Assembly (NCBI RefSeq): GCF_021049305.1
Contig: NZ_CP088081.1
Span: 3,038,001 to 3,102,000 of the forward strand
DNA from: Ideonella dechloratans
Lineage (GTDB): Bacteria > Pseudomonadota > Gammaproteobacteria > Burkholderiales > Burkholderiaceae_C
Length of the DNA: 64,000 bases
Reading direction: 5' to 3'
Below are positions 1 through 64,000 of the stretch, piece by piece; position 1 is the stretch's first letter; each line of letters opens with the position of its first letter. A model generated the notes under the pieces. It was not told the DNA's origin. It saw nothing but the letters and a program-made list of their open reading frames with translations, and did no database searches. The position numbers and the translations under genes were made by a program.

Positions 1-426
1 CCCATCGGCGCTGCCGTATCCCGCGAGGCGGTCGAGCGCTTCCTGGCGCAGGCCTACCCAGACCGCTTCAGCCCCGCATCGCTCAAGTCCTTTGCCCAGA
101 ACGTCGCGGGTACCTGGACGGCCGCTGGTCTGCTCTCTGGCCACCGCAACAAGACCCGCTCGCAGCCGCTCGCGCACCCCGAATCCGTGACCCTGCTGCT
201 CTTCCTCGGGTATCTCGGGGGGCGTACCGGGCAACGCCTCTTCTCATCCGAATGGACGAATTTGCTGGGTGGCTCACCTGATGAGCTAGAGGCGCTTACA
301 AACTCCGCTTCGCACCGGGGCCTTCTCGTGTTCATGAATGCGGGCGGCGTCAAAGAGGTTCGTTTCCCTGGGTATCTCTCGCCCGAGGAAGAGCGCATTC
401 GTCAGGAGGTCTCACATGTCGTCTAG
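1..426 (+). CDS. brxA: BrxA-like protein (BREX, DUF1819), 3' part only
   Basis: This is the C-terminal 141 residues of an open frame that enters from the left edge, so the start codon lies outside the window. Family knowledge: BrxA is a small DNA-binding protein of the BREX phage-defence system, usually about 200 residues, encoded first or second in the operon. The visible part has the helical, Arg-rich middle (TWTAAGLLSGHRNKTRSQPL) and the closing segment around SHRGLLVFMNAGGVKEVRFP that I associate with BrxA C-termini. The decisive support is context: it overlaps brxB by 11 nt and is followed by brxC, pglX, pglZ and brxL. The identification of this single fragment is moderately sure; as part of a BREX operon it is very likely. 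Confidence 0.75.
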   Translation, partial: PIGAAVSREAVERFLAQAYPDRFSPASLKSFAQNVAGTWTAAGLLSGHRNKTRSQPLAHPESVTLLLFLGYLGGRTGQRLFSSEWTNLLGGSPDELEALTNSASHRGLLVFMNAGGVKEVRFPGYLSPEEERIRQEVSHVV

Positions 427-979
427 GGTCACCAAGCTGGCTGCTGCCTATCGGCAGCACCTGTCGGTGCCGTGGCAGGCCGGGCTTGCCGCTATCCAGC
501 GCGTCATCTTTGCGGTCTATGACAAGGCCGACGAGCTTCGCCTGCGTGCCAACGTCGGCGAGTTCGAACTCGCCACCCAGCAGGCAGGCAAGCAGTGGCT
601 GCTGTTGGACGTGACCAATGCCTTCCCGCTGTGGATGGCAGCCCAGGAGTACCGCGACGCGTACTTCGAGTCACCCGAAGACCTGGCCGGCTACCAGACC
701 GGAGAGCTCACGGAGTTCGTCGCAGACCTGACGGCGAAGCTGAAGGCCAGGATTGCCGCAGAGGCCGGCCCCGATACGGTCGTTGCCTTGCTAGGCGTAG
801 GAGCGCTGTTCGGCCTCGCTCGGGTGTCTTCGGTTGTCGAGGGCATCAAGGAAAGCGTGCAGGGCCGGCTGCTCGTCTTCTTCCCGGGCGAACACCACCC
901 GGAGAACCACACCTACCGCCTGCTGGATGCACGCGACGGCTGGAACTACCTCGCCGTGCCGCTGCTCGCCCAGGAATGA
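416..979 (+). CDS. brxB: BrxB, BREX protein of the DUF1788 family
   Basis: A 187-residue protein of the usual BrxB length. BrxB is an essential core component of type 1 BREX with no settled biochemical role. The recognisable part is the C-terminal half, with VALLGVGALFGLARVSSVVE, GRLLVFFPGEH and YRLLDARDGWNYLAVPL, a highly conserved DUF1788 block. I chose the ATG at 416 because an AGGAGG ribosome-binding site lies 6 nt upstream and the start overlaps the end of brxA. An upstream in-frame ATG at 338 would run deep into brxA without a ribosome-binding site. brxC follows after 38 nt, so brxA-brxB-brxC read as one transcription unit. Confidence 0.93.
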   Translation: MSSRVTKLAAAYRQHLSVPWQAGLAAIQRVIFAVYDKADELRLRANVGEFELATQQAGKQWLLLDVTNAFPLWMAAQEYRDAYFESPEDLAGYQTGELTEFVADLTAKLKARIAAEAGPDTVVALLGVGALFGLARVSSVVEGIKESVQGRLLVFFPGEHHPENHTYRLLDARDGWNYLAVPLLAQE

Positions 980-1017
980 CGCAACGCACCACCTGAAGAA
1001 CCAAAGCAAGGACCACC

Positions 1018-4000
1018 ATGCTGAACAGGGATATCTATAACAAAGCCCCGAAGGAAAACCGCCTCGTCAACAACGGCGTGGCCGAGGTCTCCGAAGACCA
1101 CTCCGAGGCCGCGCAGGCCATCCTGCGCTACGAACTCGAGACCTTTGTCTGCGACGGTCAGTACGAGAAGGGCCTCGAGACCATCCTCGACAAGTTCCTG
1201 CTCAACCTCGACTCCAAGACCGAGCAGCCGGGGGTGTGGATTTCCGGCTTCTATGGCAGCGGCAAGTCGCACCTGGCCAAGATGCTGCGCACGCTGTGGA
1301 CCGACTACCAGTTCGCCGACGGCGCCACCGCCCGCAGCATCGCCAAGCTGCCCACGGGCGTGTTCGAGCACCTGAAGGAGCTCTCCACCCAGGGCAAGCG
1401 CCACGGTGGCCTGCACGCCGCAGCGGGCAAGCTGGGCGCCGGTGCCGGTGACAAGGTGCGGCTCGCGCTGCTGGGCATTGTGTTCAAGTCCAAGGGGCTA
1501 CCCGAGCAGTACAACCAGGCGCAGCTCGTCTTGTGGATGAAGCGCGAGGGCATCCTGGACGCCGTCGAGGCGGAGCTGCAGACCGCTGGCCGTTCGCTGG
1601 CGCAAGAGCTGCCTCACATGTACGTCTCTGGTCCACTGACCAAGGCGCTGCTGAAGGCCCGGCCGGACTTGGCGCACACTGAGGCAGATGCCCGCAAGCT
1701 GCTCAAGGAGCAGTTCCCCCAGGTGACCGACGTCACCAGCGAACAGATGACCTCAGCCATTGAGCTCGCTCTTTCCGAGGAGGGCAAGTTCCCGCTGACC
1801 CTGGTGGTCCTTGACGAGGTACAGCAGTACATCGGCAATGACGGGGCGAAGTCCATAGATGTGCAGGAGCTTGTCGAAACCCTGTGCAAGCACTTCAAGG
1901 GTCGGCTTCTGCTTGTTGCCACCGGGCAGTCCGCGCTCTCAGGGACACCCACTCTCCAGCGGCTGATGGCTCGGTTCCCAATCCCGGTCATGCTGGGCGA
2001 CTGGGACGTGGAGAACGTCACCCGGCAAATCATCCTGGCCAAGAAGCCCTCAGTTCAGCCGGAGGTCGAGAAGGTCTGGCGGTCCAACCTTGGCGAAATC
2101 TCTCGCCACTTGCGCGGCACCAAGCTCGAGCACGTGACCGACGACGAGAGCGTCATGACGTCCGATTACCCGCTGCTGCCAGTGCGTCGCCGCTTCTGGG
2201 AACGTGTTCTCCGGAGCATTGACACCACCGGCACCGTCTCGCAGCTGCGCAGTCAGTTGCGCGTCGTCCATGAAGCGGTGCTGGCCACCGCCGAGGCACC
2301 GCTGGGGCACGTGGTTTCTGGCGACTTCCTCTACGACCAGATTGCCGCGAACTTGGTCTCCACAGCGCAGCTGCCCAAGGAGGTTTTCGAGAACGTCCAG
2401 CGTTTTGCAGCCGGTGACGCGAACGCCCAGCTCAAAGCCAAGCTGCTCAAGCTCATCTACCTCATCAACAAGCTGCCGGCTGACGCGGCGATGGACCTGG
2501 GCCTGAAGGCCACAGAGGAAGCGTTGGCAGACCTGCTGGTCACCGACTTGGCGGCCGGCTCTTCGGAGCTGCGCAAGTCGCTGCCGGCCCTGTTGGAAGA
2601 GCTGCAGAACAAGGACCGCTTGGTCATGGCCCTGGCCGGCGGCAACGGCACCGAGTATCGGCTGCAGACCCGAGAGTCCAGCGCCTGGTACGACGAGTTC
2701 CGTGCCCAGGAGACTGAGCTTGAGGCGGCTCCACAACGTGTTGAGCAGAAGCGGGCCGAGCTGCTGAAGACTCGATTCGCCGAGGTCCTCAAGAAGGTTC
2801 GCGTCACCCAAGGCAAGGGGAACGAGGTTCGCGCACTCATCCCTACCTTCGATGACACGCTCCCTAAGGACAACGACAAGTGCCTGTACCTGTGGATTCA
2901 AGACGGCTGGCAGACCGAGGAGAAGTCGGTCGTTGCTGATGCCAAACGCACCAGCTCGGACAACCCAACCCTTTTCGTCTATCTGCCTGCTGAGAACAAG
3001 TCAGTCCTCTCGAAGGCCATCGTTGCGCTGGAAGCAGCACGCACCACGCTCCAGAAGAAGGGCAATCCGTCCACCGAAGAGGGCCGCGACGCGCAGCGCT
3101 CGATGGAGAGCCGCCAGCGCAACGCCGAAAAAGAGCTGGCCGAGCTGGTGGACAAGCTGATGGCCGGCGTGCGCGTATTTCAGGCCGGCGGTCAGGAGGC
3201 CACCGACGGCAATGACCTGGCCGACCGCATCAACCGCGCGGCCAAGTCTTCGGCCATCCGCCTGTACAGCCAGTTCGATGCCGCAGACCACGAACAGTGG
3301 GGCAAGGTGCTGGACGAAGCCCGCAAAGGCAATCTGGAAGCCTTGAAGGCTGTTGGCCATACCCAGGAGGCCGACAAGCACCCGGTCTGCCAGAAGTTGC
3401 TGGGCTTCATCGGCCCCGGCAAGAAGGGCTCGGAGATTCGCGAGAACTTCGAGGCCCCGCCCTACGGCTGGCCGCGTGACGCAATTGACGGTGCGCTCTA
3501 CGCGCTGCTGGCGTCCGGGCATGTCAACGCCACCGATGCCGCGTCCAAGCCTGTCGACGCCAAGAGCCTGGACCGCGCCAAGGTCACCCAGACGAGCTTC
3601 CGGCGCGAGAGCATCAACATCACGCCGATTCAGCTCATCAAGATTCGCAAGCTGTTCGACGCCGTGGGCGTGCCCTGCCAGCCCAAGGAAGAGCTGAACC
3701 GGATGCCAGCCTTGCTGGCCAAGCTGCGCGAGCAGGCGTCCAAGGCTGGTGGCCCTGCACCAGCGCCAGAGGCACCAAAGCTCATCGTCATCGAAGCCAT
3801 CGAGGCGCAGAGCGGCAACGCACAGCTGCTGGAACTGTTCACCCGGCACGACGAGGTGCTGGCCCTCTCACAAGGCTGGACCAAGACCGCGGCCGAGATT
3901 GCGAAGCGCATGCCTGCGTGGCACAAGCTGGGCGACCTGCTTCGTCATGCGAAAGCCCTCGGCCCCTACGCCAAGCTGAAGGCTGAGGCCGATGCCATCG

Positions 4001-4479
4001 AGGCCCAGCGCAGCTTGCTGGCGGACCCAGACCCTGTTCGCCCTCTGTTGGACGAGACGGTCGACCTGCTGCGCCAGGCCCTGAAGGCCAAGCTGGACGC
4101 CTTCCAACAAGGCTTCGCCCAGCAGCAGGCCCTGCTGCAGCAAGACGCTGACTGGAACAAGCTCGGCAACACCCAGCGCGATGAACTGACAGTCAAGCAC
4201 CACCTGACGCCGCCACCGTCCGTGGCCACCGGCACGCCCGAGCAGCTGCAGGACGCCTTGGACGACTGCGACCTTGACCACTGGGTCTCTAAGACCCAGG
4301 CCTTGCCCAGCCGGTTCGAAGCGGCGCGGCATGCCGCGGTGCAACTGCTCAAGCCCAACGTGGTCCACGTGGCCATCCCCAAGCGAACCTTGAACGACGA
4401 GGCAGAGCTTCAGTCGTGGTTGTCGGAGGTTGAAGCGCTGATTCGCACCAAGCTGAAGTCTGGCCCAGTCAGCCTCTGA
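1018..4479 (+). CDS. brxC: BrxC, BREX P-loop ATPase
   Basis: A 1153-residue P-loop ATPase, normal length for BrxC. It starts with the short conserved N-terminal block (NRDIYNKAPKENRLVNNGV) seen in BrxC proteins. Walker A is GFYGSGKS at residues 77-84 and a Walker B-like LVVLDEVQQY is at 262-271. The C-terminal two thirds are helical with a long charged region. BrxC is a core BREX component needed for phage restriction and, in several systems, for host methylation; its exact reaction is unknown. The gene sits 38 nt after brxB and 47 nt before the GTPase gene. In canonical type 1 loci pglX would follow directly, so the next gene is an insertion. No frameshift or missing motif is visible. Confidence 0.93.
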   Translation: MLNRDIYNKAPKENRLVNNGVAEVSEDHSEAAQAILRYELETFVCDGQYEKGLETILDKFLLNLDSKTEQPGVWISGFYGSGKSHLAKMLRTLWTDYQFADGATARSIAKLPTGVFEHLKELSTQGKRHGGLHAAAGKLGAGAGDKVRLALLGIVFKSKGLPEQYNQAQLVLWMKREGILDAVEAELQTAGRSLAQELPHMYVSGPLTKALLKARPDLAHTEADARKLLKEQFPQVTDVTSEQMTSAIELALSEEGKFPLTLVVLDEVQQYIGNDGAKSIDVQELVETLCKHFKGRLLLVATGQSALSGTPTLQRLMARFPIPVMLGDWDVENVTRQIILAKKPSVQPEVEKVWRSNLGEISRHLRGTKLEHVTDDESVMTSDYPLLPVRRRFWERVLRSIDTTGTVSQLRSQLRVVHEAVLATAEAPLGHVVSGDFLYDQIAANLVSTAQLPKEVFENVQRFAAGDANAQLKAKLLKLIYLINKLPADAAMDLGLKATEEALADLLVTDLAAGSSELRKSLPALLEELQNKDRLVMALAGGNGTEYRLQTRESSAWYDEFRAQETELEAAPQRVEQKRAELLKTRFAEVLKKVRVTQGKGNEVRALIPTFDDTLPKDNDKCLYLWIQDGWQTEEKSVVADAKRTSSDNPTLFVYLPAENKSVLSKAIVALEAARTTLQKKGNPSTEEGRDAQRSMESRQRNAEKELAELVDKLMAGVRVFQAGGQEATDGNDLADRINRAAKSSAIRLYSQFDAADHEQWGKVLDEARKGNLEALKAVGHTQEADKHPVCQKLLGFIGPGKKGSEIRENFEAPPYGWPRDAIDGALYALLASGHVNATDAASKPVDAKSLDRAKVTQTSFRRESINITPIQLIKIRKLFDAVGVPCQPKEELNRMPALLAKLREQASKAGGPAPAPEAPKLIVIEAIEAQSGNAQLLELFTRHDEVLALSQGWTKTAAEIAKRMPAWHKLGDLLRHAKALGPYAKLKAEADAIEAQRSLLADPDPVRPLLDETVDLLRQALKAKLDAFQQGFAQQQALLQQDADWNKLGNTQRDELTVKHHLTPPPSVATGTPEQLQDALDDCDLDHWVSKTQALPSRFEAARHAAVQLLKPNVVHVAIPKRTLNDEAELQSWLSEVEALIRTKLKSGPVSL

Positions 4480-4526
4480 GAGGTCCCATCGAACCAGGCA
4501 CCGTTTTCCAAGGGAGAAGCAAGTAC

Positions 4527-7490
4527 ATGAAGTCCCCACGCCAGGTCCGCAGCGACATTCGCACGCTGGCCCACCACATCGACCATGTCCGCGAGGCGCT
4601 GCTGCGTCGAGCCGACGTCGAGATTGCCCAGGTGGGCAAGGAGTGCAAGCGCACCTCCGATGCGCTGGCCAAGCTGCTGGACGAGCAGAAGCTTCCAGAG
4701 AACTACAAAGTGGCCGTCGTGGGCCGCTTCAAGGCGGGCAAGTCCTCCTTCGTCAACGAACTGCTTGACGCCCGGCTGGCCAGCGAAGACACCAACCCGG
4801 AGACGGCGGCCGTCACCACCTTCCGCCATGGCGATGAAGTCAAGGCCACCATCCGCTTCCTGGCGCGTGACGAGTGGACCAAGATTCAGAGCCTCTACCA
4901 GCAAGACCCTCGCCACATCGACGCTCACCGGGTGCTCAAGTGGCACGAGCTCGGCAAGCCGCGCAAGAACAAAGACGGCGAGATGGAGGAGGGCTACGAC
5001 CTCCAAGCGCTGGAGAGGGAGTACATCCGTGACGGCGGCTTCAGCATCGAGATTCGCCTGGCCAACGACGGCACCAAGAAGGCCGAAGCCGATTTTCGGC
5101 GGCGCCTGAAGGAGTTCACCACCGGCACCAAACCGCATCACTGCATGGTGCTTGGCATCGAAATCGAGTCGCCTGCGCCCATCCTGGATGGCGGGGTGCT
5201 GCTCATCGACACCCCGGGTCTGGGGGACACCGAGCGCTACCGTGTCGAGCTCACCGAGAAGGTGGTCGACGATGTGGACGCCGTCCTCTTCCTCACCCGC
5301 TCGGGCGCTTCCTACGACCAGGCGGAGAAGGACTTCCTGCTCTCCCTGCTCCGCAAGGGCACCGTCAAGCAGCTCATCGTCGTGGTGACGCAGGTCGACG
5401 TGACCTACCAACAGCACCTGGACAACGCCGAGGCCAACGATGACGACCCCGACCCGGTCGCACGCCGCATCGACCTCGAGCGCCAGCGACTGACCAAGGA
5501 GCTGGCCGACACCCTGGCGGAGCTGAGCCAGGATGATTCGCCAGCCATGCGGCGCTACCGCGAGCAACTCGGCGACGTGCAGATTGCCTTCACGTCGGCC
5601 AAGCTCCACCGCGATTGGAAGGCCGGTAAGCCGACGCTGTGCGCCATCCAATCGGACGACCCGGGCGGCGTTGAGCAGCTCAAGAGCCAGCTGCTCTACA
5701 TGCTGTCGACCGAATCTCGCCTTGCGATGGTCGCGCAGGGCATCGCCGCCGGCGCCCGTTCCGCGCTGCTAGAGCTGCAGTCGGTGCTCGACGCCAAGTT
5801 GCTCGCCATCCGTGACGTCAAGGACAGGGAGGTGGCGGAGCAGAAGCTCCGCAGCTTTCGTGGTGAGTTTGGGCAGGCTAGCCAGCGGTTTGAGGGCGCC
5901 GTTACGGAGCAGGTGACGCTGCTGGGCCAGCGGCTGGACGAGCGTGCCCGGCAGCACCGGTCATCGCTCGAAACGATTGCGCTGCTCGCTGAGCGCGAAC
6001 TCGTGGCCTTCGAGCTCAACGACGTGGCGCGCCACTGGCGCACCCGTCGGTCGGGCTACTGGGGCCACATGGCGGATTTCCAGACCCGGGTGGCCAACCG
6101 CATCTTTCCCAAGGTGCAGGAGATGCTCAGCGAGTACACCGACACCTTCGCTGAGTTCGCGCGGGGCTTTGAGACCCACCTCGACCGACTCTCGGCCGAG
6201 GGCGCGCGCATCGCCCAGTCGCTGGAGCTGGGTACCTCGCTGCCTTTCGATGTCACCAGCAAGCTCAAGGACTCGCTGGAAAAGAGCCTGGCCAGGGCCC
6301 AGGAGCTCATCGTCGCCAAAGAGCTCGAGGTCAACAAGCTCCTGTCGGACTTTGTCGATGACGAGGTCTCTGAGCGCATCGACCAGGCCCGTGAGAAGGT
6401 CAGCGATATCTGGGGTGCGGGCACCACGGTCAAGCAATCGGGAGAAGTCCAGGCCTTCTACCGCGAGGTGAAGGCATTGCTGACCGAAGCGCTGCAGACC
6501 TATCTGAAGGACAGCATCCAGGCCTTTGGCGCTTTCCTGGTCACAGAGGCCCAGGCAGCGCCGCGCGATGCACTGGCAGAAGTGAACATCCTGTTGGAGC
6601 AGGCCGACGACAACATTCGGGCGGCCGCCACGGCCCTGGTGGCGGGGCAGAAGCAGGCCACTGAAGACTTGGTGGCCACCATCAAGAGCGAGCACGACGA
6701 GGTGCTGACCCGTGCTTCCAGCCTCCTGGCAGTCGACGATGCGACGGCAGGCCATCCGGGTTCTCCAGCCACCTCGAGTGACGCCAGCACGCCAACCGCA
6801 TCAACCGCACCAGCCCGCGCCAAGTCGGAACAGGATGCGTCGGCTCCTGCAGTCGCAGCCGCCCCAGCTCCCAGTTCAGCGCCTGAACCTCAGCAGCCGG
6901 CCCCCACTCCAGCGCCTGCCCCGCAGCCGGAAGGCGCGTTCGAGCTGTCGGGCGATGGCGACTGGGCCGAGCAGGTGCAAACCGTTGCGCAGGTCACCCT
7001 GGAGCGCATTCGGCTGGGTAACGGCGAGAAGTCTTGGCCCTACGACCGGGTCTTCCCGGCCCGTTACCTGAAGGGGGCGGTTCGTATCAGGCTGATTGAC
7101 GGCTACCTGGCCGACCCACACCAACTGCGCAACCTCGGCGAGTTCCTCCTGCACCTGGCCGAGTCCGCTCGTCCCAAGGAGGTGGAGGTCCTCACCAAGT
7201 TCGCAGACGTGGATGCGACGGCCAAGCAGGACCGTGTGGTCGACAACTTGGCCAAGGAACTGTTCCGCGACTACGGGGTGACGCTCAGTCTGCGGCGCGA
7301 CGCTGACGTTCATGACCGCTTCCTGGTCATGGACCACGGCGTGCTCTTCAAGCTGGGCCGCGGGCTGGACTTCTACAAGCCAGCCACCGGCCTGGCGCGG
7401 CACCGCCCCGACCTGCGTGAGGTGCGCAAAAGCGAGGTGGATGTGTTCTGCGTCCAGGGCCATGCGCTCCTCAAGGCCAACACCGCATGA
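4527..7490 (+). CDS. Dynamin-like GTPase with C-terminal MIT_C (MITD1 PLD-like) domain, inside the BREX operon
   Basis: A 987-residue protein in three parts. Residues about 60-400 are a dynamin-superfamily GTPase: G1 GRFKAGKSS (66-74), G3 DTPGLGD (228-234) and G4-like TQVD (288-291). Residues about 400-735 are helical and charged, as in a dynamin stalk. A Pro/Ala/Ser-rich linker (about 739-806) leads to a C-terminal domain with VHDRFLVMD (from 928), GRGLDFYK (944-951) and a closing DLRE...EVDVF. That pattern matches the phospholipase D-like C-terminal domain of eukaryotic MITD1, which binds membrane lipids and lacks PLD activity. Inference: a membrane-acting GTPase recruited to lipid, possibly an abortive or envelope-surveillance arm of BREX. 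It lies 47 nt after brxC; pglX follows after 76 nt. The GTPase call is firm, MIT_C likely, the role unknown. Confidence 0.85.
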   Translation: MKSPRQVRSDIRTLAHHIDHVREALLRRADVEIAQVGKECKRTSDALAKLLDEQKLPENYKVAVVGRFKAGKSSFVNELLDARLASEDTNPETAAVTTFRHGDEVKATIRFLARDEWTKIQSLYQQDPRHIDAHRVLKWHELGKPRKNKDGEMEEGYDLQALEREYIRDGGFSIEIRLANDGTKKAEADFRRRLKEFTTGTKPHHCMVLGIEIESPAPILDGGVLLIDTPGLGDTERYRVELTEKVVDDVDAVLFLTRSGASYDQAEKDFLLSLLRKGTVKQLIVVVTQVDVTYQQHLDNAEANDDDPDPVARRIDLERQRLTKELADTLAELSQDDSPAMRRYREQLGDVQIAFTSAKLHRDWKAGKPTLCAIQSDDPGGVEQLKSQLLYMLSTESRLAMVAQGIAAGARSALLELQSVLDAKLLAIRDVKDREVAEQKLRSFRGEFGQASQRFEGAVTEQVTLLGQRLDERARQHRSSLETIALLAERELVAFELNDVARHWRTRRSGYWGHMADFQTRVANRIFPKVQEMLSEYTDTFAEFARGFETHLDRLSAEGARIAQSLELGTSLPFDVTSKLKDSLEKSLARAQELIVAKELEVNKLLSDFVDDEVSERIDQAREKVSDIWGAGTTVKQSGEVQAFYREVKALLTEALQTYLKDSIQAFGAFLVTEAQAAPRDALAEVNILLEQADDNIRAAATALVAGQKQATEDLVATIKSEHDEVLTRASSLLAVDDATAGHPGSPATSSDASTPTASTAPARAKSEQDASAPAVAAAPAPSSAPEPQQPAPTPAPAPQPEGAFELSGDGDWAEQVQTVAQVTLERIRLGNGEKSWPYDRVFPARYLKGAVRIRLIDGYLADPHQLRNLGEFLLHLAESARPKEVEVLTKFADVDATAKQDRVVDNLAKELFRDYGVTLSLRRDADVHDRFLVMDHGVLFKLGRGLDFYKPATGLARHRPDLREVRKSEVDVFCVQGHALLKANTA

Positions 7491-7529
7491 CAGCGAGGGC
7501 GCCATCGCACACCAGGTGACGTGACGCGC

Positions 7530-7544
7530 GTTACCTCGTTACCT
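7530..7544 (+). promoter_or_regulatory. 15-base motif GTTACCTCGTTACCT upstream of pglX
   Basis: The motif is two direct GTTACC hexamers separated by TC, 22 nt before the pglX start. The identical 15 bases recur at 17717-17731 upstream of brxL. Both lie in the only two intercistronic gaps of this operon longer than about 50 nt, which suggests an internal promoter or operator. The function is inference. Confidence 0.5.
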
Positions 7545-7566
7545 CACAGGGAAGACAAAGAACACC

Positions 7567-10500
7567 ATGCCGACCGCAAGCATCAGCAACCAGCCTCTGG
7601 CGAAGCCCCTGCGCAGCCAGCTCGAGAACACCGTCAAGTCCGCCCGCGACGTGGCCGAGAAGGCCGCGCTGGCTGCGCTTCGGCAGCTGGCCGTGGGCGA
7701 GGCGAAGGCCCCGGACTACCTGAGTGACGACCTCAAGGCCCTGCGCCGCCGCCTGCGTGCCCACGGCCGCGCGCTGGGCGACGTGAAGGCCAAGGACGAC
7801 ACCCAGGGCCTGCAGCACCTGGTGTGGGAGGTGGCCTACGAACACTGGCACCGCATGCTGTTCGCGCGCTTCCTTGCCGAGAACGGATTGCTGATGTGGG
7901 AGCTGGGAGCCCCGGTGTCACTGGAGGACTGCCAGAGCCTGGTCGACCACGAACAGGCCATGTTGGAGGGCGAGAAGCTTGGCTCCAAGACGCAGTGGGA
8001 ACTGGCCGGGAAGCTGGCTGCCCGCATGCTGCCCCAGGTGTTCAAGCCGCAGAGCCCGGTGTTCGAGCTGGCCTTCGCGCCCGAGCACCAGCGTGAGCTG
8101 GAGCGCCTGCTGGCCGCGCTGCCGCCCGAGGTGTTCAAGGCCAGCGACAGCCTGGGCTGGGTCTACCAGTTCTGGCAGGCCAAGCGCAAGGACGAGGTCA
8201 ACGCCTCGGAGGTGAAGATTGGCGCCGACGAGCTGCCCGCCGTCACCCAGCTCTTCACCGAGCCCTACATGGTGGACTTCCTGCTCCACAACTCGCTGGG
8301 CGCCTGGTGGGTGACGCGCCACCCGGGCAAGCCTTGCCCCGTGCCACTGACCTACCTGCGCACGCTGGACGACGGCACGCCGGCAGCCGGCAAGTTCGAA
8401 GGCTGGCCCGACCGGCTGGAAGACTTCAAGCTGCTCGACCCGTGCTGCGGCTCGGGCCACTTCCTGGTGGCGGCCTTCCTGCTGCTGGTGCCGATGCGCA
8501 TGGCGGCCGAGGGCTTGAGCGCGATGGACGCGGTGGACGCCGTGCTGGCCGACAACCTGCACGGCCTGGAACTGGACGCCCGTTGTGTGGAAATCGCCGT
8601 CTTCGCGCTGGCCCTGGCGGCCTGGCGTTTCCCGGACGAAAACGGCGACCCATTGGGCGTGCGCGCCGACATGCCCGCGCCGCAGGTGGCCTGCTGCGGC
8701 CTGAAGGTGGCGGCCAAGCCCGAGGACTGGATGGCCCTGGTGCCGGATGACGCCACCAACGCCGCCTACCTGCGCCAGGAACTGCGCCTGCTGCACGCCA
8801 GCTTCGCCCAGGCACCGCTGCTGGGCAGCCTGCTGGACCCGGCACGCAGCCTGAAGAACGACTTGGCCACGTCCAGCTTCGACACCCTGCGCGACCTGTT
8901 GGGGCGGGCGCTGGCCACCGAACGCCCGGCCACGCTGTGGGGGCAGGCCAGCGAATTGCAGGACGACAGCTGGGACCTGGCGCTCACGGCCAAGGGATTG
9001 CTGGACGCAGCCCGGTTGCTGGATGGACGCTATCAGTTGGTGGTGACCAACGTTCCTTACCTGGCACGCGGTCGACAACATGAGGTTCTGAAGAGCTATT
9101 GCGAAACCCACTACCCCGAGGCCAAGCAGGACCTAGCCAACGTCTTCCTGGAGCGTTGCCTAGAACTCAGCCACGACCAGGGCTCAGGCGTTGTTCAAAT
9201 CGTCATGCCGCAGAACTGGCTGTTCCTCACAAGCTACAAGAAGCAGCGCGAATCGTTGCTCAAATCGGTGCAGTGGAACCTGCTGGCACGGCTCGGTGAA
9301 GGCGGGTTTGACAGTCCACAGGCGGCAGGTGCTTTCATAATTCTGCTGACCCAGACCAAAGCGAAGGCTTCAGAGGACTTTCAGCTACGCTGCGTGGATG
9401 CCAGTGCGCCAAAGGTTGCGCAGGAGAAGGCAGCATTGCTGCACGACGGCGAGGTCGTGGCGGTGAGCCAGAAAGGTCAGTTGGGGAATCCCGATGCCCG
9501 AATCTTGCTGGAGGAGTCGGTTGCGCAAGTTCAACTCTCGAACTATGCGTTCACAGCACAGGGCATTAGCACTACCGATGGCTCCCGATTCGTGCAGCAG
9601 TACTGGGAGAGAGCCAATCTTGAGGGCGGGTGGGAGTTCTTTCAGGCTGCGTCAACCGAGCAAACTCATGGCCTAGTCAGCGGCTACAACTACACCCTTC
9701 GATGGGGCGGGCCAGGTAGCGACTACTTCAATTACATCGAAGAACTGAAGAAGGTTGGTCGCATCGGCGGCGCTTGGCAGGCCGGTCGAAATGCGTGGGG
9801 TCAGGTTGGCTTTGCGATTAACGTGACCCGCAATAAAGCGGTAGCCCTTTACTCTGGAGCGAAGTTCGACGTTACAGCAGGAATCATGGTGCCGGTTCGA
9901 AGTGAACATGCCACCGCAGTGCTGTCCTACTTGCTTGACCCAGCCTACGAGCAAGAGTTGAAGGCGCTGGACCCCTCGCTTTCAGTTACCGAAGGAACGC
10001 TCACCAAGGTCCCCTTCGACCTCGCCCACTGGCAACAAGTCGCGGCGAAACGCTACCCCAACGGTCTGCCCAGGCCTTACTCCGACGACCCCACCCAATG
10101 GCTGTTCCATGGCCACCCGCAGCCAGCTACCGACCCGTTGCAAGTCGCCGTCGCTCGCCTAGCCGGCTACCGCTGGCCAGCCGAGACCGACACGGCGATG
10201 GAATTGGCCGACGAGGCCCGCACCTGGATTACCCGCTGCGAGAAGTTGGACGAGCACACCGACGATGACGGCATCGTCTGCCTGCCCTCGGTGCGCGGCG
10301 AGGCGCCAGCGCACGACCGGCTGTTCAAGCTGCTGATTGCCGCCTGGGAGACCGTACAGCCCGGCAGCTGGAAGCCCGCCGTGCTCGACAAGCTGCTGGC
10401 CGATGCCGACTGCGCAGGCAAGGGTCTGGACGTCTGGCTGCGCGAGAGGTTCTTCGAGCAGCACACCAAGCGCTTCCACCACCGCCCCTTCATCTGGCAT

Positions 10501-10995
10501 GTGTGGGACGGCCAGAAGGACGGCTTCGCCGCGCTGGTGAACTACCACCAGCTCGACCACAAGAAGCTGGAACGCCTCATCCACACCTACCTGGGCGACT
10601 GGATACGCCAACAGGAGGCCGGCGTGCGCGACCGCATCGACGGCGCGCAGCAGCGCCTGGCCGCCGCCCAGGACCTGAAGCGCCGCCTGGAGCTCATCCT
10701 CGAAGGAGAGCCGCCCTATGACATCTTCGTGCGCTGGAAGCCGCTGGCCGAGCAGCCCATCGGCTGGAACCCCGACCTCAACGACGGCGTGCGCCTGAAC
10801 ATCCGCCCCTTCATGACCGCCGAGGTCCTGCGCCATAACAAGAAGCCCAAGCTCAACATCACCTGGGACAAGGACCGGGGCAAGGACGTCGAGAGCGCAC
10901 CTTGGTTCAAGGTCTTCAAGGGCGACCGCATCAATGACCACCACCTGACTCGTGCGGACAAGGAAGCCGCTCGGGCGAAGGCAGGCGGGAGCTGA
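7567..10995 (+). CDS. pglX: PglX, BREX adenine-specific DNA methyltransferase
   Basis: A 1142-residue class I SAM-dependent methyltransferase, normal size for PglX. The SAM-binding motif I is DPCCGSGH at residues 291-298. The catalytic motif IV reads NVPY at 495-498, where N6-adenine methyltransferases usually have NPPY/F; Asn, Pro and Tyr are kept. PglX methylates a non-palindromic site in host DNA, marking self for BREX. The region after motif IV (about nt 9030-10000) has visibly lower GC and different codon choice than the flanks; this is where the target-recognition domain should lie, so it may have been exchanged. The ATG at 7567 is the first in the frame after the gap. The next gene starts 2 nt after the stop. 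Confidence 0.93.
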   Translation: MPTASISNQPLAKPLRSQLENTVKSARDVAEKAALAALRQLAVGEAKAPDYLSDDLKALRRRLRAHGRALGDVKAKDDTQGLQHLVWEVAYEHWHRMLFARFLAENGLLMWELGAPVSLEDCQSLVDHEQAMLEGEKLGSKTQWELAGKLAARMLPQVFKPQSPVFELAFAPEHQRELERLLAALPPEVFKASDSLGWVYQFWQAKRKDEVNASEVKIGADELPAVTQLFTEPYMVDFLLHNSLGAWWVTRHPGKPCPVPLTYLRTLDDGTPAAGKFEGWPDRLEDFKLLDPCCGSGHFLVAAFLLLVPMRMAAEGLSAMDAVDAVLADNLHGLELDARCVEIAVFALALAAWRFPDENGDPLGVRADMPAPQVACCGLKVAAKPEDWMALVPDDATNAAYLRQELRLLHASFAQAPLLGSLLDPARSLKNDLATSSFDTLRDLLGRALATERPATLWGQASELQDDSWDLALTAKGLLDAARLLDGRYQLVVTNVPYLARGRQHEVLKSYCETHYPEAKQDLANVFLERCLELSHDQGSGVVQIVMPQNWLFLTSYKKQRESLLKSVQWNLLARLGEGGFDSPQAAGAFIILLTQTKAKASEDFQLRCVDASAPKVAQEKAALLHDGEVVAVSQKGQLGNPDARILLEESVAQVQLSNYAFTAQGISTTDGSRFVQQYWERANLEGGWEFFQAASTEQTHGLVSGYNYTLRWGGPGSDYFNYIEELKKVGRIGGAWQAGRNAWGQVGFAINVTRNKAVALYSGAKFDVTAGIMVPVRSEHATAVLSYLLDPAYEQELKALDPSLSVTEGTLTKVPFDLAHWQQVAAKRYPNGLPRPYSDDPTQWLFHGHPQPATDPLQVAVARLAGYRWPAETDTAMELADEARTWITRCEKLDEHTDDDGIVCLPSVRGEAPAHDRLFKLLIAAWETVQPGSWKPAVLDKLLADADCAGKGLDVWLRERFFEQHTKRFHHRPFIWHVWDGQKDGFAALVNYHQLDHKKLERLIHTYLGDWIRQQEAGVRDRIDGAQQRLAAAQDLKRRLELILEGEPPYDIFVRWKPLAEQPIGWNPDLNDGVRLNIRPFMTAEVLRHNKKPKLNITWDKDRGKDVESAPWFKVFKGDRINDHHLTRADKEAARAKAGGS

Positions 10996-10997
10996 GC

Positions 10998-12119
10998 ATG
11001 GGCTTCTGGCATACCGGCTACGCCGAGTTCCATGAGCCGACAGGCCTGGGGGAGTACGTCTACACCCCGCCCCCGCCGGTTCGCTACGCCTGCGAGCATT
11101 GCGCGCAGTCGTTCTCGGACCTGGAGGCACTTCGCAAGCACCGGTTTGAACAGCATCCGGTGCGGCAGCCCGCCTTGCTGCTGCGGGGTAAGCCCGTGGG
11201 CGCCTTGACGCAGGTGCTGATGACGCCGCTCGGTCCTGCCGACGCGCTGGTGGAAGACGCGACCGCCTGCCTACTGAACGGGGAGCCGATTCCGCCGGCA
11301 CGCCTGGGCGAGCAGCTGGCAGCCATGCGGCATGCGTTCGCCGATGTGGTGCTGAGCAACCAAGGGGCGACCACGCGCTGTCAGCTGGACTTCCGGGTTG
11401 CCGATGAAGGCCATCTCGCGGGCGTTGAAGCCGCTTTTCTGCGGCTCGCCCGAGACCGGTTGCTGAACATCCAGTCGGTGTCGCGGTTCAACGAAGACTG
11501 CCGCGCCTTCGCGAGCGCCATGCCGTATTGCGACGGCATCTCGCACTACCTGTACGGGGTGATGGCCAAGGAGCGCTCTCCCGACAGTGGGCTGAAGCAC
11601 GAGGAGTACATCCAGCGCTTCCTGCGCTCATCGGAAGAGCTCTCGGGCTTCGACCGACCGTTGGCGCGCAGCGTTCGCTCCCTGGTGGCCTTCCACTTCA
11701 ACCAGTTCGACGATGCCGAATGCCTGGCGCCGGAAGGTGCGCTACGTCACGCGGCAGGTGCGTTCGCCGGTTTGCTTCAGGGTCTGCCTTGGCACTTCGA
11801 CGAGGCGTTCTCGCCCGCTCCAGGCAGTGCTGTGGAAGACCTGCTGACCGACCAGGACACGCTGCAAGTCCTGGCCGATGCCAGCCACGGCCTGGTCGGC
11901 CTGAAGGCGCGCGCCGAGGAGCTGCTGGTGCATCTCCGCCGCGCCCCGGCGGGCGGCTACGACCACATGAAGCGCATGTTGCTGGCCTGCGAGGCGTTGG
12001 CGGCACGCGATGAAGCGGCTTGGCATGCAGAAGCACGGAAGCTGGCGCGAGCGCTGGCCGGCAAGCCGGATACCAGCGCCTGGGCGAACGCGATGCTGGA
12101 GCGGCTTTCGACACCATGA
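10998..12119 (+). CDS. C2H2 zinc-finger protein of unknown function in the BREX operon
   Basis: A 373-residue protein I cannot assign to a known BREX family. Near the N-terminus it has a textbook single C2H2 finger: C32-x2-C35-x12-H48-x4-H53, with the hydrophobic F39 and L45 in the expected places. The remaining 320 residues are mostly helical, with a middle part (about 95-230) that looks globular and no obvious catalytic motif. Single C2H2 fingers are uncommon in bacteria and usually bind DNA or protein. The gene starts 2 nt after pglX stops, and its last codons overlap the next start (ATGA), so it is very probably translated with pglX. Inference: an adaptor linking the methyltransferase to nucleic acid or to the chaperone-like gene downstream. 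Confidence 0.8.
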   Translation: MGFWHTGYAEFHEPTGLGEYVYTPPPPVRYACEHCAQSFSDLEALRKHRFEQHPVRQPALLLRGKPVGALTQVLMTPLGPADALVEDATACLLNGEPIPPARLGEQLAAMRHAFADVVLSNQGATTRCQLDFRVADEGHLAGVEAAFLRLARDRLLNIQSVSRFNEDCRAFASAMPYCDGISHYLYGVMAKERSPDSGLKHEEYIQRFLRSSEELSGFDRPLARSVRSLVAFHFNQFDDAECLAPEGALRHAAGAFAGLLQGLPWHFDEAFSPAPGSAVEDLLTDQDTLQVLADASHGLVGLKARAEELLVHLRRAPAGGYDHMKRMLLACEALAARDEAAWHAEARKLARALAGKPDTSAWANAMLERLSTP

Positions 12120-13549
12120 AAGAGCAAAAGCGCAAGAAGCCGAAGCGCTACGACTACCGAGCACGAGTTCTGGCGGTCAAGAGTGAGCAGCGGCAACGAC
12201 AAGAAGGAAATAAAGCGATGGCGACCTCTGGAACGCCCCCTGTCACTGCACCTGGTGCAGTTGCACCCGTGACGCCGGCTCCCGTGCCAACGGAGGTCTT
12301 GAAAGCCGACGCCCAAGGGCCCGTGTCTGTTGCCGAGCCTCCTGTGGCCGCTGCGGACGCTGCCGTTGTGACGCCACCTGAAGCGCCGTTGGCCCCTGCG
12401 ACCGCGGAAGCCGCGGAGCTGCGGCCATCATTCGAGGTGCCTTCGACCGATGTGAAGACTGTCCCGTCGCCCAGCCCAGCAGCGGCGGGTGAAGGCAGTT
12501 CAGAGGCGGCCAAGAGCGAGCCCGCCGGGAAGAAGCCCAAAGCAGAGCCGGAAACGCTGGAGCAGTTCATCGAGTACGCCTATGGACGCAAAGGGCAACC
12601 GCTGACGCTCAAGTCCAAGGTCGAGAAGCAAATCGCGCAGAACGCTCGGCTCGACGATGCGGCACTCAGCCGCCTGCTGCACCTGGCCAAGGGCGACACG
12701 CTGCTGGCGGTACCGCGACAGATTCTGCTGCTGAGCCAAGAGGTCACGGGCCTGCCAGGCTTGAAGGCAGCGCTAACGTCGTTCGTGTCGAACGTCATGC
12801 TGCGCCACCCAGTGTTCAGCGATGCCGGGGTGCAGGGGGCGTTGCGCAACCTGCCTGAGGGTTTGCCACCCCCTGAGGCTTTGGCCAGGGTGGCCGCGTT
12901 CGAGCCGTCTCCGAGTGCAGAGGCGGAGCCCCTCAAGGGCGGCGACCTGCGGGACCTGCGGCACAACGCCGTCCGCTTGTTTGTGACCTGGCTGGCCGTA
13001 AACCGGAGTCTCAACTCGGAAGAGTTGTCGTCGCTGCTGTTCCAGGTGGTCTGGCAGCCAGCGGCCAAAGACCTGGCCGATGACAACGCACGCCTGCGGG
13101 CTCTGACGGACATTGGGCAGGCGGCCGGGGTGGGCTTGGCATGCCAGCGCTTCCGTCAGCAAGCCATCGAGGCACGGACACAGCAAGACCAGGCCCAGCG
13201 AGAGGCGACAAGCCTGCGTGACCGTTTGTCCGCCTCCGAGACCCAGCTCGCCGATACCGCACAACAGCTTGACGACGTTCGGGCGGAGCTGCAGGCGCTG
13301 CGGGAAAGTTCCTATGCAGAGCTGGAGGCCCTGCGCCGGCAGCACGCCGTCGAAAAGACCCATCTGCAGCACGAATTGGAGCAACTGCGCGGTCGCCTGG
13401 TGAAGCGCTTGACAGACAGCGTCGACATGCTCGAGGTCGGTTTGTCCGCGCTGCGCAAGGACACGCCCCGCGTCCCGGTCATGGTGGAGCGGGCTGAGCA
13501 TGTGGTCGATGCACTGAGAGCCGAAGTTCAAGAGTTGAGGGAGGAGTGA
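12116..13549 (+). CDS. Pro/Ala-rich, coiled-coil protein of unknown function in the BREX operon
   Basis: A 477-residue protein with no family I recognise. Visible parts in order: a very basic N-terminus (MKEQKRKKPKRYDYRARV); a low-complexity Ala/Pro/Val/Thr linker (about residues 35-150); a helical globular centre (about 150-360); and a Gln/Glu/Leu/Arg-rich coiled coil (about 365-477) typical of an oligomerisation arm. The ATG at 12116 was chosen because it overlaps the upstream stop in an ATGA arrangement; an in-frame ATG at 12020 would lie within the zinc-finger gene. The Hsp70-like gene follows after 3 nt. Constant coupling to that gene suggests a partner or co-chaperone-like scaffold, but this is inference from position only. 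Confidence 0.75.
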   Translation: MKEQKRKKPKRYDYRARVLAVKSEQRQRQEGNKAMATSGTPPVTAPGAVAPVTPAPVPTEVLKADAQGPVSVAEPPVAAADAAVVTPPEAPLAPATAEAAELRPSFEVPSTDVKTVPSPSPAAAGEGSSEAAKSEPAGKKPKAEPETLEQFIEYAYGRKGQPLTLKSKVEKQIAQNARLDDAALSRLLHLAKGDTLLAVPRQILLLSQEVTGLPGLKAALTSFVSNVMLRHPVFSDAGVQGALRNLPEGLPPPEALARVAAFEPSPSAEAEPLKGGDLRDLRHNAVRLFVTWLAVNRSLNSEELSSLLFQVVWQPAAKDLADDNARLRALTDIGQAAGVGLACQRFRQQAIEARTQQDQAQREATSLRDRLSASETQLADTAQQLDDVRAELQALRESSYAELEALRRQHAVEKTHLQHELEQLRGRLVKRLTDSVDMLEVGLSALRKDTPRVPVMVERAEHVVDALRAEVQELREE

Positions 13550-13552
13550 CGC

Positions 13553-15358
13553 ATGACCGTAGTTGGATTCGACTTTGGAACGACGAACAGCCTGGCCTCG
13601 GTGGTCATCGGCAATGAGGTCATCACCTTCCTGGAGAACGAGCAGCCGATTCCATCGGTCGTCAGCTTCGAAGGCGGGAAGGTGGAGGTGGGCCGGAAGG
13701 CCCACGACAAGCTCACCAGCGCGGGCCTCGGGGTGCAAGGCAGCACGGTGCGCTCGCCCAAGACACTGCTCGGGCGTGAGGAGCAGCTCATCGACGGGGT
13801 TCGGCGGGACCCGGTGAAGATGGTCGAGCACGTGCTGGACCACGTGCGGCGCTTCGTGCTGCAGACCAAGGCAGGTCGCGACCTGCCGATGGACCGTGTC
13901 GTGGCCACGATTCCAGTAAACATGGAGGGGCATCGCCGCGCGCTGCTGCGTCAGGCCTTCCGCCAGGCTGGCATGAGCGTGGTGCAGTTCGTTCATGAGC
14001 CGCTCGCGGCCCTGTATGGCTACCTGCGCATGTCCGAGGGAACCTCGGACCTCATCCGCCGCTACGACGGCAAGCTGCTGCTGGTGTTCGACTGGGGCGG
14101 CGGTACGCTGGACCTGACGCTCTGCCGGGTCTTGAACGGACTGCTGGTGCAGGTGGCCAACGACGGGACGGAGGAAGTCGGCGGTGACGTCTTCGACGAG
14201 GAGCTGCGCAACGAAGTGGAGAAACGCTCTCGTGCCGAGCAGGGGCTCGGGGATGATGTGGAGGTCTTGCCTGAGGCCCGTAAGCGGCTGCTGCACGAGT
14301 GCGAGAAGGCCAAGATTCGCCTGAGCGACCGCAGCACCTGGAACGTCTACGTCGACCCGTACTACCAGGACGACAAGCAGTCCGACCTGCAGGTGAACCT
14401 TTCCAGGGATGACCTGCAAGATATCGTGGGTCACCTGGTCAAGAAGGGTGTGGCGCGCATCGAGCGGCTGCTGGAGCGCGAGGGCTTCTCCACGGCGTCC
14501 GTGGAACTCTGCTTGGCCACGGGCGGCATGGTGAACATGCCCATGGTGAAGAACCGTCTGGACGAGCTGTTCGGCCCTGGACGGGTTCACGTCTCCAAGC
14601 GCAGTGCCTCCGCCATCGCCGAGGGGGCGGCCTGGGTGGCGCATGACCAGGCGCGGCTGCACCTGGCCAAGAACGTGGAGCTCGCCTTGGCCCGCAACTC
14701 CTACATGCCGCTACTGCAGGCAGGGGTGGAGATGCCCATCGAGCGGGAGAACCGACGCGAGCGCTTCGACCTCTACTGCGTGGACCCCAGCGATGGGCAC
14801 GGCAAGTTCAGCCTGGTCAGCCCGCACCGGCCTGGGCCACGGGTGCTGGCCAATGACAAGCGGAGGCCCTTGTGCAACATGCTGCTGAAGGTTGATGGCA
14901 AGGCGCAACCGTTCCGAGAGCGCCTTGGTCTGGAGGTCAACATCGATGAGAACCTCGTGTTGACCGCGACCGCCTGGTCGCTCAATCAGAAGGGAAAGGC
15001 GGTGGCGGAGGTGCACGACCTCGAGTTCGCCTTGGCGACCCCGGGAGCACGCAACAGTTGGCTCAACGCCAGCCTGCTGGGCTCCGACGGTGAAGTCAGC
15101 CCGAACGAGCCCGGTGACCTGTCGATGCGGTCGAACATCGCGGCGCGGGAGGACGTCAGTCTGGTCCCCGGGGAGGTGCTGTACCGCCACAACCCGTACT
15201 ACTTCCGCGTCGAGCAGAACCCGCCGCAGGTTCAGGTCGAAGAGCGCCTGTACTACGAGCCCTGCGCGATGTGCGGGCGTGCGTCAAACGACCCCCTCTG
15301 CAGATGCGCGTCTCTGTTGGCCTCTCGCCAGCAGCCCAGCGGGAGGCTGAACGCATGA
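13553..15358 (+). CDS. Hsp70/DnaK-like ATPase with C-terminal Cys knuckle, in the BREX operon
   Basis: A 601-residue Hsp70-superfamily protein. The actin-like ATPase domain is complete: phosphate-1 loop GFDFGTTNS (5-13), phosphate-2 FDWGGGTLDL (179-188) and an adenosine-site ATGGMVNMP (about 322-330). After it, about 200 residues replace the normal substrate-binding domain: a short beta-rich part, then C571-x2-C574-x8-C583-x-C585, probably a metal knuckle. The helical lid and the EEVD-like tail of DnaK are missing, so this is not the housekeeping chaperone. It lies 3 nt after the coiled-coil gene and overlaps pglZ by 4 nt (ATGA). Family knowledge: divergent Hsp70s occur in some prokaryotic conflict systems. 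Inference: an ATP-driven switch that senses or remodels a BREX or phage component. Confidence 0.88.
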   Translation: MTVVGFDFGTTNSLASVVIGNEVITFLENEQPIPSVVSFEGGKVEVGRKAHDKLTSAGLGVQGSTVRSPKTLLGREEQLIDGVRRDPVKMVEHVLDHVRRFVLQTKAGRDLPMDRVVATIPVNMEGHRRALLRQAFRQAGMSVVQFVHEPLAALYGYLRMSEGTSDLIRRYDGKLLLVFDWGGGTLDLTLCRVLNGLLVQVANDGTEEVGGDVFDEELRNEVEKRSRAEQGLGDDVEVLPEARKRLLHECEKAKIRLSDRSTWNVYVDPYYQDDKQSDLQVNLSRDDLQDIVGHLVKKGVARIERLLEREGFSTASVELCLATGGMVNMPMVKNRLDELFGPGRVHVSKRSASAIAEGAAWVAHDQARLHLAKNVELALARNSYMPLLQAGVEMPIERENRRERFDLYCVDPSDGHGKFSLVSPHRPGPRVLANDKRRPLCNMLLKVDGKAQPFRERLGLEVNIDENLVLTATAWSLNQKGKAVAEVHDLEFALATPGARNSWLNASLLGSDGEVSPNEPGDLSMRSNIAAREDVSLVPGEVLYRHNPYYFRVEQNPPQVQVEERLYYEPCAMCGRASNDPLCRCASLLASRQQPSGRLNA

Positions 15359-17691
15359 CCGTGACCTTTGCGAACAGACTGTCCGAGTCGCTCGTCAAGG
15401 CCGCAGCGGGCAATTCGCATACTGCAGCCGCTGCTGCTGCCGTGCTCTGGACCGACAAGGAGCGTCAGTGGGAGAGCGCCCTGACGCGGCTTCGGGCCAG
15501 CATGCCGCAGCTTCTGACACTGGGTGATTTCAATCTAGACGCCAGGAGCGGCCCAGCGGTCTGGCTCAAGTGCGCAATTGCCGCTGTGTTGCCAGAGGTT
15601 CAGTTCAAGGGCGTGCCCGTCGTCTACCTCCCCGGGGTGAGCCGAGCGGAGCTGCGGGCCATCGAGAGCTGCACTCGGGACCTACAGCCGCTGGCTGAGC
15701 TGCAGTACCGGGGCGTGTTCTGGAGCCAGGTCAACACCAAGGACTGGACGGTCAGCGCGTTCCTGTCTTCGAAGCACGGTGGCCTTGGGCTGGACGTGGC
15801 GCAGGACAAGGCAACGCAGGAGGCCCTGGCCCAGGTGCTGTCAGCCGGCGTGTTACTCGACAGGCCGCTGGACGAGCTGAAGGGCCGGCAAATCAACGCC
15901 GAGTGGCTGCTGAGCCTGCTGGCACCAAATCCGACCCGAGACCTGCTGGTGTGGATGAACGCCCCCCAAGCAACGCAGAAGGACTGGGTCGGCGTACGTT
16001 GGGACGTGTTCTCGAAGCGGGCAAAGTCCGACTTCGGCTTCGACCCGGTCAGCGACGGGCCCCTGGTGGCCGCTGAGAAGCTGGCCCGACGCGAGGGCAA
16101 GTGGGTGGCCGTGGCTGAGCTCTATCGGGATTCGTTCACGAGCTTCCCAGAGGTGCTGACGCTGCTCCGCACCGTACAGCCACCGCAGTTGGGGCTGTTC
16201 CCGGACATGGACCCCCATGGACCTTTGGCCAGCTACCCGCAGGCCAATGAACAAGGCGAGGCCAGTCTGCGCTACGCGCTTTCCGCCTGCGCGGCCATGG
16301 ATGCCGCCCAGGCTCGCACCGCCATCGCCACCGCCGAGAAGGAGCACGGTGCGCGCCGGGGTTGGCTGTGGTCGCGCATGGGGCATTCGCCCTTGGCTCA
16401 AGCGCTGGAGCACCTGGCTCGATTGGCCGAGCTGAGCGCGGCGGCGCCCATCGGCGCTACGCCTTCGGAGCTGGCTGCGAGCTACCAGCAGTCCGGGTGG
16501 CTTGTGGATGAGGCGGCGACGCAGGCCATGGGCGCCGTGCAAACCAAGGCAGACACCGACGCCGTTGGAGCCGCAGTGCGCGCCGTCTACCTGCCCTGGC
16601 TGGAAGAAGCGGCCAAGCGACTGCAGGACACCGTGAAGAAGGTGGGGGGCATGCCAGCCCTGCAGTCGGCATCGGACGCAGCAACTGATACAGGCACATG
16701 CACGGTGTTCGTGGATGGCCTGCGGTACGACGTCGCCCAGCGGTTGCGTGCCAAGTTGGAAGGTCTGGGCACCACGACGTTGGCGGCCCGTTGGACCTGC
16801 ATGCCGTCGGTCACGGCGTCCGGCAAGGCTTGGTGCTCGCCAGTGGCGGGGCTGGTGTCCGGCACGGCGGAAGACGTGGAGTTCGAGCCCCGTGTTGCGG
16901 CGGACGGCAAACCGCTCTCTGGCCACAACTTCAGGAAGCTGCTGACCGACAACGGCGTGCAGCCGCTGGACAAGCACGAGACGGGTGACCCGAGCGGACG
17001 CGCCTGGACGGAGTCGGGCGACCTGGACCACTACGGCCACGAGCACGGCGTTCGTCTTGCGCGAGACGTGGATGCTCAGCTGGCCACGGTGGTAGAACGG
17101 GTGCAGGAACTGCGCGATGCGGGGTGGCGCCGGGTGCGCATCGTCACCGACCACGGCTGGCTGCTGGTTCCTGGTGGCTTGCCGAAGACGGAGTTGCCCA
17201 AACACCAGGCCGAGACCCGCTGGGGACGCTGCGCTGTCCTCAAGGACACGGCACACGGCACCCCGCTGACCTTCGGCTGGGATTGGTGTAAAGATGTCCA
17301 GGTGGCGTATGCGCCAGGTGTGTCGTCCTTCATTGCTGGAGCCGACTACGCGCACGGTGGCTTGAGCCTGCAAGAGTGCCTGGTGCCGGTGCTGGACCTG
17401 GTGGTGGCTGCGCCTGCGGCAGCGGCACAGGTCGCCATCAAGGCAGTGACCTGGAAAGGCCTGCGCTGCGTGGTCGAGGTGGACAGCTCGTCGGCCGGCC
17501 TGACGGTGGACGTGCGGACGAAGCCCGCGCTGGCAACGTCGAGCCTGGTGGCCAGCGTGAAGCCCCTGGAGGCCGGCAAGGCCAGCGTGGCGGTGGCCGA
17601 CGACGACAACCTGGGCGCAGCGGCCGTGGTCGTCATCCTGGGAGCCGATGGCCAGGTGCTGCAGAAGCAGGCGACGACGGTGGGTGGCTGA
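15355..17691 (+). CDS. pglZ: PglZ, BREX alkaline phosphatase-superfamily protein
   Basis: A 778-residue PglZ. The alkaline phosphatase-like metal site shows as VFVDGLRYDVA (first Asp at residue 454) and IVTDHGW (Asp599, His600), as in other BREX PglZ proteins. PglZ is the one protein found in nearly all BREX types; purified relatives show metal-dependent hydrolase or nuclease activity, but the in vivo substrate is unknown. The ATG at 15355 overlaps the Hsp70-like stop; an earlier in-frame ATG at 15271 would overlap that gene by 88 nt. The C-terminus after about residue 700 is a beta-rich domain. brxL follows after a 107-nt gap that carries the motif shared with the pglX leader. Confidence 0.93.
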   Translation: MTVTFANRLSESLVKAAAGNSHTAAAAAAVLWTDKERQWESALTRLRASMPQLLTLGDFNLDARSGPAVWLKCAIAAVLPEVQFKGVPVVYLPGVSRAELRAIESCTRDLQPLAELQYRGVFWSQVNTKDWTVSAFLSSKHGGLGLDVAQDKATQEALAQVLSAGVLLDRPLDELKGRQINAEWLLSLLAPNPTRDLLVWMNAPQATQKDWVGVRWDVFSKRAKSDFGFDPVSDGPLVAAEKLARREGKWVAVAELYRDSFTSFPEVLTLLRTVQPPQLGLFPDMDPHGPLASYPQANEQGEASLRYALSACAAMDAAQARTAIATAEKEHGARRGWLWSRMGHSPLAQALEHLARLAELSAAAPIGATPSELAASYQQSGWLVDEAATQAMGAVQTKADTDAVGAAVRAVYLPWLEEAAKRLQDTVKKVGGMPALQSASDAATDTGTCTVFVDGLRYDVAQRLRAKLEGLGTTTLAARWTCMPSVTASGKAWCSPVAGLVSGTAEDVEFEPRVAADGKPLSGHNFRKLLTDNGVQPLDKHETGDPSGRAWTESGDLDHYGHEHGVRLARDVDAQLATVVERVQELRDAGWRRVRIVTDHGWLLVPGGLPKTELPKHQAETRWGRCAVLKDTAHGTPLTFGWDWCKDVQVAYAPGVSSFIAGADYAHGGLSLQECLVPVLDLVVAAPAAAAQVAIKAVTWKGLRCVVEVDSSSAGLTVDVRTKPALATSSLVASVKPLEAGKASVAVADDDNLGAAAVVVILGADGQVLQKQATTVGG

Positions 17692-17716
17692 ACGAAGCCA
17701 AGCTAGGGACGGAGCT

Positions 17717-17731
17717 GTTACCTCGTTACCT
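17717..17731 (+). promoter_or_regulatory. Second copy of GTTACCTCGTTACCT, upstream of brxL
   Basis: Identical over 15 bases to 7530-7544 upstream of pglX. Here it lies 67 nt before the brxL start, in the only long gap in the second half of the operon. A third hexamer-like GGTAC follows directly, so a tandem operator bound by an undetected regulator is possible. The function is inference. Confidence 0.5.
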
Positions 17732-17798
17732 GGTACAGAGATAGAGAACAGCAAGGCGGGCGACCGGCTCCAGACAGGTCGCAGATGGGTGATTGACG

Positions 17799-19844
17799 AT
17801 GCAACTCGACGACTTGGACAGGAAGGCAACCGCTGCCTTCGAAGGCTACGTGGTACGCAAGGACCTGGTGCGGACGTTCAGCCGCCAGTTCCCCGTGCCG
17901 ACGTACGTGGTCGAGTTCCTGCTGGGCCGCTACTGCGCCACCACCGATGAGGCAGAAATCCAGGAGGGCCTGGATATCGTCCAGCGGCAACTGGCGTCGC
18001 GGACAGTGAAGGCCGGTGAAGAGGAGCTCTTCAAGGCCCGTGCTCGCGAGGCCGGTTCCGTGAAGATTATCGATATCGTCACGGCGCGCCTGGACTCGAA
18101 GACCGATTCCTACATCGCCAGCTTGCCCAGCTTGCGCCTCACGGACGTGCGGCTCACGCCCGAGATGGTCAAGGAGAACGAACGCATGCTCACCGGCGGC
18201 TTCTACGCCGAGGTGACGCTGGGCTACGACGCGTCCATCGCGCAGGAGAAGGGCGGGCGGCCCTTTGGTGTCGAGGCGCTGCGGGCCATCCAGCTCTCGA
18301 AGCGCGAGACGCTGGACGTTCTGGCCAAGGGGCGGGAGCAGTTCTCCACCGCCGAGTGGCGCGACCTGCTGCTGCGCAGCGTCGGCTTTGAGCCCGAGAC
18401 CCTGTCGGAACGCGCCAAGGATGCGCTGCTGCTGCGCATGGTGCCGTTCGTGGAGCGCAACTACAACCTGGTGGAGCTCGGCCCTCGGGGCACCGGCAAG
18501 TCGCACCTGTTCCAGCAGGTGTCACCGTACGCCCACCTCATCTCCGGTGGCAAGGCGACCGTGGCCCGCATGTTCGTCAACAACGCCAGCGGCCAGCGCG
18601 GTCTGGTCTGCCAGTACGACGTGGTGTGCTTTGACGAGGTGTCTGGTGTGTCCTTCGACCAGAAGGACGGCGTCAACATCATGAAGGGCTACATGGAGAG
18701 TGGCGAGTTCTCCCGGGGCAAGGAGAGCATCCGGGCGGACGGCTCCATTGTGCTGGTGGGCAACTTCGACGTTGACGTGGAGCACCAGCAGCGCATCGGC
18801 CACCTCTTCGGGCCGCTGCCGCCCGAGATGCGGGACGACACGGCGTTCATGGACCGCATTCACTGCTTCCTGCCGGGCTGGGATGTTCCGAAGCTGAACC
18901 CCACGCTGTTCACCGCCCACTTTGGCCTGGTGAGCGACTTCCTGTCGGAGTGCTTCACCCAGCTGCGCAACCAGAGCCGGGTATCGACGCTGCAAGGGCG
19001 TGTGCGCTGGGGCGGTGCGCTGTCGGGCCGAGACCTCAACGGCGTCAACAAGACCGTGAGCGGCCTGCTGAAGCTGATGTACCCCGGCTCGGACATGGCG
19101 GTCAGCGAAGAAGACCTTGAGTGGGCCGTGCGCCTGGCGCTGGAAGTGCGCCGCCGGGTCAAGGAGCAGCAGAAGCGCATCGGCGCCGCCGAGTTTCGCA
19201 ACACCCACTTCAGCTACACCCTGGGCGCCGAGGGCGTTGAGAAATTCGTCAGCACACCGGAGTTGCAGAGCCAAGGCGGCATTGGCGACGAGCCGCTGGA
19301 GTGCGGCCAAGTCTGGGTGCTGAGCCCCGGCGGTGACGAGGAGCACCCGGGTCTCTTCAGGCTCGAGGTCAATGAGGGGCCAGGGAGCGGGGTGCGGGTG
19401 CTGAACAACCCAGTGCCAGCCGCCTTCAAGGAGTCCATCCGCTGTGCGGAGCAGAACCTGTACGCACGGGCCCAGCAGCTGGTCGGAGACCGGGACCCGC
19501 GGTCCCACGAGTTCTCAGTGCAATTGCGTGGCTTTGATGCCGCCAAGGCCGGCGCCAAGACCGGCGTCGGAGCGCTCATCGCGCTGTCCAGCGCACTGCT
19601 GAAGAAGTCCGTACGCGGTGGATTGGTGGTTGCCGGTGAGGTGACGCTGGGCGGCACCATCGAGCCCATTCACAACGCCGTCACGCTTGCTGAAATCGCC
19701 GTCGAGAAGGGTGCCAAGTCCCTGCTGCTGCCGGTCTCATGCCGTCGGCAGTTGTTCGACCTTTCTGACGAGATGGCGACCAAGCTCGACATCGAGTTCT
19801 ATCAGGACGGGCGCGATGCTTTGTTGAAGGCATTGACAGAGTAG
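17799..19844 (+). CDS. brxL: BrxL, BREX AAA+ ATPase with Lon-like C-terminal domain
   Basis: A 681-residue BrxL, normal length. The AAA+ core has Walker A GPRGTGKSH at residues 228-236 and Walker B-like VVCFDEVSG. The C-terminal 140 residues align by eye with the Lon protease domain (VVAGEVTLGGTIEPI), but the Lon catalytic Ser of the GPSAG loop reads GAKTG here and no catalytic Lys follows, so it should not be proteolytic. BrxL relatives form ring-shaped DNA-binding motors and are required for type 1 BREX restriction. I chose ATG 17799; an in-frame TTG lies 6 nt upstream, and neither has a strong ribosome-binding site. It is the last clear BREX gene and identifies the locus as type 1-like. 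Confidence 0.93.
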   Translation: MQLDDLDRKATAAFEGYVVRKDLVRTFSRQFPVPTYVVEFLLGRYCATTDEAEIQEGLDIVQRQLASRTVKAGEEELFKARAREAGSVKIIDIVTARLDSKTDSYIASLPSLRLTDVRLTPEMVKENERMLTGGFYAEVTLGYDASIAQEKGGRPFGVEALRAIQLSKRETLDVLAKGREQFSTAEWRDLLLRSVGFEPETLSERAKDALLLRMVPFVERNYNLVELGPRGTGKSHLFQQVSPYAHLISGGKATVARMFVNNASGQRGLVCQYDVVCFDEVSGVSFDQKDGVNIMKGYMESGEFSRGKESIRADGSIVLVGNFDVDVEHQQRIGHLFGPLPPEMRDDTAFMDRIHCFLPGWDVPKLNPTLFTAHFGLVSDFLSECFTQLRNQSRVSTLQGRVRWGGALSGRDLNGVNKTVSGLLKLMYPGSDMAVSEEDLEWAVRLALEVRRRVKEQQKRIGAAEFRNTHFSYTLGAEGVEKFVSTPELQSQGGIGDEPLECGQVWVLSPGGDEEHPGLFRLEVNEGPGSGVRVLNNPVPAAFKESIRCAEQNLYARAQQLVGDRDPRSHEFSVQLRGFDAAKAGAKTGVGALIALSSALLKKSVRGGLVVAGEVTLGGTIEPIHNAVTLAEIAVEKGAKSLLLPVSCRRQLFDLSDEMATKLDIEFYQDGRDALLKALTE

Positions 19845-19875
19845 TAAGCGCGCGGAAGCGCGATGGGGTGGAGCC

Positions 19876-19953
19876 ATGACCGATCCAATCTACAACACCG
19901 AAACGAGCAGATTTGCGATAGAGACGGGCACAAGTGGTGAGATTGCAGGATGA
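19876..19953 (+). CDS. Possible 25-codon small ORF after brxL
   Basis: A short frame reading MTDPIYNTETSRFAIETGTS and five more residues. It has a purine-rich GGGGTGGAG 5-9 nt before the ATG and starts 31 nt after the brxL stop. It could be a true small protein, or the N-terminal stub of a lost gene whose body has been replaced by the repeat-rich spacer. There is no independent support, so this is a weak call. Confidence 0.25.
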   Translation: MTDPIYNTETSRFAIETGTSGEIAG

Positions 19954-20155
19954 GGTGCTGTGAGTACCAGGCCGGTAGAGGCTTTCACACCCTGTTCGGC
20001 AGGCTTTCAACACACTGTTCGCACACTTCACGACACGCGGTTACCAACTTCTTTGCACATTGCCCCCACCTGCTTCGCACAAAGGAGGCACCTGTCTTCA
20101 CGCAAGGGTTGGCACCGTCTATCGCACATTTATGTTGGACGCACGTTCGCAGGGA

Positions 20156-20268
20156 AGCTGTCCCCACCGCATTCGGCACATTCTTTGAGTTCGCTTCTTC
20201 GAGCTCAAAGAATGTGGCCGCTGGGCGCCAAACCGACAGGTTTGGTGGGCAGCGGCAGCTGGGGACAG
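20156..20268. repeat. Nested inverted repeats (13-bp perfect hairpin inside 8-bp outer arms)
   Basis: The inner arms CACATTCTTTGAG (20177-20189) and CTCAAAGAATGTG (20204-20216) are a perfect 13-bp inverted repeat with a 14-nt loop. Outside them, CTGTCCCC (20158-20165) pairs with GGGGACAG (20261-20268), and a separate hairpin CCAAACC/GGTTTGG lies between. The layout suggests a remnant REP-like or MITE-like element, or a structured RNA or terminator. It is not a classical terminator because no T-tract follows the inner stem. Confidence 0.55.
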
Positions 20269-20421
20269 TGCAGGAGAAAGATGCGTCCAGATCAGGCAAC
20301 AGGTTGAATCCTTGCTGCGGCCATGGGCCGGTGTGCCGCCATGCGCGGCAGTGGGCAACACCAAATGGTCTGGAATCGCGCACCGAGCACGATGCTCGCC
20401 ATGGCGGAAGGTTGAGCTGAC

Positions 20422-21681
20422 ATGGCCAACCCGCGTTCGTTGATCTATGCGCTTTACGTTCACTGGGACACCGTCGAAGTCTTGGTGAGGCTGTCCCGCG
20501 AGTTTGCGGGGCTCACCACCGAACAAGTGCTGGGCTGCATCGCGAAAGTGGCACCGCAGCTGGATGCCGAGGCCCAGGGGGCAGCCCTGCGCGCCATGGT
20601 GAATGCAGACATCCTCCAACCCTGCGCCCGCAGCAGCGACCTGCAGCTCAATGCCTACGTGCTCGACTTCGTGCGCGGGCTGACTCGCGAGCACGAGCTC
20701 GGTCTGGCTGCCGTGCTTCAAGCACGCGTTGCCGCCATCCGCGAGGCCACGGAGGGCCTCAACGAGGGCATGCAAGCTGCCGACATGGATCGGGCGCGGG
20801 GGGCGGCCAACAAGCTCGCTGAGCTCTTTCGCCAGATCAGCTTGCAACTGGATCAAGACCGCCACGCACTGCTGGAACTCGCCGAAGACGCCAAGAGCGC
20901 CGACGCCAACATGCCCATCGCCCAGCGCTACCGGCGTGTGCTGGAGGCCTATGACCACTACGTGGAGCCAATGAACCAGATGATGGACACCGGCCCGCAA
21001 GGCACGTTTTACCGTTACCTGGAAGACGCTGAGCGCTCGCTGGATCTCGCCTTTGAGCAGCTGTCGGTTCAAGGCGGGCTGTACTCACATCGCCTGCAGC
21101 TCAGGCAGGTGGCGCACCAGGCCAAGGAGCTGCGGCGATTTGGCCGTCTGATCGCTCAACAGTGCGCCGACACGGTGCTGCCGTTGCGCGAGGAGGTGCG
21201 TCAACACAATGCGCTGACCAGTGCCGTCAGCCTGCTGCTGGGTCAGGTGCGCAAGCGGGGCCTGCGCCGAGCCTTGTCACGGCATACCGCCGATACCGCG
21301 ATGCCCGTTTGGCGCAACGAGCGGGGCTTCCGCTTGCAGCTGGGCGATGAGGTGCGCGCCGTGATGGCCGCAGCGCAGCAGTACCAACCGCAGTCGGTGG
21401 CCTTCCCGCAAGATGACCCTGGCAACGCCCCGCCCCTGCTGGAGCACGTGGACGAGGCGGCCATCCGACAACAGCTGAGAAGCAGCCTACCGGTGGGCAG
21501 CCTGCTGGACTGGCTGCATACCCATCACGGTCATCTTCAGGATGCGACGCTGCTGCGGCTGTTCCATGAGCTGCAGCACGAGGGCAGTTGGCAGATCGAA
21601 GCCAGTGCGCATCCTGAGACCACCACTTTGCAGGCCATCCGCGTGCTGCACCATCCTCACCGCGTGAGCATTCCGGAATGA
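20422..21681 (+). CDS. jetA: JetA, Wadjet kleisin-like subunit (MksF-like, DUF3375)
   Basis: A 419-residue, almost entirely helical protein. The N-terminal HTH-like start (LIYALYVHWDTVEVLVRLSR), the helical centre with DTGPQGTFYRYLEDAERS and the overall length fit JetA/DUF3375, the kleisin-like subunit of the MukBEF/MksBEF-related Wadjet complex. Type I Wadjet recognises and cleaves circular plasmids by loop extrusion: JetABC is the SMC-like motor and JetD the nuclease. Its stop overlaps the next start (ATGA), and jetB, jetC and jetD follow in the canonical order. The gene itself looks intact, but its partners are broken, so the complex is probably not made. Confidence 0.88.
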   Translation: MANPRSLIYALYVHWDTVEVLVRLSREFAGLTTEQVLGCIAKVAPQLDAEAQGAALRAMVNADILQPCARSSDLQLNAYVLDFVRGLTREHELGLAAVLQARVAAIREATEGLNEGMQAADMDRARGAANKLAELFRQISLQLDQDRHALLELAEDAKSADANMPIAQRYRRVLEAYDHYVEPMNQMMDTGPQGTFYRYLEDAERSLDLAFEQLSVQGGLYSHRLQLRQVAHQAKELRRFGRLIAQQCADTVLPLREEVRQHNALTSAVSLLLGQVRKRGLRRALSRHTADTAMPVWRNERGFRLQLGDEVRAVMAAAQQYQPQSVAFPQDDPGNAPPLLEHVDEAAIRQQLRSSLPVGSLLDWLHTHHGHLQDATLLRLFHELQHEGSWQIEASAHPETTTLQAIRVLHHPHRVSIPE

Positions 21682-22289
21682 CGACGCCTCACCCACTGAT
21701 GCCGCAACTGGCGCAAATGCCAGCATTGGCCGAGCTCTTCCGCTTGTTCCTGTCGGGCAAGCACCTGAACCGCATGGCCGAGCCTGCACTGTGGGCCGAG
21801 CTTGAGCAACACGAACCGGCCTACGCAGGTCTTTTCGCAGCGCTGGGCTTTGAGCTGCGCGTGGATGCGCGAGGCTTTGCTTGGTTCCACAGCACCGATG
21901 CCAGCAGCAACATCGGCAAGGTCAGCCGTCAACTGGCGCTGCTGTTCATGGTCATCTTCGACGCCCAAGCCAATGCCGGCAAAGCGCTATAACGCTTTAC
22001 TGACTGGCTCATTGATCGGGAATGGCTGGCCGAGGTGCACGAACAGCAGAAAGACCTTCTGGACGCCGAAGGGCTATCTCCCGATGGGCTGATGGATCTT
22101 CTGGGCCGCGCCTGCACGCTGGGATTCGCAGTGGCGGAGCCGGCAGGCTGGCGGCTGTTGCCCGCCGTCTGCCGCTACCTGGACCACTTTGAGGGACTGG
22201 CCGCAGCCTCCCGAAATGACGACAACGAGGCGGACGCTGCCCCTGAGGAGAGCGGCGACGACGTGCTGAACGACGAGGAGGGCGACTGA
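21678..22289 (+). pseudogene. jetB: JetB (MksE-like, DUF4194) interrupted by an in-frame TAA
   Basis: Read through one stop, this is a 203-codon winged-helix protein typical of JetB/MksE: the first part (PQLAQMPALAELFRLFLSG) and the second part (RFTDWLIDREWLAEVHEQ) are in the same frame and continuous. The TAA at 21990-21992 lies between AGKAL and RFTDW. A single C-to-T change from CAA (Gln) would explain it; there is no frameshift. JetB bridges JetA and JetC in Wadjet. Translation restart is possible but no good ribosome-binding site follows the stop. The frame ends in a TGATG overlap with jetC. I regard this as a pseudogene unless the base is a sequencing error. Confidence 0.8.
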
Positions 22290-22381
22290 TGCAGCACGGC
22301 TTTCAACGCCTGGTTTTGCTTGGCAGCGCGGGCTACTCCCGCGCCGAGCTTCCGCTGGATGGCGCAGTCTCCCTGGTGGCG

Positions 22382-22387
22382 CCCAAC
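22382..22387 (+). repeat. Target site duplication CCCAAC, left copy
   Basis: Six bases directly before the left end of the insertion sequence, identical to 25044-25049 directly after its right end. IS21-family elements make 4-8-bp duplications. Confidence 0.88.
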
Positions 22388-22413
22388 TGCGTATTCCACG
22401 CGATGGCGGACAC

Positions 22414-22502
22414 GATTCCACGCTGATGGCGGACAGTGTTCCACCATGATGGCGGACAGTGTTCCACGCTGAAGGCGGACAGCATTCCAAACTGATGGCG
22501 GA
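22414..22502 (+). repeat. Multiple terminal repeats of the IS21 element, left end
   Basis: Four more copies of a roughly 20-base unit, TTCCAC.CTGATGGCGGACA with small changes, follow the left terminal inverted repeat. Related copies near the right end stand in both orientations. In this family such repeats are transposase-binding sites. Confidence 0.8.
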
Positions 22503-22571
22503 CACCTGCGGGGTGTTCTGAGTGACCCGAACGCGGCATACGCTGCCCGGTTTTTTTGACCGGAGCCAGCG

Positions 22572-24116
22572 ATGCCCACACCCAGGGTCACCATGAGCAA
22601 ACTACGACACACACTGCAACTGCTGCACCGCGGGGCCTTGAGCACCCGTCAAATCGGTGCCGCCCTCGGCATCTCCAAATCCACTGTCAGCGAGATAGCC
22701 AGCTACGCGCGCGTGGCCGGCGTGGACTGGGCTACGGCCCAGAGCCTGAACGACGACGAACTCCAGGCCCGGCTTTACAAGCCACCCGTGGCGCGCGAGT
22801 CCCGGCACCTCGAACCCGACCACGCCCACATCCACCGCGAACTGCGCCGACCTGGCGTGACGCTGCAGCTGCTGTGGGAGGAATACCAGCAACAGCACAG
22901 CGGTCAGGCGTACAAGTACAGCGCCTTCTGCGAGAAGTACAAGGCTTGGGCCCGGCGCCTGCAGCGCTCCATGCGCCAGACCCACTCGGGCGGTGACAAG
23001 CTCTTCGTGGACTACGCCGGCCAGACCGTGCCCGTCGTGGACGCCAGCACCGGCGAGATACGCCCGGCCCAGGTCTTCGTGGCAGTGCTGGGCGCATCGA
23101 ACTACACCTACGCCTGCGCCACTGCCAGCCAGAAGGCCGCTGACTGGGTGGCCAGCATCATTGCCACGCTGGAGTTCATCGGCGGCGTGCCCCGCCTGCT
23201 GGTGCCCGACCAGCCGCGCGCCCTCATGGCCCGCCCCGACCGCTACGAGCCCACCGCGCACCGCCTGCTCGAAGAACTCTGTGCGCACTACAGCCTGGCC
23301 GTGATGCCCGCGCGCCCGGCCAAGCCACGCGACAAACCCAAGGTGGAGGTCGCCGTGCAGGTGGTCGAGCGCTGGATTCTGGCCCGGCTGCGCCACCAGA
23401 CCTTCTTCAGCCTGGCCGAGCTCAACCGGGCGATTGCCGCCTTGCTGGTGGACTTGAACCAGCGCGCGTTCAAGAAGCTGCCGGGCAACCGCGCCAGTGC
23501 CTTCGCCGAGCTTGACCGGCCGGCCCTGCGCCCCCTGCCGGCGGTGCGCATGCCCATCGCGCGCTTCAAACCCGCCCGCGTCAACATCGATTACCACGTC
23601 GAGCTCGATGGCCACTACTACTCGGTGCCCCACGCCCTGGTGGGCGAGCCGGTGGAGTTGCGCATCACGGCCGGCACGGTCGAAGTCCTGCATGGCGGCA
23701 AACGGGTGGCCGCCCACGCCCTCAATCCCCGCCGGGGTGCACACACCACCACACCTGAGCACATGCCGGCCTCGCACCGGGCGCACCTGCAGTGGACGCC
23801 GGCCAAGCTCATCGCCTGGGGCGAGCGCGTGGGTGCGGCCACCGCCGCCGTGGTGCGCTGGCAGATGGAGCACCGCCAGCATCCCGAGCAGGGTTACCGC
23901 TCCTGTCTGGGCCTCATGCGCCTGGGCCGTGAGTACGGGGCTGACCGGCTGGAGGCCGCCTGTGCGCGGGCGCAGTCGATTCGCTCACCGTCCTACAAGA
24001 GCATCGCCTCCATCCTGGGCTGCGGCCTGGACCAGCGGCCGCTGGATGCGCCGATGGCCGCACAGGCGAGCCTGCCGCTGCACGAGAACGTGCGCGGGCC
24101 GGACTACTACCACTGA
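22572..24116 (+). CDS. istA: IS21-family transposase IstA
   Basis: A 514-residue DDE transposase. An N-terminal HTH (STRQIGAALGISKSTVSEIA) is followed by the RNase H-like core with LFVDYAGQTVPVVD (first Asp), LLVPDQPRALMARPD (second Asp region) and KPKVEVAVQVVERWI (Glu), then a beta-rich C-terminal part. IstA cuts and joins the element ends together with the ATPase IstB. I used the ATG at 22572; a second in-frame ATG 21 nt downstream is also possible. istB follows after 36 nt with a GGAAGAA ribosome-binding site. No stop or frameshift is seen, so the protein should be functional. Confidence 0.94.
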   Translation: MPTPRVTMSKLRHTLQLLHRGALSTRQIGAALGISKSTVSEIASYARVAGVDWATAQSLNDDELQARLYKPPVARESRHLEPDHAHIHRELRRPGVTLQLLWEEYQQQHSGQAYKYSAFCEKYKAWARRLQRSMRQTHSGGDKLFVDYAGQTVPVVDASTGEIRPAQVFVAVLGASNYTYACATASQKAADWVASIIATLEFIGGVPRLLVPDQPRALMARPDRYEPTAHRLLEELCAHYSLAVMPARPAKPRDKPKVEVAVQVVERWILARLRHQTFFSLAELNRAIAALLVDLNQRAFKKLPGNRASAFAELDRPALRPLPAVRMPIARFKPARVNIDYHVELDGHYYSVPHALVGEPVELRITAGTVEVLHGGKRVAAHALNPRRGAHTTTPEHMPASHRAHLQWTPAKLIAWGERVGAATAAVVRWQMEHRQHPEQGYRSCLGLMRLGREYGADRLEAACARAQSIRSPSYKSIASILGCGLDQRPLDAPMAAQASLPLHENVRGPDYYH

Positions 24117-24152
24117 GCTCCAACGCGCAAGCAAACCCAACAAGGAAGAACC

Positions 24153-24890
24153 ATGCTCAACGAACAGACCTTGAACCAACTGCGCGCCCTGCGCCTGGAC
24201 GGCATGGTGGCCGCCCTCAGCGACGCGGCCACCCACATCACAGCCAGCGAACTGCCCTTTGAACAACGTCTGGCGCTGCTGGTGCAGCGCGAGGTGGACT
24301 GGCGTGACAGCAAACGCCTGGAGCGCCTGCTCAAGGCGGCCCGCCTGAAGGTCTCCAGTGCCTGCCTGGAGGACATCGACTGGCGCGCCAGCCGGGGCCT
24401 GGGCCGGGAGGTCATCACCAGCCTGGCCGGCGGCGACTGGCTGCGCCATGGCCACAACGTGCTGCTGACCGGCGCCACCGGGTGCGGCAAGACGTGGCTT
24501 GCCTGCGCACTGGGGCAGCAGGCCGCGCGTCTGGGCTTCTCGGTGCTCTACACCCGCGCGCCACGGCTGCTGCAGGAGTTGCACGTGGCCCACGGCGATG
24601 GCAGCCTGGGCAAACGGCTGGCGCAACTGGCGCGGCTGGACCTGCTCATCCTGGACGACTTCGGCATCGCGCCGATTGCCGCGCACGAGCGAAACGACCT
24701 GCTGGAGTTGCTCGACGACCGGGTGGGTGCGCGCTCGACGCTCATCACCAGCCAGTTGCCGGTGACGGCCTGGCACGCCTGGCTGGACGAGCCCACGCTG
24801 GCCGACGCCATCCTGGACCGCATCGTGCACGGCTCGCACAAGATAGCCCTCAAGGGCGAGTCGATGAGAAAGCTGGCAAAGGCCGTCTGA
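24153..24890 (+). CDS. istB: IS21-family helper ATPase IstB
   Basis: A 245-residue DnaC-like AAA+ ATPase of normal IstB size. Walker A is GATGCGKTWLACALG and Walker B is LLILDDFGIAPI. IstB assembles on target DNA and activates the IstA transposase. The gene follows istA by 36 nt, preceded by GGAAGAACC, and both lie inside the element's terminal repeats. It appears intact. Confidence 0.94.
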   Translation: MLNEQTLNQLRALRLDGMVAALSDAATHITASELPFEQRLALLVQREVDWRDSKRLERLLKAARLKVSSACLEDIDWRASRGLGREVITSLAGGDWLRHGHNVLLTGATGCGKTWLACALGQQAARLGFSVLYTRAPRLLQELHVAHGDGSLGKRLAQLARLDLLILDDFGIAPIAAHERNDLLELLDDRVGARSTLITSQLPVTAWHAWLDEPTLADAILDRIVHGSHKIALKGESMRKLAKAV

Positions 24891-24908
24891 GCCGGCCGCG
24901 CCGACCGC

Positions 24909-25043
24909 CATTCCACGCTGATGGCGGACACTTCGGCTACGATTTGAGCGTCACTCAGGACACCCGCGCAACGTGTCCGCCATCGCCTGGAACGCTGTCC
25001 GCGATGGGAATGGAATCACTGTCCGCCATCAGTGGAATGCGCA
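24909..25043. repeat. Right-end terminal repeats of the IS21 element
   Basis: Copies of the terminal unit in both orientations: ATTCCACGCTGATGGCGGAC at about 24911, then TGTCCGCCATCGCCTGGAAC and TGTCCGCCATCAGTGGAATG units up to the element boundary at 25043. The last 24 bases are the right terminal inverted repeat. Confidence 0.8.
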
Positions 25044-25049
25044 CCCAAC
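25044..25049 (+). repeat. Target site duplication CCCAAC, right copy
   Basis: Directly follows the right end of the insertion sequence and is identical to 22382-22387. Removing one copy plus the element restores the jetC Walker A codons. Confidence 0.88.
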
Positions 25050-27703
25050 AACACGGGCAAGACCAGCCTGATCAATGCCCTGCAGTTCCTGCTGATCATT
25101 GACCGGCGCCGCATGGACTTTGGCGCGCACGACGTGGAGAAGAGCCGGCGGTTTTACTTCCCCAACAACAGCGCCTATGTGCTGCTGGAGGTGTCGTTGC
25201 CGGAATCTGGCACCGTGGTGCTCGGTTGCGTCGGCAAGGGCGTGAGCTTCGAGTACGAGTACTTTGCCTACGCCGGCCCACTCAAGGTGGAAGAGTTCTG
25301 CCTGCCCGATGGCTCGCTCGTGGCACAGCCCAAGCTGGCCAGCCATCTGGCCACCCATGGGCGCCGCGTGTTCAGCTACAGCGGCAGCGAGTTCGCCGAC
25401 ATGGTGTACGGCGGCCGGAATCGCAAGCTCAGCGGATCACAAGACTTCTGCGTGTTCCGCCTGGAGCACGCCAGTGACGCCAGTGTCTTCCAGCGTGTGC
25501 TCACCCGGACGCTGCGGCTGGACAAGCTGCGGTCCAGCGAGGTGAAAGACTACCTGCTGCAAATCTTCCGTCGTGACTTGCCAGACGCCAGCATCGACTT
25601 CAAGGCGGAGTGGGACAAGGCCTTTGCTGACCTCAACGCTGAGCGCAGTCAGTACCTGGCTGCCGAACGCTTGAAAGGCAGCCTCGCTGAACTGGAGCGC
25701 AAGCAAGATGCTCGACTGACCCTGCGCGGCAAGCTGCTGTGCTGGCGGCCCATGATTGACGAGGCCCTGGGCCAGTGGCAGCAGCACTTCGAATCACGCC
25801 AGCAAGCCCTTCAGCACGAGCTGCAGCAGTGCGATGGCGAGCTGGATCGCTTGCGAGAGCAGGATCGCCAAGCCGTGCGGGAGCAGAGCCAGTGGGAGCT
25901 GGAGCAGAAGCAACTGCGCCAGGAGCGTCAACAGCTGCAGGCATTGCAACAGCGATTCGCTCTGGTGGAAAGCCGGGCGGTTCTAGAGACGTGCCGCCGC
26001 GACGTGCAGGCCCAACGAGATGCTCTGGTGGTCCGCTTGGGCCAGGCGCAAAGCCGGCCTCCGGCATCCATCGAACGCGAGCTCGCCCGCGTGGACAGAG
26101 AGCTGGCCCAGCTGACACAGGAGATGCGCACCCAAGGCCACAACCTCTACCAGCAGCTGGCAGGCGCTCTGCCGCCCGATCAACTGGAAGCGCTGAACAA
26201 GGTGCTGGCCAGACCCGTGCTGACCTTGGGCGCCGAAGACTTCCAGCTCAATGGCCAGGCGCTCTCCAAGGCTTTGGGCGATGCCAATGGCGAGCATGCT
26301 GGCCTGCCGGGCCTGCAGCTGCGCATCGCCGCCCTGCCTGCGCAGCACCAACAGCGCAGCCTGGCCGAGCTGGGCGAGCTGCTGCGGGATTTGCAGCAAC
26401 AGCAGGTACAGCTGAAGGAGCAACTGGCGACGGCACAAGCGCTGGAACTCGTCCAACGCGAACGTGATGCATTGGAACAGCAGCTGGTGCAGCTGGACGC
26501 CGAATTGCGGGACTACGGCCAGATGCAGGCCCTGCAAGACAGCGACGCTGAGCGGCAAGCACGGCTGGTGACACTCGACCAGAAGCTCGCCGAGCTGGCC
26601 ACCAGTTTGGCGCAATCGGCTGCCCGGTACCGGGCGCTGGATCAGCAGCGTCAACAGAGGCAGAAGGATCTGGATTCACTCGGGCAACAGCACCGTCAGA
26701 TCGAGCAACGCCGCAACCAACGCGTCGATCAGGAAGGCCCGTTCACGTGGCTGTCCGACTCACCCCACCACCCCTGGTTGGCACAGCCGGAGTTCGCGCT
26801 GGACCAGCTGGCCGAGCGCCTGCAGACCTATCAGGCTGACTGCCGCCAGTTGCTGGAACTGGACGACCAGATCCGCCGACTGCTGGGCGAAATCCACACG
26901 GGCGGGCTCACCAAGTACCAGTTCGTCGGTGAGCCCGAGGCAGAAATCGCGCGCCTGGTGGAGTTCGCCCATCACCTGCCGCAGGAAGCCGAGGCCCTGG
27001 AAAAGAAGGTTCGTTCGGCGGTTGTGAACGTCGCGGCTTGCCTGCACGAACTGCGCGATGGCTTGGCCGCGTTCAAGCGCCGGATGCGCGAGTTCAATCG
27101 CAAGATCAGCGGACGCCAGCTCTCCGATTTGGCGGTCTTCAAGATCGAACCCGAAGACGAAACCGCGCTCGTCGAGGCCATCGAACTGCTCATCAGCACG
27201 GCAGCCACAGTCGGCAATGGCGAGACCTTCGAACTCTTCAACCAGCAGAGCGTGCTGGATGATGACCAGCTCAACCGCGCCAAAACCCTACTCATCGAGG
27301 AAGGCAATGCCCGACACGGCTTGCGCGTGGCCGACCTGTTCCGGCTGCGCTTCTGGGTGGGCAAGGCTGGTCGCGAGCCGGAAGCCTTCGACGACCTCGA
27401 CAGTGCCGCCTCGAACGGGACGGTGCTGATGGCCAAGCTGGTGACCGGCCTGGCCATGCTGCACTTGATGCAGGATCAACGGCGCCCGATCCAAGGCATT
27501 TGCTATCTGGACGAAGCCCTGGCGCTGGATGCGCGCAACCAGCGCAGTCTGATCGAGACCGCTGCCGAGTTCGGCTTCTCGCTGATCTTCGCCTCCCCGG
27601 CGCCGCTGACCACCGTGCGCTACTGCGTGCCCATTCATCATCGGCAGGGCAGCAACCAGATCAGCCGCTTCAGCTGGCAGATCATCGAACCCGTGGAGGC
27701 CTG

Positions 27704-28570
27704 ATGACGGAGCAGGCCCTACGCGCTGCGTTGCTCAAGCTGCAAGGCAAGAGCCCCTTACCCGCCAGCCAGTTCACCGCTGCACAACGCGGGGCCCTGG
27801 ATCAATTTGCTCGGCAAACTGGTGCCGTGAAGTGTCTGCGCCAAGGCCGAGGAGACGTATACAGCGTTTGCAATCAGGCTGTGTTCGACGCTCACGTGAC
27901 CCAGCTCTCCCCTCAGGTGGAGCCGTCAATCGCCGAACAGCTCCCTCTGCGCGCACAGCACGTGGCCCATGCCCGCGACAGCAAGGCCCGGCGCCATCAA
28001 CACGGCAGCTATTACCCGCTGCTCAAGGCGGTCGGCGACACAGTCAGCTGGCGTGAGGTCGAAAGGGGAGCGGAGTTGGCACTGAGTGCTGCCACACGCG
28101 AGTTCGGTGCGGCCTCACTTTCCATTCAGTCAGATGACGCCTGGCACTCCGAGCGAGCGCTCTGGCTCGTCGAGAACCAAGCCTTGTTTGATCGTACGGA
28201 CTGGCTGCCCGAAGGCACGCAGGCCTCACTGCTGTACTACGGCGGGCAGCTCGACGGCAGGCTGCTGTCATGGCTGGGTCATCGCCCCCGCGCCAGCCAA
28301 GTGATGCTGTTTGCGGACTACGACGGTGTGGGCCTGAGCAACTTCAGGCGACTTCGTGAAGCGCTGGGCGACGCTTGCGATTTCTGGCTGATGCCGCAGT
28401 GGGAAAGCAAGCTGGCGCGCTATGGCAGCGTCCAGCTATGGCGGGACACCTTGCGCCACTTCACCACCGCCGTGGCGCAACTACCAGCGCCCGTGCGCGA
28501 GCTGACCGAGCAGATGCAACAACTGGGAATGGCACTGGAGCAGGAAGCGGTCTGGCTGCCCGCGTCCTAG
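27704..28570 (+). CDS. jetD: JetD, Wadjet Toprim nuclease subunit
   Basis: A 288-residue protein of JetD type (DUF3322/DUF2220), the subunit that cuts DNA in Wadjet. The Toprim-like part shows a conserved Glu in WLVENQALF and an acidic VMLFADYDGVGLSNF strand, followed by a helical C-terminus. The N-terminal 90 residues are a winged-helix-like arm. The start codon overlaps the jetC stop (TGATG), which is normal for this operon, so its translation may depend on jetC translation. The gene is open, but with jetB and jetC broken it has no motor to activate it; if expressed alone it is either inert or under relaxed selection. Confidence 0.85.
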   Translation: MTEQALRAALLKLQGKSPLPASQFTAAQRGALDQFARQTGAVKCLRQGRGDVYSVCNQAVFDAHVTQLSPQVEPSIAEQLPLRAQHVAHARDSKARRHQHGSYYPLLKAVGDTVSWREVERGAELALSAATREFGAASLSIQSDDAWHSERALWLVENQALFDRTDWLPEGTQASLLYYGGQLDGRLLSWLGHRPRASQVMLFADYDGVGLSNFRRLREALGDACDFWLMPQWESKLARYGSVQLWRDTLRHFTTAVAQLPAPVRELTEQMQQLGMALEQEAVWLPAS

Positions 28571-28588
28571 CCGCGTTCGTTCGGCAGT

Positions 28589-29347
28589 TCAGCCAAGTTT
28601 GGCTTTGCCTAGACGGGGGAAGTCGTCTTCATCGAGACGCAGCGTCTCGATCTTCAACGCCAATTGGGTGGGGCTCAACCCCCTGCGCATCGCACTGCGC
28701 AAGCTCACCTCCAAGAGGCGCCAGCCCAACGAGTCGCCGTTCGTGAGCACGAAGTCCTGCCCTGGCGGGGCGCCGAGGCGTTGCATAAAGCCATGGGCCA
28801 GTTCGCCAGTAGGAATCTCATGCCCACCCTGCTCGGCGAGGCTCAAGAGCGCAGAAGCGGTCGCTTGCGGGTCTTGCGTGGGGATGCCCTCCAGCGCAAC
28901 GGGCAGCACGATCATTCGGTCGGGGCTGACCATCGCGGCCAAATCGTCCTGCGCAGTCGGCCCCGGCGTGAGAGACAGCCGAACCCATGCCTCGCCCCAC
29001 TGCAGGAATCTTGTATGGGACATGCCAGGATGCTCATCGAGAAACAAGCATCGGGGCGCCACTGGCGCCTGGAGCAGGTCGAAAACGGTGCGCAGGTGTG
29101 CCCATTCACCTTGGTCGCTCCAGGTGTGAACCATGTCCGACCGAAGCTGCCCACCTTGGACACCCAGGTGGTAAAGCAACGCCGTCACGCGCGCCGCAGA
29201 GATGACCTGCGGTTTGCCTTTCAGCCAAGCAGACAGGTTGGCCGCACGGATGCCGGTGGCGTCAAACACCGCTGCCAACGTGAGGCCTCGCAGACGCAAG
29301 AGCGCACCGGCCAGTATGGGGAGTTGCTCGCTGCTCAAGGCAGACAT
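28589..29347 (-). CDS. HTH-type regulator with unknown C-terminal domain
   Basis: A 252-residue protein with a putative HTH near the N-terminus (LTLAAVFDATGIRAANLSAW, about residues 20-40). The remaining 200 residues match nothing I know; they contain FLDEHPGM and a helical C-terminus. The ATG at 29347 is preceded by GGAGG at good spacing; an in-frame GTG at 29368 is less likely. The gene lies convergent to jetD, 18 nt from its stop. Immediately upstream is a 20-bp inverted repeat pair (29365-29384 and 29431-29450) that I take as its own operator. Regulation of a divergent neighbour is likely, but that neighbour appears lost. Confidence 0.6.
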   Translation of the reverse strand: MSALSSEQLPILAGALLRLRGLTLAAVFDATGIRAANLSAWLKGKPQVISAARVTALLYHLGVQGGQLRSDMVHTWSDQGEWAHLRTVFDLLQAPVAPRCLFLDEHPGMSHTRFLQWGEAWVRLSLTPGPTAQDDLAAMVSPDRMIVLPVALEGIPTQDPQATASALLSLAEQGGHEIPTGELAHGFMQRLGAPPGQDFVLTNGDSLGWRLLEVSLRSAMRRGLSPTQLALKIETLRLDEDDFPRLGKAKLG

Positions 29348-29364
29348 GTCGGCCTCCAAAAGAA

Positions 29365-29450
29365 TCACAGTAAATCACTATAACCAAGAGCAACGCGGCA
29401 AGCGAACACTGGATCACCGCGTCTTGTGTTGTTATAGTGATTTATAGTGA
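29365..29450. promoter_or_regulatory. Paired 20-bp inverted repeats, probable operator/promoter region
   Basis: TCACAGTAAATCACTATAAC at 29365-29384 and GTTATAGTGATTTATAGTGA at 29431-29450 are inverted copies (18 of 20 matching). Each contains tandem TCACTATAA-type half-units separated by one base, and imperfect symmetry continues inwards. The region is AT-rich and precedes the minus-strand regulator, and it faces a good start codon on the plus strand at 29467. This looks like a divergent promoter with two operators. The binding protein is inferred. Confidence 0.6.
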
Positions 29451-29880
29451 ATGAAAAGAGACCGCCATGACTCGTCCTAACAGCCGTCGCCCCATGCACC
29501 AGTTCGTTGCGCATCACGACCAGTTCCTCAATCTGGCCTCTGACCTCGGCGAGCCGCTCCGGAGCCATGGTCATGCGATAGCTGATGGCCATGGAGATGC
29601 GGTCGGTCGGGACCTTGTCCTCCGGGAGCAACTCGCGCTCGAATCCGTCCGGCACGGCGTAGCTCTCGAAGAGGGACTTGACCAGCGTACCCAGGGTCTT
29701 GTCCGACACCTTCTCCAGGTTCGCGGCCCGCTGGGACTCCAGCGCGTCGGCAGGCCCGGCGAGCTCGTGGTGGGCCAGCAGCGTCTTCATCAGCCGCTCG
29801 TACTGCTGCAACCGCAGCATGCACCGCCCCAGCCAACGCTGGACGTCGAGTTGGCCTATGGGTCTGGGTTGGTCGGTCAT
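29365..29880 (-). pseudogene. HEPN-like protein, 3' end lost and fused to the regulator's promoter
   Basis: A 171-codon frame. The first about 130 residues look like a real protein: helical, with YERLMKTLLAHHEL, LVKSLFESYAVPDGFERELL and the motif MRNELVHG, which has the Arg-x4-His pattern of HEPN domains (RNA-cutting or nucleotide-binding toxins and related folds). The last about 40 residues are a translation of the regulator's operator region and look foreign. The original 3' end therefore seems deleted, with a junction near 29485-29494. Function unknown; the HEPN reading is tentative. It lies divergent from hipBA. Confidence 0.45.
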
Positions 29881-29941
29881 CGCGTCAGTGTTCCATGGCG
29901 GAAGTACGGGGCCGGGCGGACCTCTGCAACCTCAATCAAAG

Positions 29942-30058
29942 TTTCGGAAAATCAGAAATACTATCTGACACCGCATCGAGAGCTCTTCTGTTTCTGATTT
30001 GCCGAAATTCTAGTGGATGAGACCCCCAGAACCGCGTATGATTTCGGAGTAACAGAAA
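29942..30058. promoter_or_regulatory. hipBA control region with three 17-bp operators
   Basis: Three copies of TTTCGG-N5-CAGAAA: at 29942-29958 (plus), 29991-30007 (reverse orientation) and 30042-30058 (plus). They are spaced 49 and 51 bp start to start, about five helical turns. The last lies 48 nt before the hipB start. Such regularly spaced imperfect palindromes fit cooperative HipB autorepression, as known for the enterobacterial hipBA operon, although the sequence differs. Confidence 0.7.
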
Positions 30059-30106
30059 CCGTCTGCTTGAAGCGCGCCCCAGAAGCCCTGCAACTGAAAT
30101 TCCGAA

Positions 30107-30430
30107 ATGACTGACGCTGCCACCCGCCGACCAACCCTGCTCCAGTCAGCCCCTGACCTGGGCCCGGTCGTGCGCGAGCGCCGCAAGTCGCAGTCGCTGC
30201 GCATCGACGATGCGGCGGGCCTGCTCGGCGTGTCGGTGGACCTCATGTCCCGGCTCGAGAACGGCCAAGGCTCGGTGCGCCTGGACAAGGCCTTGGCCGT
30301 GCTCGATGGCCTGGGTCTGACGCTCATGGTGCTGCCCAAGGAGCACCCGTGGGCCCGGGAGGTGGCCTCATCAAGCGGCTCGGGCAGCTCTGGCGGCCCG
30401 ACCGTCCCTCCAGCCGTCCCGAAGCCATGA
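30107..30430 (+). CDS. hipB: HipB-like antitoxin and repressor
   Basis: A 107-residue Xre-family protein. The Cro/C1-type HTH is at about residues 20-75 (VVRERRKSQSLRIDDAAGLL ... GVSVDLMSRLENGQGSVRLD). The C-terminal 20 residues are Ser/Gly/Pro-rich and probably disordered. HipB binds HipA, blocks its kinase activity and represses the operon. The hipA start lies 10 nt after its stop, and three matching operators stand upstream. The ATG at 30107 has no strong ribosome-binding site, but it is the first start after the operators and gives the complete HTH. Confidence 0.88.
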   Translation: MTDAATRRPTLLQSAPDLGPVVRERRKSQSLRIDDAAGLLGVSVDLMSRLENGQGSVRLDKALAVLDGLGLTLMVLPKEHPWAREVASSSGSGSSGGPTVPPAVPKP

Positions 30431-30440
30431 GGCGGTCAGC

Positions 30441-31799
30441 ATGACACACGCACTGCACGTCTGGGCCGACGACGCTCAGGTCGCCATCATCGAGCACGAA
30501 GGGCGCGACGACCGCTGGGGCCTGAACTATGCCGAACCCTGGGTCGCCGACGCCAAGTCTTACCCGCTGTCTCCAGCACTGCCCCTGGTCCGCCCGGCGC
30601 CTGACCACGCGTCCGCATCCATCAAGCGCTTCATCGAGCACCTGCTGCCCGAGGGGCGTGCGCTGGATGTGGCCGTGGCTTACAACGGTCTGGCCAAGAC
30701 CAACGTCTTCGGCCTGATATGGGCGCTTGGCGCCGAGACCGCGGGCGCCTTGCGCTTCACAGGGGACGCGAAACCAGCTGGACCCGCTGCCGAGCCGGTC
30801 CTGCGAGAAATCCCCCTCCAAGAGCTCGACCAGCGCATTGCCGAGCGCGAGCACGTGCCGCTGACGGTGTGGGACGGCAAGGTCCGCATGTCGGTGGCCG
30901 GCCTGCAAGACAAGCTGCTGGTCTACCTTGACCGTCCACTGCTGGAGGGCGGGCGACTCTTTTTGGTGGACGGACAGCGACTGGCCTCCACCCACATCCT
31001 CAAGCCCGACACCGGCAACCCGCAGACGCCGCACCTGGCGGTCAACGAGCACTTCTGCATGTCGCTGGCCCGCCGCATGAAGCTGCCGGCCGCTGAGGTG
31101 AGCCTGTTGCGCACGCCCCGCCCGGTGCTGGCCGTGCGCCGCTTCGACCGCGAAGTGGAGAACGTCGGCGGCCAGCCGCGGGTTCACCGCCGGCACATCA
31201 TCGACGCCTGCCAGTCATGCGACCTGCCCGTGGCCTACAAGTACGAGCGCAACCTGGGCAGCGCCGAGGCGGTGCGCCACATCCGCGATGGCGTGAGCTT
31301 CGAACGCCTGTTTGGCTGCGCCGACCTCACGGCCAACAAGGCCGCCACACGGCTGGCCATGCTGCGCTGGGCACTCTTCCAATTCTTGATTGGCAACAGC
31401 GACGCCCACGGCAAGAACTTCTCGTTCTTCGTGCGCCCTGGCGGCCTGCTGGAGCCCACGCCCTGGTACGACCTGGTGAGCGTGCTGCAGTACGACGGGT
31501 TCGACACCGAGCTGGCCATGGCCTTCGGGGACGTCTTCAACCACGCCGAGGTCTCGGCCTTTGCCCTGGCCGACTTCGCTGCGCGCTGCGGCGTCGACCG
31601 CAAGCTGATGCGCCGCGAGGGCCAGCGCCTGGCGAAGCTGGCCGCCGCAGAAGCCGCAGCGCAGGCCCAGGCGGCCGACTACGAGTGCGAGGCCGAGCGG
31701 GTGTTCGTGCAGGGCATCGCCACCTTCGTGGCCCGACAAGCCGACCGGCTGACGCAGCTGGTGGCCGACGCGGCGCGCTGGAAGGACGAGTACCTCTGA
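30441..31799 (+). CDS. hipA: HipA-like serine/threonine kinase toxin
   Basis: A 452-residue HipA kinase. It has the N-terminal subdomain with KRFIEHLLPEGRAL, a nucleotide loop MSVAGLQDKLLV, the ATP-site Lys in THILKPDTGN and the catalytic loop NSDAHGKN at 319-326 (Asp321, Lys325, Asn326), followed by TPWYDLVSVLQ as the metal-binding segment. HipA of E. coli phosphorylates glutamyl-tRNA synthetase and causes growth arrest; relatives can target other synthetases, so the substrate here is unknown. All catalytic residues are present. The C-terminus is an Ala/Glu-rich helical tail. It is the last gene before the tRNA-Pro remnant, that is, the right end of the island. Confidence 0.92.
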   Translation: MTHALHVWADDAQVAIIEHEGRDDRWGLNYAEPWVADAKSYPLSPALPLVRPAPDHASASIKRFIEHLLPEGRALDVAVAYNGLAKTNVFGLIWALGAETAGALRFTGDAKPAGPAAEPVLREIPLQELDQRIAEREHVPLTVWDGKVRMSVAGLQDKLLVYLDRPLLEGGRLFLVDGQRLASTHILKPDTGNPQTPHLAVNEHFCMSLARRMKLPAAEVSLLRTPRPVLAVRRFDREVENVGGQPRVHRRHIIDACQSCDLPVAYKYERNLGSAEAVRHIRDGVSFERLFGCADLTANKAATRLAMLRWALFQFLIGNSDAHGKNFSFFVRPGGLLEPTPWYDLVSVLQYDGFDTELAMAFGDVFNHAEVSAFALADFAARCGVDRKLMRREGQRLAKLAAAEAAAQAQAADYECEAERVFVQGIATFVARQADRLTQLVADAARWKDEYL

Positions 31800-32039
31800 C
31801 CCCCTGGCTGGACGCTGCCGGCGCGGGGTCCAAGAGCCGCCCCTGCCGGACCTATGACCACCGTATAAGCCGGTTCCTATACCAACCAGATGGCTACGGT
31901 TTTCTGGAGCAGACCGTAGCTGCGCTGCTCCAAATCTGCTCAAGAAGACCCTCGCGCAACGTCGTGCAACGCCATGCAAAACCACGCTAAGATGTTGATT
32001 CTTCGTCCAGAAGAGGCCCGAAAAGGCGTCCGGATGGAA

Positions 32040-32084
32040 TTCGGGACGTAGAGGCCGGAGGTTCGAATCCTCTCACCCCGACCA
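32040..32084 (+). other. 3' half of tRNA-Pro(CGG), probable att site of the genomic island
   Basis: The 45 bases run from the anticodon loop (TTCGGGA, anticodon CGG) through the anticodon-stem 3' strand CGTAG, the variable loop, the T-arm GGAGGTTCGAATCCTCT and the acceptor 3' strand CACCCCG to A-CCA. The upstream sequence has no D-arm and no CGGGGTG acceptor 5' strand, so this is not a complete tRNA. Site-specific integrases commonly use the 3' half of tRNA genes, leaving such a copy at the distal end. The intact tRNA should lie left of this window. The gene's own terminator still follows. Confidence 0.82.
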
Positions 32085-32093
32085 GGCACACAT

Positions 32094-32130
32094 GCACAAA
32101 GGCCACGGTTTTCCGTGGCCTTTGTGCTTT
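32094..32130 (+). terminator. Rho-independent terminator after the tRNA-Pro remnant
   Basis: A perfect 15-bp stem, GCACAAAGGCCACGG with a TTTT loop and its complement, followed by TTT. It lies 9 nt after the tRNA CCA end and was probably the terminator of the original tRNA gene. Confidence 0.85.
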
Positions 32131-32328
32131 CCAGCCTCCGTCAAAGGTGCCCGCGCGTGACGCGCGGTCACACTTTGTCGCCTGGAGCCGCCATTTCCGT
32201 GGAAATTCGGCCCCTGTCCGCCGCGCAAGCCGCTGCCATTGACAGAACGCGGCCGTTTTGCGTCATCATGTGCCATTGAATTTGCGCCGAGCAAGGCGTG
32301 AACCTGCCCTGTCGGCCTGCTGTGACCC

Positions 32329-34050
32329 GTGGACACTATCACTGATGTTTCCAAGCCCACGCTTTCCGGCGTGGCGCGCGTGCTTGTTCATGGCGGCAAG
32401 CTGGCAGCGGCCCGCGCCGAGGAACTGGTGCGCAGCGCGAAGGAGAAGAAGGTCTCCTTCATCAGCGAACTGATGAGCTCGGGCGAACTCAGCCCGGCCC
32501 AGTTGGCACACGCCCTCTCCTCAGCCCTGGCCATCCCACTGCTGGATCTGGACGCGGTGGATGTCCAGCGCCTGCCCAAGAACATCATCGATGCCAAGCT
32601 GGTGGGGCAGTACCACGTCCTGCCTCTGAACAAGCGCGGCAGCCGTCTGTTTCTGGCCTGTGTCGATCCGACCGACCAGGAAGCCAGCGAGCGCATCAAG
32701 TTCGCCACCCAGTTGTCGCCCGAGTGGGTGGTTGTCGAGCACGACAAGCTCAGCAAGCTCATCGAGGGGCAGACAGGATCGGCAAACCAGGCGCTGGAAG
32801 CCATCAGTGCGGCCGACTTCGACTTCGAGGTCACGGAGGAGGACACCAGCTCGAGCGCACCGCCGGCCGACGTGGTGTCCGAAGTGGAGGATGCACCGGT
32901 GGTGCGCTTCCTGCAGAAGATGCTGGTGGACGCGATCAACATGCGCGCCTCCGACCTGCACTTCGAGCCCTACGAGTTCAATTACCGGGTGCGTTTCCGG
33001 GTCGACGGCGAGCTGCGCGAGATCACCCAGCCCCCGCTGGCGATCAAGGACAAGCTGGCCTCGCGCATCAAGGTCATCTCGCGCCTGGACATCTCGGAGA
33101 AGCGCGTCCCCCAGGACGGGCGGATGAAGTTGCGCTTCGGCAGCAAGTCGATCGACTTCCGGGTCAGCACCCTGCCCACGCTGTTCGGCGAGAAGATCGT
33201 GATCCGTATCCTCGATTCCTCCAGCGCCAAGCTGGGCATCGAGGCCCTGGGCTACGAACCTGCCGAAAAGGAACGCCTGCTGCACGCCGTGCACCGCCCC
33301 TACGGCATGGTGCTGGTGACCGGCCCGACCGGCTCGGGCAAGACGGTGTCCCTGTACACCTGCCTGAACATCCTGAACCAGCCAGGCGTGAACATCTGCA
33401 CGGTGGAAGACCCGGCCGAAATCAACCTGCCAGGCATCAATCAGGTCAATGTCAACGACAAGGCCGGCCTGACCTTCGCCAGCGCCCTGAAGTCCTTCCT
33501 GCGGCAGGATCCGGACGTGATCATGGTGGGCGAAATCCGGGACCTGGAAACCGCCGACATCGCGATCAAGGCCGCGCAGACCGGCCACCTGGTGCTGTCC
33601 ACCCTGCACACCAATGACGCACCGTCCACCCTCACTCGCCTGCTGAACATGGGCGTGGCCCCGTTCAACATCGCCTCGAGCGTGCTGCTGATCACCGCGC
33701 AGCGCCTGGTGCGCCGCCTGTGTGAAACCTGCAAGCAGCCGGCCGACTATCCGCGCGATGCATTGATCCGAGCCGGCTACGAAGAGAGCGATCTGGACGG
33801 CAGCTGGCGCCCGTACAGGGCTGTCGGCTGCTCGGCCTGCAACAATGGCTACCGCGGCCGGGTCGGTGTCTACCAGGCCATGCCGATCACCGAGGCCATC
33901 CAGCGCCTGATTCTCACCAACGGCTCGGCCGTGGATCTGGCGGAGCAGGCGCGACGAGAAGGCGTGCGCGACCTTCGACAGTCCGGCTTGGTGAAGGTCA
34001 AGCTGGGCGTCACCACCCTCGAAGAGGTGATTGCGGCCACCAACGACTGA
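32329..34050 (+). CDS. pilB: PilB, type IV pilus extension ATPase
   Basis: A 573-residue GspE/PilB ATPase that powers pilus assembly from the cytoplasmic face of the inner membrane. The N-terminal MshEN-like domain (about 1-160) is followed by the ATPase core: Walker A GPTGSGKT (332-339), Walker B-like PDVIMVGEIRDLETAD and the His box LVLSTLHTNDAPSTL. A tetra-cysteine zinc site (CETC...CSAC) closes the core. The start is GTG at 32329, which gives the normal length and MDTITDVSKPTLSGVAR. It leads the pilB-pilC-pilD-coaE cluster and is the first chromosomal gene after the island boundary. Confidence 0.96.
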   Translation: MDTITDVSKPTLSGVARVLVHGGKLAAARAEELVRSAKEKKVSFISELMSSGELSPAQLAHALSSALAIPLLDLDAVDVQRLPKNIIDAKLVGQYHVLPLNKRGSRLFLACVDPTDQEASERIKFATQLSPEWVVVEHDKLSKLIEGQTGSANQALEAISAADFDFEVTEEDTSSSAPPADVVSEVEDAPVVRFLQKMLVDAINMRASDLHFEPYEFNYRVRFRVDGELREITQPPLAIKDKLASRIKVISRLDISEKRVPQDGRMKLRFGSKSIDFRVSTLPTLFGEKIVIRILDSSSAKLGIEALGYEPAEKERLLHAVHRPYGMVLVTGPTGSGKTVSLYTCLNILNQPGVNICTVEDPAEINLPGINQVNVNDKAGLTFASALKSFLRQDPDVIMVGEIRDLETADIAIKAAQTGHLVLSTLHTNDAPSTLTRLLNMGVAPFNIASSVLLITAQRLVRRLCETCKQPADYPRDALIRAGYEESDLDGSWRPYRAVGCSACNNGYRGRVGVYQAMPITEAIQRLILTNGSAVDLAEQARREGVRDLRQSGLVKVKLGVTTLEEVIAATND

Positions 34051-34114
34051 GCCGCAACAGAACCGGCAACAGAACACACTCATCCATCAACCGTCGGGAG
34101 CGGTCGGAGGCTCA

Positions 34115-35335
34115 ATGGCTACTGCAGCGGCAGCGAAGAACGTCAAGGACTTCACCTACGAATGGGAAGGCAAGGACCGCAACGGCAAGATCGTGCGCGG
34201 CGAAATGCGTGCCGGGGGCGAGGCCGCGGTCAGCGCCAGCCTGCGTCGCCAAGGGGTGATGGTTTCCAAGGTCAAGAAGCGCCGGACCTCGGGCGGCAAG
34301 TCGATCAAGCCCAAGGACATCGCGGTCTTCACCCGTCAGCTGGCCACCATGATGCGGGCCGGCGTGCCCCTGCTGCAGGCCTTTGACATCGTCGCCCGCG
34401 GCAGCGTCAACGCCCGGCTGACCCGCCTGCTGCTCGACATCCGGGCCGACGTGGAGACCGGCACGGCGCTGTCCTCGGCCTTCCGCCGGCACCCTCAGTA
34501 CTTCGATGCGCTGTACTGCAACCTGGTGGAAGCCGGCGAGGCCGGCGGTATCCTGGAGCAGCTGCTGGCCCGCCTGGCCCTGTACCAGGAGAAGAGCCTG
34601 GCGCTCAAGCAGAAGGTCAAGTCGGCGATGATCTATCCGGTGTCGGTGCTGGTCGTGGCCTTCGTTGTCGTGACGGTGATCATGATCTTCGTGATCCCGG
34701 CCTTCAAGCAGGTCTTCACCAGCTTCGGCGCCGACCTGCCGGCCCCGACCCTGCTCGTCATGGCCATGAGCGACTTCTTCGTGAAGTACTGGTGGGCCAT
34801 CTTCGGCACGATTTTCGGGGGCGGCTACATGTTCTTCCGCACATGGAAGCGCTCGGAGAAGATGCAGATGGTGATGGACCGGCTGCTGTTGCGCATGCCG
34901 ATCTTCGGCGATCTGATCATGAAGTCGGTGGTGGCCCGCTGGACCCGCACCCTCTCGACACTGTTCGCCGCGGGCGTGCCGCTGGTGGAAGCCCTGGACT
35001 CGGTGGGTGGCACCGCCGGCAACGCCGTCTATGCCAAGGCCACGGAACAGATCCAGCGCGACGTCGCGGCCGGTACCGCGCTGACCCCCTCGATGACCAC
35101 CACCGGCGTGTTCCCGAACATGGTGCTGCAGATGGCCGCCATCGGTGAAGAATCGGGCGCCCTGGACGACATGCTCTCCCGCGCCGCCGACTTCTACGAG
35201 GAGGAGGTGGACGAGATGGTCAAGGGCCTGTCCACCCTGATGGAGCCCCTGATCATCGTGATCCTGGGCGTGCTCATCGGCGGCATCGTGGTGTCGATGT
35301 ACCTGCCGATCTTCAAGCTGGGTCAGGTGGTCTGA
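34115..35335 (+). CDS. pilC: PilC, type IV pilus inner-membrane platform protein
   Basis: A 406-residue GspF/PilC protein with two T2SSF domains. Hydrophobic segments lie at about residues 170-195 (VVAFVVVTVIMIFVIPAF), 215-240 and 375-400 (PLIIVILGVLIGGIVVSMYL). PilC anchors PilB at the inner membrane and passes pilin to the fibre. I chose the ATG at 34115, which follows GGTCGGAGG; an in-frame ATG at 34031 would overlap pilB and has no ribosome-binding site. pilD begins 3 nt after the stop. Confidence 0.95.
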   Translation: MATAAAAKNVKDFTYEWEGKDRNGKIVRGEMRAGGEAAVSASLRRQGVMVSKVKKRRTSGGKSIKPKDIAVFTRQLATMMRAGVPLLQAFDIVARGSVNARLTRLLLDIRADVETGTALSSAFRRHPQYFDALYCNLVEAGEAGGILEQLLARLALYQEKSLALKQKVKSAMIYPVSVLVVAFVVVTVIMIFVIPAFKQVFTSFGADLPAPTLLVMAMSDFFVKYWWAIFGTIFGGGYMFFRTWKRSEKMQMVMDRLLLRMPIFGDLIMKSVVARWTRTLSTLFAAGVPLVEALDSVGGTAGNAVYAKATEQIQRDVAAGTALTPSMTTTGVFPNMVLQMAAIGEESGALDDMLSRAADFYEEEVDEMVKGLSTLMEPLIIVILGVLIGGIVVSMYLPIFKLGQVV

Positions 35336-35338
35336 GGC

Positions 35339-36268
35339 ATGGCGGGCAGTACCGAAACCCTGGGCTGGTGGCTCTCGCCCTGGGTGCTGGGCCTGCTGGG
35401 CCTGTGCGTGGGCAGCTTCCTGAACGTGGTGGCCCACCGCCTGCCGAGGATGATGGAGCGGCAATGGTGGGCCGACGTGGCCGCCCAGCTCTCGGATGCC
35501 GACTCCTGGCAACGGACCTTCGGGGACACGGCCCCGAAGCCGCTGGCGCCCACCTCGCAGGAACTGGAGCGCCGCCTGGAGGCGCTCGCCCCGCTGTCCC
35601 TGGCCCGGCCCGCCTCGCGCTGCCCGTCCTGCGGTCATGCCATCCGCTGGCACGAGAACATCCCGCTGCTGGGCTGGCTGAGACTGCGCGGCCGATGTGC
35701 CGCCTGCGGCACCCGCATCTCGGCGCGCTACCCGCTGGTGGAGCTGGTCACCGGTCTGCTGTTCGCCGGCCTGGCCTGGCGCATCGGCCCGCAGCCCGCG
35801 GTGCTGCTGTGGTGCGGTGTGGCGGCCACCCTGGTGGCCCTGACGGCCATCGACTGGGACACCACCCTGCTGCCGGACAGCCTCACCCTGCCCCTGCTGT
35901 GGGCCGGCCTGTGCGCCGCCGCCCTGGGCTGGACCTTGCCGGTGACCCAGTCCATCGCCGGTGCCGTGGTCGGCTACCTCTCGCTGTGGTCGGTGTACTG
36001 GCTGTTCAAGCTCACCACCGGCAAGGAAGGCATGGGCGCGGGCGACTTCAAGCTCCTGGCCGCACTGGGTGCCTGGCTGGGCTGGCAGGCCATCCTGCCC
36101 ATCGTGCTGATGGCCTCGGTCATCGGCGCGGTGGTGGGCATCGGCATGAAGCTCGGCAACGCGCTTCGGGAGGGGCGCTACGTTCCCTTCGGGCCGTTCC
36201 TGGCCGGTGGCGGCCTGGTCGTGATGCTGGCCGGGCTGGATCGGGTGCTGGGCTGGATCGGGCAATGA
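35339..36268 (+). CDS. pilD: PilD, prepilin peptidase / N-methyltransferase
   Basis: A 309-residue polytopic aspartyl protease that cleaves prepilin leaders and methylates the new N-terminus. The cytoplasmic zinc loop CPSC ... CAAC is complete, and the peptidase signature shows the first Asp in LTAIDWDTTLLPD and the GxGD motif in GMGAGDFKLLAALG. About eight hydrophobic segments are visible. The gene sits 3 nt after pilC, and its stop overlaps the coaE start (ATGA), so pilin processing and coaE are co-transcribed, as is usual in betaproteobacteria. Confidence 0.95.
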   Translation: MAGSTETLGWWLSPWVLGLLGLCVGSFLNVVAHRLPRMMERQWWADVAAQLSDADSWQRTFGDTAPKPLAPTSQELERRLEALAPLSLARPASRCPSCGHAIRWHENIPLLGWLRLRGRCAACGTRISARYPLVELVTGLLFAGLAWRIGPQPAVLLWCGVAATLVALTAIDWDTTLLPDSLTLPLLWAGLCAAALGWTLPVTQSIAGAVVGYLSLWSVYWLFKLTTGKEGMGAGDFKLLAALGAWLGWQAILPIVLMASVIGAVVGIGMKLGNALREGRYVPFGPFLAGGGLVVMLAGLDRVLGWIGQ

Positions 36269-36894
36269 CGGGCCCCCGCCGCATCGGCTTGACCGGCGGC
36301 ATCGGCAGCGGCAAGAGCACGGTGGCCCGCATGCTGGCCCGGCGAGGCGCCCATGTCATCGACACCGACGCCATCGCCCGCGCCCTGACCCAGCCCGGTG
36401 GCATGGCCCTGCCGGCAATCGAAGCCCGTTTCGGATCGGAGATGATCGGCAGCGATGGCGCCCTCGACCGGGCGCGCATGCGCGCCCTGGTCTTCGCACA
36501 ACCAGCGGCCAAGCAGCAGCTGGAGGCCATTCTTCACCCGCTGATCGCCCAGGAGACCCAGCGCCAGGCCCTGGCGGCCGATCCGGCGCAACCGGTGGTC
36601 TTCGACGTGCCCTTGCTGGTGGAGACCGGTGCGCGCTGGCGCCGTCAGGTGGACCGGGTGCTGGTGGTGGACTGCAGCGAAGCGACGCAGCAGGCGCGGG
36701 TCCAGGCCCGCTCCGGCTGGCCCCCCACCCAGGTGACGCAGGTGATCCGGCAGCAGGCCAGCCGCGCGGCACGGCGGGCAGCGGCCGACGCCGTCATCGT
36801 CAACGACGACCTTGATCTGGCCGAACTGGAAACCGAGGTCGACGCTCTGTGGACGCTCGGCTTCTTCGGCGTGCCGGCCCTTGCCAGGCTGTGA
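36265..36894 (+). CDS. coaE: CoaE, dephospho-CoA kinase
   Basis: A 209-residue P-loop kinase for the last step of coenzyme A synthesis (dephospho-CoA + ATP to CoA + ADP). Walker A is GLTGGIGSGKSTVA at the N-terminus, followed by the substrate segment VIDTDAIARALTQPGG and the lid region with PLLVETGARWRRQVD. The ATG at 36265 overlaps the pilD stop and gives the standard N-terminus. zapD follows after 40 nt. The length is usual for betaproteobacterial CoaE. Confidence 0.95.
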   Translation: MTGPRRIGLTGGIGSGKSTVARMLARRGAHVIDTDAIARALTQPGGMALPAIEARFGSEMIGSDGALDRARMRALVFAQPAAKQQLEAILHPLIAQETQRQALAADPAQPVVFDVPLLVETGARWRRQVDRVLVVDCSEATQQARVQARSGWPPTQVTQVIRQQASRAARRAAADAVIVNDDLDLAELETEVDALWTLGFFGVPALARL

Positions 36895-36934
36895 AACAAT
36901 CGACGCAGCATCCCACCGCCTGGAAGCCCCCACC

Positions 36935-37690
36935 TTGGTCCTGTACGAATACCCGTTCAACGAGAGCATTCGCACCATGCTGCGGCTTGAGCACCTGTTC
37001 AAGCGGCTGACGCTGCTGGTGCCACGCGACGAACCCGTGGACCACCATTTCGCGCTGGTGACCGTCTTCGAGATCATGGACGTGGCCTCGCGGGCCGACC
37101 TGAAGTCGGACGTTCTCAAGGAGCTGGAGCGCCACCGCGGCGTGCTGCTGGGCTACCGCGGCAACCCGCACATCTCCGAGGCAGCCCTGGACGAGGTCAT
37201 CGGCCAGATCGACGAGGCCCACCAGGCCCTCAACAGCCAGGCGGGCAAGGCCGGCCAGGCCCTCACCGGCAACGAGTGGCTGATGAGCATCCGCAGCCGC
37301 ATCAGCATCCCCGGGGGGACCTGCGAATTCGACCTGCCGGCCTACTACGCCTGGCAGCAGCACCCGGCCGAAGCCCGCCGCCAGGACCTGGCGCGCTGGA
37401 TCGACTCGCTGTGGCCGTTGAAGAGCGGCCTGGACCTGCTGCTGCGCCTGCTGCGCGACAGCGGTGTGCCGCACCGCGTGGTGGCCACGGGCGGTCAGTA
37501 CCAGCAGACGCTGCCCCAGGGGCGCACCTACCAGCTGCTGCGCCTGCGGCTGGATGAGACGCTGGACCTGGTGCCCGAGATCAGTGGCCACCGCCTGATG
37601 GTGTCCGTGCGGCTGATGCGGGCGGATACCGAGGGCCGGCTCAAGCCGTTCGGGCAGGATGCCGCCTTTGACCTCGCCCTGTGCAGCTGA
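36935..37690 (+). CDS. zapD: ZapD, cell-division protein that cross-links FtsZ
   Basis: A 251-residue cytoplasmic protein. The N-terminus VLYEYPFNESIRTMLRLEHL is characteristic of ZapD, which bundles FtsZ protofilaments at the division ring. The start is taken as TTG at 36935, directly before VLYEYPFNE; upstream codons in the same frame overlap coaE and would add unrelated residues. The pilD-coaE-zapD-yacG order is typical of Burkholderiales. yacG starts 4 nt after the stop. Confidence 0.92.
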   Translation: MVLYEYPFNESIRTMLRLEHLFKRLTLLVPRDEPVDHHFALVTVFEIMDVASRADLKSDVLKELERHRGVLLGYRGNPHISEAALDEVIGQIDEAHQALNSQAGKAGQALTGNEWLMSIRSRISIPGGTCEFDLPAYYAWQQHPAEARRQDLARWIDSLWPLKSGLDLLLRLLRDSGVPHRVVATGGQYQQTLPQGRTYQLLRLRLDETLDLVPEISGHRLMVSVRLMRADTEGRLKPFGQDAAFDLALCS

Positions 37691-37694
37691 TCCC

Positions 37695-37901
37695 GTGACC
37701 AACCCGTCCCCTGCGCCTGCGCGCCCCCCGATCGACGTCAACTGCCCGGCGTGCGGCGAAAGAACCGTGTTCGCGCCCAGCAATCCCTACCGCCCCTTCT
37801 GCAGCGCGCGCTGTCAGGGGCATGACTTTGGCGCCTGGGCCAGCGAAAACTACCGTGTCGCCGCCACAGAAGCGGAACCCGGCGAAGGAGAACCTGCATG
37901 A
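37695..37901 (+). CDS. yacG: YacG, zinc-binding DNA gyrase inhibitor
   Basis: A 68-residue protein with the four-cysteine zinc site CPAC ... FCSARCQ and the following HDFGAWASENYRV segment that define YacG. In E. coli YacG binds GyrB and inhibits gyrase. The start is GTG at 37695, 4 nt after the zapD stop; an in-frame ATG at 37659 would overlap zapD. The last codons overlap the next gene (ATGA). Confidence 0.9.
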   Translation: MTNPSPAPARPPIDVNCPACGERTVFAPSNPYRPFCSARCQGHDFGAWASENYRVAATEAEPGEGEPA

Positions 37902-38551
37902 ACACCGCCGGACACCCCCTGCTGCAACGACGCCAACTGTTGCTGACGCTGGCCGCAGCCGGCGTGTTGGCCGGCTGTGCCGCGAACCAGCCCGAGACGC
38001 TGGTGCTCAAGACCTACCATGAGACGCTGAGCTCGCTGCTGCTGTCGCAGGACCGCCAGCACCTGGTGGTCATCGGCGAGCATCACCACTACATCTTCGA
38101 CACCCCCCAGGCCCTGGTGGCGGCCCTGGAATCCCCTTTGCACGCCCGGATGGAGGGTGAACTGGGCCGCTTCTCCGTGTCGGCCGATGGTCGGACCGAA
38201 GGCGACTACGCGCTGCTCCTGCCCACCGATCTGGACGAGGCCGACCGCGCCCGGGCTGCGGCATTGGGCTTCCAGCCCGATCCGGCCCGGCCGGGGGGCT
38301 GGCGTCTGGCCGGCCACGTGGCCGGCCAGCGCTATCTGCAGGGCACCGTGAAGGCCAACCGGATCCGCACCACCCTCAACCACCCCTACACGGTGGAGAT
38401 CCAGGCCGAGCAGCCGCGCAGCGAGCAGGTGGCCAATGCCCTGGTGACGCCCGTCACCACCGCTGCCAACGGCGTGAACCTGCTGTACTACGTGGTGCTG
38501 GCACCAATCCTCGTGCCCTTCGCGCTGATCAGCCGCGAACGCGCCAAGTGA
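37898..38551 (+). CDS. Putative lipoprotein of unknown function
   Basis: A 217-residue protein with a lipoprotein signal: QRRQLLL, a hydrophobic stretch, then the lipobox VLAGC (Cys27). The Arg pair before the hydrophobic core may allow Tat export but lacks a full twin-Arg motif. The mature part contains GEHHHYIFDTPQALV, and a hydrophobic segment near the C-terminus (LLYYVVLAPILVPFALI) suggests a second membrane contact. I do not recognise a characterised family. It overlaps yacG by 4 nt and is the last gene before the groESL promoter. Confidence 0.75.
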   Translation: MNTAGHPLLQRRQLLLTLAAAGVLAGCAANQPETLVLKTYHETLSSLLLSQDRQHLVVIGEHHHYIFDTPQALVAALESPLHARMEGELGRFSVSADGRTEGDYALLLPTDLDEADRARAAALGFQPDPARPGGWRLAGHVAGQRYLQGTVKANRIRTTLNHPYTVEIQAEQPRSEQVANALVTPVTTAANGVNLLYYVVLAPILVPFALISRERAK

Positions 38552-38577
38552 ACCTCCCGGATGACATGCCGCGGCTC

Positions 38578-38605
38578 TTGAAAGCCGCCGGACCATCCCT
38601 ATAAT
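38578..38605 (+). promoter_or_regulatory. Sigma70-type promoter of groESL
   Basis: TTGAAA (38578-38583), a 16-nt spacer and a consensus TATAAT (38600-38605). The CIRCE operator begins 5 nt downstream and covers the expected transcription start. Confidence 0.85.
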
Positions 38606-38610
38606 GCGTT

Positions 38611-38637
38611 TTAGCACTCACTCGATGAGAGTGCTAA
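38611..38637 (+). promoter_or_regulatory. CIRCE operator (HrcA binding site)
   Basis: A perfect inverted repeat TTAGCACTC-N9-GAGTGCTAA. CIRCE binds the HrcA repressor and is released on heat shock, so groES-groEL should be HrcA-controlled here. Confidence 0.97.
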
Positions 38638-38746
38638 CAAACGCAGCCCCTCAAGAAGGGTTGCACGTTCACTGAAGGAACAAGGCAGGTGTCCAGTGCA
38701 CCCCGACCTTCTTCCCATTTGACTGTCCATGCTCCAAGGAGATGCA

Positions 38747-39037
38747 ATGAAACTTCGTCCGTTGCACGATCGCGTGATCGTCAAGCGTCTGGAAAACGAG
38801 ACCAAGACCGCTTCCGGCATCGTGATTCCCGACAACGCCGCCGAGAAGCCTGACCAAGGCGAAGTGCTGGCCGTGGGTCCGGGCAAGCGCAACGACAAGG
38901 GCGATTTCGTGGCCCTGAACGTTCAGGTCGGTGACCGCGTGCTGTTCGGCAAGTACTCGGGCCAGTCGGTCAAGGTCGATGGCGAGGAACTGCTCGTCAT
39001 GCGCGAAGAAGACCTCTTCGCCGTGGTCCAGAAGTGA
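38747..39037 (+). CDS. groES: GroES co-chaperonin
   Basis: A 96-residue 10-kDa chaperonin that caps the GroEL chamber. It begins [16 protein letters not shown] and contains the mobile loop ([20 protein letters not shown]) and the ending [16 protein letters not shown] 38747 follows an AAGGAGA ribosome-binding site; an in-frame start 18 nt upstream is not needed. groEL follows after 61 nt. Expression is from the CIRCE-controlled promoter upstream. Confidence 0.98.
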
Positions 39038-39080
39038 TCATCTGATCCCTTCCGATCACTGTCTACCCATCCTGTACTGA

Positions 39081-40742
<1,662 letters not shown>

Positions 40743-40783
40743 GCTGTCCTGCCTGAGCACCCTGCTCTCGCAAGCCACACAAG

Positions 40784-40807
40784 AGGCCACCTTTGGGTGG
40801 CCTTTTT
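40784..40807 (+). terminator. Terminator of the groESL operon
   Basis: AGGCCACC, loop TTTG, GGTGGCCT, then a T-run: an 8-bp stem directly followed by five T residues. Confidence 0.9.
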
Positions 40808-40835
40808 CATGCCTGGCCCAAGCCACAATGACCCC

Positions 40836-43106
40836 ATGCAACGCCTCCTGACCACCGCCCTGCTGCTGGGCTGCCTCCATGCCGCAGTCTGGGGCGCCAC
40901 ACCACCTCCGGCCCCGGTGGAGCCCGCGGAAACGGCGGCCTCCGCGCCGCGCCTCCAACGCCCCCGGGTCGGGCTGGTGCTGTCCGGCGGTGGTGCCCGC
41001 GGCATCAGCCATGTGGGCGTGCTGAAGGTGCTGGAGGAAAAGCACATCCCGATCGACGTGATCGCCGGCACCTCCATGGGCGCCATCGTCGGTGGCCTGT
41101 ACGCCAGCGGCATGAAGGCCGACCAGATCGAGGATGCGTTCAAGAAGATCAACTGGACCAACCTGTTCTCCACCCGGGTGAGCCGGGAGGAACTGTCGCA
41201 GCGGCGCAAGGAACAGGACTTCGAGCTCAGCACCGCACTGGAACTGGGCTGGCGCGATGGCGAGTTCCGCGCGCCGCAGGGCGCCGTCTCCAGCCGAGGC
41301 TTGGATGCCCTGCTCCGGCGCTACACCCTGCCGGCACAGGAGATCAGCGACTTCAACCGCCTGCCCATTCCGTTCCGGGCTGTGGCCACCGACATGGAGA
41401 CGGGCCAGCCGGTCATCCTCGACCAGGGCGACCTGGCCACGGCCCTGCGCTCCAGCATGAGCGTGCCCGGCGTGTTCCCGGCCACCGAGGTGAACGGGCG
41501 CATCCTGGGCGATGGCGGTCTGGTGGACAACGTGCCGGTGGATGTGGCCCGCGCCATGGGCGCGGACATCGTCATCGTCGTCAACATCGGCACGCCATTG
41601 GCAGGCCGCGAGACCCTGAACTCGGCCATCGGGCTCACGGCCCAGATGATCAACATCCTGACCGAGCAGAACGTGCGGCGCAGCCTGGATTCGCTGGGCC
41701 CGCGAGACATCCTGATCCAGCCCCGGCTCGGCAACCTGACCTCGGGCGATTTCGACAAGGTCGCCCAGCTGATCGACATCGGCGAAGCCGGCGCACGGGC
41801 CAGCGCCGACCAACTGGCCGCTCTGACCGTGCCCGCCACCTCGTACGCGGACTGGCAGCTCGCCACCCAGGCACCCAGTGTTCCGCCGACCCAGCTCGAC
41901 TTCGTGGCCTTCAGCGGCAGCACGGCCACCAACCCCGGGCGCTTGCAGCCCCAGCTCCAGAGCAAGGCCGGCGAGCCCTTCGATCCGAGCAAGGCCGAAC
42001 AGGACGCACGCTACCTGGCCGCCAGCGGAGACTATGTGCAGGCCGATTACCGCCTGGTCCACGACACGCGCGGCGATGGCCTGGTGTTCACGCTGGAAGA
42101 CAAGCCCTGGGGCCCGACCTACCTGAACGCCGGCCTCGACCTGTCGACCGACTTCAGCGGCAACAGCGCCTTCAACGTCAAGCTCGCCCTCAACCGGCAC
42201 TGGCTCACGCCCAACGGCACGGAATGGCGCGCGGCCGTGCAGATCGGCGAGGTGCCCCGTCTGTTCACCGAGCTCTACCACCCGCTGAACTGGAACATCG
42301 GCCTGTCCGATGACTGGTTCCTGGCAGGCTGGACCGATGCCCAGCGTGCCAAGCTCTCCGTCTTCAACCGCAACGGCGGTGACAAGATCGGCGAACTGCG
42401 CCGCTCGCAGCTGCGCGTCGGCCTGGACCTGGGCCAGCCCTGGGGCAACCTGGGCGAGGTGCGCCTGGGCCCGGTCTACGAAGCCACCCGCAGCGACCCG
42501 CTGCTGGCGGGCAGCACCGATGCCCTGGCCAGCACACAGGAAACCTGGCAGGAGATGGGCCTGCGGGGACGGGTGGTGGTGGACCAGCTGGACTATGCCA
42601 ACTTCCCCCAACGGGGCTACCGCTTCGAAACCGAGGCCCTGGTCGGCACGCGCCACGCCAAGGACGGTGACAACAACCTGGCCTGGGTGGAGAGCCAGGC
42701 CACCGGTGCGGTGAGCTGGGGGCGCCAGACCCTCACCCTGCACGGTGAGGTGAAGGCCGCCAACACCGCCTCCGCGTCCGCCGTGGGGCGCTACAGCCTG
42801 GGCGGCTTCCAGCAACTCTCCGGCTACCAGCCGGGCCAGATCAGCGGCAACGCCCTGGTCTACGGCCGGCTGAACTGGTACATGCGCCTGGCCGAAACCC
42901 CGGTGTTCGCCCGAGGATTCTTCGTGGGCACCAGCGTGGAAGCCGGCAACGCCTGGCTGGACTACCACGACCTGCGGCTGACCGGCCTGCGCTATGGGGG
43001 AAGCCTCTTCCTCGGGGCCGACACGGGACTGGGCCCCATGTACCTGGGCCTGACCTGGGCCCCGCGGGGTGAGGCCGGGATGGCGCTGGTCATCGGCCGG
43101 CCCTGA
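40836..43106 (+). CDS. Patatin-like phospholipase with outer-membrane beta-barrel (PlpD-type autotransporter)
   Basis: A 756-residue secreted protein. Signal peptide: MQRLLTTALLLGCLHAAVWGA. The patatin domain (about 45-330) has the oxyanion loop LSGGGARGISHVGV, the nucleophile motif GTSMG and the Asp in GDGGLVDN, so the Ser-Asp dyad is complete. A POTRA-like stretch follows (about 345-430), then a beta-barrel with the conserved ending LYLGLTWAPRGEAGMALVIG, as in Omp85-type proteins. This matches type Vd autotransporters such as Pseudomonas PlpD, phospholipases that export their own passenger domain. I chose ATG 40836 because it begins the signal peptide; an earlier in-frame start would fall in the groEL terminator. 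Confidence 0.87.
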   Translation: MQRLLTTALLLGCLHAAVWGATPPPAPVEPAETAASAPRLQRPRVGLVLSGGGARGISHVGVLKVLEEKHIPIDVIAGTSMGAIVGGLYASGMKADQIEDAFKKINWTNLFSTRVSREELSQRRKEQDFELSTALELGWRDGEFRAPQGAVSSRGLDALLRRYTLPAQEISDFNRLPIPFRAVATDMETGQPVILDQGDLATALRSSMSVPGVFPATEVNGRILGDGGLVDNVPVDVARAMGADIVIVVNIGTPLAGRETLNSAIGLTAQMINILTEQNVRRSLDSLGPRDILIQPRLGNLTSGDFDKVAQLIDIGEAGARASADQLAALTVPATSYADWQLATQAPSVPPTQLDFVAFSGSTATNPGRLQPQLQSKAGEPFDPSKAEQDARYLAASGDYVQADYRLVHDTRGDGLVFTLEDKPWGPTYLNAGLDLSTDFSGNSAFNVKLALNRHWLTPNGTEWRAAVQIGEVPRLFTELYHPLNWNIGLSDDWFLAGWTDAQRAKLSVFNRNGGDKIGELRRSQLRVGLDLGQPWGNLGEVRLGPVYEATRSDPLLAGSTDALASTQETWQEMGLRGRVVVDQLDYANFPQRGYRFETEALVGTRHAKDGDNNLAWVESQATGAVSWGRQTLTLHGEVKAANTASASAVGRYSLGGFQQLSGYQPGQISGNALVYGRLNWYMRLAETPVFARGFFVGTSVEAGNAWLDYHDLRLTGLRYGGSLFLGADTGLGPMYLGLTWAPRGEAGMALVIGRP

Positions 43107-43127
43107 GCCGGCGCGGACAGGCCGGAG

Positions 43128-43889
43128 TCAGTCCGCCGAGTCCCCGAGGTCGGCTTCGTCGGCGGCCTCGGTGGCATCGGTCGCCGGCGTCACCGCCGGG
43201 CCGGATTGCGGATGCACCCAGCCATGAACAGTCTCGGCCAGGTCCGCCAGCCCCTGATGCTTGGTGGCTGAAAACAGCAGCATGCCCACATCGGCCTGCT
43301 CGCTCACGCGAGCGCCCAGTTGCTCCTGCACGGCCGACAGCGCCGCCTGCTGCTCCCGGCGGTTGAGCTTGTCCGCCTTGGTCAGCACCACCAGCAACTT
43401 GACTTCGCCGGTGTTGATCCGCGGCGAAACGAATTCCAGCAGACGTTCATCCAGCGGTGTCAGCCCCAGGCGGCTGTCCACCAGCAGCACCACGCCGTTG
43501 AGGTTGCGACGCACCTCCAGGTAGTCGGCCATCACCTTCTGCCAGCGCACCTTCTCGGTCCGGGACACGGTGGCATAGCCGTAGCCCGGCAAATCCGCCA
43601 GATAGGCGTCAGGGGCATCTCGCGGCCCCAGGGCAAAGAGGTTGATATGCTGGGTGCGTCCGGGGGTTTTGGAGGCAAATGCCAGCTGTCGGCGTTGGGC
43701 CAGTGCATTGATCGCGGTGGACTTGCCGGCATTGCTGCGACCGACAAAAGCGATCTCGCCCAGATCCCCGGGCGGGAGCTGGTTGAGCTGGCTGGCCGTG
43801 GTCAGGAAACGAGCACTGTGAGCCCAGGCCAATGCAGGGTGTTTGAGTTCGGACAAATCCGAACGACTTTGGCTGGAGGTTTCACGCAT
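43128..43889 (-). CDS. engB: EngB/YsxC/YihA ribosome-biogenesis GTPase
   Basis: A 253-residue GTPase needed for assembly of the large ribosomal subunit. Motifs: G1 GRSNAGKSTAINAL, G2 around KTPGRTQ, G3 DLPGYGYA and G4 TKADKL. The N-terminal extension MRETSSQSRSDLSELKHPAL is unstructured, and the C-terminus is acidic (Asp/Glu/Ala). The ATG (complement of 43887-43889) is preceded by no better start. It is convergent with the patatin gene and divergent from cytochrome c4, the usual betaproteobacterial arrangement. Confidence 0.95.
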   Translation of the reverse strand: MRETSSQSRSDLSELKHPALAWAHSARFLTTASQLNQLPPGDLGEIAFVGRSNAGKSTAINALAQRRQLAFASKTPGRTQHINLFALGPRDAPDAYLADLPGYGYATVSRTEKVRWQKVMADYLEVRRNLNGVVLLVDSRLGLTPLDERLLEFVSPRINTGEVKLLVVLTKADKLNRREQQAALSAVQEQLGARVSEQADVGMLLFSATKHQGLADLAETVHGWVHPQSGPAVTPATDATEAADEADLGDSAD

Positions 43890-43976
43890 GGCACATTCTA
43901 GAATTCCCTGGTTTGATTGCTGGCTTGCGCTGGCATGCCAACACCCACAAATTCCACAATCCCCGAGGCCCTCCGA

Positions 43977-44603
43977 ATGAAGTCTCCTGTCGCGTTCGCC
44001 AGTTCCCTCGTGCTCGCAGCCCTGATGGCGGGTTCCGTTCATGCCGCCGAAGCTGCGGCCCCGTTCAAGCCGGATCTGGCCCGCGGTCAAGCGATTGCCG
44101 TGACCTGTGGCGCCTGCCACACCAACGACGGCACCCGTGGCCTGCCGACCTACCCCATTCTGCAGGGCCAGCACCCCGAGTATCTCGTCAAGCAGCTGAC
44201 CGAGTTCAAGGCCAACAAGCGCGTCAACCCCATCATGAACGGCATGGCCGCCCCCTTGACCGAGGCCGACATGAAGAACGTGGCCGCCTTCTACGCCAGC
44301 AAGAAGCCGGTGGCCGGTGCTGCGAAGAACAAGGACACCGTGGCCCTGGGCGAGTTGATCTACCGTGGTGGCATCGCCGAGCGCAAGGTGCCCGCCTGCG
44401 CCGGCTGCCACGGCCCCAGCGGTGCCGGCATCCCGGTGCAGTACCCGCGTCTGGGCGGCCAGCACGCCGAGTACGTGGAAGCCCAGTTGACCGCCTTCCG
44501 CAGCGGCGCCCGCACCAACAGCCCGCAGATGATGGACATCGCCGGCCGCATGAGCGACGCCGAGATCAAGGCCGTGTCCGACTACGTGGCCGGCCTGCAT
44601 TGA
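43977..44603 (+). CDS. Dihaem cytochrome c4
   Basis: A 208-residue periplasmic cytochrome with a signal peptide (MKSPVAFASSLVLAALMAGS, cleaved after VHA) and two class I haem domains. The CxxCH sites are CGACH and CAGCH; the axial Met ligands are probably those in NPIMNGMAAPL and SPQMMDIAG. Cytochrome c4 carries electrons to terminal oxidases. ATG 43977 starts the signal peptide. The resB-ccsB maturation genes follow after a terminator-like stem, matching their role in attaching its haems. Confidence 0.93.
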   Translation: MKSPVAFASSLVLAALMAGSVHAAEAAAPFKPDLARGQAIAVTCGACHTNDGTRGLPTYPILQGQHPEYLVKQLTEFKANKRVNPIMNGMAAPLTEADMKNVAAFYASKKPVAGAAKNKDTVALGELIYRGGIAERKVPACAGCHGPSGAGIPVQYPRLGGQHAEYVEAQLTAFRSGARTNSPQMMDIAGRMSDAEIKAVSDYVAGLH

Positions 44604-44654
44604 GCCCCGGCAGAATCAGCCGTGCCAGGCTGAAGGTTTCCTGAATTCCCCGTG

Positions 44655-44679
44655 AAAGGCCGGTCGCTGACCGGCCTTT
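44655..44679 (+). terminator. Terminator-like stem after cytochrome c4
   Basis: AAAGGCCGGTC, loop GCT, GACCGGCCTTT: a perfect 11-bp stem whose 3' arm ends in three T residues, followed by GTCTTG. The T-tract is short. Confidence 0.7.
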
Positions 44680-44714
44680 GTCTTGTTGGCCCCACGGCCC
44701 CTGATAATCGCCGC

Positions 44715-46838
44715 ATGACCGCCTCCCACGGAGCCTCGCTCTCCCTGCCCCAACGCGCCTGGCGTGACAGCCTGGAACTGCTGTCCTCGATGCGCTTTGC
44801 CATCACGCTGCTGTGCGTGATCTGCATTGCCTCGGTCATCGGGACGGTGGTCAAACAGAACGAGCCGCTGAACAACTACATCAACCAGTTCGGCCCCTTC
44901 TGGGCGGACGTGTTCGGCCGCTTCCATCTCTTCAACGTCTACAGCGCCCCCTGGTTCCTGCTGATCCTGGGCTTTCTGGTGCTGTCGACCAGCCTGTGCA
45001 TCGCCCGCAACACCCCCAAGATCCTGAACGACCTGCGCAGCTTCAAGGAGCATGTGCGCGCCCAGTCGCTCAAGGCCTTCCACCACAAGGCCGAAGGCGA
45101 ACTGGCCGCAAACGGCGACGTGGCGCTGCAGCAGGTGTCCGACCTGCTGGCCCGCCGCGGCTGGCAGGCACGCGCCCAGGTCCGCGAGGACGGCACCATG
45201 GTCGCCGCCCGCCAGGGTCGGCTCAACAAGATCGGCTACCTGGCGGCCCACTCGGCCGTCGTGCTGGTCTGCCTGGGCGGCTTGTTCGACGGCGATCTGG
45301 TGGTGCGCGCCCAGATGTGGCTGACCGGCAAGAGCACCTTCGAAGGCGGCGGATTGATCAAGGACGTCGCCCCGGAACACCGGCTGCCGGCCACCAACCC
45401 CACCTTCCGCGGCAACCTGTTCGTGCCCGAGGGCGGGCGCGCCGGCACCGCGGTGCTGAGCATGCCCAACGGCATCGTGCTGCAGGACCTGGACTTCGAT
45501 GTCGAACTCAAGAAGTTCATCGTCGAGTACTACGACACCGGCATGCCCAAGCTGTTCGCCAGCAAGATCGTGCTGCACGACCACGACACCGGCGCCACCA
45601 CCGAGGCCATGGTCAAGGTCAACGAGCCGGTGTTCCACCGCGGGGTGGCCATCTACCAGAGCAGCTTCGAGGACGGCGGTTCGCTGCTGGAGCTCACCGC
45701 CCAACCGCTGGCCGGCAACGGCCCGCCGCTGGTGTTCAAGGGCCGCATCGGCGACAGCCTGCCCCTGACCGGGGGGGGCGACAAGTACACGCTGGAGCTG
45801 ACCGGCCTGCGGGTCATCAACGTCGAGAACCTGGGCGAGGCCAACGCCAAGGGCACGGATGTGCGCAAGGTGGACCTGGGCGGTGCCCTGGACAAGCACC
45901 TGGGCGCCGGCATCAACCCGGACAAGAAGAAGCAGTTGCACAACGTGGGGCCGTCCTTCACCTACAAGTTGCGCGACGCCAGCGGCCAGGCCCGCGAGTT
46001 CCAGAACTACATGCTGCCGCTGGAGATCGACGGCCAGCGCGTCTTCGTGATGGGCGTGCGCGAGGCCACCGACGAGAACTTCCGCTACCTGCGCATCCCG
46101 GTCGATGACCAGAACAGCATGAACGGCTGGCTGCACTTGCGCCGCGCCCTGGCCGACCCTGCGCTGCGCCGCCAGGCGGCCCAGCGCTATGCCGACAGCG
46201 CCACGCCGGCCAACCGCCCCGAGATGCGTGACCAGCTGCGGGTCACCGGCGAGCGCGCCCTGGCCCTGTTCGCCGGTGCCGAGAAGGCGGCCAAGTCCGA
46301 CCCGGTCCCCGGAGGACTGGCCGCGCTGAGCCAGTTCATTGAAGGTACGGTGCCCCAGGCCGACCGCCAGCGGGTGGCCGATGTGCTGCTGCGCATCCTC
46401 AACGGATCGCTGTTCGAACTGGAGCAGATGGCGCGTCAGGCCGATGGCCTGGCACCGCTCCCGTCGGACGCCAGCACCCAGGCCTTCATGACCCAGGCGG
46501 TGATGGCCCTGTCGGACAGTTATTTCTACCCGGCGCCCCTGATGATGCAACTCAGCGGCTTCAACCAGGTCCAAGCCAGCGTGTTCCAGGTGGCCCGCGC
46601 CCCCGGCAAGAAGCTGGTCTATCTGGGTGCGGTGCTGCTGATCCTGGGTGTCTTCGCGATGCTCTACATTCGTGAACGTCGGCTCTGGGTGTGGCTGAGT
46701 CCCGCCGGCGATGGACACACCCGCGTTCTCATGGCCATGTCCACCCCGCGCCGCACGCTGGACATCGATGCCGATTTCAACGCCATGCGGCAGGACCTTC
46801 TCGGCCCGTCTGCCCTTTCCGGAGACACCACGCGATGA
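44715..46838 (+). CDS. resB: ResB/Ccs1, cytochrome c biogenesis protein
   Basis: A 707-residue membrane protein of System II cytochrome c maturation. Hydrophobic segments lie at about residues 30-50 (MRFAITLLCVICIASVIG), 75-100 (WFLLILGFLVLSTSLCIA) and 175-195, plus one near 635-655 (LVYLGAVLLILGVFAML); a large periplasmic domain lies between the last two. ResB and CcsB together export haem and present it to apocytochromes. I chose ATG 44715; an in-frame start at 44652 lies in the terminator. The stop overlaps the next ATG. Confidence 0.92.
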   Translation: MTASHGASLSLPQRAWRDSLELLSSMRFAITLLCVICIASVIGTVVKQNEPLNNYINQFGPFWADVFGRFHLFNVYSAPWFLLILGFLVLSTSLCIARNTPKILNDLRSFKEHVRAQSLKAFHHKAEGELAANGDVALQQVSDLLARRGWQARAQVREDGTMVAARQGRLNKIGYLAAHSAVVLVCLGGLFDGDLVVRAQMWLTGKSTFEGGGLIKDVAPEHRLPATNPTFRGNLFVPEGGRAGTAVLSMPNGIVLQDLDFDVELKKFIVEYYDTGMPKLFASKIVLHDHDTGATTEAMVKVNEPVFHRGVAIYQSSFEDGGSLLELTAQPLAGNGPPLVFKGRIGDSLPLTGGGDKYTLELTGLRVINVENLGEANAKGTDVRKVDLGGALDKHLGAGINPDKKKQLHNVGPSFTYKLRDASGQAREFQNYMLPLEIDGQRVFVMGVREATDENFRYLRIPVDDQNSMNGWLHLRRALADPALRRQAAQRYADSATPANRPEMRDQLRVTGERALALFAGAEKAAKSDPVPGGLAALSQFIEGTVPQADRQRVADVLLRILNGSLFELEQMARQADGLAPLPSDASTQAFMTQAVMALSDSYFYPAPLMMQLSGFNQVQASVFQVARAPGKKLVYLGAVLLILGVFAMLYIRERRLWVWLSPAGDGHTRVLMAMSTPRRTLDIDADFNAMRQDLLGPSALSGDTTR

Positions 46839-48187
46839 CCACCACCACCCTCGCGGTCGGCAAGCCCGGCTGGTTCAGCCAGCGCGGCGCCTATGACTGG
46901 CTCTATGCCCTGTGCATCGTGCTGGGCGCCGGCTACGCCTTTCAGCGCTACGGCAGCTCGATGGACGTGTACGAGCGCGGCATCCTGCTGGGAGCCGTGC
47001 CCAGCCTGATCGGCCTGGGCTGGTTCTGGGGCCCGCTGCGCACGCTCAGCCTGGGCGTGGGGGCGGCCACCCTGCTGGCCATCTCGCTCTACAACCAGCA
47101 TCTGGACAACTTCGGTGCCGATCTGGCCGCCGGCGACAAGGTCTTCCTGCTGAAGTACTTCCTGGCCAGCCAGAGCGCCATCATGTGGATGAGCGTGCTC
47201 TTCTACATGAGCACCCTGTTCTACTGGATCGGCTTCTTCACCCGCCAGGGCGGCGAGAACGCGCTGGGCCTGAAGGTGGGCTCCGGCCTGGCCTGGGCAG
47301 CGGTCTTCATGGCGCTGACGGGCACCATGGTGCGCTGGTTCGAGAGCCACCAGATCGGCCCGGACATCGGTCACATCCCGGTCAGCAACCTCTACGAGGT
47401 CTTCGTGCTGTTCTGCTGGCTGACCACGCTGTTCTACCTCTACTACGAAGCCCACTACAAGATCCGCTCGCTGGGCCCCTTCGTGATGCTGGTGGTCAGC
47501 GCCGCGGTGGGCTTCCTGCTCTGGTACACCCTGGTGCGCGATGCCCAGGAGATCCAGCCCCTGGTGCCCGCGCTGCAGAGCTGGTGGATGAAGCTGCACG
47601 TGCCGGCCAACTTCATCGGTTACGGCACCTTCGCCCTGGCCGCCATGGTCGGCCTGGCCTGTCTGCTCAAGGAATCGGCACCACGCTCGCTGTGGACGGG
47701 CCTGGTGGCGGTGCCCGGCGTGCTCGCCGTGGGCATTGCGGGCTACGCCGCCCTGGCCAGCGCCCCGGATGCCCCCGTGGACGCCGCCTGGAAGGCCGTG
47801 CGCCTGATCGGTGGCACCGCGCTGTTCTTCGCCCTGATGGTGTCCCTGCGTCGCCCGATCAACGCCAAAACCCCCACGCTGACCGTGATGGATGACGTCA
47901 TGTACAAAGCGATTGCCGTGGGATTCGCCTTCTTCACGATCGCCACCGTGCTGGGCGCCTTTTGGGCGGCCGAAGCCTGGGGCGGCTACTGGAGCTGGGA
48001 CCCGAAGGAAACCTGGGCCCTGATCGTGTGGCTGAACTATGCGGCCTGGCTGCACATGCGCCTGATGAAGGGCCTGCGTGGCGTGGCATCCGCCTGGTGG
48101 GCCCTGAGCGGGCTGGTGGTGACCACCTTCGCCTTCCTGGGCGTGAACATGTTCCTGTCGGGCCTGCACTCCTACGGCACCTTGTGA
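46835..48187 (+). CDS. ccsB: CcsB/ResC (CcsA-type) haem-handling cytochrome c biogenesis protein
   Basis: A 450-residue polytopic protein with about eight to ten membrane helices. The haem-binding WWD-type motif is present as WGGYWSWDPKET near the C-terminus, and conserved His residues lie in neighbouring loops. It forms the haem-export and ligation complex with ResB. Naming varies (CcsA, CcsB, ResC). ATG 46835 overlaps the resB stop (ATGA), so the two are translationally coupled. Confidence 0.93.
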   Translation: MTTTTLAVGKPGWFSQRGAYDWLYALCIVLGAGYAFQRYGSSMDVYERGILLGAVPSLIGLGWFWGPLRTLSLGVGAATLLAISLYNQHLDNFGADLAAGDKVFLLKYFLASQSAIMWMSVLFYMSTLFYWIGFFTRQGGENALGLKVGSGLAWAAVFMALTGTMVRWFESHQIGPDIGHIPVSNLYEVFVLFCWLTTLFYLYYEAHYKIRSLGPFVMLVVSAAVGFLLWYTLVRDAQEIQPLVPALQSWWMKLHVPANFIGYGTFALAAMVGLACLLKESAPRSLWTGLVAVPGVLAVGIAGYAALASAPDAPVDAAWKAVRLIGGTALFFALMVSLRRPINAKTPTLTVMDDVMYKAIAVGFAFFTIATVLGAFWAAEAWGGYWSWDPKETWALIVWLNYAAWLHMRLMKGLRGVASAWWALSGLVVTTFAFLGVNMFLSGLHSYGTL

Positions 48188-48222
48188 GACCGCACTGACA
48201 ACGTGGAACAGGAGACCGTGTG

Positions 48223-48918
48223 ATGAGCCAGATGATCGAGTTCAAGCGCCCCGACGGCCAGACCGCCCAGGGCTGGCTGGTGGAGCCGGCCCAGCCTCAA
48301 GGCGCGCCGGGCCTGGTGCTGATCCAGGAATGGTGGGGCTTGAACGATCAGATCAAGGGCGTGGCCCGAGCCTATGCCCAGGCCGGCTACCGCGTGCTGG
48401 TGCCTGACCTCTACCGTGGCCAATCCACGGTGGAGGCCGAGGAGGCCGAGCACCTGATGAACGCGCTGGACTTCGCCGACGCAGCCAGCCAGGACATCCG
48501 CGGTGCGGTGCTGCACCTGCAGGCCAGCGGCAGCACCAGGCTGGGCGTGACCGGCTACTGCATGGGCGGGGCGCTCACGCTGCTGTCGGCCTGCTTCTCG
48601 CCGGAACTGGCGGCCGCGGTGGCCTGGTACGGCTTCCCGCCGCTGGAATACATCGATGCCACCAAGATCCGCGCCGCGGTGATGGGTCACTTCGCGACGC
48701 AGGATGCCTTCTTCCCGGTGGCCACCGTGCCCGTGCTGGAGGCCAAGTTGAAGGACGCCGGCGTCTCCACGACCTTCCACACCTACGAGGCAATGCACGC
48801 CTTCGCCAACGAGACCCAGGTGGACCCTCACCGCGTGCCGACCAACCGCTACGACCCGGCCTGTGCCGCCCTGGCGATGGAGCGCACCCTGGCCTTCCTG
48901 CGCCAGCACCTGGGGTGA
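48223..48918 (+). CDS. Dienelactone hydrolase family protein
   Basis: A 231-residue alpha/beta hydrolase. The catalytic Cys is in GYCMGGAL, the conserved Glu lies in LIQEWWGLNDQIK, and Asp and His candidates are in FFPVATVPV and YEAMHAFAN. The family hydrolyses dienelactone in chlorocatechol degradation, but chromosomal copies like this one outside degradation clusters usually have unknown substrates. ATG 48223 has an AGGAGA site 7 nt upstream; a GTG directly before it is the alternative. It does not appear to be part of the ccsB operon functionally. Confidence 0.88.
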   Translation: MSQMIEFKRPDGQTAQGWLVEPAQPQGAPGLVLIQEWWGLNDQIKGVARAYAQAGYRVLVPDLYRGQSTVEAEEAEHLMNALDFADAASQDIRGAVLHLQASGSTRLGVTGYCMGGALTLLSACFSPELAAAVAWYGFPPLEYIDATKIRAAVMGHFATQDAFFPVATVPVLEAKLKDAGVSTTFHTYEAMHAFANETQVDPHRVPTNRYDPACAALAMERTLAFLRQHLG

Positions 48919-49017
48919 ACTTGTCGGCGCCGGCCCGGTCGTAAGGTCCGGACGGCTGGCGCGACTCATGGAGAAGCCCTGCCATGGCGGCACGGCCGCC
49001 CTTCACGAGGATTCGCC

Positions 49018-50007
49018 ATGCACCCCCTGAAAGACCGCGGTTTCCGGCACCCTGTTGCCTCGGACATCACGCCCCGAGATCTCTGGCAGAACCGCCGCCA
49101 ATGGATGCAGGCCGCGGCCGCGGCAGGCATGGGCCTGGCGGGTCTGTCCAGCCTGAACGCCCAAGCCCAGGCCCTGACCGGCCCGGGCAAGCTGCCCAAG
49201 CTGGCCGCCGGCCGATCCGGCGTGGCAGGGGCCATCGTGATGGACAAACCCACGTCCTACGCCGACCTCACCCACTACAACAACTTCTACGAGTTCGGCA
49301 CCGACAAGGGCGACCCCGGGCGCCTGGCCGACAGCCTGCAGACCCGGCCCTGGACGGTCACGATCGAAGGTGCAGTGCAGAAGCCGCGCACCTTCGGCAT
49401 CGAGGATCTGCTCAAGCTGGCCCCGCTGGAGGAGCGCATCTACCGCCTGCGCTGCGTGGAGGGCTGGTCCATGGTGATTCCCTGGATCGGCTATTCGCTG
49501 TCGCAACTGATCAAGCAGGTGCAGCCCACCGGCAATGCCAAGTACGTCGAGTTCGTCTCACAGGCCAATCCGGCGCAGATGCCCGGCCTGCGCTCGGGCG
49601 TGCTGGACTGGCCCTACCGCGAAGGCCTGCGCATGGACGAGGCCATGCACCCGCTGACCCTGCTGGCCATGGGCCTGTACGGCGAGGTGCTGCCCAAGCA
49701 GAACGGCGCACCCGTGCGCCTGGTGGTGCCCTGGAAGTATGGTTTCAAGAGCGCCAAGAGCCTGGTGAAGATCCGCCTGGTCGAACAGCAGCCGGTCAGC
49801 AGCTGGACCCGGGCGGCGCCGGAGGAATACGGTTTCTTCTCCAATGTGAACCCGCACGTGGATCACCCTCGCTGGAGCCAGGCCACCGAACGCCGCATCG
49901 GCGAGGACGGCCTGTTCACCCGCAAGCGCCCGACGCTGATGTTCAACGGCTACGAGGCCCAGGTGGGTTCGCTCTACGCCGGCATGGATCTGAAGAAGTA
50001 CTACTGA
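49018..50007 (+). CDS. msrP: MsrP, periplasmic molybdopterin methionine-sulfoxide reductase subunit
   Basis: A 329-residue molybdoenzyme (formerly YedY). It has a Tat signal with the twin Arg in [13 protein letters not shown] and a cleavage region around LNAQAQA. The Mo-ligating Cys is in [11 protein letters not shown]. The ending ([20 protein letters not shown]) is typical. MsrP reduces oxidised methionines in envelope proteins and receives electrons from MsrQ, whose gene overlaps its stop (TGATG). Length and motifs are complete. Confidence 0.95.
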
Positions 50008-50609
50008 TGGTCCAACGCTGGTTGTTGCACCCGGCGGCCAAGCCGGTGCTGTGGCTGTTGCTGGCCGCGCCTGCCGCGTCCCTGCTGTGGCGCGGCTTCC
50101 ATGATGCCCTCGGCCCCAACCCCGCCGAGGCCCTGATCCGCGGTCTGGGCGACTGGACCCTGCGTCTGCTGTGCCTGACCCTGCTGGTCACTCCGCTGCG
50201 CACCTGGACCGGCTGGCACGCGCTGGCGCGCTGGCGGCGCAGCCTGGGCGTGACCACCTTCCTGTACGGCACCCTGCACTGGCTGGCCTACGCCTGGCTG
50301 GACCAGGGCCTGGACTGGGCGGCCCTGGTCCACGACGTGGCCAAGCGCCCCTTCATCCTGGTGGGCACGGCCGCCTGGCTGGCCATGCTCCCCTTGGCGG
50401 CCACCTCCTTCAATGCGGCCATCCGCGCCATGGGGGGACGACGCTGGCAGGACCTCCACAAAACTGTCTATGGCATCGCCCTGGCGGGCCTGCTGCACTT
50501 CTTCTGGGTCAAGGCTGGCAAGAACGATTTCGCCGAGGTCGCCCTCTACGGCATGGTCATCCTGGGCCTGTTGACCTGGCGCTGGCAGCGCTGGCGCATC
50601 GGGAATTGA
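50007..50609 (+). CDS. msrQ: MsrQ, haem-binding membrane subunit of the MsrPQ system
   Basis: A 200-residue inner-membrane protein with five to six hydrophobic segments and the His residues expected to bind haem b (in YGTLHWLAYAW and WQDLHKTVYGIALAGLLHFF). It passes electrons from the quinone pool or flavin reductase to MsrP. The start codon overlaps the msrP stop. No gene follows closely on the same strand; 167 nt separate it from the protease gene. Confidence 0.94.
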   Translation: MVQRWLLHPAAKPVLWLLLAAPAASLLWRGFHDALGPNPAEALIRGLGDWTLRLLCLTLLVTPLRTWTGWHALARWRRSLGVTTFLYGTLHWLAYAWLDQGLDWAALVHDVAKRPFILVGTAAWLAMLPLAATSFNAAIRAMGGRRWQDLHKTVYGIALAGLLHFFWVKAGKNDFAEVALYGMVILGLLTWRWQRWRIGN

Positions 50610-50776
50610 CCACCCCTAATCCGAAGGCGTCTTCATCGCCCGGAAACAAAGCGCAACGCTGAGAATCGGAACCCTTCGTTCGTTTTCGGGCCCGGACCGG
50701 GGCACGGAAGCGGTGTGGCCAGCGCGAATGTCCCACCGGGTGGTCGCGCGGCGCTCCTTTCTGGAAGTTCCGAACC

Positions 50777-53374
50777 ATGCGTCACCTTGTCCTGGGAACC
50801 ATCGCTGCACTGTGGGCTGCCGGCAGTCTGGCCGCCCCGGCGGCCTCCCCCCTGTCCGCCCAATTCAAGTCGGGTGATCTGCCCGACTTCGATGCCGCCC
50901 TGCAAACCCGTCAGTCGGCCCCCGCCTCGCTGCGCCAGACGGCCGATACCCAGGTGTCGCGTTTCGGCTTCCGCAGCCAGTACGACAGCCGCCTGGGTAT
51001 GACCTTCCTGTGGGCCAAGAAGGGTGCCGAGGTGTCCACGCTGCGCAGCAGCCTGACCGGCCAGGCCCTGCATGAGGCCACGGCGCGCCACTTCCTGGCC
51101 CGTCACGCCAGCGCCCTGGGCCTGAGCCAGAGCGCCATCAACGACGCCCAGCTGTTCGACCACCAGGCCAGCGCCAATGGCCCGGTGATCCAGCGCTTCC
51201 GCCAGCGCGTGGGTGGTGTCGAGGTGTTCAACCGCGACATCAGCGTGCTGATGGACCGCAACAGCCGTCTGGTCGCGATCGGCGGCTACTTCGCCTCTCA
51301 GGCGGACGCCACCAGCCTGGCCGCCGCCAAGTACTCGCTGAGCGCGCCCCAGGCCATCGTCAAGGCCTTCGCCAACCTGGGCGGCAAGGTCAGCGGCAAC
51401 TTCACCGCGGGCGCCACCAAGGGCGCCTACCGCACCTGGGCCCGCCCGGCCGGCCAGGGTGACCTGCAGCTGGAAGCCGACCCGCGCGTCAAGCCGGTGT
51501 TGTACGCCCTGAACGGCAAGATGGTGCCGGGCTACTACATCGAGCTCTCGGCCGCCACGCGTGACGGGGCCCGCCAGCTCGACTACGGCTATGTGGTCTC
51601 GGCCGAGGACGGCAGCGTGCTGTTCCGCAAGAACCTGACCACCTTCGAGACCGCCACGCCCTACACCTACCGCATGCTGGCGGACAAGTACGGCGTGCCG
51701 TACGACTCCCCGCTGGGCAACGGCATGGAGCCGTTCAAGAAGTTCGACTACACCAAGTCGGTGCCGCGCAAGGACGCCGCCTCGCGCCTGATCACCCAGT
51801 CGGCCAGCAACAAGATCTCGACCCAGGACCCGTGGCTGGCCAACGGTGCCACCTCGACCTCGGGCAACAACGTCAAGGCCTACCTGGACCTGGCGTCGCC
51901 CAACGGCTACTCCCCGGCCCGCGGCGACGTGATGGCCACCACCACCGCGGCCAACACCTTCGACTACCCGCTGCAGGGCGACGTGGACCCGAGCACCACC
52001 CCGGCGAAGAACGCGGCGGTGGTCAACCTGTTCTACATGAACAACTGGCTGCATGACTTCTGGTACGACCACGGCTTCAACGAAGCCGCCGGTAACGCCC
52101 AGGTCAGCAACTACGGCCGCGGCGGCGTCGAAGGCGACCCGATCCTGGCCGAAGGCCAGGACTACTCCGGCCGCAACAACGCCAACATGTCCACGCCCGC
52201 CGACGGTGGCTCGCCGCGCATGCAGATGTACCTGTTCGATGGTCTCGTCACCGGCGAATTCAAGGTGCTCGATCCGGCTTCCCTGGCGGGCAAGTTCACC
52301 TTCGGCACGGCCGCCTTCGGCCCGCAGAGCTTCGACCTGACCGGCACGCTGCAGCTGGTGGACGACGGCGTGGCACCCAACACCGACGCCTGCACCGCCC
52401 TCACCAATGGCGCCGCTGTGGCCGGCAAGATCGCCCTGATCGACCGCGGCAACTGCAGCTTTGCGGTCAAGGCCAAGATGGCCCAGGATGCCGGCGCCGT
52501 GGCGGCTGTGATCGTCAACAACGTGGCGGGCTCGCCCATCGCGATGGCCAGCGACAACACCACCACGGTCAGCATCCCGGCCATGATGATCAGCCTGGAC
52601 GACGGCAACGCCGTGAAGGCATCGGCCGGCCCGGTGAGCGTGCACATGCAGCGCAACCCCGCGGTCGACCTGGACGGCACCATCGACGAAGGCATCATCG
52701 CCCACGAGTTCTTCCACTACGTGAGCAACCGCCTGGTGGGCAACGGCAGCGGCCTGTCCAACAACCAGGGGCGTGGCATGGGCGAGGGCTGGAGCGACTT
52801 CAACACCATGCTGCTGCAGGTGCGCCAGGACGACACCCAGGTCAAGACCAACCCGACCTGGAATGGTGCGTACTCGGTGGGCGGCTACGTGCTGGGCGAC
52901 TACTACTTCGGCATCCGCCGTGCGCCTTACTCGACGGACTTCGCCAAGAACCCGCTGACCTTCAAGCACATCCAGAACGGCGTGGCCCTGCCCACCACCG
53001 CTCCGCTGGCCTTCGGCCAGGATGGCTCCAGCAACGCCGAGGTGCACAACACCGGCGAGATCTGGGCCAACGTGCTGTGGGAGGCTTATGCCGGCTTCCT
53101 GCAGGACGGCCGCTACAGCTTCAAGCAGGCCCGCAGCAAGGTGCAGGACTACATCATCGCCGGCCTGAAGATGACGCCCAACGCGCCGACCATGCTCGAA
53201 GCGCGTGACGCCATCCTGTCGGTGGCCGATGCCACGGACGACGCCGACTTCATGATCTGGGCCACCGCCTTCGCCAAGCGCGGCATGGGCCTGGGCGCCG
53301 TCGGTCCGGACCGCAACAGCACCGACAACGTCGGCGTGACCGAGAGCTACGTGGTCGCCACCCCGACCCCCTGA
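50777..53374 (+). CDS. Secreted M36 (fungalysin-type) metalloprotease with PA domain
   Basis: An 865-residue exported protease. A signal peptide (MRHLVLGTIAALWAAGSLAA) is followed by an FTP-type propeptide (about 30-280) and the catalytic region, into which a PA domain is inserted (about 490-630, including GKIALIDRGNCSFAVKAKMA). The zinc site is HEFFH near residue 643, with the third ligand Glu in GMGEGWSDF about 30 residues later, as in M36. Such enzymes degrade extracellular protein. The 167-nt upstream gap probably holds the promoter; a bidirectional terminator follows. Confidence 0.92.
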   Translation: MRHLVLGTIAALWAAGSLAAPAASPLSAQFKSGDLPDFDAALQTRQSAPASLRQTADTQVSRFGFRSQYDSRLGMTFLWAKKGAEVSTLRSSLTGQALHEATARHFLARHASALGLSQSAINDAQLFDHQASANGPVIQRFRQRVGGVEVFNRDISVLMDRNSRLVAIGGYFASQADATSLAAAKYSLSAPQAIVKAFANLGGKVSGNFTAGATKGAYRTWARPAGQGDLQLEADPRVKPVLYALNGKMVPGYYIELSAATRDGARQLDYGYVVSAEDGSVLFRKNLTTFETATPYTYRMLADKYGVPYDSPLGNGMEPFKKFDYTKSVPRKDAASRLITQSASNKISTQDPWLANGATSTSGNNVKAYLDLASPNGYSPARGDVMATTTAANTFDYPLQGDVDPSTTPAKNAAVVNLFYMNNWLHDFWYDHGFNEAAGNAQVSNYGRGGVEGDPILAEGQDYSGRNNANMSTPADGGSPRMQMYLFDGLVTGEFKVLDPASLAGKFTFGTAAFGPQSFDLTGTLQLVDDGVAPNTDACTALTNGAAVAGKIALIDRGNCSFAVKAKMAQDAGAVAAVIVNNVAGSPIAMASDNTTTVSIPAMMISLDDGNAVKASAGPVSVHMQRNPAVDLDGTIDEGIIAHEFFHYVSNRLVGNGSGLSNNQGRGMGEGWSDFNTMLLQVRQDDTQVKTNPTWNGAYSVGGYVLGDYYFGIRRAPYSTDFAKNPLTFKHIQNGVALPTTAPLAFGQDGSSNAEVHNTGEIWANVLWEAYAGFLQDGRYSFKQARSKVQDYIIAGLKMTPNAPTMLEARDAILSVADATDDADFMIWATAFAKRGMGLGAVGPDRNSTDNVGVTESYVVATPTP

Positions 53375-53394
53375 GTCGCACCGCGACCGCACCG

Positions 53395-53422
53395 AAAAGC
53401 CCGCCCCTCGGCGGGCTTTTTC
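53395..53422. terminator. Bidirectional terminator between the M36 protease and HD-GYP genes
   Basis: AAAAGCCCGCC, loop CCTC, GGCGGGCTTTT followed by more T: an 11-bp stem with A- and T-tracts on either side, between convergent genes. Confidence 0.92.
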
Positions 53423-53435
53423 TTTCTCGGGCGGC

Positions 53436-54569
53436 TCAGGCCGCGGCGATCAGTCCGGCGATCGTTTCCTCGCTGATCAGCATCGGCATGGCATGGGCCG
53501 GCAGCAGGGCCGATACCGCATGGCTGTCGCGCGAGGTGTCGGCGAGCTTGGGCGACAGGCGGGGCTCCCCCGTCGCCGTGGTGAGGATGGCGACATGCGG
53601 GTGATAGGCCTTTTCGCCGTTGCGCACGACGATCCCCATCTCGCCGCTGACCAGGCGCACGACACTGCCCGGCGGAAAGATGCCGAAGGCCTTGATGAGC
53701 GCGCCGGCCAGGGGGCTGGCGGCCGCCATCTGGTGCAGTTCCCGGCCCGCCTGGCGGGCACTGATGGCCGGGCGGTCGGCCCGGTCGCTCAGGCGGGCGG
53801 TGTAGACATCGGCAAAGCGCAGCATCTCCGCCAGTTCGCTGCGCTCGGATGTGCCCGCGGGGTAGCCAGAGCCATCCGGCAACTCGTGGTGCAGGCGGAC
53901 GGCCTGCAGCCAGGCCTCATCTCGGATGCCGGCATCGGCCAGCATCTGGGCACCGCGATGGGGATGCTCGTGGATGGCTTCGCGCTGGCGCGCGGTCAGA
54001 GGCGACACCTGCGTGGCCAGCCGCGCCTGCAGATCCACCATCGCGATGTTCATCGTCAACGCGGCCTGGAAGGCCCGCCGCTGATCGCTGTCGCTCCAGC
54101 CCAGGAACCGTGCCGCCGCCTGGCAGGCCGTGGCGGCATGGATGGAGTGGCGCACGCCGTAGTGCCCGCCACCGCTGCTGGGTTGCCTCACCACCCGGGA
54201 GAGCGCCAACGCTGGCGCCGCCTGGATCAGGCCCAGGAGCTCGTCGGTGGCGCCGTCGATCGCCTCGGCCAAGGCCGCGGGCTCGGTGTTGAAGAGCTGC
54301 CGCATGTCCTGCGCACAGCGGTCCCAGGCCCGGGACAGGGCGGCAGGGCGCTGGGGGGGCGTGCCTCGGCGGGCCACGGGCACCAGACCCACCAGTTCAT
54401 CGGCTTCCACCAGGGCGCCGCGACGGAACAAGTCCTCGAGCTGACGCTGATCGGCAATCACCTGCCCCTTGGCCAGCAGCAGCAGGCGGCCCTCGTCGCG
54501 CACGCTGAACTGCAGCGGCTGGCCGAGCTCGATGCAGTTCTGGACGGAAGCGAGGGAGCAGACGCGCAT
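53436..54569 (-). CDS. Degenerate HD-GYP-type signalling protein
   Basis: A 377-residue protein. The C-terminal half follows an HD-GYP layout: HSIHAATACQAAARFLGW, a helix, EHPHRGAQML and HHELPDGSGYP, which corresponds to the HHERxDGxGYP signature of c-di-GMP phosphodiesterases. The catalytic HD pair, expected as HDIGK, is replaced by MNIAMVDLQ, so metal binding and hydrolysis are doubtful; it may be a c-di-GMP sensor. The N-terminal 120 residues are a short unknown domain. I used ATG 54569; an in-frame TTG at 54611 is possible. It lies downstream of uvrA on the same strand with a 104-nt gap. Confidence 0.8.
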   Translation of the reverse strand: MRVCSLASVQNCIELGQPLQFSVRDEGRLLLLAKGQVIADQRQLEDLFRRGALVEADELVGLVPVARRGTPPQRPAALSRAWDRCAQDMRQLFNTEPAALAEAIDGATDELLGLIQAAPALALSRVVRQPSSGGGHYGVRHSIHAATACQAAARFLGWSDSDQRRAFQAALTMNIAMVDLQARLATQVSPLTARQREAIHEHPHRGAQMLADAGIRDEAWLQAVRLHHELPDGSGYPAGTSERSELAEMLRFADVYTARLSDRADRPAISARQAGRELHQMAAASPLAGALIKAFGIFPPGSVVRLVSGEMGIVVRNGEKAYHPHVAILTTATGEPRLSPKLADTSRDSHAVSALLPAHAMPMLISEETIAGLIAAA

Positions 54570-54673
54570 GACAGGGGTGGCCCCTTGGGCGAGGCCCGGA
54601 AGTCGGATCAATGTCCTGACATCGGCAGCCGCGCCGCCAGCTTGAGGCCTGGATCACCCCGCCTCGAACCGGC

Positions 54674-57600
54674 TCAGCGCCGCGCCAGCACCGGTTGCAG
54701 GGCGTGGCCGGTGTGGGTGCCGGCGGCCACCAGGGCCTCCGGCGCACCGGCGCAGACCACCCGGCCGCCGCCGGTGCCGCCCTCGGGCCCCAGGTCCAGC
54801 ACCCAGTCGGCCTCGGCGATCACGTCCAGGTCGTGCTCGATCACCACCACCGAATGGCCGCCGTCCACCAGGCGGTGCAGCACCCGGATCAGGCGCTCCA
54901 CGTCCGCCATGTGCAGGCCCACCGTGGGCTCGTCCAGCACATAGAGGGTGTGGGGCGCCTTCTGGCCGCGCCGGCCCACCTCGTCGCGCACCTTGGTCAG
55001 CTCGGTCACCAGCTTGATGCGCTGGGCCTCGCCGCCGGACAGCGTGGGGCTGGGCTGGCCCAGGGTCAGGTAGCCCAGGCCCACGTCCTTGAGCAGCTGC
55101 AGCGGGTGGGCGATGGACGGCATGCTGGCGAAGAACTCCACCGCCTCGTCCACCTCCATCTTCAGCACGTCGCCGATGCTCTTGCCGCGCCAGGTCACCG
55201 CCAGCGTCTCGGTGTTGAAGCGCTGGCCGTGGCAGACGTCGCAGGGCACCTTCACATCGGGCAGGAAGCTCATCTCGATGGTGCGCATGCCCTGGCCCTC
55301 GCAGGCCGGACAGCGGCCCTGGCCGGTGTTGAAGGAGAAGCGCGCCGCGGTGTAGCCCCGGGCCTTGGCCTCCAGCGTCTCGGTGAAGAGCTTGCGGATG
55401 GCGTCCCAGAAGCCGATGTAGGTGGCCGGGCAGGAGCGCGGTGTCTTGCCGATCGGCGTCTGGTCGACCTCCAGCACCCGGTCCACGCCGCCCCAGCCGC
55501 TCAGGCTCCTGCAGCCCTGCAGGATGACGGACTGGGCCGCAGCCTCGTCATTCTTGCGGCCCTTGGCCGCCACCAGCGCCGCCACATTGGCCAGCAGCAC
55601 GTCGCGCGCCAGGGTGGACTTGCCGGAGCCGGACACACCGGTGACCGCCACCAGCCGGCCCAGCGGCACATCCACATCCACCTGCTGCAGGTTGTGCAGG
55701 CGGGCGCCGCGCAGCTCCAGGGCCGGGGTGGCCCGGGTCACCTCGCGCCGGGCCTGCAGCGGGTGGACCAGCGGATGGGCCAGGCAGCGGCCGGTCACCG
55801 AATCGGGCTGCAGCGCCAGCTCGGCCGCCGTGCCCTGGGCGATCAGCCGGCCGCCGCGCTTGCCGGCGCCGGGGCCGATGTCGATGATGTGGTCGGCCCG
55901 GCGGATGGTGTCCTCGTCGTGCTCCACCACCACCAGGGTGTTGCCGTTCTGGCCCAGCTGGTGCAGCGCGTTGAGCAGGATGCCGTTGTCGCGCGGGTGC
56001 AGGCCGATGGTCGGCTCGTCCAGCACGTAGCAGACCCCCTGCAGGCTGCTGCCCAGCTGCGCGGCCAGACGGATGCGCTGGGCCTCGCCGCCGGACAGCG
56101 TGGGCGCAGCGCGGTCCAGCGTCAGGTAGCCCAGGCCCACTTCTTCGAGGAAGGCCAGCCGGCCCTGGATCTCGGTGATGACGTCGCGGGCAATGCCCAG
56201 CTCGCGGGCGCTCATCGCGGTGCCAGCGCTCAGGCCCTCGATCCAGGCCTGGGTCTGGGTGACCGACCACTGGGCGACGGCGTGGATGCCCTCGCCCTGG
56301 AAGCTGACCGCGCGCGACATCGGGTTCAGGCGGGCACCATGGCAGTCCGGGCAGGCCTCGCCGGCCAGGCCTTCGACCTCCGGCTCCTCGCTGGGGAAGC
56401 TCTGCTCGCGGCCGCGGTTGTCCTCGTCGCGCACGCTGTCATCGAAGGCCTTGCGCTGCTCGCGGGTGAGCGCCAGGCCGGTGCCCACGCAGCTGGTGCA
56501 CCAGCCGTGCTTGCTGTTGTAGCTGAACATGCGCGGGTCCAGCTCGGGGTAGCTGGTGCCGCAGACCGGGCAGGCCCGCTTGGTCGAGAAGACCTTGACG
56601 CTGCCGATGCCCAGCGTGGAATCGCCATCCTCCAGCGCCTGGGCCAGGCCGTCCAGCGGTGCCAGCAGGTGCAGCACGCCCTTGCCCACGTCCAGGGCCT
56701 GGGCCAGCAGACGGCGCAGCTCGGCCTCGTTCTCCGGGCTCACCACCAGGTCGCCCACCGGCAGCTCCAGGGTGTGCTCCTTGAAGCGGTCCAGCCGCGG
56801 CCAGGGGTCCACCGGCAGGAACTCGCCATCCACCCGCAGGTGGGTGTGGCCGCGCGCCTTGGCCCACTTGGCCAGGTCGGTGTAGACGCCCTTGCGGTTG
56901 ACCACCAGCGGCGCCAGCAGCCCGATGTGCTGGCCCTTGTGGTCGCGCAGCAGCTGGGCGGCGATGCTCTCGGCCGTCTGCGGCATCACCGGGGCGCCGT
57001 CGTGCACGCAGTGCTGCAGGCCCAGCTTGACCCACAAAAGACGCAGGAAGTGCCAGACCTCGGTGGTGGTGGCCACGGTGGACTTGCGCCCGCCGCGCGA
57101 GAGGCGCTGCTCGATGGCCACCGTCGGCGGGATGCCCCAGACCGCATCCACCTCGGGCCGGCCGGCCGGCTGCACGATGGAGCGGGCGTAGGCGTTGAGC
57201 GATTCCAGGTAGCGGCGCTGACCTTCGTTGAAGAGGATGTCGAAGGCCAGCGTGCTCTTGCCTGAGCCGGACACGCCGGTGATGACGCTGAACTTGCCCC
57301 GCGGGATGTCGACGTTGAGCGCCTTCAGGTTGTGCTCGCGGGCGTTGATGATGCGGATGGCCTCGTCCTCGGCGCGCTTTTCGCGCACCACCCGGCCCAG
57401 GTAGCTGCCGCTGTCGGCGGCGGTCTTTTCGCCCGCATGCAGGGCGCCATCGTATTCACGCAGGGCCGCGCCGGTGTGGGACGTGGGGTGGCTGCGCAGG
57501 TCTTCCGGTGTGCCCACCGCCACCACCTCGCCCCCGGCGTCGCCGCCCTCGGGGCCCAGGTCGATCAGCCAGTCGGCCGCGCGGATCACGTCCAGGTTGT

Positions 57601-60346
57601 GCTCGATCACCAGCAGCGAATGGCCGGCGTCCAGCAGCTTGCGCAGCGCGCGCATCAGCTTGGCGATGTCGTCGAAGTGCAGGCCGGTGGTCGGCTCGTC
57701 AAAGACGAAGAGCGTGCCCTTCTTGGCCACCGGCTGGCGCGGCCGGCCCGCCGCCTCGGCCAGAAAACCGGCCAGCTTCAGGCGCTGGGCCTCGCCGCCA
57801 GAGAGCGTGGGCACCGGCTGACCCAGGCGCACATAGTCCAGGCCCACGTCCACGATGGGTTGCAACTTGGCCACCACCTCGCGGTCGCCGGCAAAGCACT
57901 GCACCGCCTCGCTGACGGTCAGCTCCAGCGTGTCGGCGATGGACAGGCTGCGGCCGGCCCGCTCGATCTTCACGTCCAGGATCTCGGCGCGGTAGCGGCT
58001 GCCATCGCAGTCGGGGCAGCGCAGGTACACGTCGGAGAGGAACTGCATCTCCACATGCTCGAAGCCCGAACCGCCGCAGGTCGGGCAGCGCCCGTCGCCG
58101 GCATTGAAGCTGAACATGCCGGCGGTGTACTTGCGCTCCTGCGCCAGCGGGGCCACCGCGAAGAGCTTGCGGATCTCGTCGAAGGCCCCGACATAGCTGG
58201 CGGGGTTGGAACGCGCCGTCTTGCCGATGGGCGACTGGTCCACGAAGGCCACGTCGGCCAGCAGGTCCGCGCCCAGCAGGCGGTCGTGCAGGCCCGGGGT
58301 CTCGGTGGCATGGCCGAAGTGGCGGTTCAGCGCCGGCACCAGCACGTCCTGCACCAGGGTGCTCTTGCCCGAGCCGGACACGCCGGTGACCACGGTGAGC
58401 CGCTGCAGCGGGAACTCGACCGAGAGGTTCTTCAGGTTGTTCTGCCGCGCGCCTTCCAGGATGAGCCGCGGCGTGCCGGGCTCGACAAAGCGTCGGAAGC
58501 CCATGCCCACCGACTTGCGCGCGCCCAGGTAGGCACCGGTCAGGGTGTCGGCCTCCCGGGCCTGCTCCGGCGCGCCGTCGAAGACGATCTGCCCGCCCTT
58601 CTCGCCCGGGCCGGGGCCCATGTCGATCAGGCGGTCGGCCGCCAGCATCACCGCCGGATCATGCTCCACCACCACCAGGGTGTTGCCGGCGTCGCGCAGG
58701 CGCTGCATGGCCTGGACGATGCGGTTCATGTCGCGCGGGTGCAGGCCGATGGACGGCTCGTCCAGCACGAACAGGGTGTTGACCAGCGAGGTGCCCAGCG
58801 CGGTGGTCAGGTTGATGCGCTGGACCTCGCCGCCGGACAGGGTGCGGCTCTGGCGGTCCAGGGTCAGGTAGCCCAGGCCCACGTCGCACAAATACTTCAG
58901 GCGATGCTGCACTTCCTCCAGCAACAGCTTGAAGGCCTCGTCGCGCAGCGCGTCGGGCAGGGTCAGCTGGTCGAAGAAGCGGCGCAGGCGCTCCAGCGGC
59001 AGCAGCATCAGGTCGTGCAGGGACAGGCCCGGCAGGGCCTCCAGCTGCGCACGCGTCCAGCCCACGCCCTGGGGCAGGAAGCGCTTTTCCGGCGGCAGTA
59101 CGGCATCGGCGTCGGCCTGGGAGCCCACGCGCCAAAGCAGCGCCTCCAGCTTGAGCCGAGCGCCGCCGCAGACGGTGCAGGGGGTGTAGCTGCGGTACTT
59201 GGACAAGAGCACCCGGATGTGCATCTTGTAGGACTTGCTCTCCAAGTACTCGAAGAAGCGGCGCACCCCGTACCACTGCTTGTTCCAGTTGCCGTTCCAG
59301 TTCGGCGAGCCCTCGATCACCCATTCGCGCTGGGCGGGAGTCAGCTGGTTCCAGGCGGTGTCGCGCGGAATGCCGGCATCGCCCGCGTACTTGACCAAGT
59401 CGTCCTGGCACTCCTTCCAGGCCGGGGTCTGCATCGGCTTGATGGCACCGTTGCGCAGGGTCTTCTTCTCGTCGGGGATGACCAGGCCGAAATCCACGCC
59501 GATCACCCGGCCGAAGCCGCGGCAGGTCTCGCAGGCGCCGTAGGCGGAGTTGAAGCTGAACAGGGCCGGCTGCGGCTCGCTGTAACGCAGGTCGCTTTCC
59601 GGGCAGTGCAGGCCGGTGCTGTACTTCCAGAGTGAAGGCTCACCTTCTTCTTGCAGGGCATAGACGGTCAGCCGCCCCTGCCCACGCTTGAGCGACAGCT
59701 CGATGGCCTCCATCACCCGGGCGCGCTCGGCGTTGCCCAGGCGCAGCCGGTCGGCCACCACGTCGAGCAGCTTCTTGTCACCCACCACCCGCTCGGCCTG
59801 CACCCTGCTGAAGCCACTGGCCGCCAGCCACTGTTCCAGCTGCTCGGCGGTCGTGTTGGCGGGCAACTCAACAGGAAAAGTGAGCACCAACCTCGGATCC
59901 CCCGCCGCCGCGGCCCGGGCCTGCAGGTCGGCGTAAATGGTGTCGGGGTTGTCGTGCCGCACCGGCAGCGCGGTCTGGCGGTCGAACAGCTGGGCGGCCC
60001 GGGCGAACAAGAGCTTCAGGTGGTCGTTCAGCTCGGTCATCGTGCCCACCGTGGAGCGGCTGGTGCGCACCGGGTTGGTCTGGTCGATCGCGATCGCCGG
60101 GGGCACGCCCTCGACCTTGTCCACCGCCGGGCGGTCCATGCGGTCCAGGAACTGGCGGGCATAGGCCGAGAAGGTCTCGACATAGCGCCGCTGCCCCTCG
60201 GCGTAGAGGGTGTCGAACACCAAGCTGGATTTGCCCGAACCGCTGGGGCCGGTGACCACCGTCATCTCGCCGGTGCGGATGTCCAGGTCCAGGTTCTTGA
60301 GGTTGTGCTGGCGGGCGCCGCGGATGTGGATCAGGCCGGAGGACAT
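54674..60346 (-). CDS. uvrA: Double-length UvrA, excinuclease ABC subunit A (tandem duplication)
   Basis: An 1890-residue protein made of two UvrA units joined head to tail, about twice the usual 940-950. Each half has two ABC ATPase sites: Walker [10 protein letters not shown] and GVSGSGKST in the first, GVSGSGKST twice in the second, with four LSGGE signatures. Both halves keep the zinc modules (for example CPTCGGSG...CPDCDG and CPACEGQG...CDVCHG), and both include the UvrB/DNA-binding insertions. UvrA starts nucleotide excision repair as a dimer, so this chain may act as a covalent dimer. The start [19 protein letters not shown] is the usual one. I believe similar long UvrAs occur in some Burkholderiales. 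Confidence 0.93.
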
Positions 60347-60579
60347 GGCAGACAGGACGTGGTGGAAGGGCCGGAAGGGGAGATCAACCGCTTATGTTGA
60401 CACGGGGCTGGCCCACCCGGTGAGCGCCCGGTCATTGCCGGACCGGCCCCCACCCCTGCCCGCCCGGGTGTCGCAATGTAAAGGGGGGGTAAAACGCGGC
60501 CGTACGTACCCCCACATCCCTCGGCAAGCCCCCGAGTCAGGCCTTAGGCTTCGTGTCCAGGTTTTCCCCATGCTGGCCC
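60347..60579. promoter_or_regulatory. Divergent promoter region between uvrA and the response regulator gene
   Basis: A 233-nt gap between divergent genes. It contains a poly-G/poly-C pair (GGGGGGG near 60483 and ACCCCC near 60508) and CGTACGTAC. I see no clear LexA box (CTGT-N8-ACAG) for uvrA and no confident -35/-10 pair. Confidence 0.4.
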
Positions 60580-61377
60580 ATGAAGTCCAACGACACCCCC
60601 TCGCCCCCGCACCCCGCCCGCATCCTGGTGGTCGACATCGACCCCGAGACGCAGGAGGCGATCGCCCGCCCCCTCCAGCAACGGGGCCACCAGGTGGAGC
60701 TCAGCGAGGACTTCGGCGCCATCGCGCAATGCGGACGGAGGGGCTTCGACCTGCTGGTCGTGGCGCCACAGACCCGCCGGCGCCGTGGGCCGGACCCCTG
60801 GGTGCAACTGCGTCAGCTGCGGGACAGTGGTGCGTCCCCTCCGGTGCTGGTGCTGCTGACCGCCAGCCATGCGGCCGACCGGGCGGTGGCCCTGGAGCTG
60901 GGCGCCGATGCCGTGCTGGACAAGCCCTTCCACCCGGGGGAACTGCGAGCCCGGGTGCACGCGCTGCTGCGCCGCGCCCGCCCCGGCGCCGTCTCCTCGG
61001 CGTCGGCCGTGCGCTTCGGCGACTGGGCGCTGGAACCCGACAGCCGCACCCTGGTGGCGCCCACCGGGCTGCAGGTGCCCCTGTCGGAGGCGGAATGCGC
61101 GCTGCTGCAGGCCTTTCTGGAGCACCCGCGCAGCACCCTGAACCGGCAGCAACTGCTGGACATGGCGCGCGGCCAGGGCGTCCAGCAGCTGGACCGCAGC
61201 ATCGACCTGCTGGTGTCCCGTCTGCGGCACAAACTGGATGACGACCCGCGCGCGCCCCGGTTGATCCACACCGTGCGCGGCATCGGCTACCTGTTCCATG
61301 CCTTGGCGGACCCCTCGACGGCCGGCGGTGGTCTGGCGTCGGAAGACAGCCTGGCGACACCTCGTCCGACGACATAG
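60580..61377 (+). CDS. Atypical OmpR/PhoB-type response regulator lacking the phospho-acceptor Asp
   Basis: A 265-residue protein with an N-terminal receiver-like domain (about 14-130) and a C-terminal winged-helix DNA-binding domain (about 145-240, with LDRSIDLLVSRLRHKL and VRGIGYLFHA). In the receiver, the usual DLxxLDxxLP strand reads FDLLVVAPQT, so the phospho-Asp is missing; the acidic pair is reduced to VVDID, while the Lys in LDKPF is kept. It is therefore probably controlled by something other than phosphorylation. No sensor kinase gene is adjacent. I used ATG 60580, which lies before the receiver; a GTG at 60553 is possible. Its target is unknown; the lipoprotein downstream is a candidate. 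Confidence 0.85.
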   Translation: MKSNDTPSPPHPARILVVDIDPETQEAIARPLQQRGHQVELSEDFGAIAQCGRRGFDLLVVAPQTRRRRGPDPWVQLRQLRDSGASPPVLVLLTASHAADRAVALELGADAVLDKPFHPGELRARVHALLRRARPGAVSSASAVRFGDWALEPDSRTLVAPTGLQVPLSEAECALLQAFLEHPRSTLNRQQLLDMARGQGVQQLDRSIDLLVSRLRHKLDDDPRAPRLIHTVRGIGYLFHALADPSTAGGGLASEDSLATPRPTT

Positions 61378-61486
61378 GGAGTCCCAAGCCTGGGGTCTCC
61401 CCCTACACTGCGCGCCGGAGGCTCATGTCCTCCAGGGACCGTCGACCGCTGGCCGGCGGGTTCAGCAGATCAGTGCGGGAAGACCC

Positions 61487-63655
61487 ATGTTGTTGCGACT
61501 GTTGCGAGGGGGCCTGGCAGGCCTGTTGTTGCTGGGCTTGCTGGCGGGCTGCGGCGGCGGGCGCCCCGAGGACCCGACCCTGTCGCTGAGCCTGGCCGTC
61601 GATGGCAGTGCCGCCAGCGGCACCACCAGCGGCACCACCACCACCTTGCAGATCCAGTCCGGCCAGACGGTCACGATGGACAGCAGCCTGGATGTGGCGG
61701 TCGTCGAATCTCCCGGGCAAGCCACCCTCACCTCCCTGACCAAGACCAGCACCTCCTGGATCGGCCTGGTCAACAGCGCCGTGGAGGACGACGTCACCCT
61801 GCAGGTGACCTCGCGCGACTATCCCGACCAGACCCGCACCGTGGTGCTGCACGTCACCCCCACCCCGCTGGCGATCAACGTCGTGGTGGACGGGGTGACC
61901 CAGACAGCCACCCCGGTGGGCACCGGCGGTGACTACTCGCTCAGCATCCAGTCCGGCCAGACCGTGGCCCTGCAGTCCAATGTGGGCCTGGATCTCACCA
62001 CCGATTTCGGCGACGCCCGCGTGGCCAACCGGGTCGTGTCCAAGACGGGCTGGCAGGGCACGCTGACCAGCGCCGTGGACACCGAGGTCACCTTCACCGC
62101 AGCCGTGGACGGCGACAGCAGTCGCAGCGCCCTGGTCCATGTGCTGATCGCCGCCACGCCCCTGCAGGTGGGCGTGATGGTGGATGGCGTGACCCAGAAC
62201 GCCGCCCCCGTGCTGGCCGGCGAAAGCTACACGGTCACCATCAGCTCGGGCCAGCAGGTGGCCCTGCACAGCACGGTGGCCATGGTGGTGGACGAAAGCC
62301 TGGGAGCCGCCAACAAGTCGGCCTACACCAAGACCGCCACCGACTGGTCGGCCAACCTCGCCAGCGCCAGCTCGACCGAGGCCACCCTGGTGGTCAAGTC
62401 CAACGCGGACAACAGCCTGATGGCCACCATCCACGTGGTGATCGATCCCAAGCCGCTGGCGGTGACGGTGTCGGTGGACGGCACGCTGGAAACCAGCACC
62501 GCCGTGACCGCCGGCCAGACCCATGAGCTGAGCATCAGCTCCGGTCAGCAGCTCACGCTGGACAGCAACATCAAGGTCAACTTCGCCTCCTCGCTGGGGG
62601 CGGCCAGCGCCAGCAACATCAGCAAGTCCAGCACCGAATGGCAGGCCAATCTGAGCGCGGGCGCGGCCACCACGGTGACGCTGACCGCCACGGCCCAGGG
62701 CGACAGCACGCGGGTGGCCACCATCGTGGTGCATGTGGCGGCGGCACCGCTGCAGGTCGGCGTGCTGGTCAACGGCGTGTCGGTCACGGCCACCCCGCTG
62801 CTGGCCGGGCAGGCCACCACGGTCAACATGAGCTCGGACCAGTCGCTGACCCTCAACAGCAACGTGTCCTTCCAGGTGGACGAGTCGCTGGGCACCGCCA
62901 CCAAGAGTGCCTACACCAAGACGGCCAACACCTGGTCGGCCAAGCTCAGCAGCACCGCGCCGACGGTGCTCACGCTGACCGCCAAGTCGGCCGCGGACAG
63001 CAGCCAGGCGGTGACGGTCAACGTGGTGCTCGACCAGATCCCGCTGACCGTCAACCTGCAGATCCTGACCAGCGACGGCGCCACCGTGGTACAGACCGAC
63101 ACGGCCACGGCCGGCGACGTCAAGACCTACAGCATCCCGACCGGCTACCGGGTGGCCGTGGGCTCGCCCACGCTGCCGATCAACGTCACCGCCGACTTCG
63201 GCGATGGCCTGGCCCGCTACGTCAACAGCACGAACCACAGCTGGAACGCGATGCTGGTCAGCGGCAGCGCCACCGAAGCCGTGCTGAACGTCACGCCCCA
63301 GGGCGCCACCACCGGCGGCCTGACCTTGAAGTTCGACATCGTGCCCAAGGACCTGTCGCTCAATGTGAGCGTCAATGGCCTGGCCCTGCCGACCAGCCCC
63401 TACGCCGCCGGTGACAACCTGACCATCCTGGTCTCGTCCGGCGATGTGGTGGCCATGGCCAGCGATGGCGCGAACATCACGGTCACCAGCACGCTCAGCG
63501 GCCTGACCGAATCCTCCGTGACCAAGACCAGCACGACGTACTCCGTCTCGCTGACCAACAGCACGGGCGCCGACCAGACCGCCACCTACACCATCACCTC
63601 GGCCTCGAACCCCACCGCCCAGGTGATGCTCAACATCACCGTGCGCGCCCCCTGA
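61487..63655 (+). CDS. Lipoprotein with seven tandem beta-rich repeats
   Basis: A 722-residue exported protein. The signal MLLRLLRGGLAGLLLLGLLAGC ends in a lipobox (Cys22). The mature part is almost wholly seven tandem repeats of about 98 residues, each built as L-x-V-x-V-x-V-x-G, a SGQ-VALxS-type strand, KT-x-x-x-W-x-A-x-L and a closing VTLTxTA...V-VxVxxxP. Repeats 3 to 5 are the most alike; 6 and 7 are diverged. The sequence is rich in Thr, Ser, Val and Ala and nearly lacks Cys. Such architecture suggests an extended surface or periplasmic adhesin-like rod. I cannot assign a family. A strong terminator follows. Confidence 0.82.
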   Translation: MLLRLLRGGLAGLLLLGLLAGCGGGRPEDPTLSLSLAVDGSAASGTTSGTTTTLQIQSGQTVTMDSSLDVAVVESPGQATLTSLTKTSTSWIGLVNSAVEDDVTLQVTSRDYPDQTRTVVLHVTPTPLAINVVVDGVTQTATPVGTGGDYSLSIQSGQTVALQSNVGLDLTTDFGDARVANRVVSKTGWQGTLTSAVDTEVTFTAAVDGDSSRSALVHVLIAATPLQVGVMVDGVTQNAAPVLAGESYTVTISSGQQVALHSTVAMVVDESLGAANKSAYTKTATDWSANLASASSTEATLVVKSNADNSLMATIHVVIDPKPLAVTVSVDGTLETSTAVTAGQTHELSISSGQQLTLDSNIKVNFASSLGAASASNISKSSTEWQANLSAGAATTVTLTATAQGDSTRVATIVVHVAAAPLQVGVLVNGVSVTATPLLAGQATTVNMSSDQSLTLNSNVSFQVDESLGTATKSAYTKTANTWSAKLSSTAPTVLTLTAKSAADSSQAVTVNVVLDQIPLTVNLQILTSDGATVVQTDTATAGDVKTYSIPTGYRVAVGSPTLPINVTADFGDGLARYVNSTNHSWNAMLVSGSATEAVLNVTPQGATTGGLTLKFDIVPKDLSLNVSVNGLALPTSPYAAGDNLTILVSSGDVVAMASDGANITVTSTLSGLTESSVTKTSTTYSVSLTNSTGADQTATYTITSASNPTAQVMLNITVRAP

Positions 63656-63674
63656 GTCCCGGCGGCCGGTGAAC

Positions 63675-63710
63675 AAAAAAGGGGCGGACCTCGCGGTCCG
63701 CCCCTTTTTT
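63675..63710. terminator. Strong bidirectional terminator
   Basis: AAAAAAGGGGCGGACC, loop TCGC, GGTCCGCCCCTTTTTT: a perfect 16-bp stem including flanking A- and T-tracts, between the repeat lipoprotein gene and the convergent gene at the right edge. Confidence 0.95.
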
Positions 63711-63727
63711 CCATGGCGATCCCGGAC

Positions 63728-64000
63728 TCAGTCGGGCACCACCAGCGTGTGGCCGTCGAAGACGATCTGCGCGGCCGGCGCGGGCGAGGCCGAGATCGGC
63801 GGTACGTTGACACCGGACAACGCCGTGCTGCTGCTGGCCCGGGGCACGGTGTGCACCACCTGGCTGACCGGCAGCGGCGCACCGGTGGTCAGGTGGGCCC
63901 AGACCGCATCCATCGCCGCGTTGAAGTACACATGCAGCGGGATGAAGCGGGTGTCGTAGCCCAGCAGCGCCCCATAGGACATGAAGGCGTCGAAGTGCTG
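63728..64000 (-). CDS. C-terminal end of a probable 3-hydroxybutyrate oligomer hydrolase (partial)
   Basis: The last 90 residues of a minus-strand gene that continues past the right edge. The text DTRFIPLHVYFNAAMDAVWA, the following PLPVSQVVHTVPR and the ending LVVPD are what I recall from the C-termini of D-(-)-3-hydroxybutyrate oligomer hydrolases, which degrade oligomers released from polyhydroxybutyrate, the storage polymer common in this order. The catalytic Ser would lie outside the window, so the assignment rests on memory of the C-terminal pattern only. Confidence 0.55.
   Translation of the reverse strand, partial: QHFDAFMSYGALLGYDTRFIPLHVYFNAAMDAVWAHLTTGAPLPVSQVVHTVPRASSSTALSGVNVPPISASPAPAAQIVFDGHTLVVPD

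Follow-up and report, generated by a model that had tools for sequence, protein, structure and literature searches.

The closest described relatives of this locus are type 1 BREX systems with a type B PglZ (NF033450), and the core gene order and profiles match theirs. Foreign auxiliary or backup effectors embedded in core BREX operons have been reported (Rakesh and Krishnan, NAR 2026; PMC12839542). The available part of that paper also reports an HRD-type HKD domain on BrxL. Its main text contains no matches for Hsp, chaperone, GTPase, MIT_C, or C2H2 and three for zinc finger. CoCoNuTs are type IV restriction systems based on McrBC. As set out in the accessible part of PMC11090510, they bring Hsp70-like proteins together with coiled coils and zinc ribbons, and they form superoperons with BREX. 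Hma is described, in the accessible part of PMC8565338, as a helicase, a methylase, and an ATPase. The words Hsp70, zinc, and chaperone do not occur in the main text of that paper. A Dynamin_N GTPase domain is found in bacterial dynamin-like proteins (PDB 5owv and 2j68; PADLOC LeoBC).

We analyzed a window of 64,000 nucleotides from Ideonella dechloratans (contig NZ_CP088081.1, positions 3,038,001 to 3,102,000). It contains a BREX operon with four extra genes. These are two separable guests, a dynamin-like GTPase and a three-gene cassette. In agreement with the sequence-only reading, no description or named BREX subtype with this combination was found in the literature searched.

BREX core operon

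The operon at positions 1 to 19844 contains 10 ORFs, all on the + strand, in the order brxA-brxB-brxC-GTPase-pglX-C2H2-coiled coil-Hsp70-pglZ-brxL. The ORFs and profiles confirmed the arrangement that had been read from the letters, a type 1-like order with the GTPase before pglX and the trio between pglX and pglZ. PADLOC assigns BrxA, BrxB, BrxC, PglX, PglZ, and BrxL, and all six genes are in one operon. These profiles place the locus in the PglZ-B group of type 1 BREX.

The brxA gene (1 to 426; PADLOC BrxA, 221.7 bits) is cut by the window edge. Only its 3' part is in the window; the start is further upstream, and the rest of the frame is in locus L007. The brxB gene (416 to 979) scores 251.4 bits with PADLOC BrxB, and its product scores 26.5 bits with Pfam BrxB, under the cutoff of 26.8. 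The brxC gene (1018 to 4479) scores 889 bits with NF033441 (cutoff, 400) and 1619 bits with PADLOC. The pglX adenine methyltransferase gene (7567 to 10995) scores 1598 bits with PADLOC PglX and matches Pfam Eco57I/N6_Mtase. It scores 334 bits with NCBIfam NF033452, under the cutoff of 500, which we treat as nondefining. The type B pglZ gene (15355 to 17691) scores 896 bits with NF033450 (cutoff, 400), and its product scores 17 bits with Pfam PglZ, under the cutoff of 25. The brxL gene (17799 to 19844, with a possible alternative TTG start at 17793) encodes a product with a Lon-type C terminus (Lon_C, 1e-9). It scores 641 bits with TIGR02653 (cutoff, 628) and matches Pfam BrxL_ATPase at 3.7e-130.

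Dynamin-like GTPase

The first guest is located at 4527 to 7490 (+). It encodes a GTPase domain at residues 62 to 289 (Dynamin_N, 4.6e-21) and a C-terminal MIT_C/PLD-like domain at residues 839 to 974 (MIT_C, 7.5e-22). Structural-database matches were PDB 5owv and, for the tail, MITD1 (2ymb/4a5z). The C-terminal domain sets the protein apart from other bacterial dynamin-like proteins and is shared with MITD1 and some BrxL proteins. The tail matches the PADLOC BrxL model PDLC02508 (E = 1.6e-17) and resembles the HRD-type HKD domain reported on BrxL in PMC12839542. The G1, G3, and G4 motifs are invariant in 9/9 aligned sequences. In the HKD/PLD motif of the MIT_C domain, the H and R are kept in all nine and the D in six. 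The membrane character proposed for this GTPase is drawn from the dynamin family and may apply here.

C2H2, coiled-coil, and Hsp70-like proteins

(a) C2H2 protein. The gene is located at 10998 to 12119 (+). Its product contains a finger (residues ~28 to 55), a beta domain (57 to 133), and helical repeats (136 to 373), and its AlphaFold2 model has a mean pLDDT of 88.5. With these repeats, a TPR co-chaperone is one candidate identity. The finger of the window protein alone is under every Pfam cutoff. Its residues C32, C35, H48, and H53 are invariant in 34/34 aligned relatives.

(b) Coiled-coil protein. The gene is located at 12116 to 13549 (+). Its product has a Pro/Ala-rich N terminus and a C-terminal segment conserved in the alignment. 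Pfam and NCBIfam profile searches gave no family over a curated cutoff. A GrpE nucleotide exchange factor was considered and rejected (hhalign probability, 6.9; coil only). For the GTPase and the Hsp70, the profile searches bore out the named families; for the finger, the invariant residues did so.

(c) Hsp70-like ATPase. The gene is located at 13553 to 15358 (+). Its product matches Pfam HSP70 (8e-42), with the best stretch at residues 93 to 363, and has a C-terminal Cys knuckle (C571, C574, C583, and C585). It contains a nucleotide-binding domain with the presumed catalytic residues D7, K70, E149, D180, T185, and D187, invariant in 21/21 Hsp70s. We take their roles to be those of the DnaK residues.

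All four guest genes are under purifying selection. Against the nearest relative, L011, dN/dS was 0.09 for the GTPase, 0.10 for the C2H2 protein, 0.26 for the coiled coil, and 0.013 for the Hsp70. Because these values are low, the four extra genes are not chance ORFs. The constraint on the Hsp70 is similar to that on brxL (0.017).

The junctions were read directly in the sequence, and the spacings noted earlier hold. There is a 2-nt gap between the end of pglX (10995) and the C2H2 start (10998), an ATGA overlap between the C2H2 and coiled-coil genes (12116 to 12119), a 3-nt gap between the coiled coil (end, 13549) and the Hsp70 (start, 13553), and a second ATGA overlap between the Hsp70 and pglZ (15355 to 15358). 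The GTPase is looser, with 47 nt from the end of brxC and 76 nt to the start of pglX. Cotranslation of the trio with pglX and pglZ is real at the window. Membership in BREX, which had been read from this coupling, is not proven by it alone.

Distribution of the two guests

We found 34 C2H2 loci, of which 28 could be evaluated. Three of the others (L037, L039, and L043) end too early after or inside the gene, and three (L040, L041, and L044) contain only about the first 76 residues of the C2H2 protein. The order C2H2, coiled coil, Hsp70 is kept in 28/28 loci from five phyla, and the trio was also found on two viral contigs. The trio is a real unit, one cassette.

Six of the 28 loci are inside BREX, always between pglX and pglZ. 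Every trio-bearing BREX that we found has the trio at this position (the six genome loci, the window, L053, and the viral contig L083). The 2-nt gap of the window recurs in L011, L012, L013, L017, and L083. In L022, the trio is just downstream of BREX and outside the operon. At 20/28 loci, there is no BREX in reach; one of these (L029) has the trio inside an Hma operon, between HmaA and HmaB. On the Hsp70 tree (33 rows), BREX membership requires six changes, four of which are forced by starred branches. BREX and non-BREX settings thus alternate repeatedly on this tree.

The GTPase, when within BREX, is always between brxC and pglX (the window, L011, and L021). It precedes the C2H2, coiled-coil, and Hsp70 genes in a row in six loci (L014, L015, L016, L018, L019, and L022; GTPase identity, 60 to 65%). 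It is alone on a Thiodictyon plasmid (L085; 54.7% identity over 89%). The neighborhood survey suggested in the sequence-only reading upheld the trio as a unit and fixed positions inside BREX. It also found the GTPase and the trio apart and outside BREX.

Insertion sites in PglZ-B BREX loci

We retrieved 22 unselected PglZ-B loci and counted 19; L094, L099, and L103 were left out because pglX was out of reach. Among the 19, L100 has its pglX and brxC spread over several frames, and the spacings of L095 and L097 are identical, so these two may be near-copies. Of eight plasmid PglZ-B loci fetched, seven were counted, and L057 was left out (no pglX; pglZ in two frames). Plasmid matches H31 to H34 were left out as weak PglZ matches. 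Unlike the window, 18 of the 19 loci lack the trio, and none of the 18 with the brxC-pglX interval in reach contains the GTPase.

The pglX-pglZ interval is at least 1.6 kb in 15/19 loci and closed in four. Occupants identified there included Septu PtuA/PtuB, GmrSD, AIPR, and an AAA_21 protein. By annotation, bay occupants also include DarT and HNH genes and genes read as McrBC-like. A relative from the same genus (G006/L056) has a HEC-02-like pair between brxC and pglX and a 1.6-kb insert between pglX and pglZ. Two cargo bays, one between brxC and pglX holding the GTPase and one between pglX and pglZ holding the trio, best explain this BREX.

The 3' part of tRNA-Pro(cgg) recurs as a 46-bp copy at 32040 to 32085 (+), which exactly matches L007 6549-6594. 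This copy is likely the far end of an island. The best reading is that BREX and its cargo are carried on this tRNA-Pro island.

Alternative explanations

We think it probable that an autonomous Hsp70-type defense module and a dynamin-PLD effector are carried as cargo of a PglZ-B type 1 BREX and serve as a second line of defense.

The trio could instead be a dedicated chaperone, with large restriction complexes (PglX/PglZ and HmaA/HmaB) as the clients that it folds or assembles, and no immune sensor itself. Its position between core genes of both BREX and Hma, its intact Hsp70 ATPase residues, and a constraint like that of brxL are consistent with this. We consider it unlikely: nearly all the unselected PglZ-B loci do without the trio, and the single neighbor scanned at each of L030, L031, and L036 is no restriction gene.

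The sequence-only reading took the module as an extension of BREX itself, with the GTPase and trio as working subunits that form a sensing or effector layer dependent on PglX and PglZ. The fixed position, the repeated 2-nt gap, and the ATGA coupling would fit such subunits. The survey did not support the claim, and we regard it as unlikely. For most of the trio loci, a BREX is out of reach, the trio of L022 is outside the BREX operon, the GTPase occurs alone in L085, both guests are rare or absent among unselected PglZ-B loci, and the same-genus relative has other contents in both bays.

An RNA-targeting module like that of the Hsp70-like CnuD of CoCoNuT is very improbable. Both have an Hsp70-like protein, a coiled coil, and zinc motifs, and both occur close to restriction genes, among them those of BREX. 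However, the McrB-like GTPase and McrC homologue that mark CoCoNuT are absent from the Pfam, PADLOC, and NCBIfam matches of the ten window proteins, and the available text of PMC11090510 describes degenerate Walker A-like motifs in CnuD where the presumed catalytic residues here are invariant. The C2H2 cassette is absent from that text.

Proposed role and significance

Under the cargo reading, the trio would be a dedicated Hsp70 machine, in which the C2H2 protein may bind an infection-linked ligand through its finger and helical repeats and then deliver this ligand to the Hsp70. For the coiled-coil protein, we propose a role as a scaffold of the complex or as an aid to nucleotide exchange. ATP hydrolysis by the Hsp70 would then switch a partner effector. 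In Betaproteobacteria, this partner may often be the GTPase, whose PLD-like tail would let it act at the membrane or on nucleic acid. Restriction of unmodified DNA by BREX would come first, and the cargo would act when BREX fails.

A bolder form, which we put forward tentatively and consider unlikely, makes the cassette a new type of immune module. Its Hsp70 ATP-cycle sensor, steered by a zinc-finger/helical-repeat adaptor, would recognize either a protein of the phage or a misfolded product and trigger effectors that can be exchanged (in Betaproteobacteria, the dynamin-PLD GTPase; in some Actinomycetota, a 450-residue protein). It would plug into BREX or Hma or stand alone.

Because both guests also live outside BREX, they look like separate, possibly new, defense parts rather than BREX pieces. 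When a BREX locus carries additional genes, the whole is readily taken for one larger machine; here the extras are two reusable modules in fixed bays, and a coupled reading frame inside the operon is alone insufficient to define a BREX subunit. The bays offer a practical route to further defense modules. A conserved Hsp70 cassette, found in five phyla and partly within restriction operons, would make chaperone-type ATPases candidate phage sensors.

The BREX operon and its apparent island

The sequence-only reading gave ten genes in the operon (1-19844), and these and their junctions held when checked on the sequence. BrxC, type B PglZ and a long BrxL with a Lon-type tail are all above their own NCBIfam cut-offs. 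All six core proteins match PADLOC BREX models. PglX is below the NCBIfam BREX-1 cut-off, and the Pfam PglZ and BrxB matches are also below theirs. Judged by these profiles, the core is BREX type 1.

The operon seems to sit on an island of ~36.5 kb: 46 bp from the 3' part of tRNA-Pro(cgg), which lies near genome position 3,033,549, are repeated exactly at 32040-32085. Upstream of the operon, outside the window, are genes for a WYL-domain regulator and for a TrfA-like protein, together with a candidate recombinase gene (read by eye only). A possibly Wadjet-like set at 20422-28570 contains an IS21 element (istA, 22572-24116; istB, 24153-24890). The set encodes a 419-aa protein without a match, an 890-aa protein with a weak JetC match (E 8.5e-6) and a 356-aa protein with DUF7281 and a weak DUF2399 match. 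A small gene ahead of it looks broken, with two short frames. A HipA-like protein (30441-31799) adjoins the right end of the island.

The trio as a unit

The trio consists of a C2H2 protein (10998-12119), a coiled-coil protein (12116-13549) and an Hsp70-like ATPase (13553-15358). The C2H2 protein search scored 8000 candidates and found 275 relatives among them, of which the best 120 were listed. One genome scan with the C2H2 alignment retrieved 34 loci. Three cut by contig ends and three with the N-terminal part only were left out, and 28 were counted. Coiled-coil and Hsp70 genes, in that order, follow the C2H2 gene on the same strand in 28/28; the scan was seeded on C2H2 plus two short patterns, so it counts only C2H2-bearing loci and misses distant relatives. 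The Hsp70 gene of L013 is split over two frames. The loci belong to Pseudomonadota, Candidatus Binatota, Acidobacteriota, Nitrospirota and Actinomycetota. Two viral contigs also carry the trio: L083, which is close to L017, has it in a BREX operon, and in L084 it stands alone.

In two other BREX loci (L040, 9959-10294; L041, 4820-5053), approximately the first 76 residues of the C2H2 protein are found by themselves, immediately downstream of brxL. The L040 fragment contains a GFWHTG motif plus the finger. A ~510-aa protein comes next in both; that of L040 matches nothing in Pfam or PADLOC.

The trio inside and outside BREX

The trio lies between pglX and pglZ in six of the 28 loci (L011, L012, L013, L017, L021 and L025; the fetched stretches of L011 and L021 begin at or within brxC). 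It lies beside BREX remnants in one (L023). In another (L022), the trio and the dynamin-like GTPase are directly downstream of BREX brxL. The remaining 20 loci contain no BREX core match, a PglX-like gene in L034 excepted, within at most 10 kb on each side (less in L028, L032, L033 and L035). The GTPase is directly upstream of the trio in five of these 20 (L014, L015, L016, L018 and L019), and L022 has the same four-gene order. In Thiocapsa (L029), HmaA and HmaB flank the trio, and two small genes precede it.

Among other neighbors, picked by eye, L014 has an HKD-Snf2 protein, L016 Schlafen, L019 a DUF1156 methyltransferase, L033 a LeoA-like GTPase, and L042 HsdM-NACHT and nSTAND-WD40 proteins. 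In L020, an AAA_21 protein and its partner fall into the BLAST families of the L052 PtuA/PtuB. The single scanned neighbor was a luciferase-like monooxygenase in L030, a TctA transporter in L031 and enolase in L036. A ~450-aa protein of one BLAST family follows the trio in Actinomycetota loci L035 (6898-8259; no Pfam or PADLOC match) and L038. In L061 (Actinomycetota) the neighbor is a 446-aa protein of similar size. This ~450-aa protein is a possible alternative partner of the trio.

Two bays of BREX-1B

In BREX-1B, the type 1 BREX with type B PglZ, the GTPase and the trio are guests that occupy fixed bays. The GTPase (4527-7490) occupies brxC-pglX in the window, L011 and L021. The same interval has no insert in trio-bearing L012, L017 and L083 (88, 21 and 21 nt). 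It holds a MazE/PIN pair in L025, a Schlafen protein in L053, and in L013 an AAA_21 gene and partner equal in length to the HEC-02-like pair of L056. L056, a PglZ-B BREX from the same genus (G006), has this AAA pair in brxC-pglX and a 1.6-kb insert in pglX-pglZ. GmrSD-family genes share pglX-pglZ with the trio, on the Hsp70-pglZ side in L011 (assigned by Pfam) and L025, and on the pglX-C2H2 side in L021 (the latter two assigned by the BLAST family that they share with L011). Overall, type IV genes of the GmrSD family turn up often within or next to the BREX operons of L011, L021, L023, L025, L040, L055 and L058, at varying positions.

Unselected loci were retrieved with the PglZ type B profile NF033450 from 60 relatives and from 398 phylum, 399 order and 369 class genomes (overlapping sets that include the window's genome). 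Twenty-two further loci were above the cut-off, and pglX-pglZ was visible in 19. It holds the trio in one (L053), is closed in four (L092, L095, L097 and L098) and has non-trio inserts of at least 1.6 kb in 14. The GTPase was found in 0 of the 18 loci with brxC-pglX visible. The seven assessable plasmid PglZ-B loci have pglX-pglZ inserts, none with the trio. Identified occupants of pglX-pglZ are Septu PtuA/PtuB (L052), GmrSD (L055 and L058), AIPR (L054 and L064), an AAA_21 protein (L063), DarT/HNH (L059) and, by our reading of the annotation, McrBC-like genes (L060 and L066). A different Hsp70-family gene lies beside TerB and AAA genes adjoining a PglZ-B BREX of Haliscomenobacter (L066, 19767-22292). 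It was not counted as a trio-subfamily member (97 bits, other strand, outside the slot).

Movement and selection

A quick tree of 33 Hsp70s intermixes BREX-borne and standalone copies, with six changes, four of them forced by starred branches. Its details are unsure because the L053 and L084 branches are long. Compared with L011, the four guests have dN/dS of 0.013-0.26, which is purifying selection. PglX (7567-10995, versus L011 6597-9995) is replaced over columns ~420-840, with 20-57% identity per 60-column block. Elsewhere the blocks are 70-100% identical, the short last one excepted. The PglX specificity region has been exchanged between otherwise near-identical operons.

The GTPase and its PLD-like tail

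The GTPase matches Dynamin_N at residues 62-289 and MIT_C, the PLD-like domain of MITD1, at 839-974. This tail also occurs on BrxL (PADLOC model PDLC02508), and three annotated plasmid BrxL proteins share it at 31-34% identity. PMC12839542 (NAR 2026) reports that the Lon domain gives way to an HRD-motif HKD domain in 1030/2913 Type-1 BREX taxa with BrxL. The window BrxL retains its Lon-type tail, and the PLD-like tail sits on the GTPase. H929 and R931 are invariant in 9/9 GTPases and the acidic residue is present in 6/9; nuclease activity is putative. A Thiodictyon plasmid encodes a lone homologue (54.7% identity over 89%).

Searches limited to the main text of open-access papers turned up no description of the trio cassette. 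From slot and company, the trio is probably an autonomous defense module, with the GTPase as a frequent partner effector.
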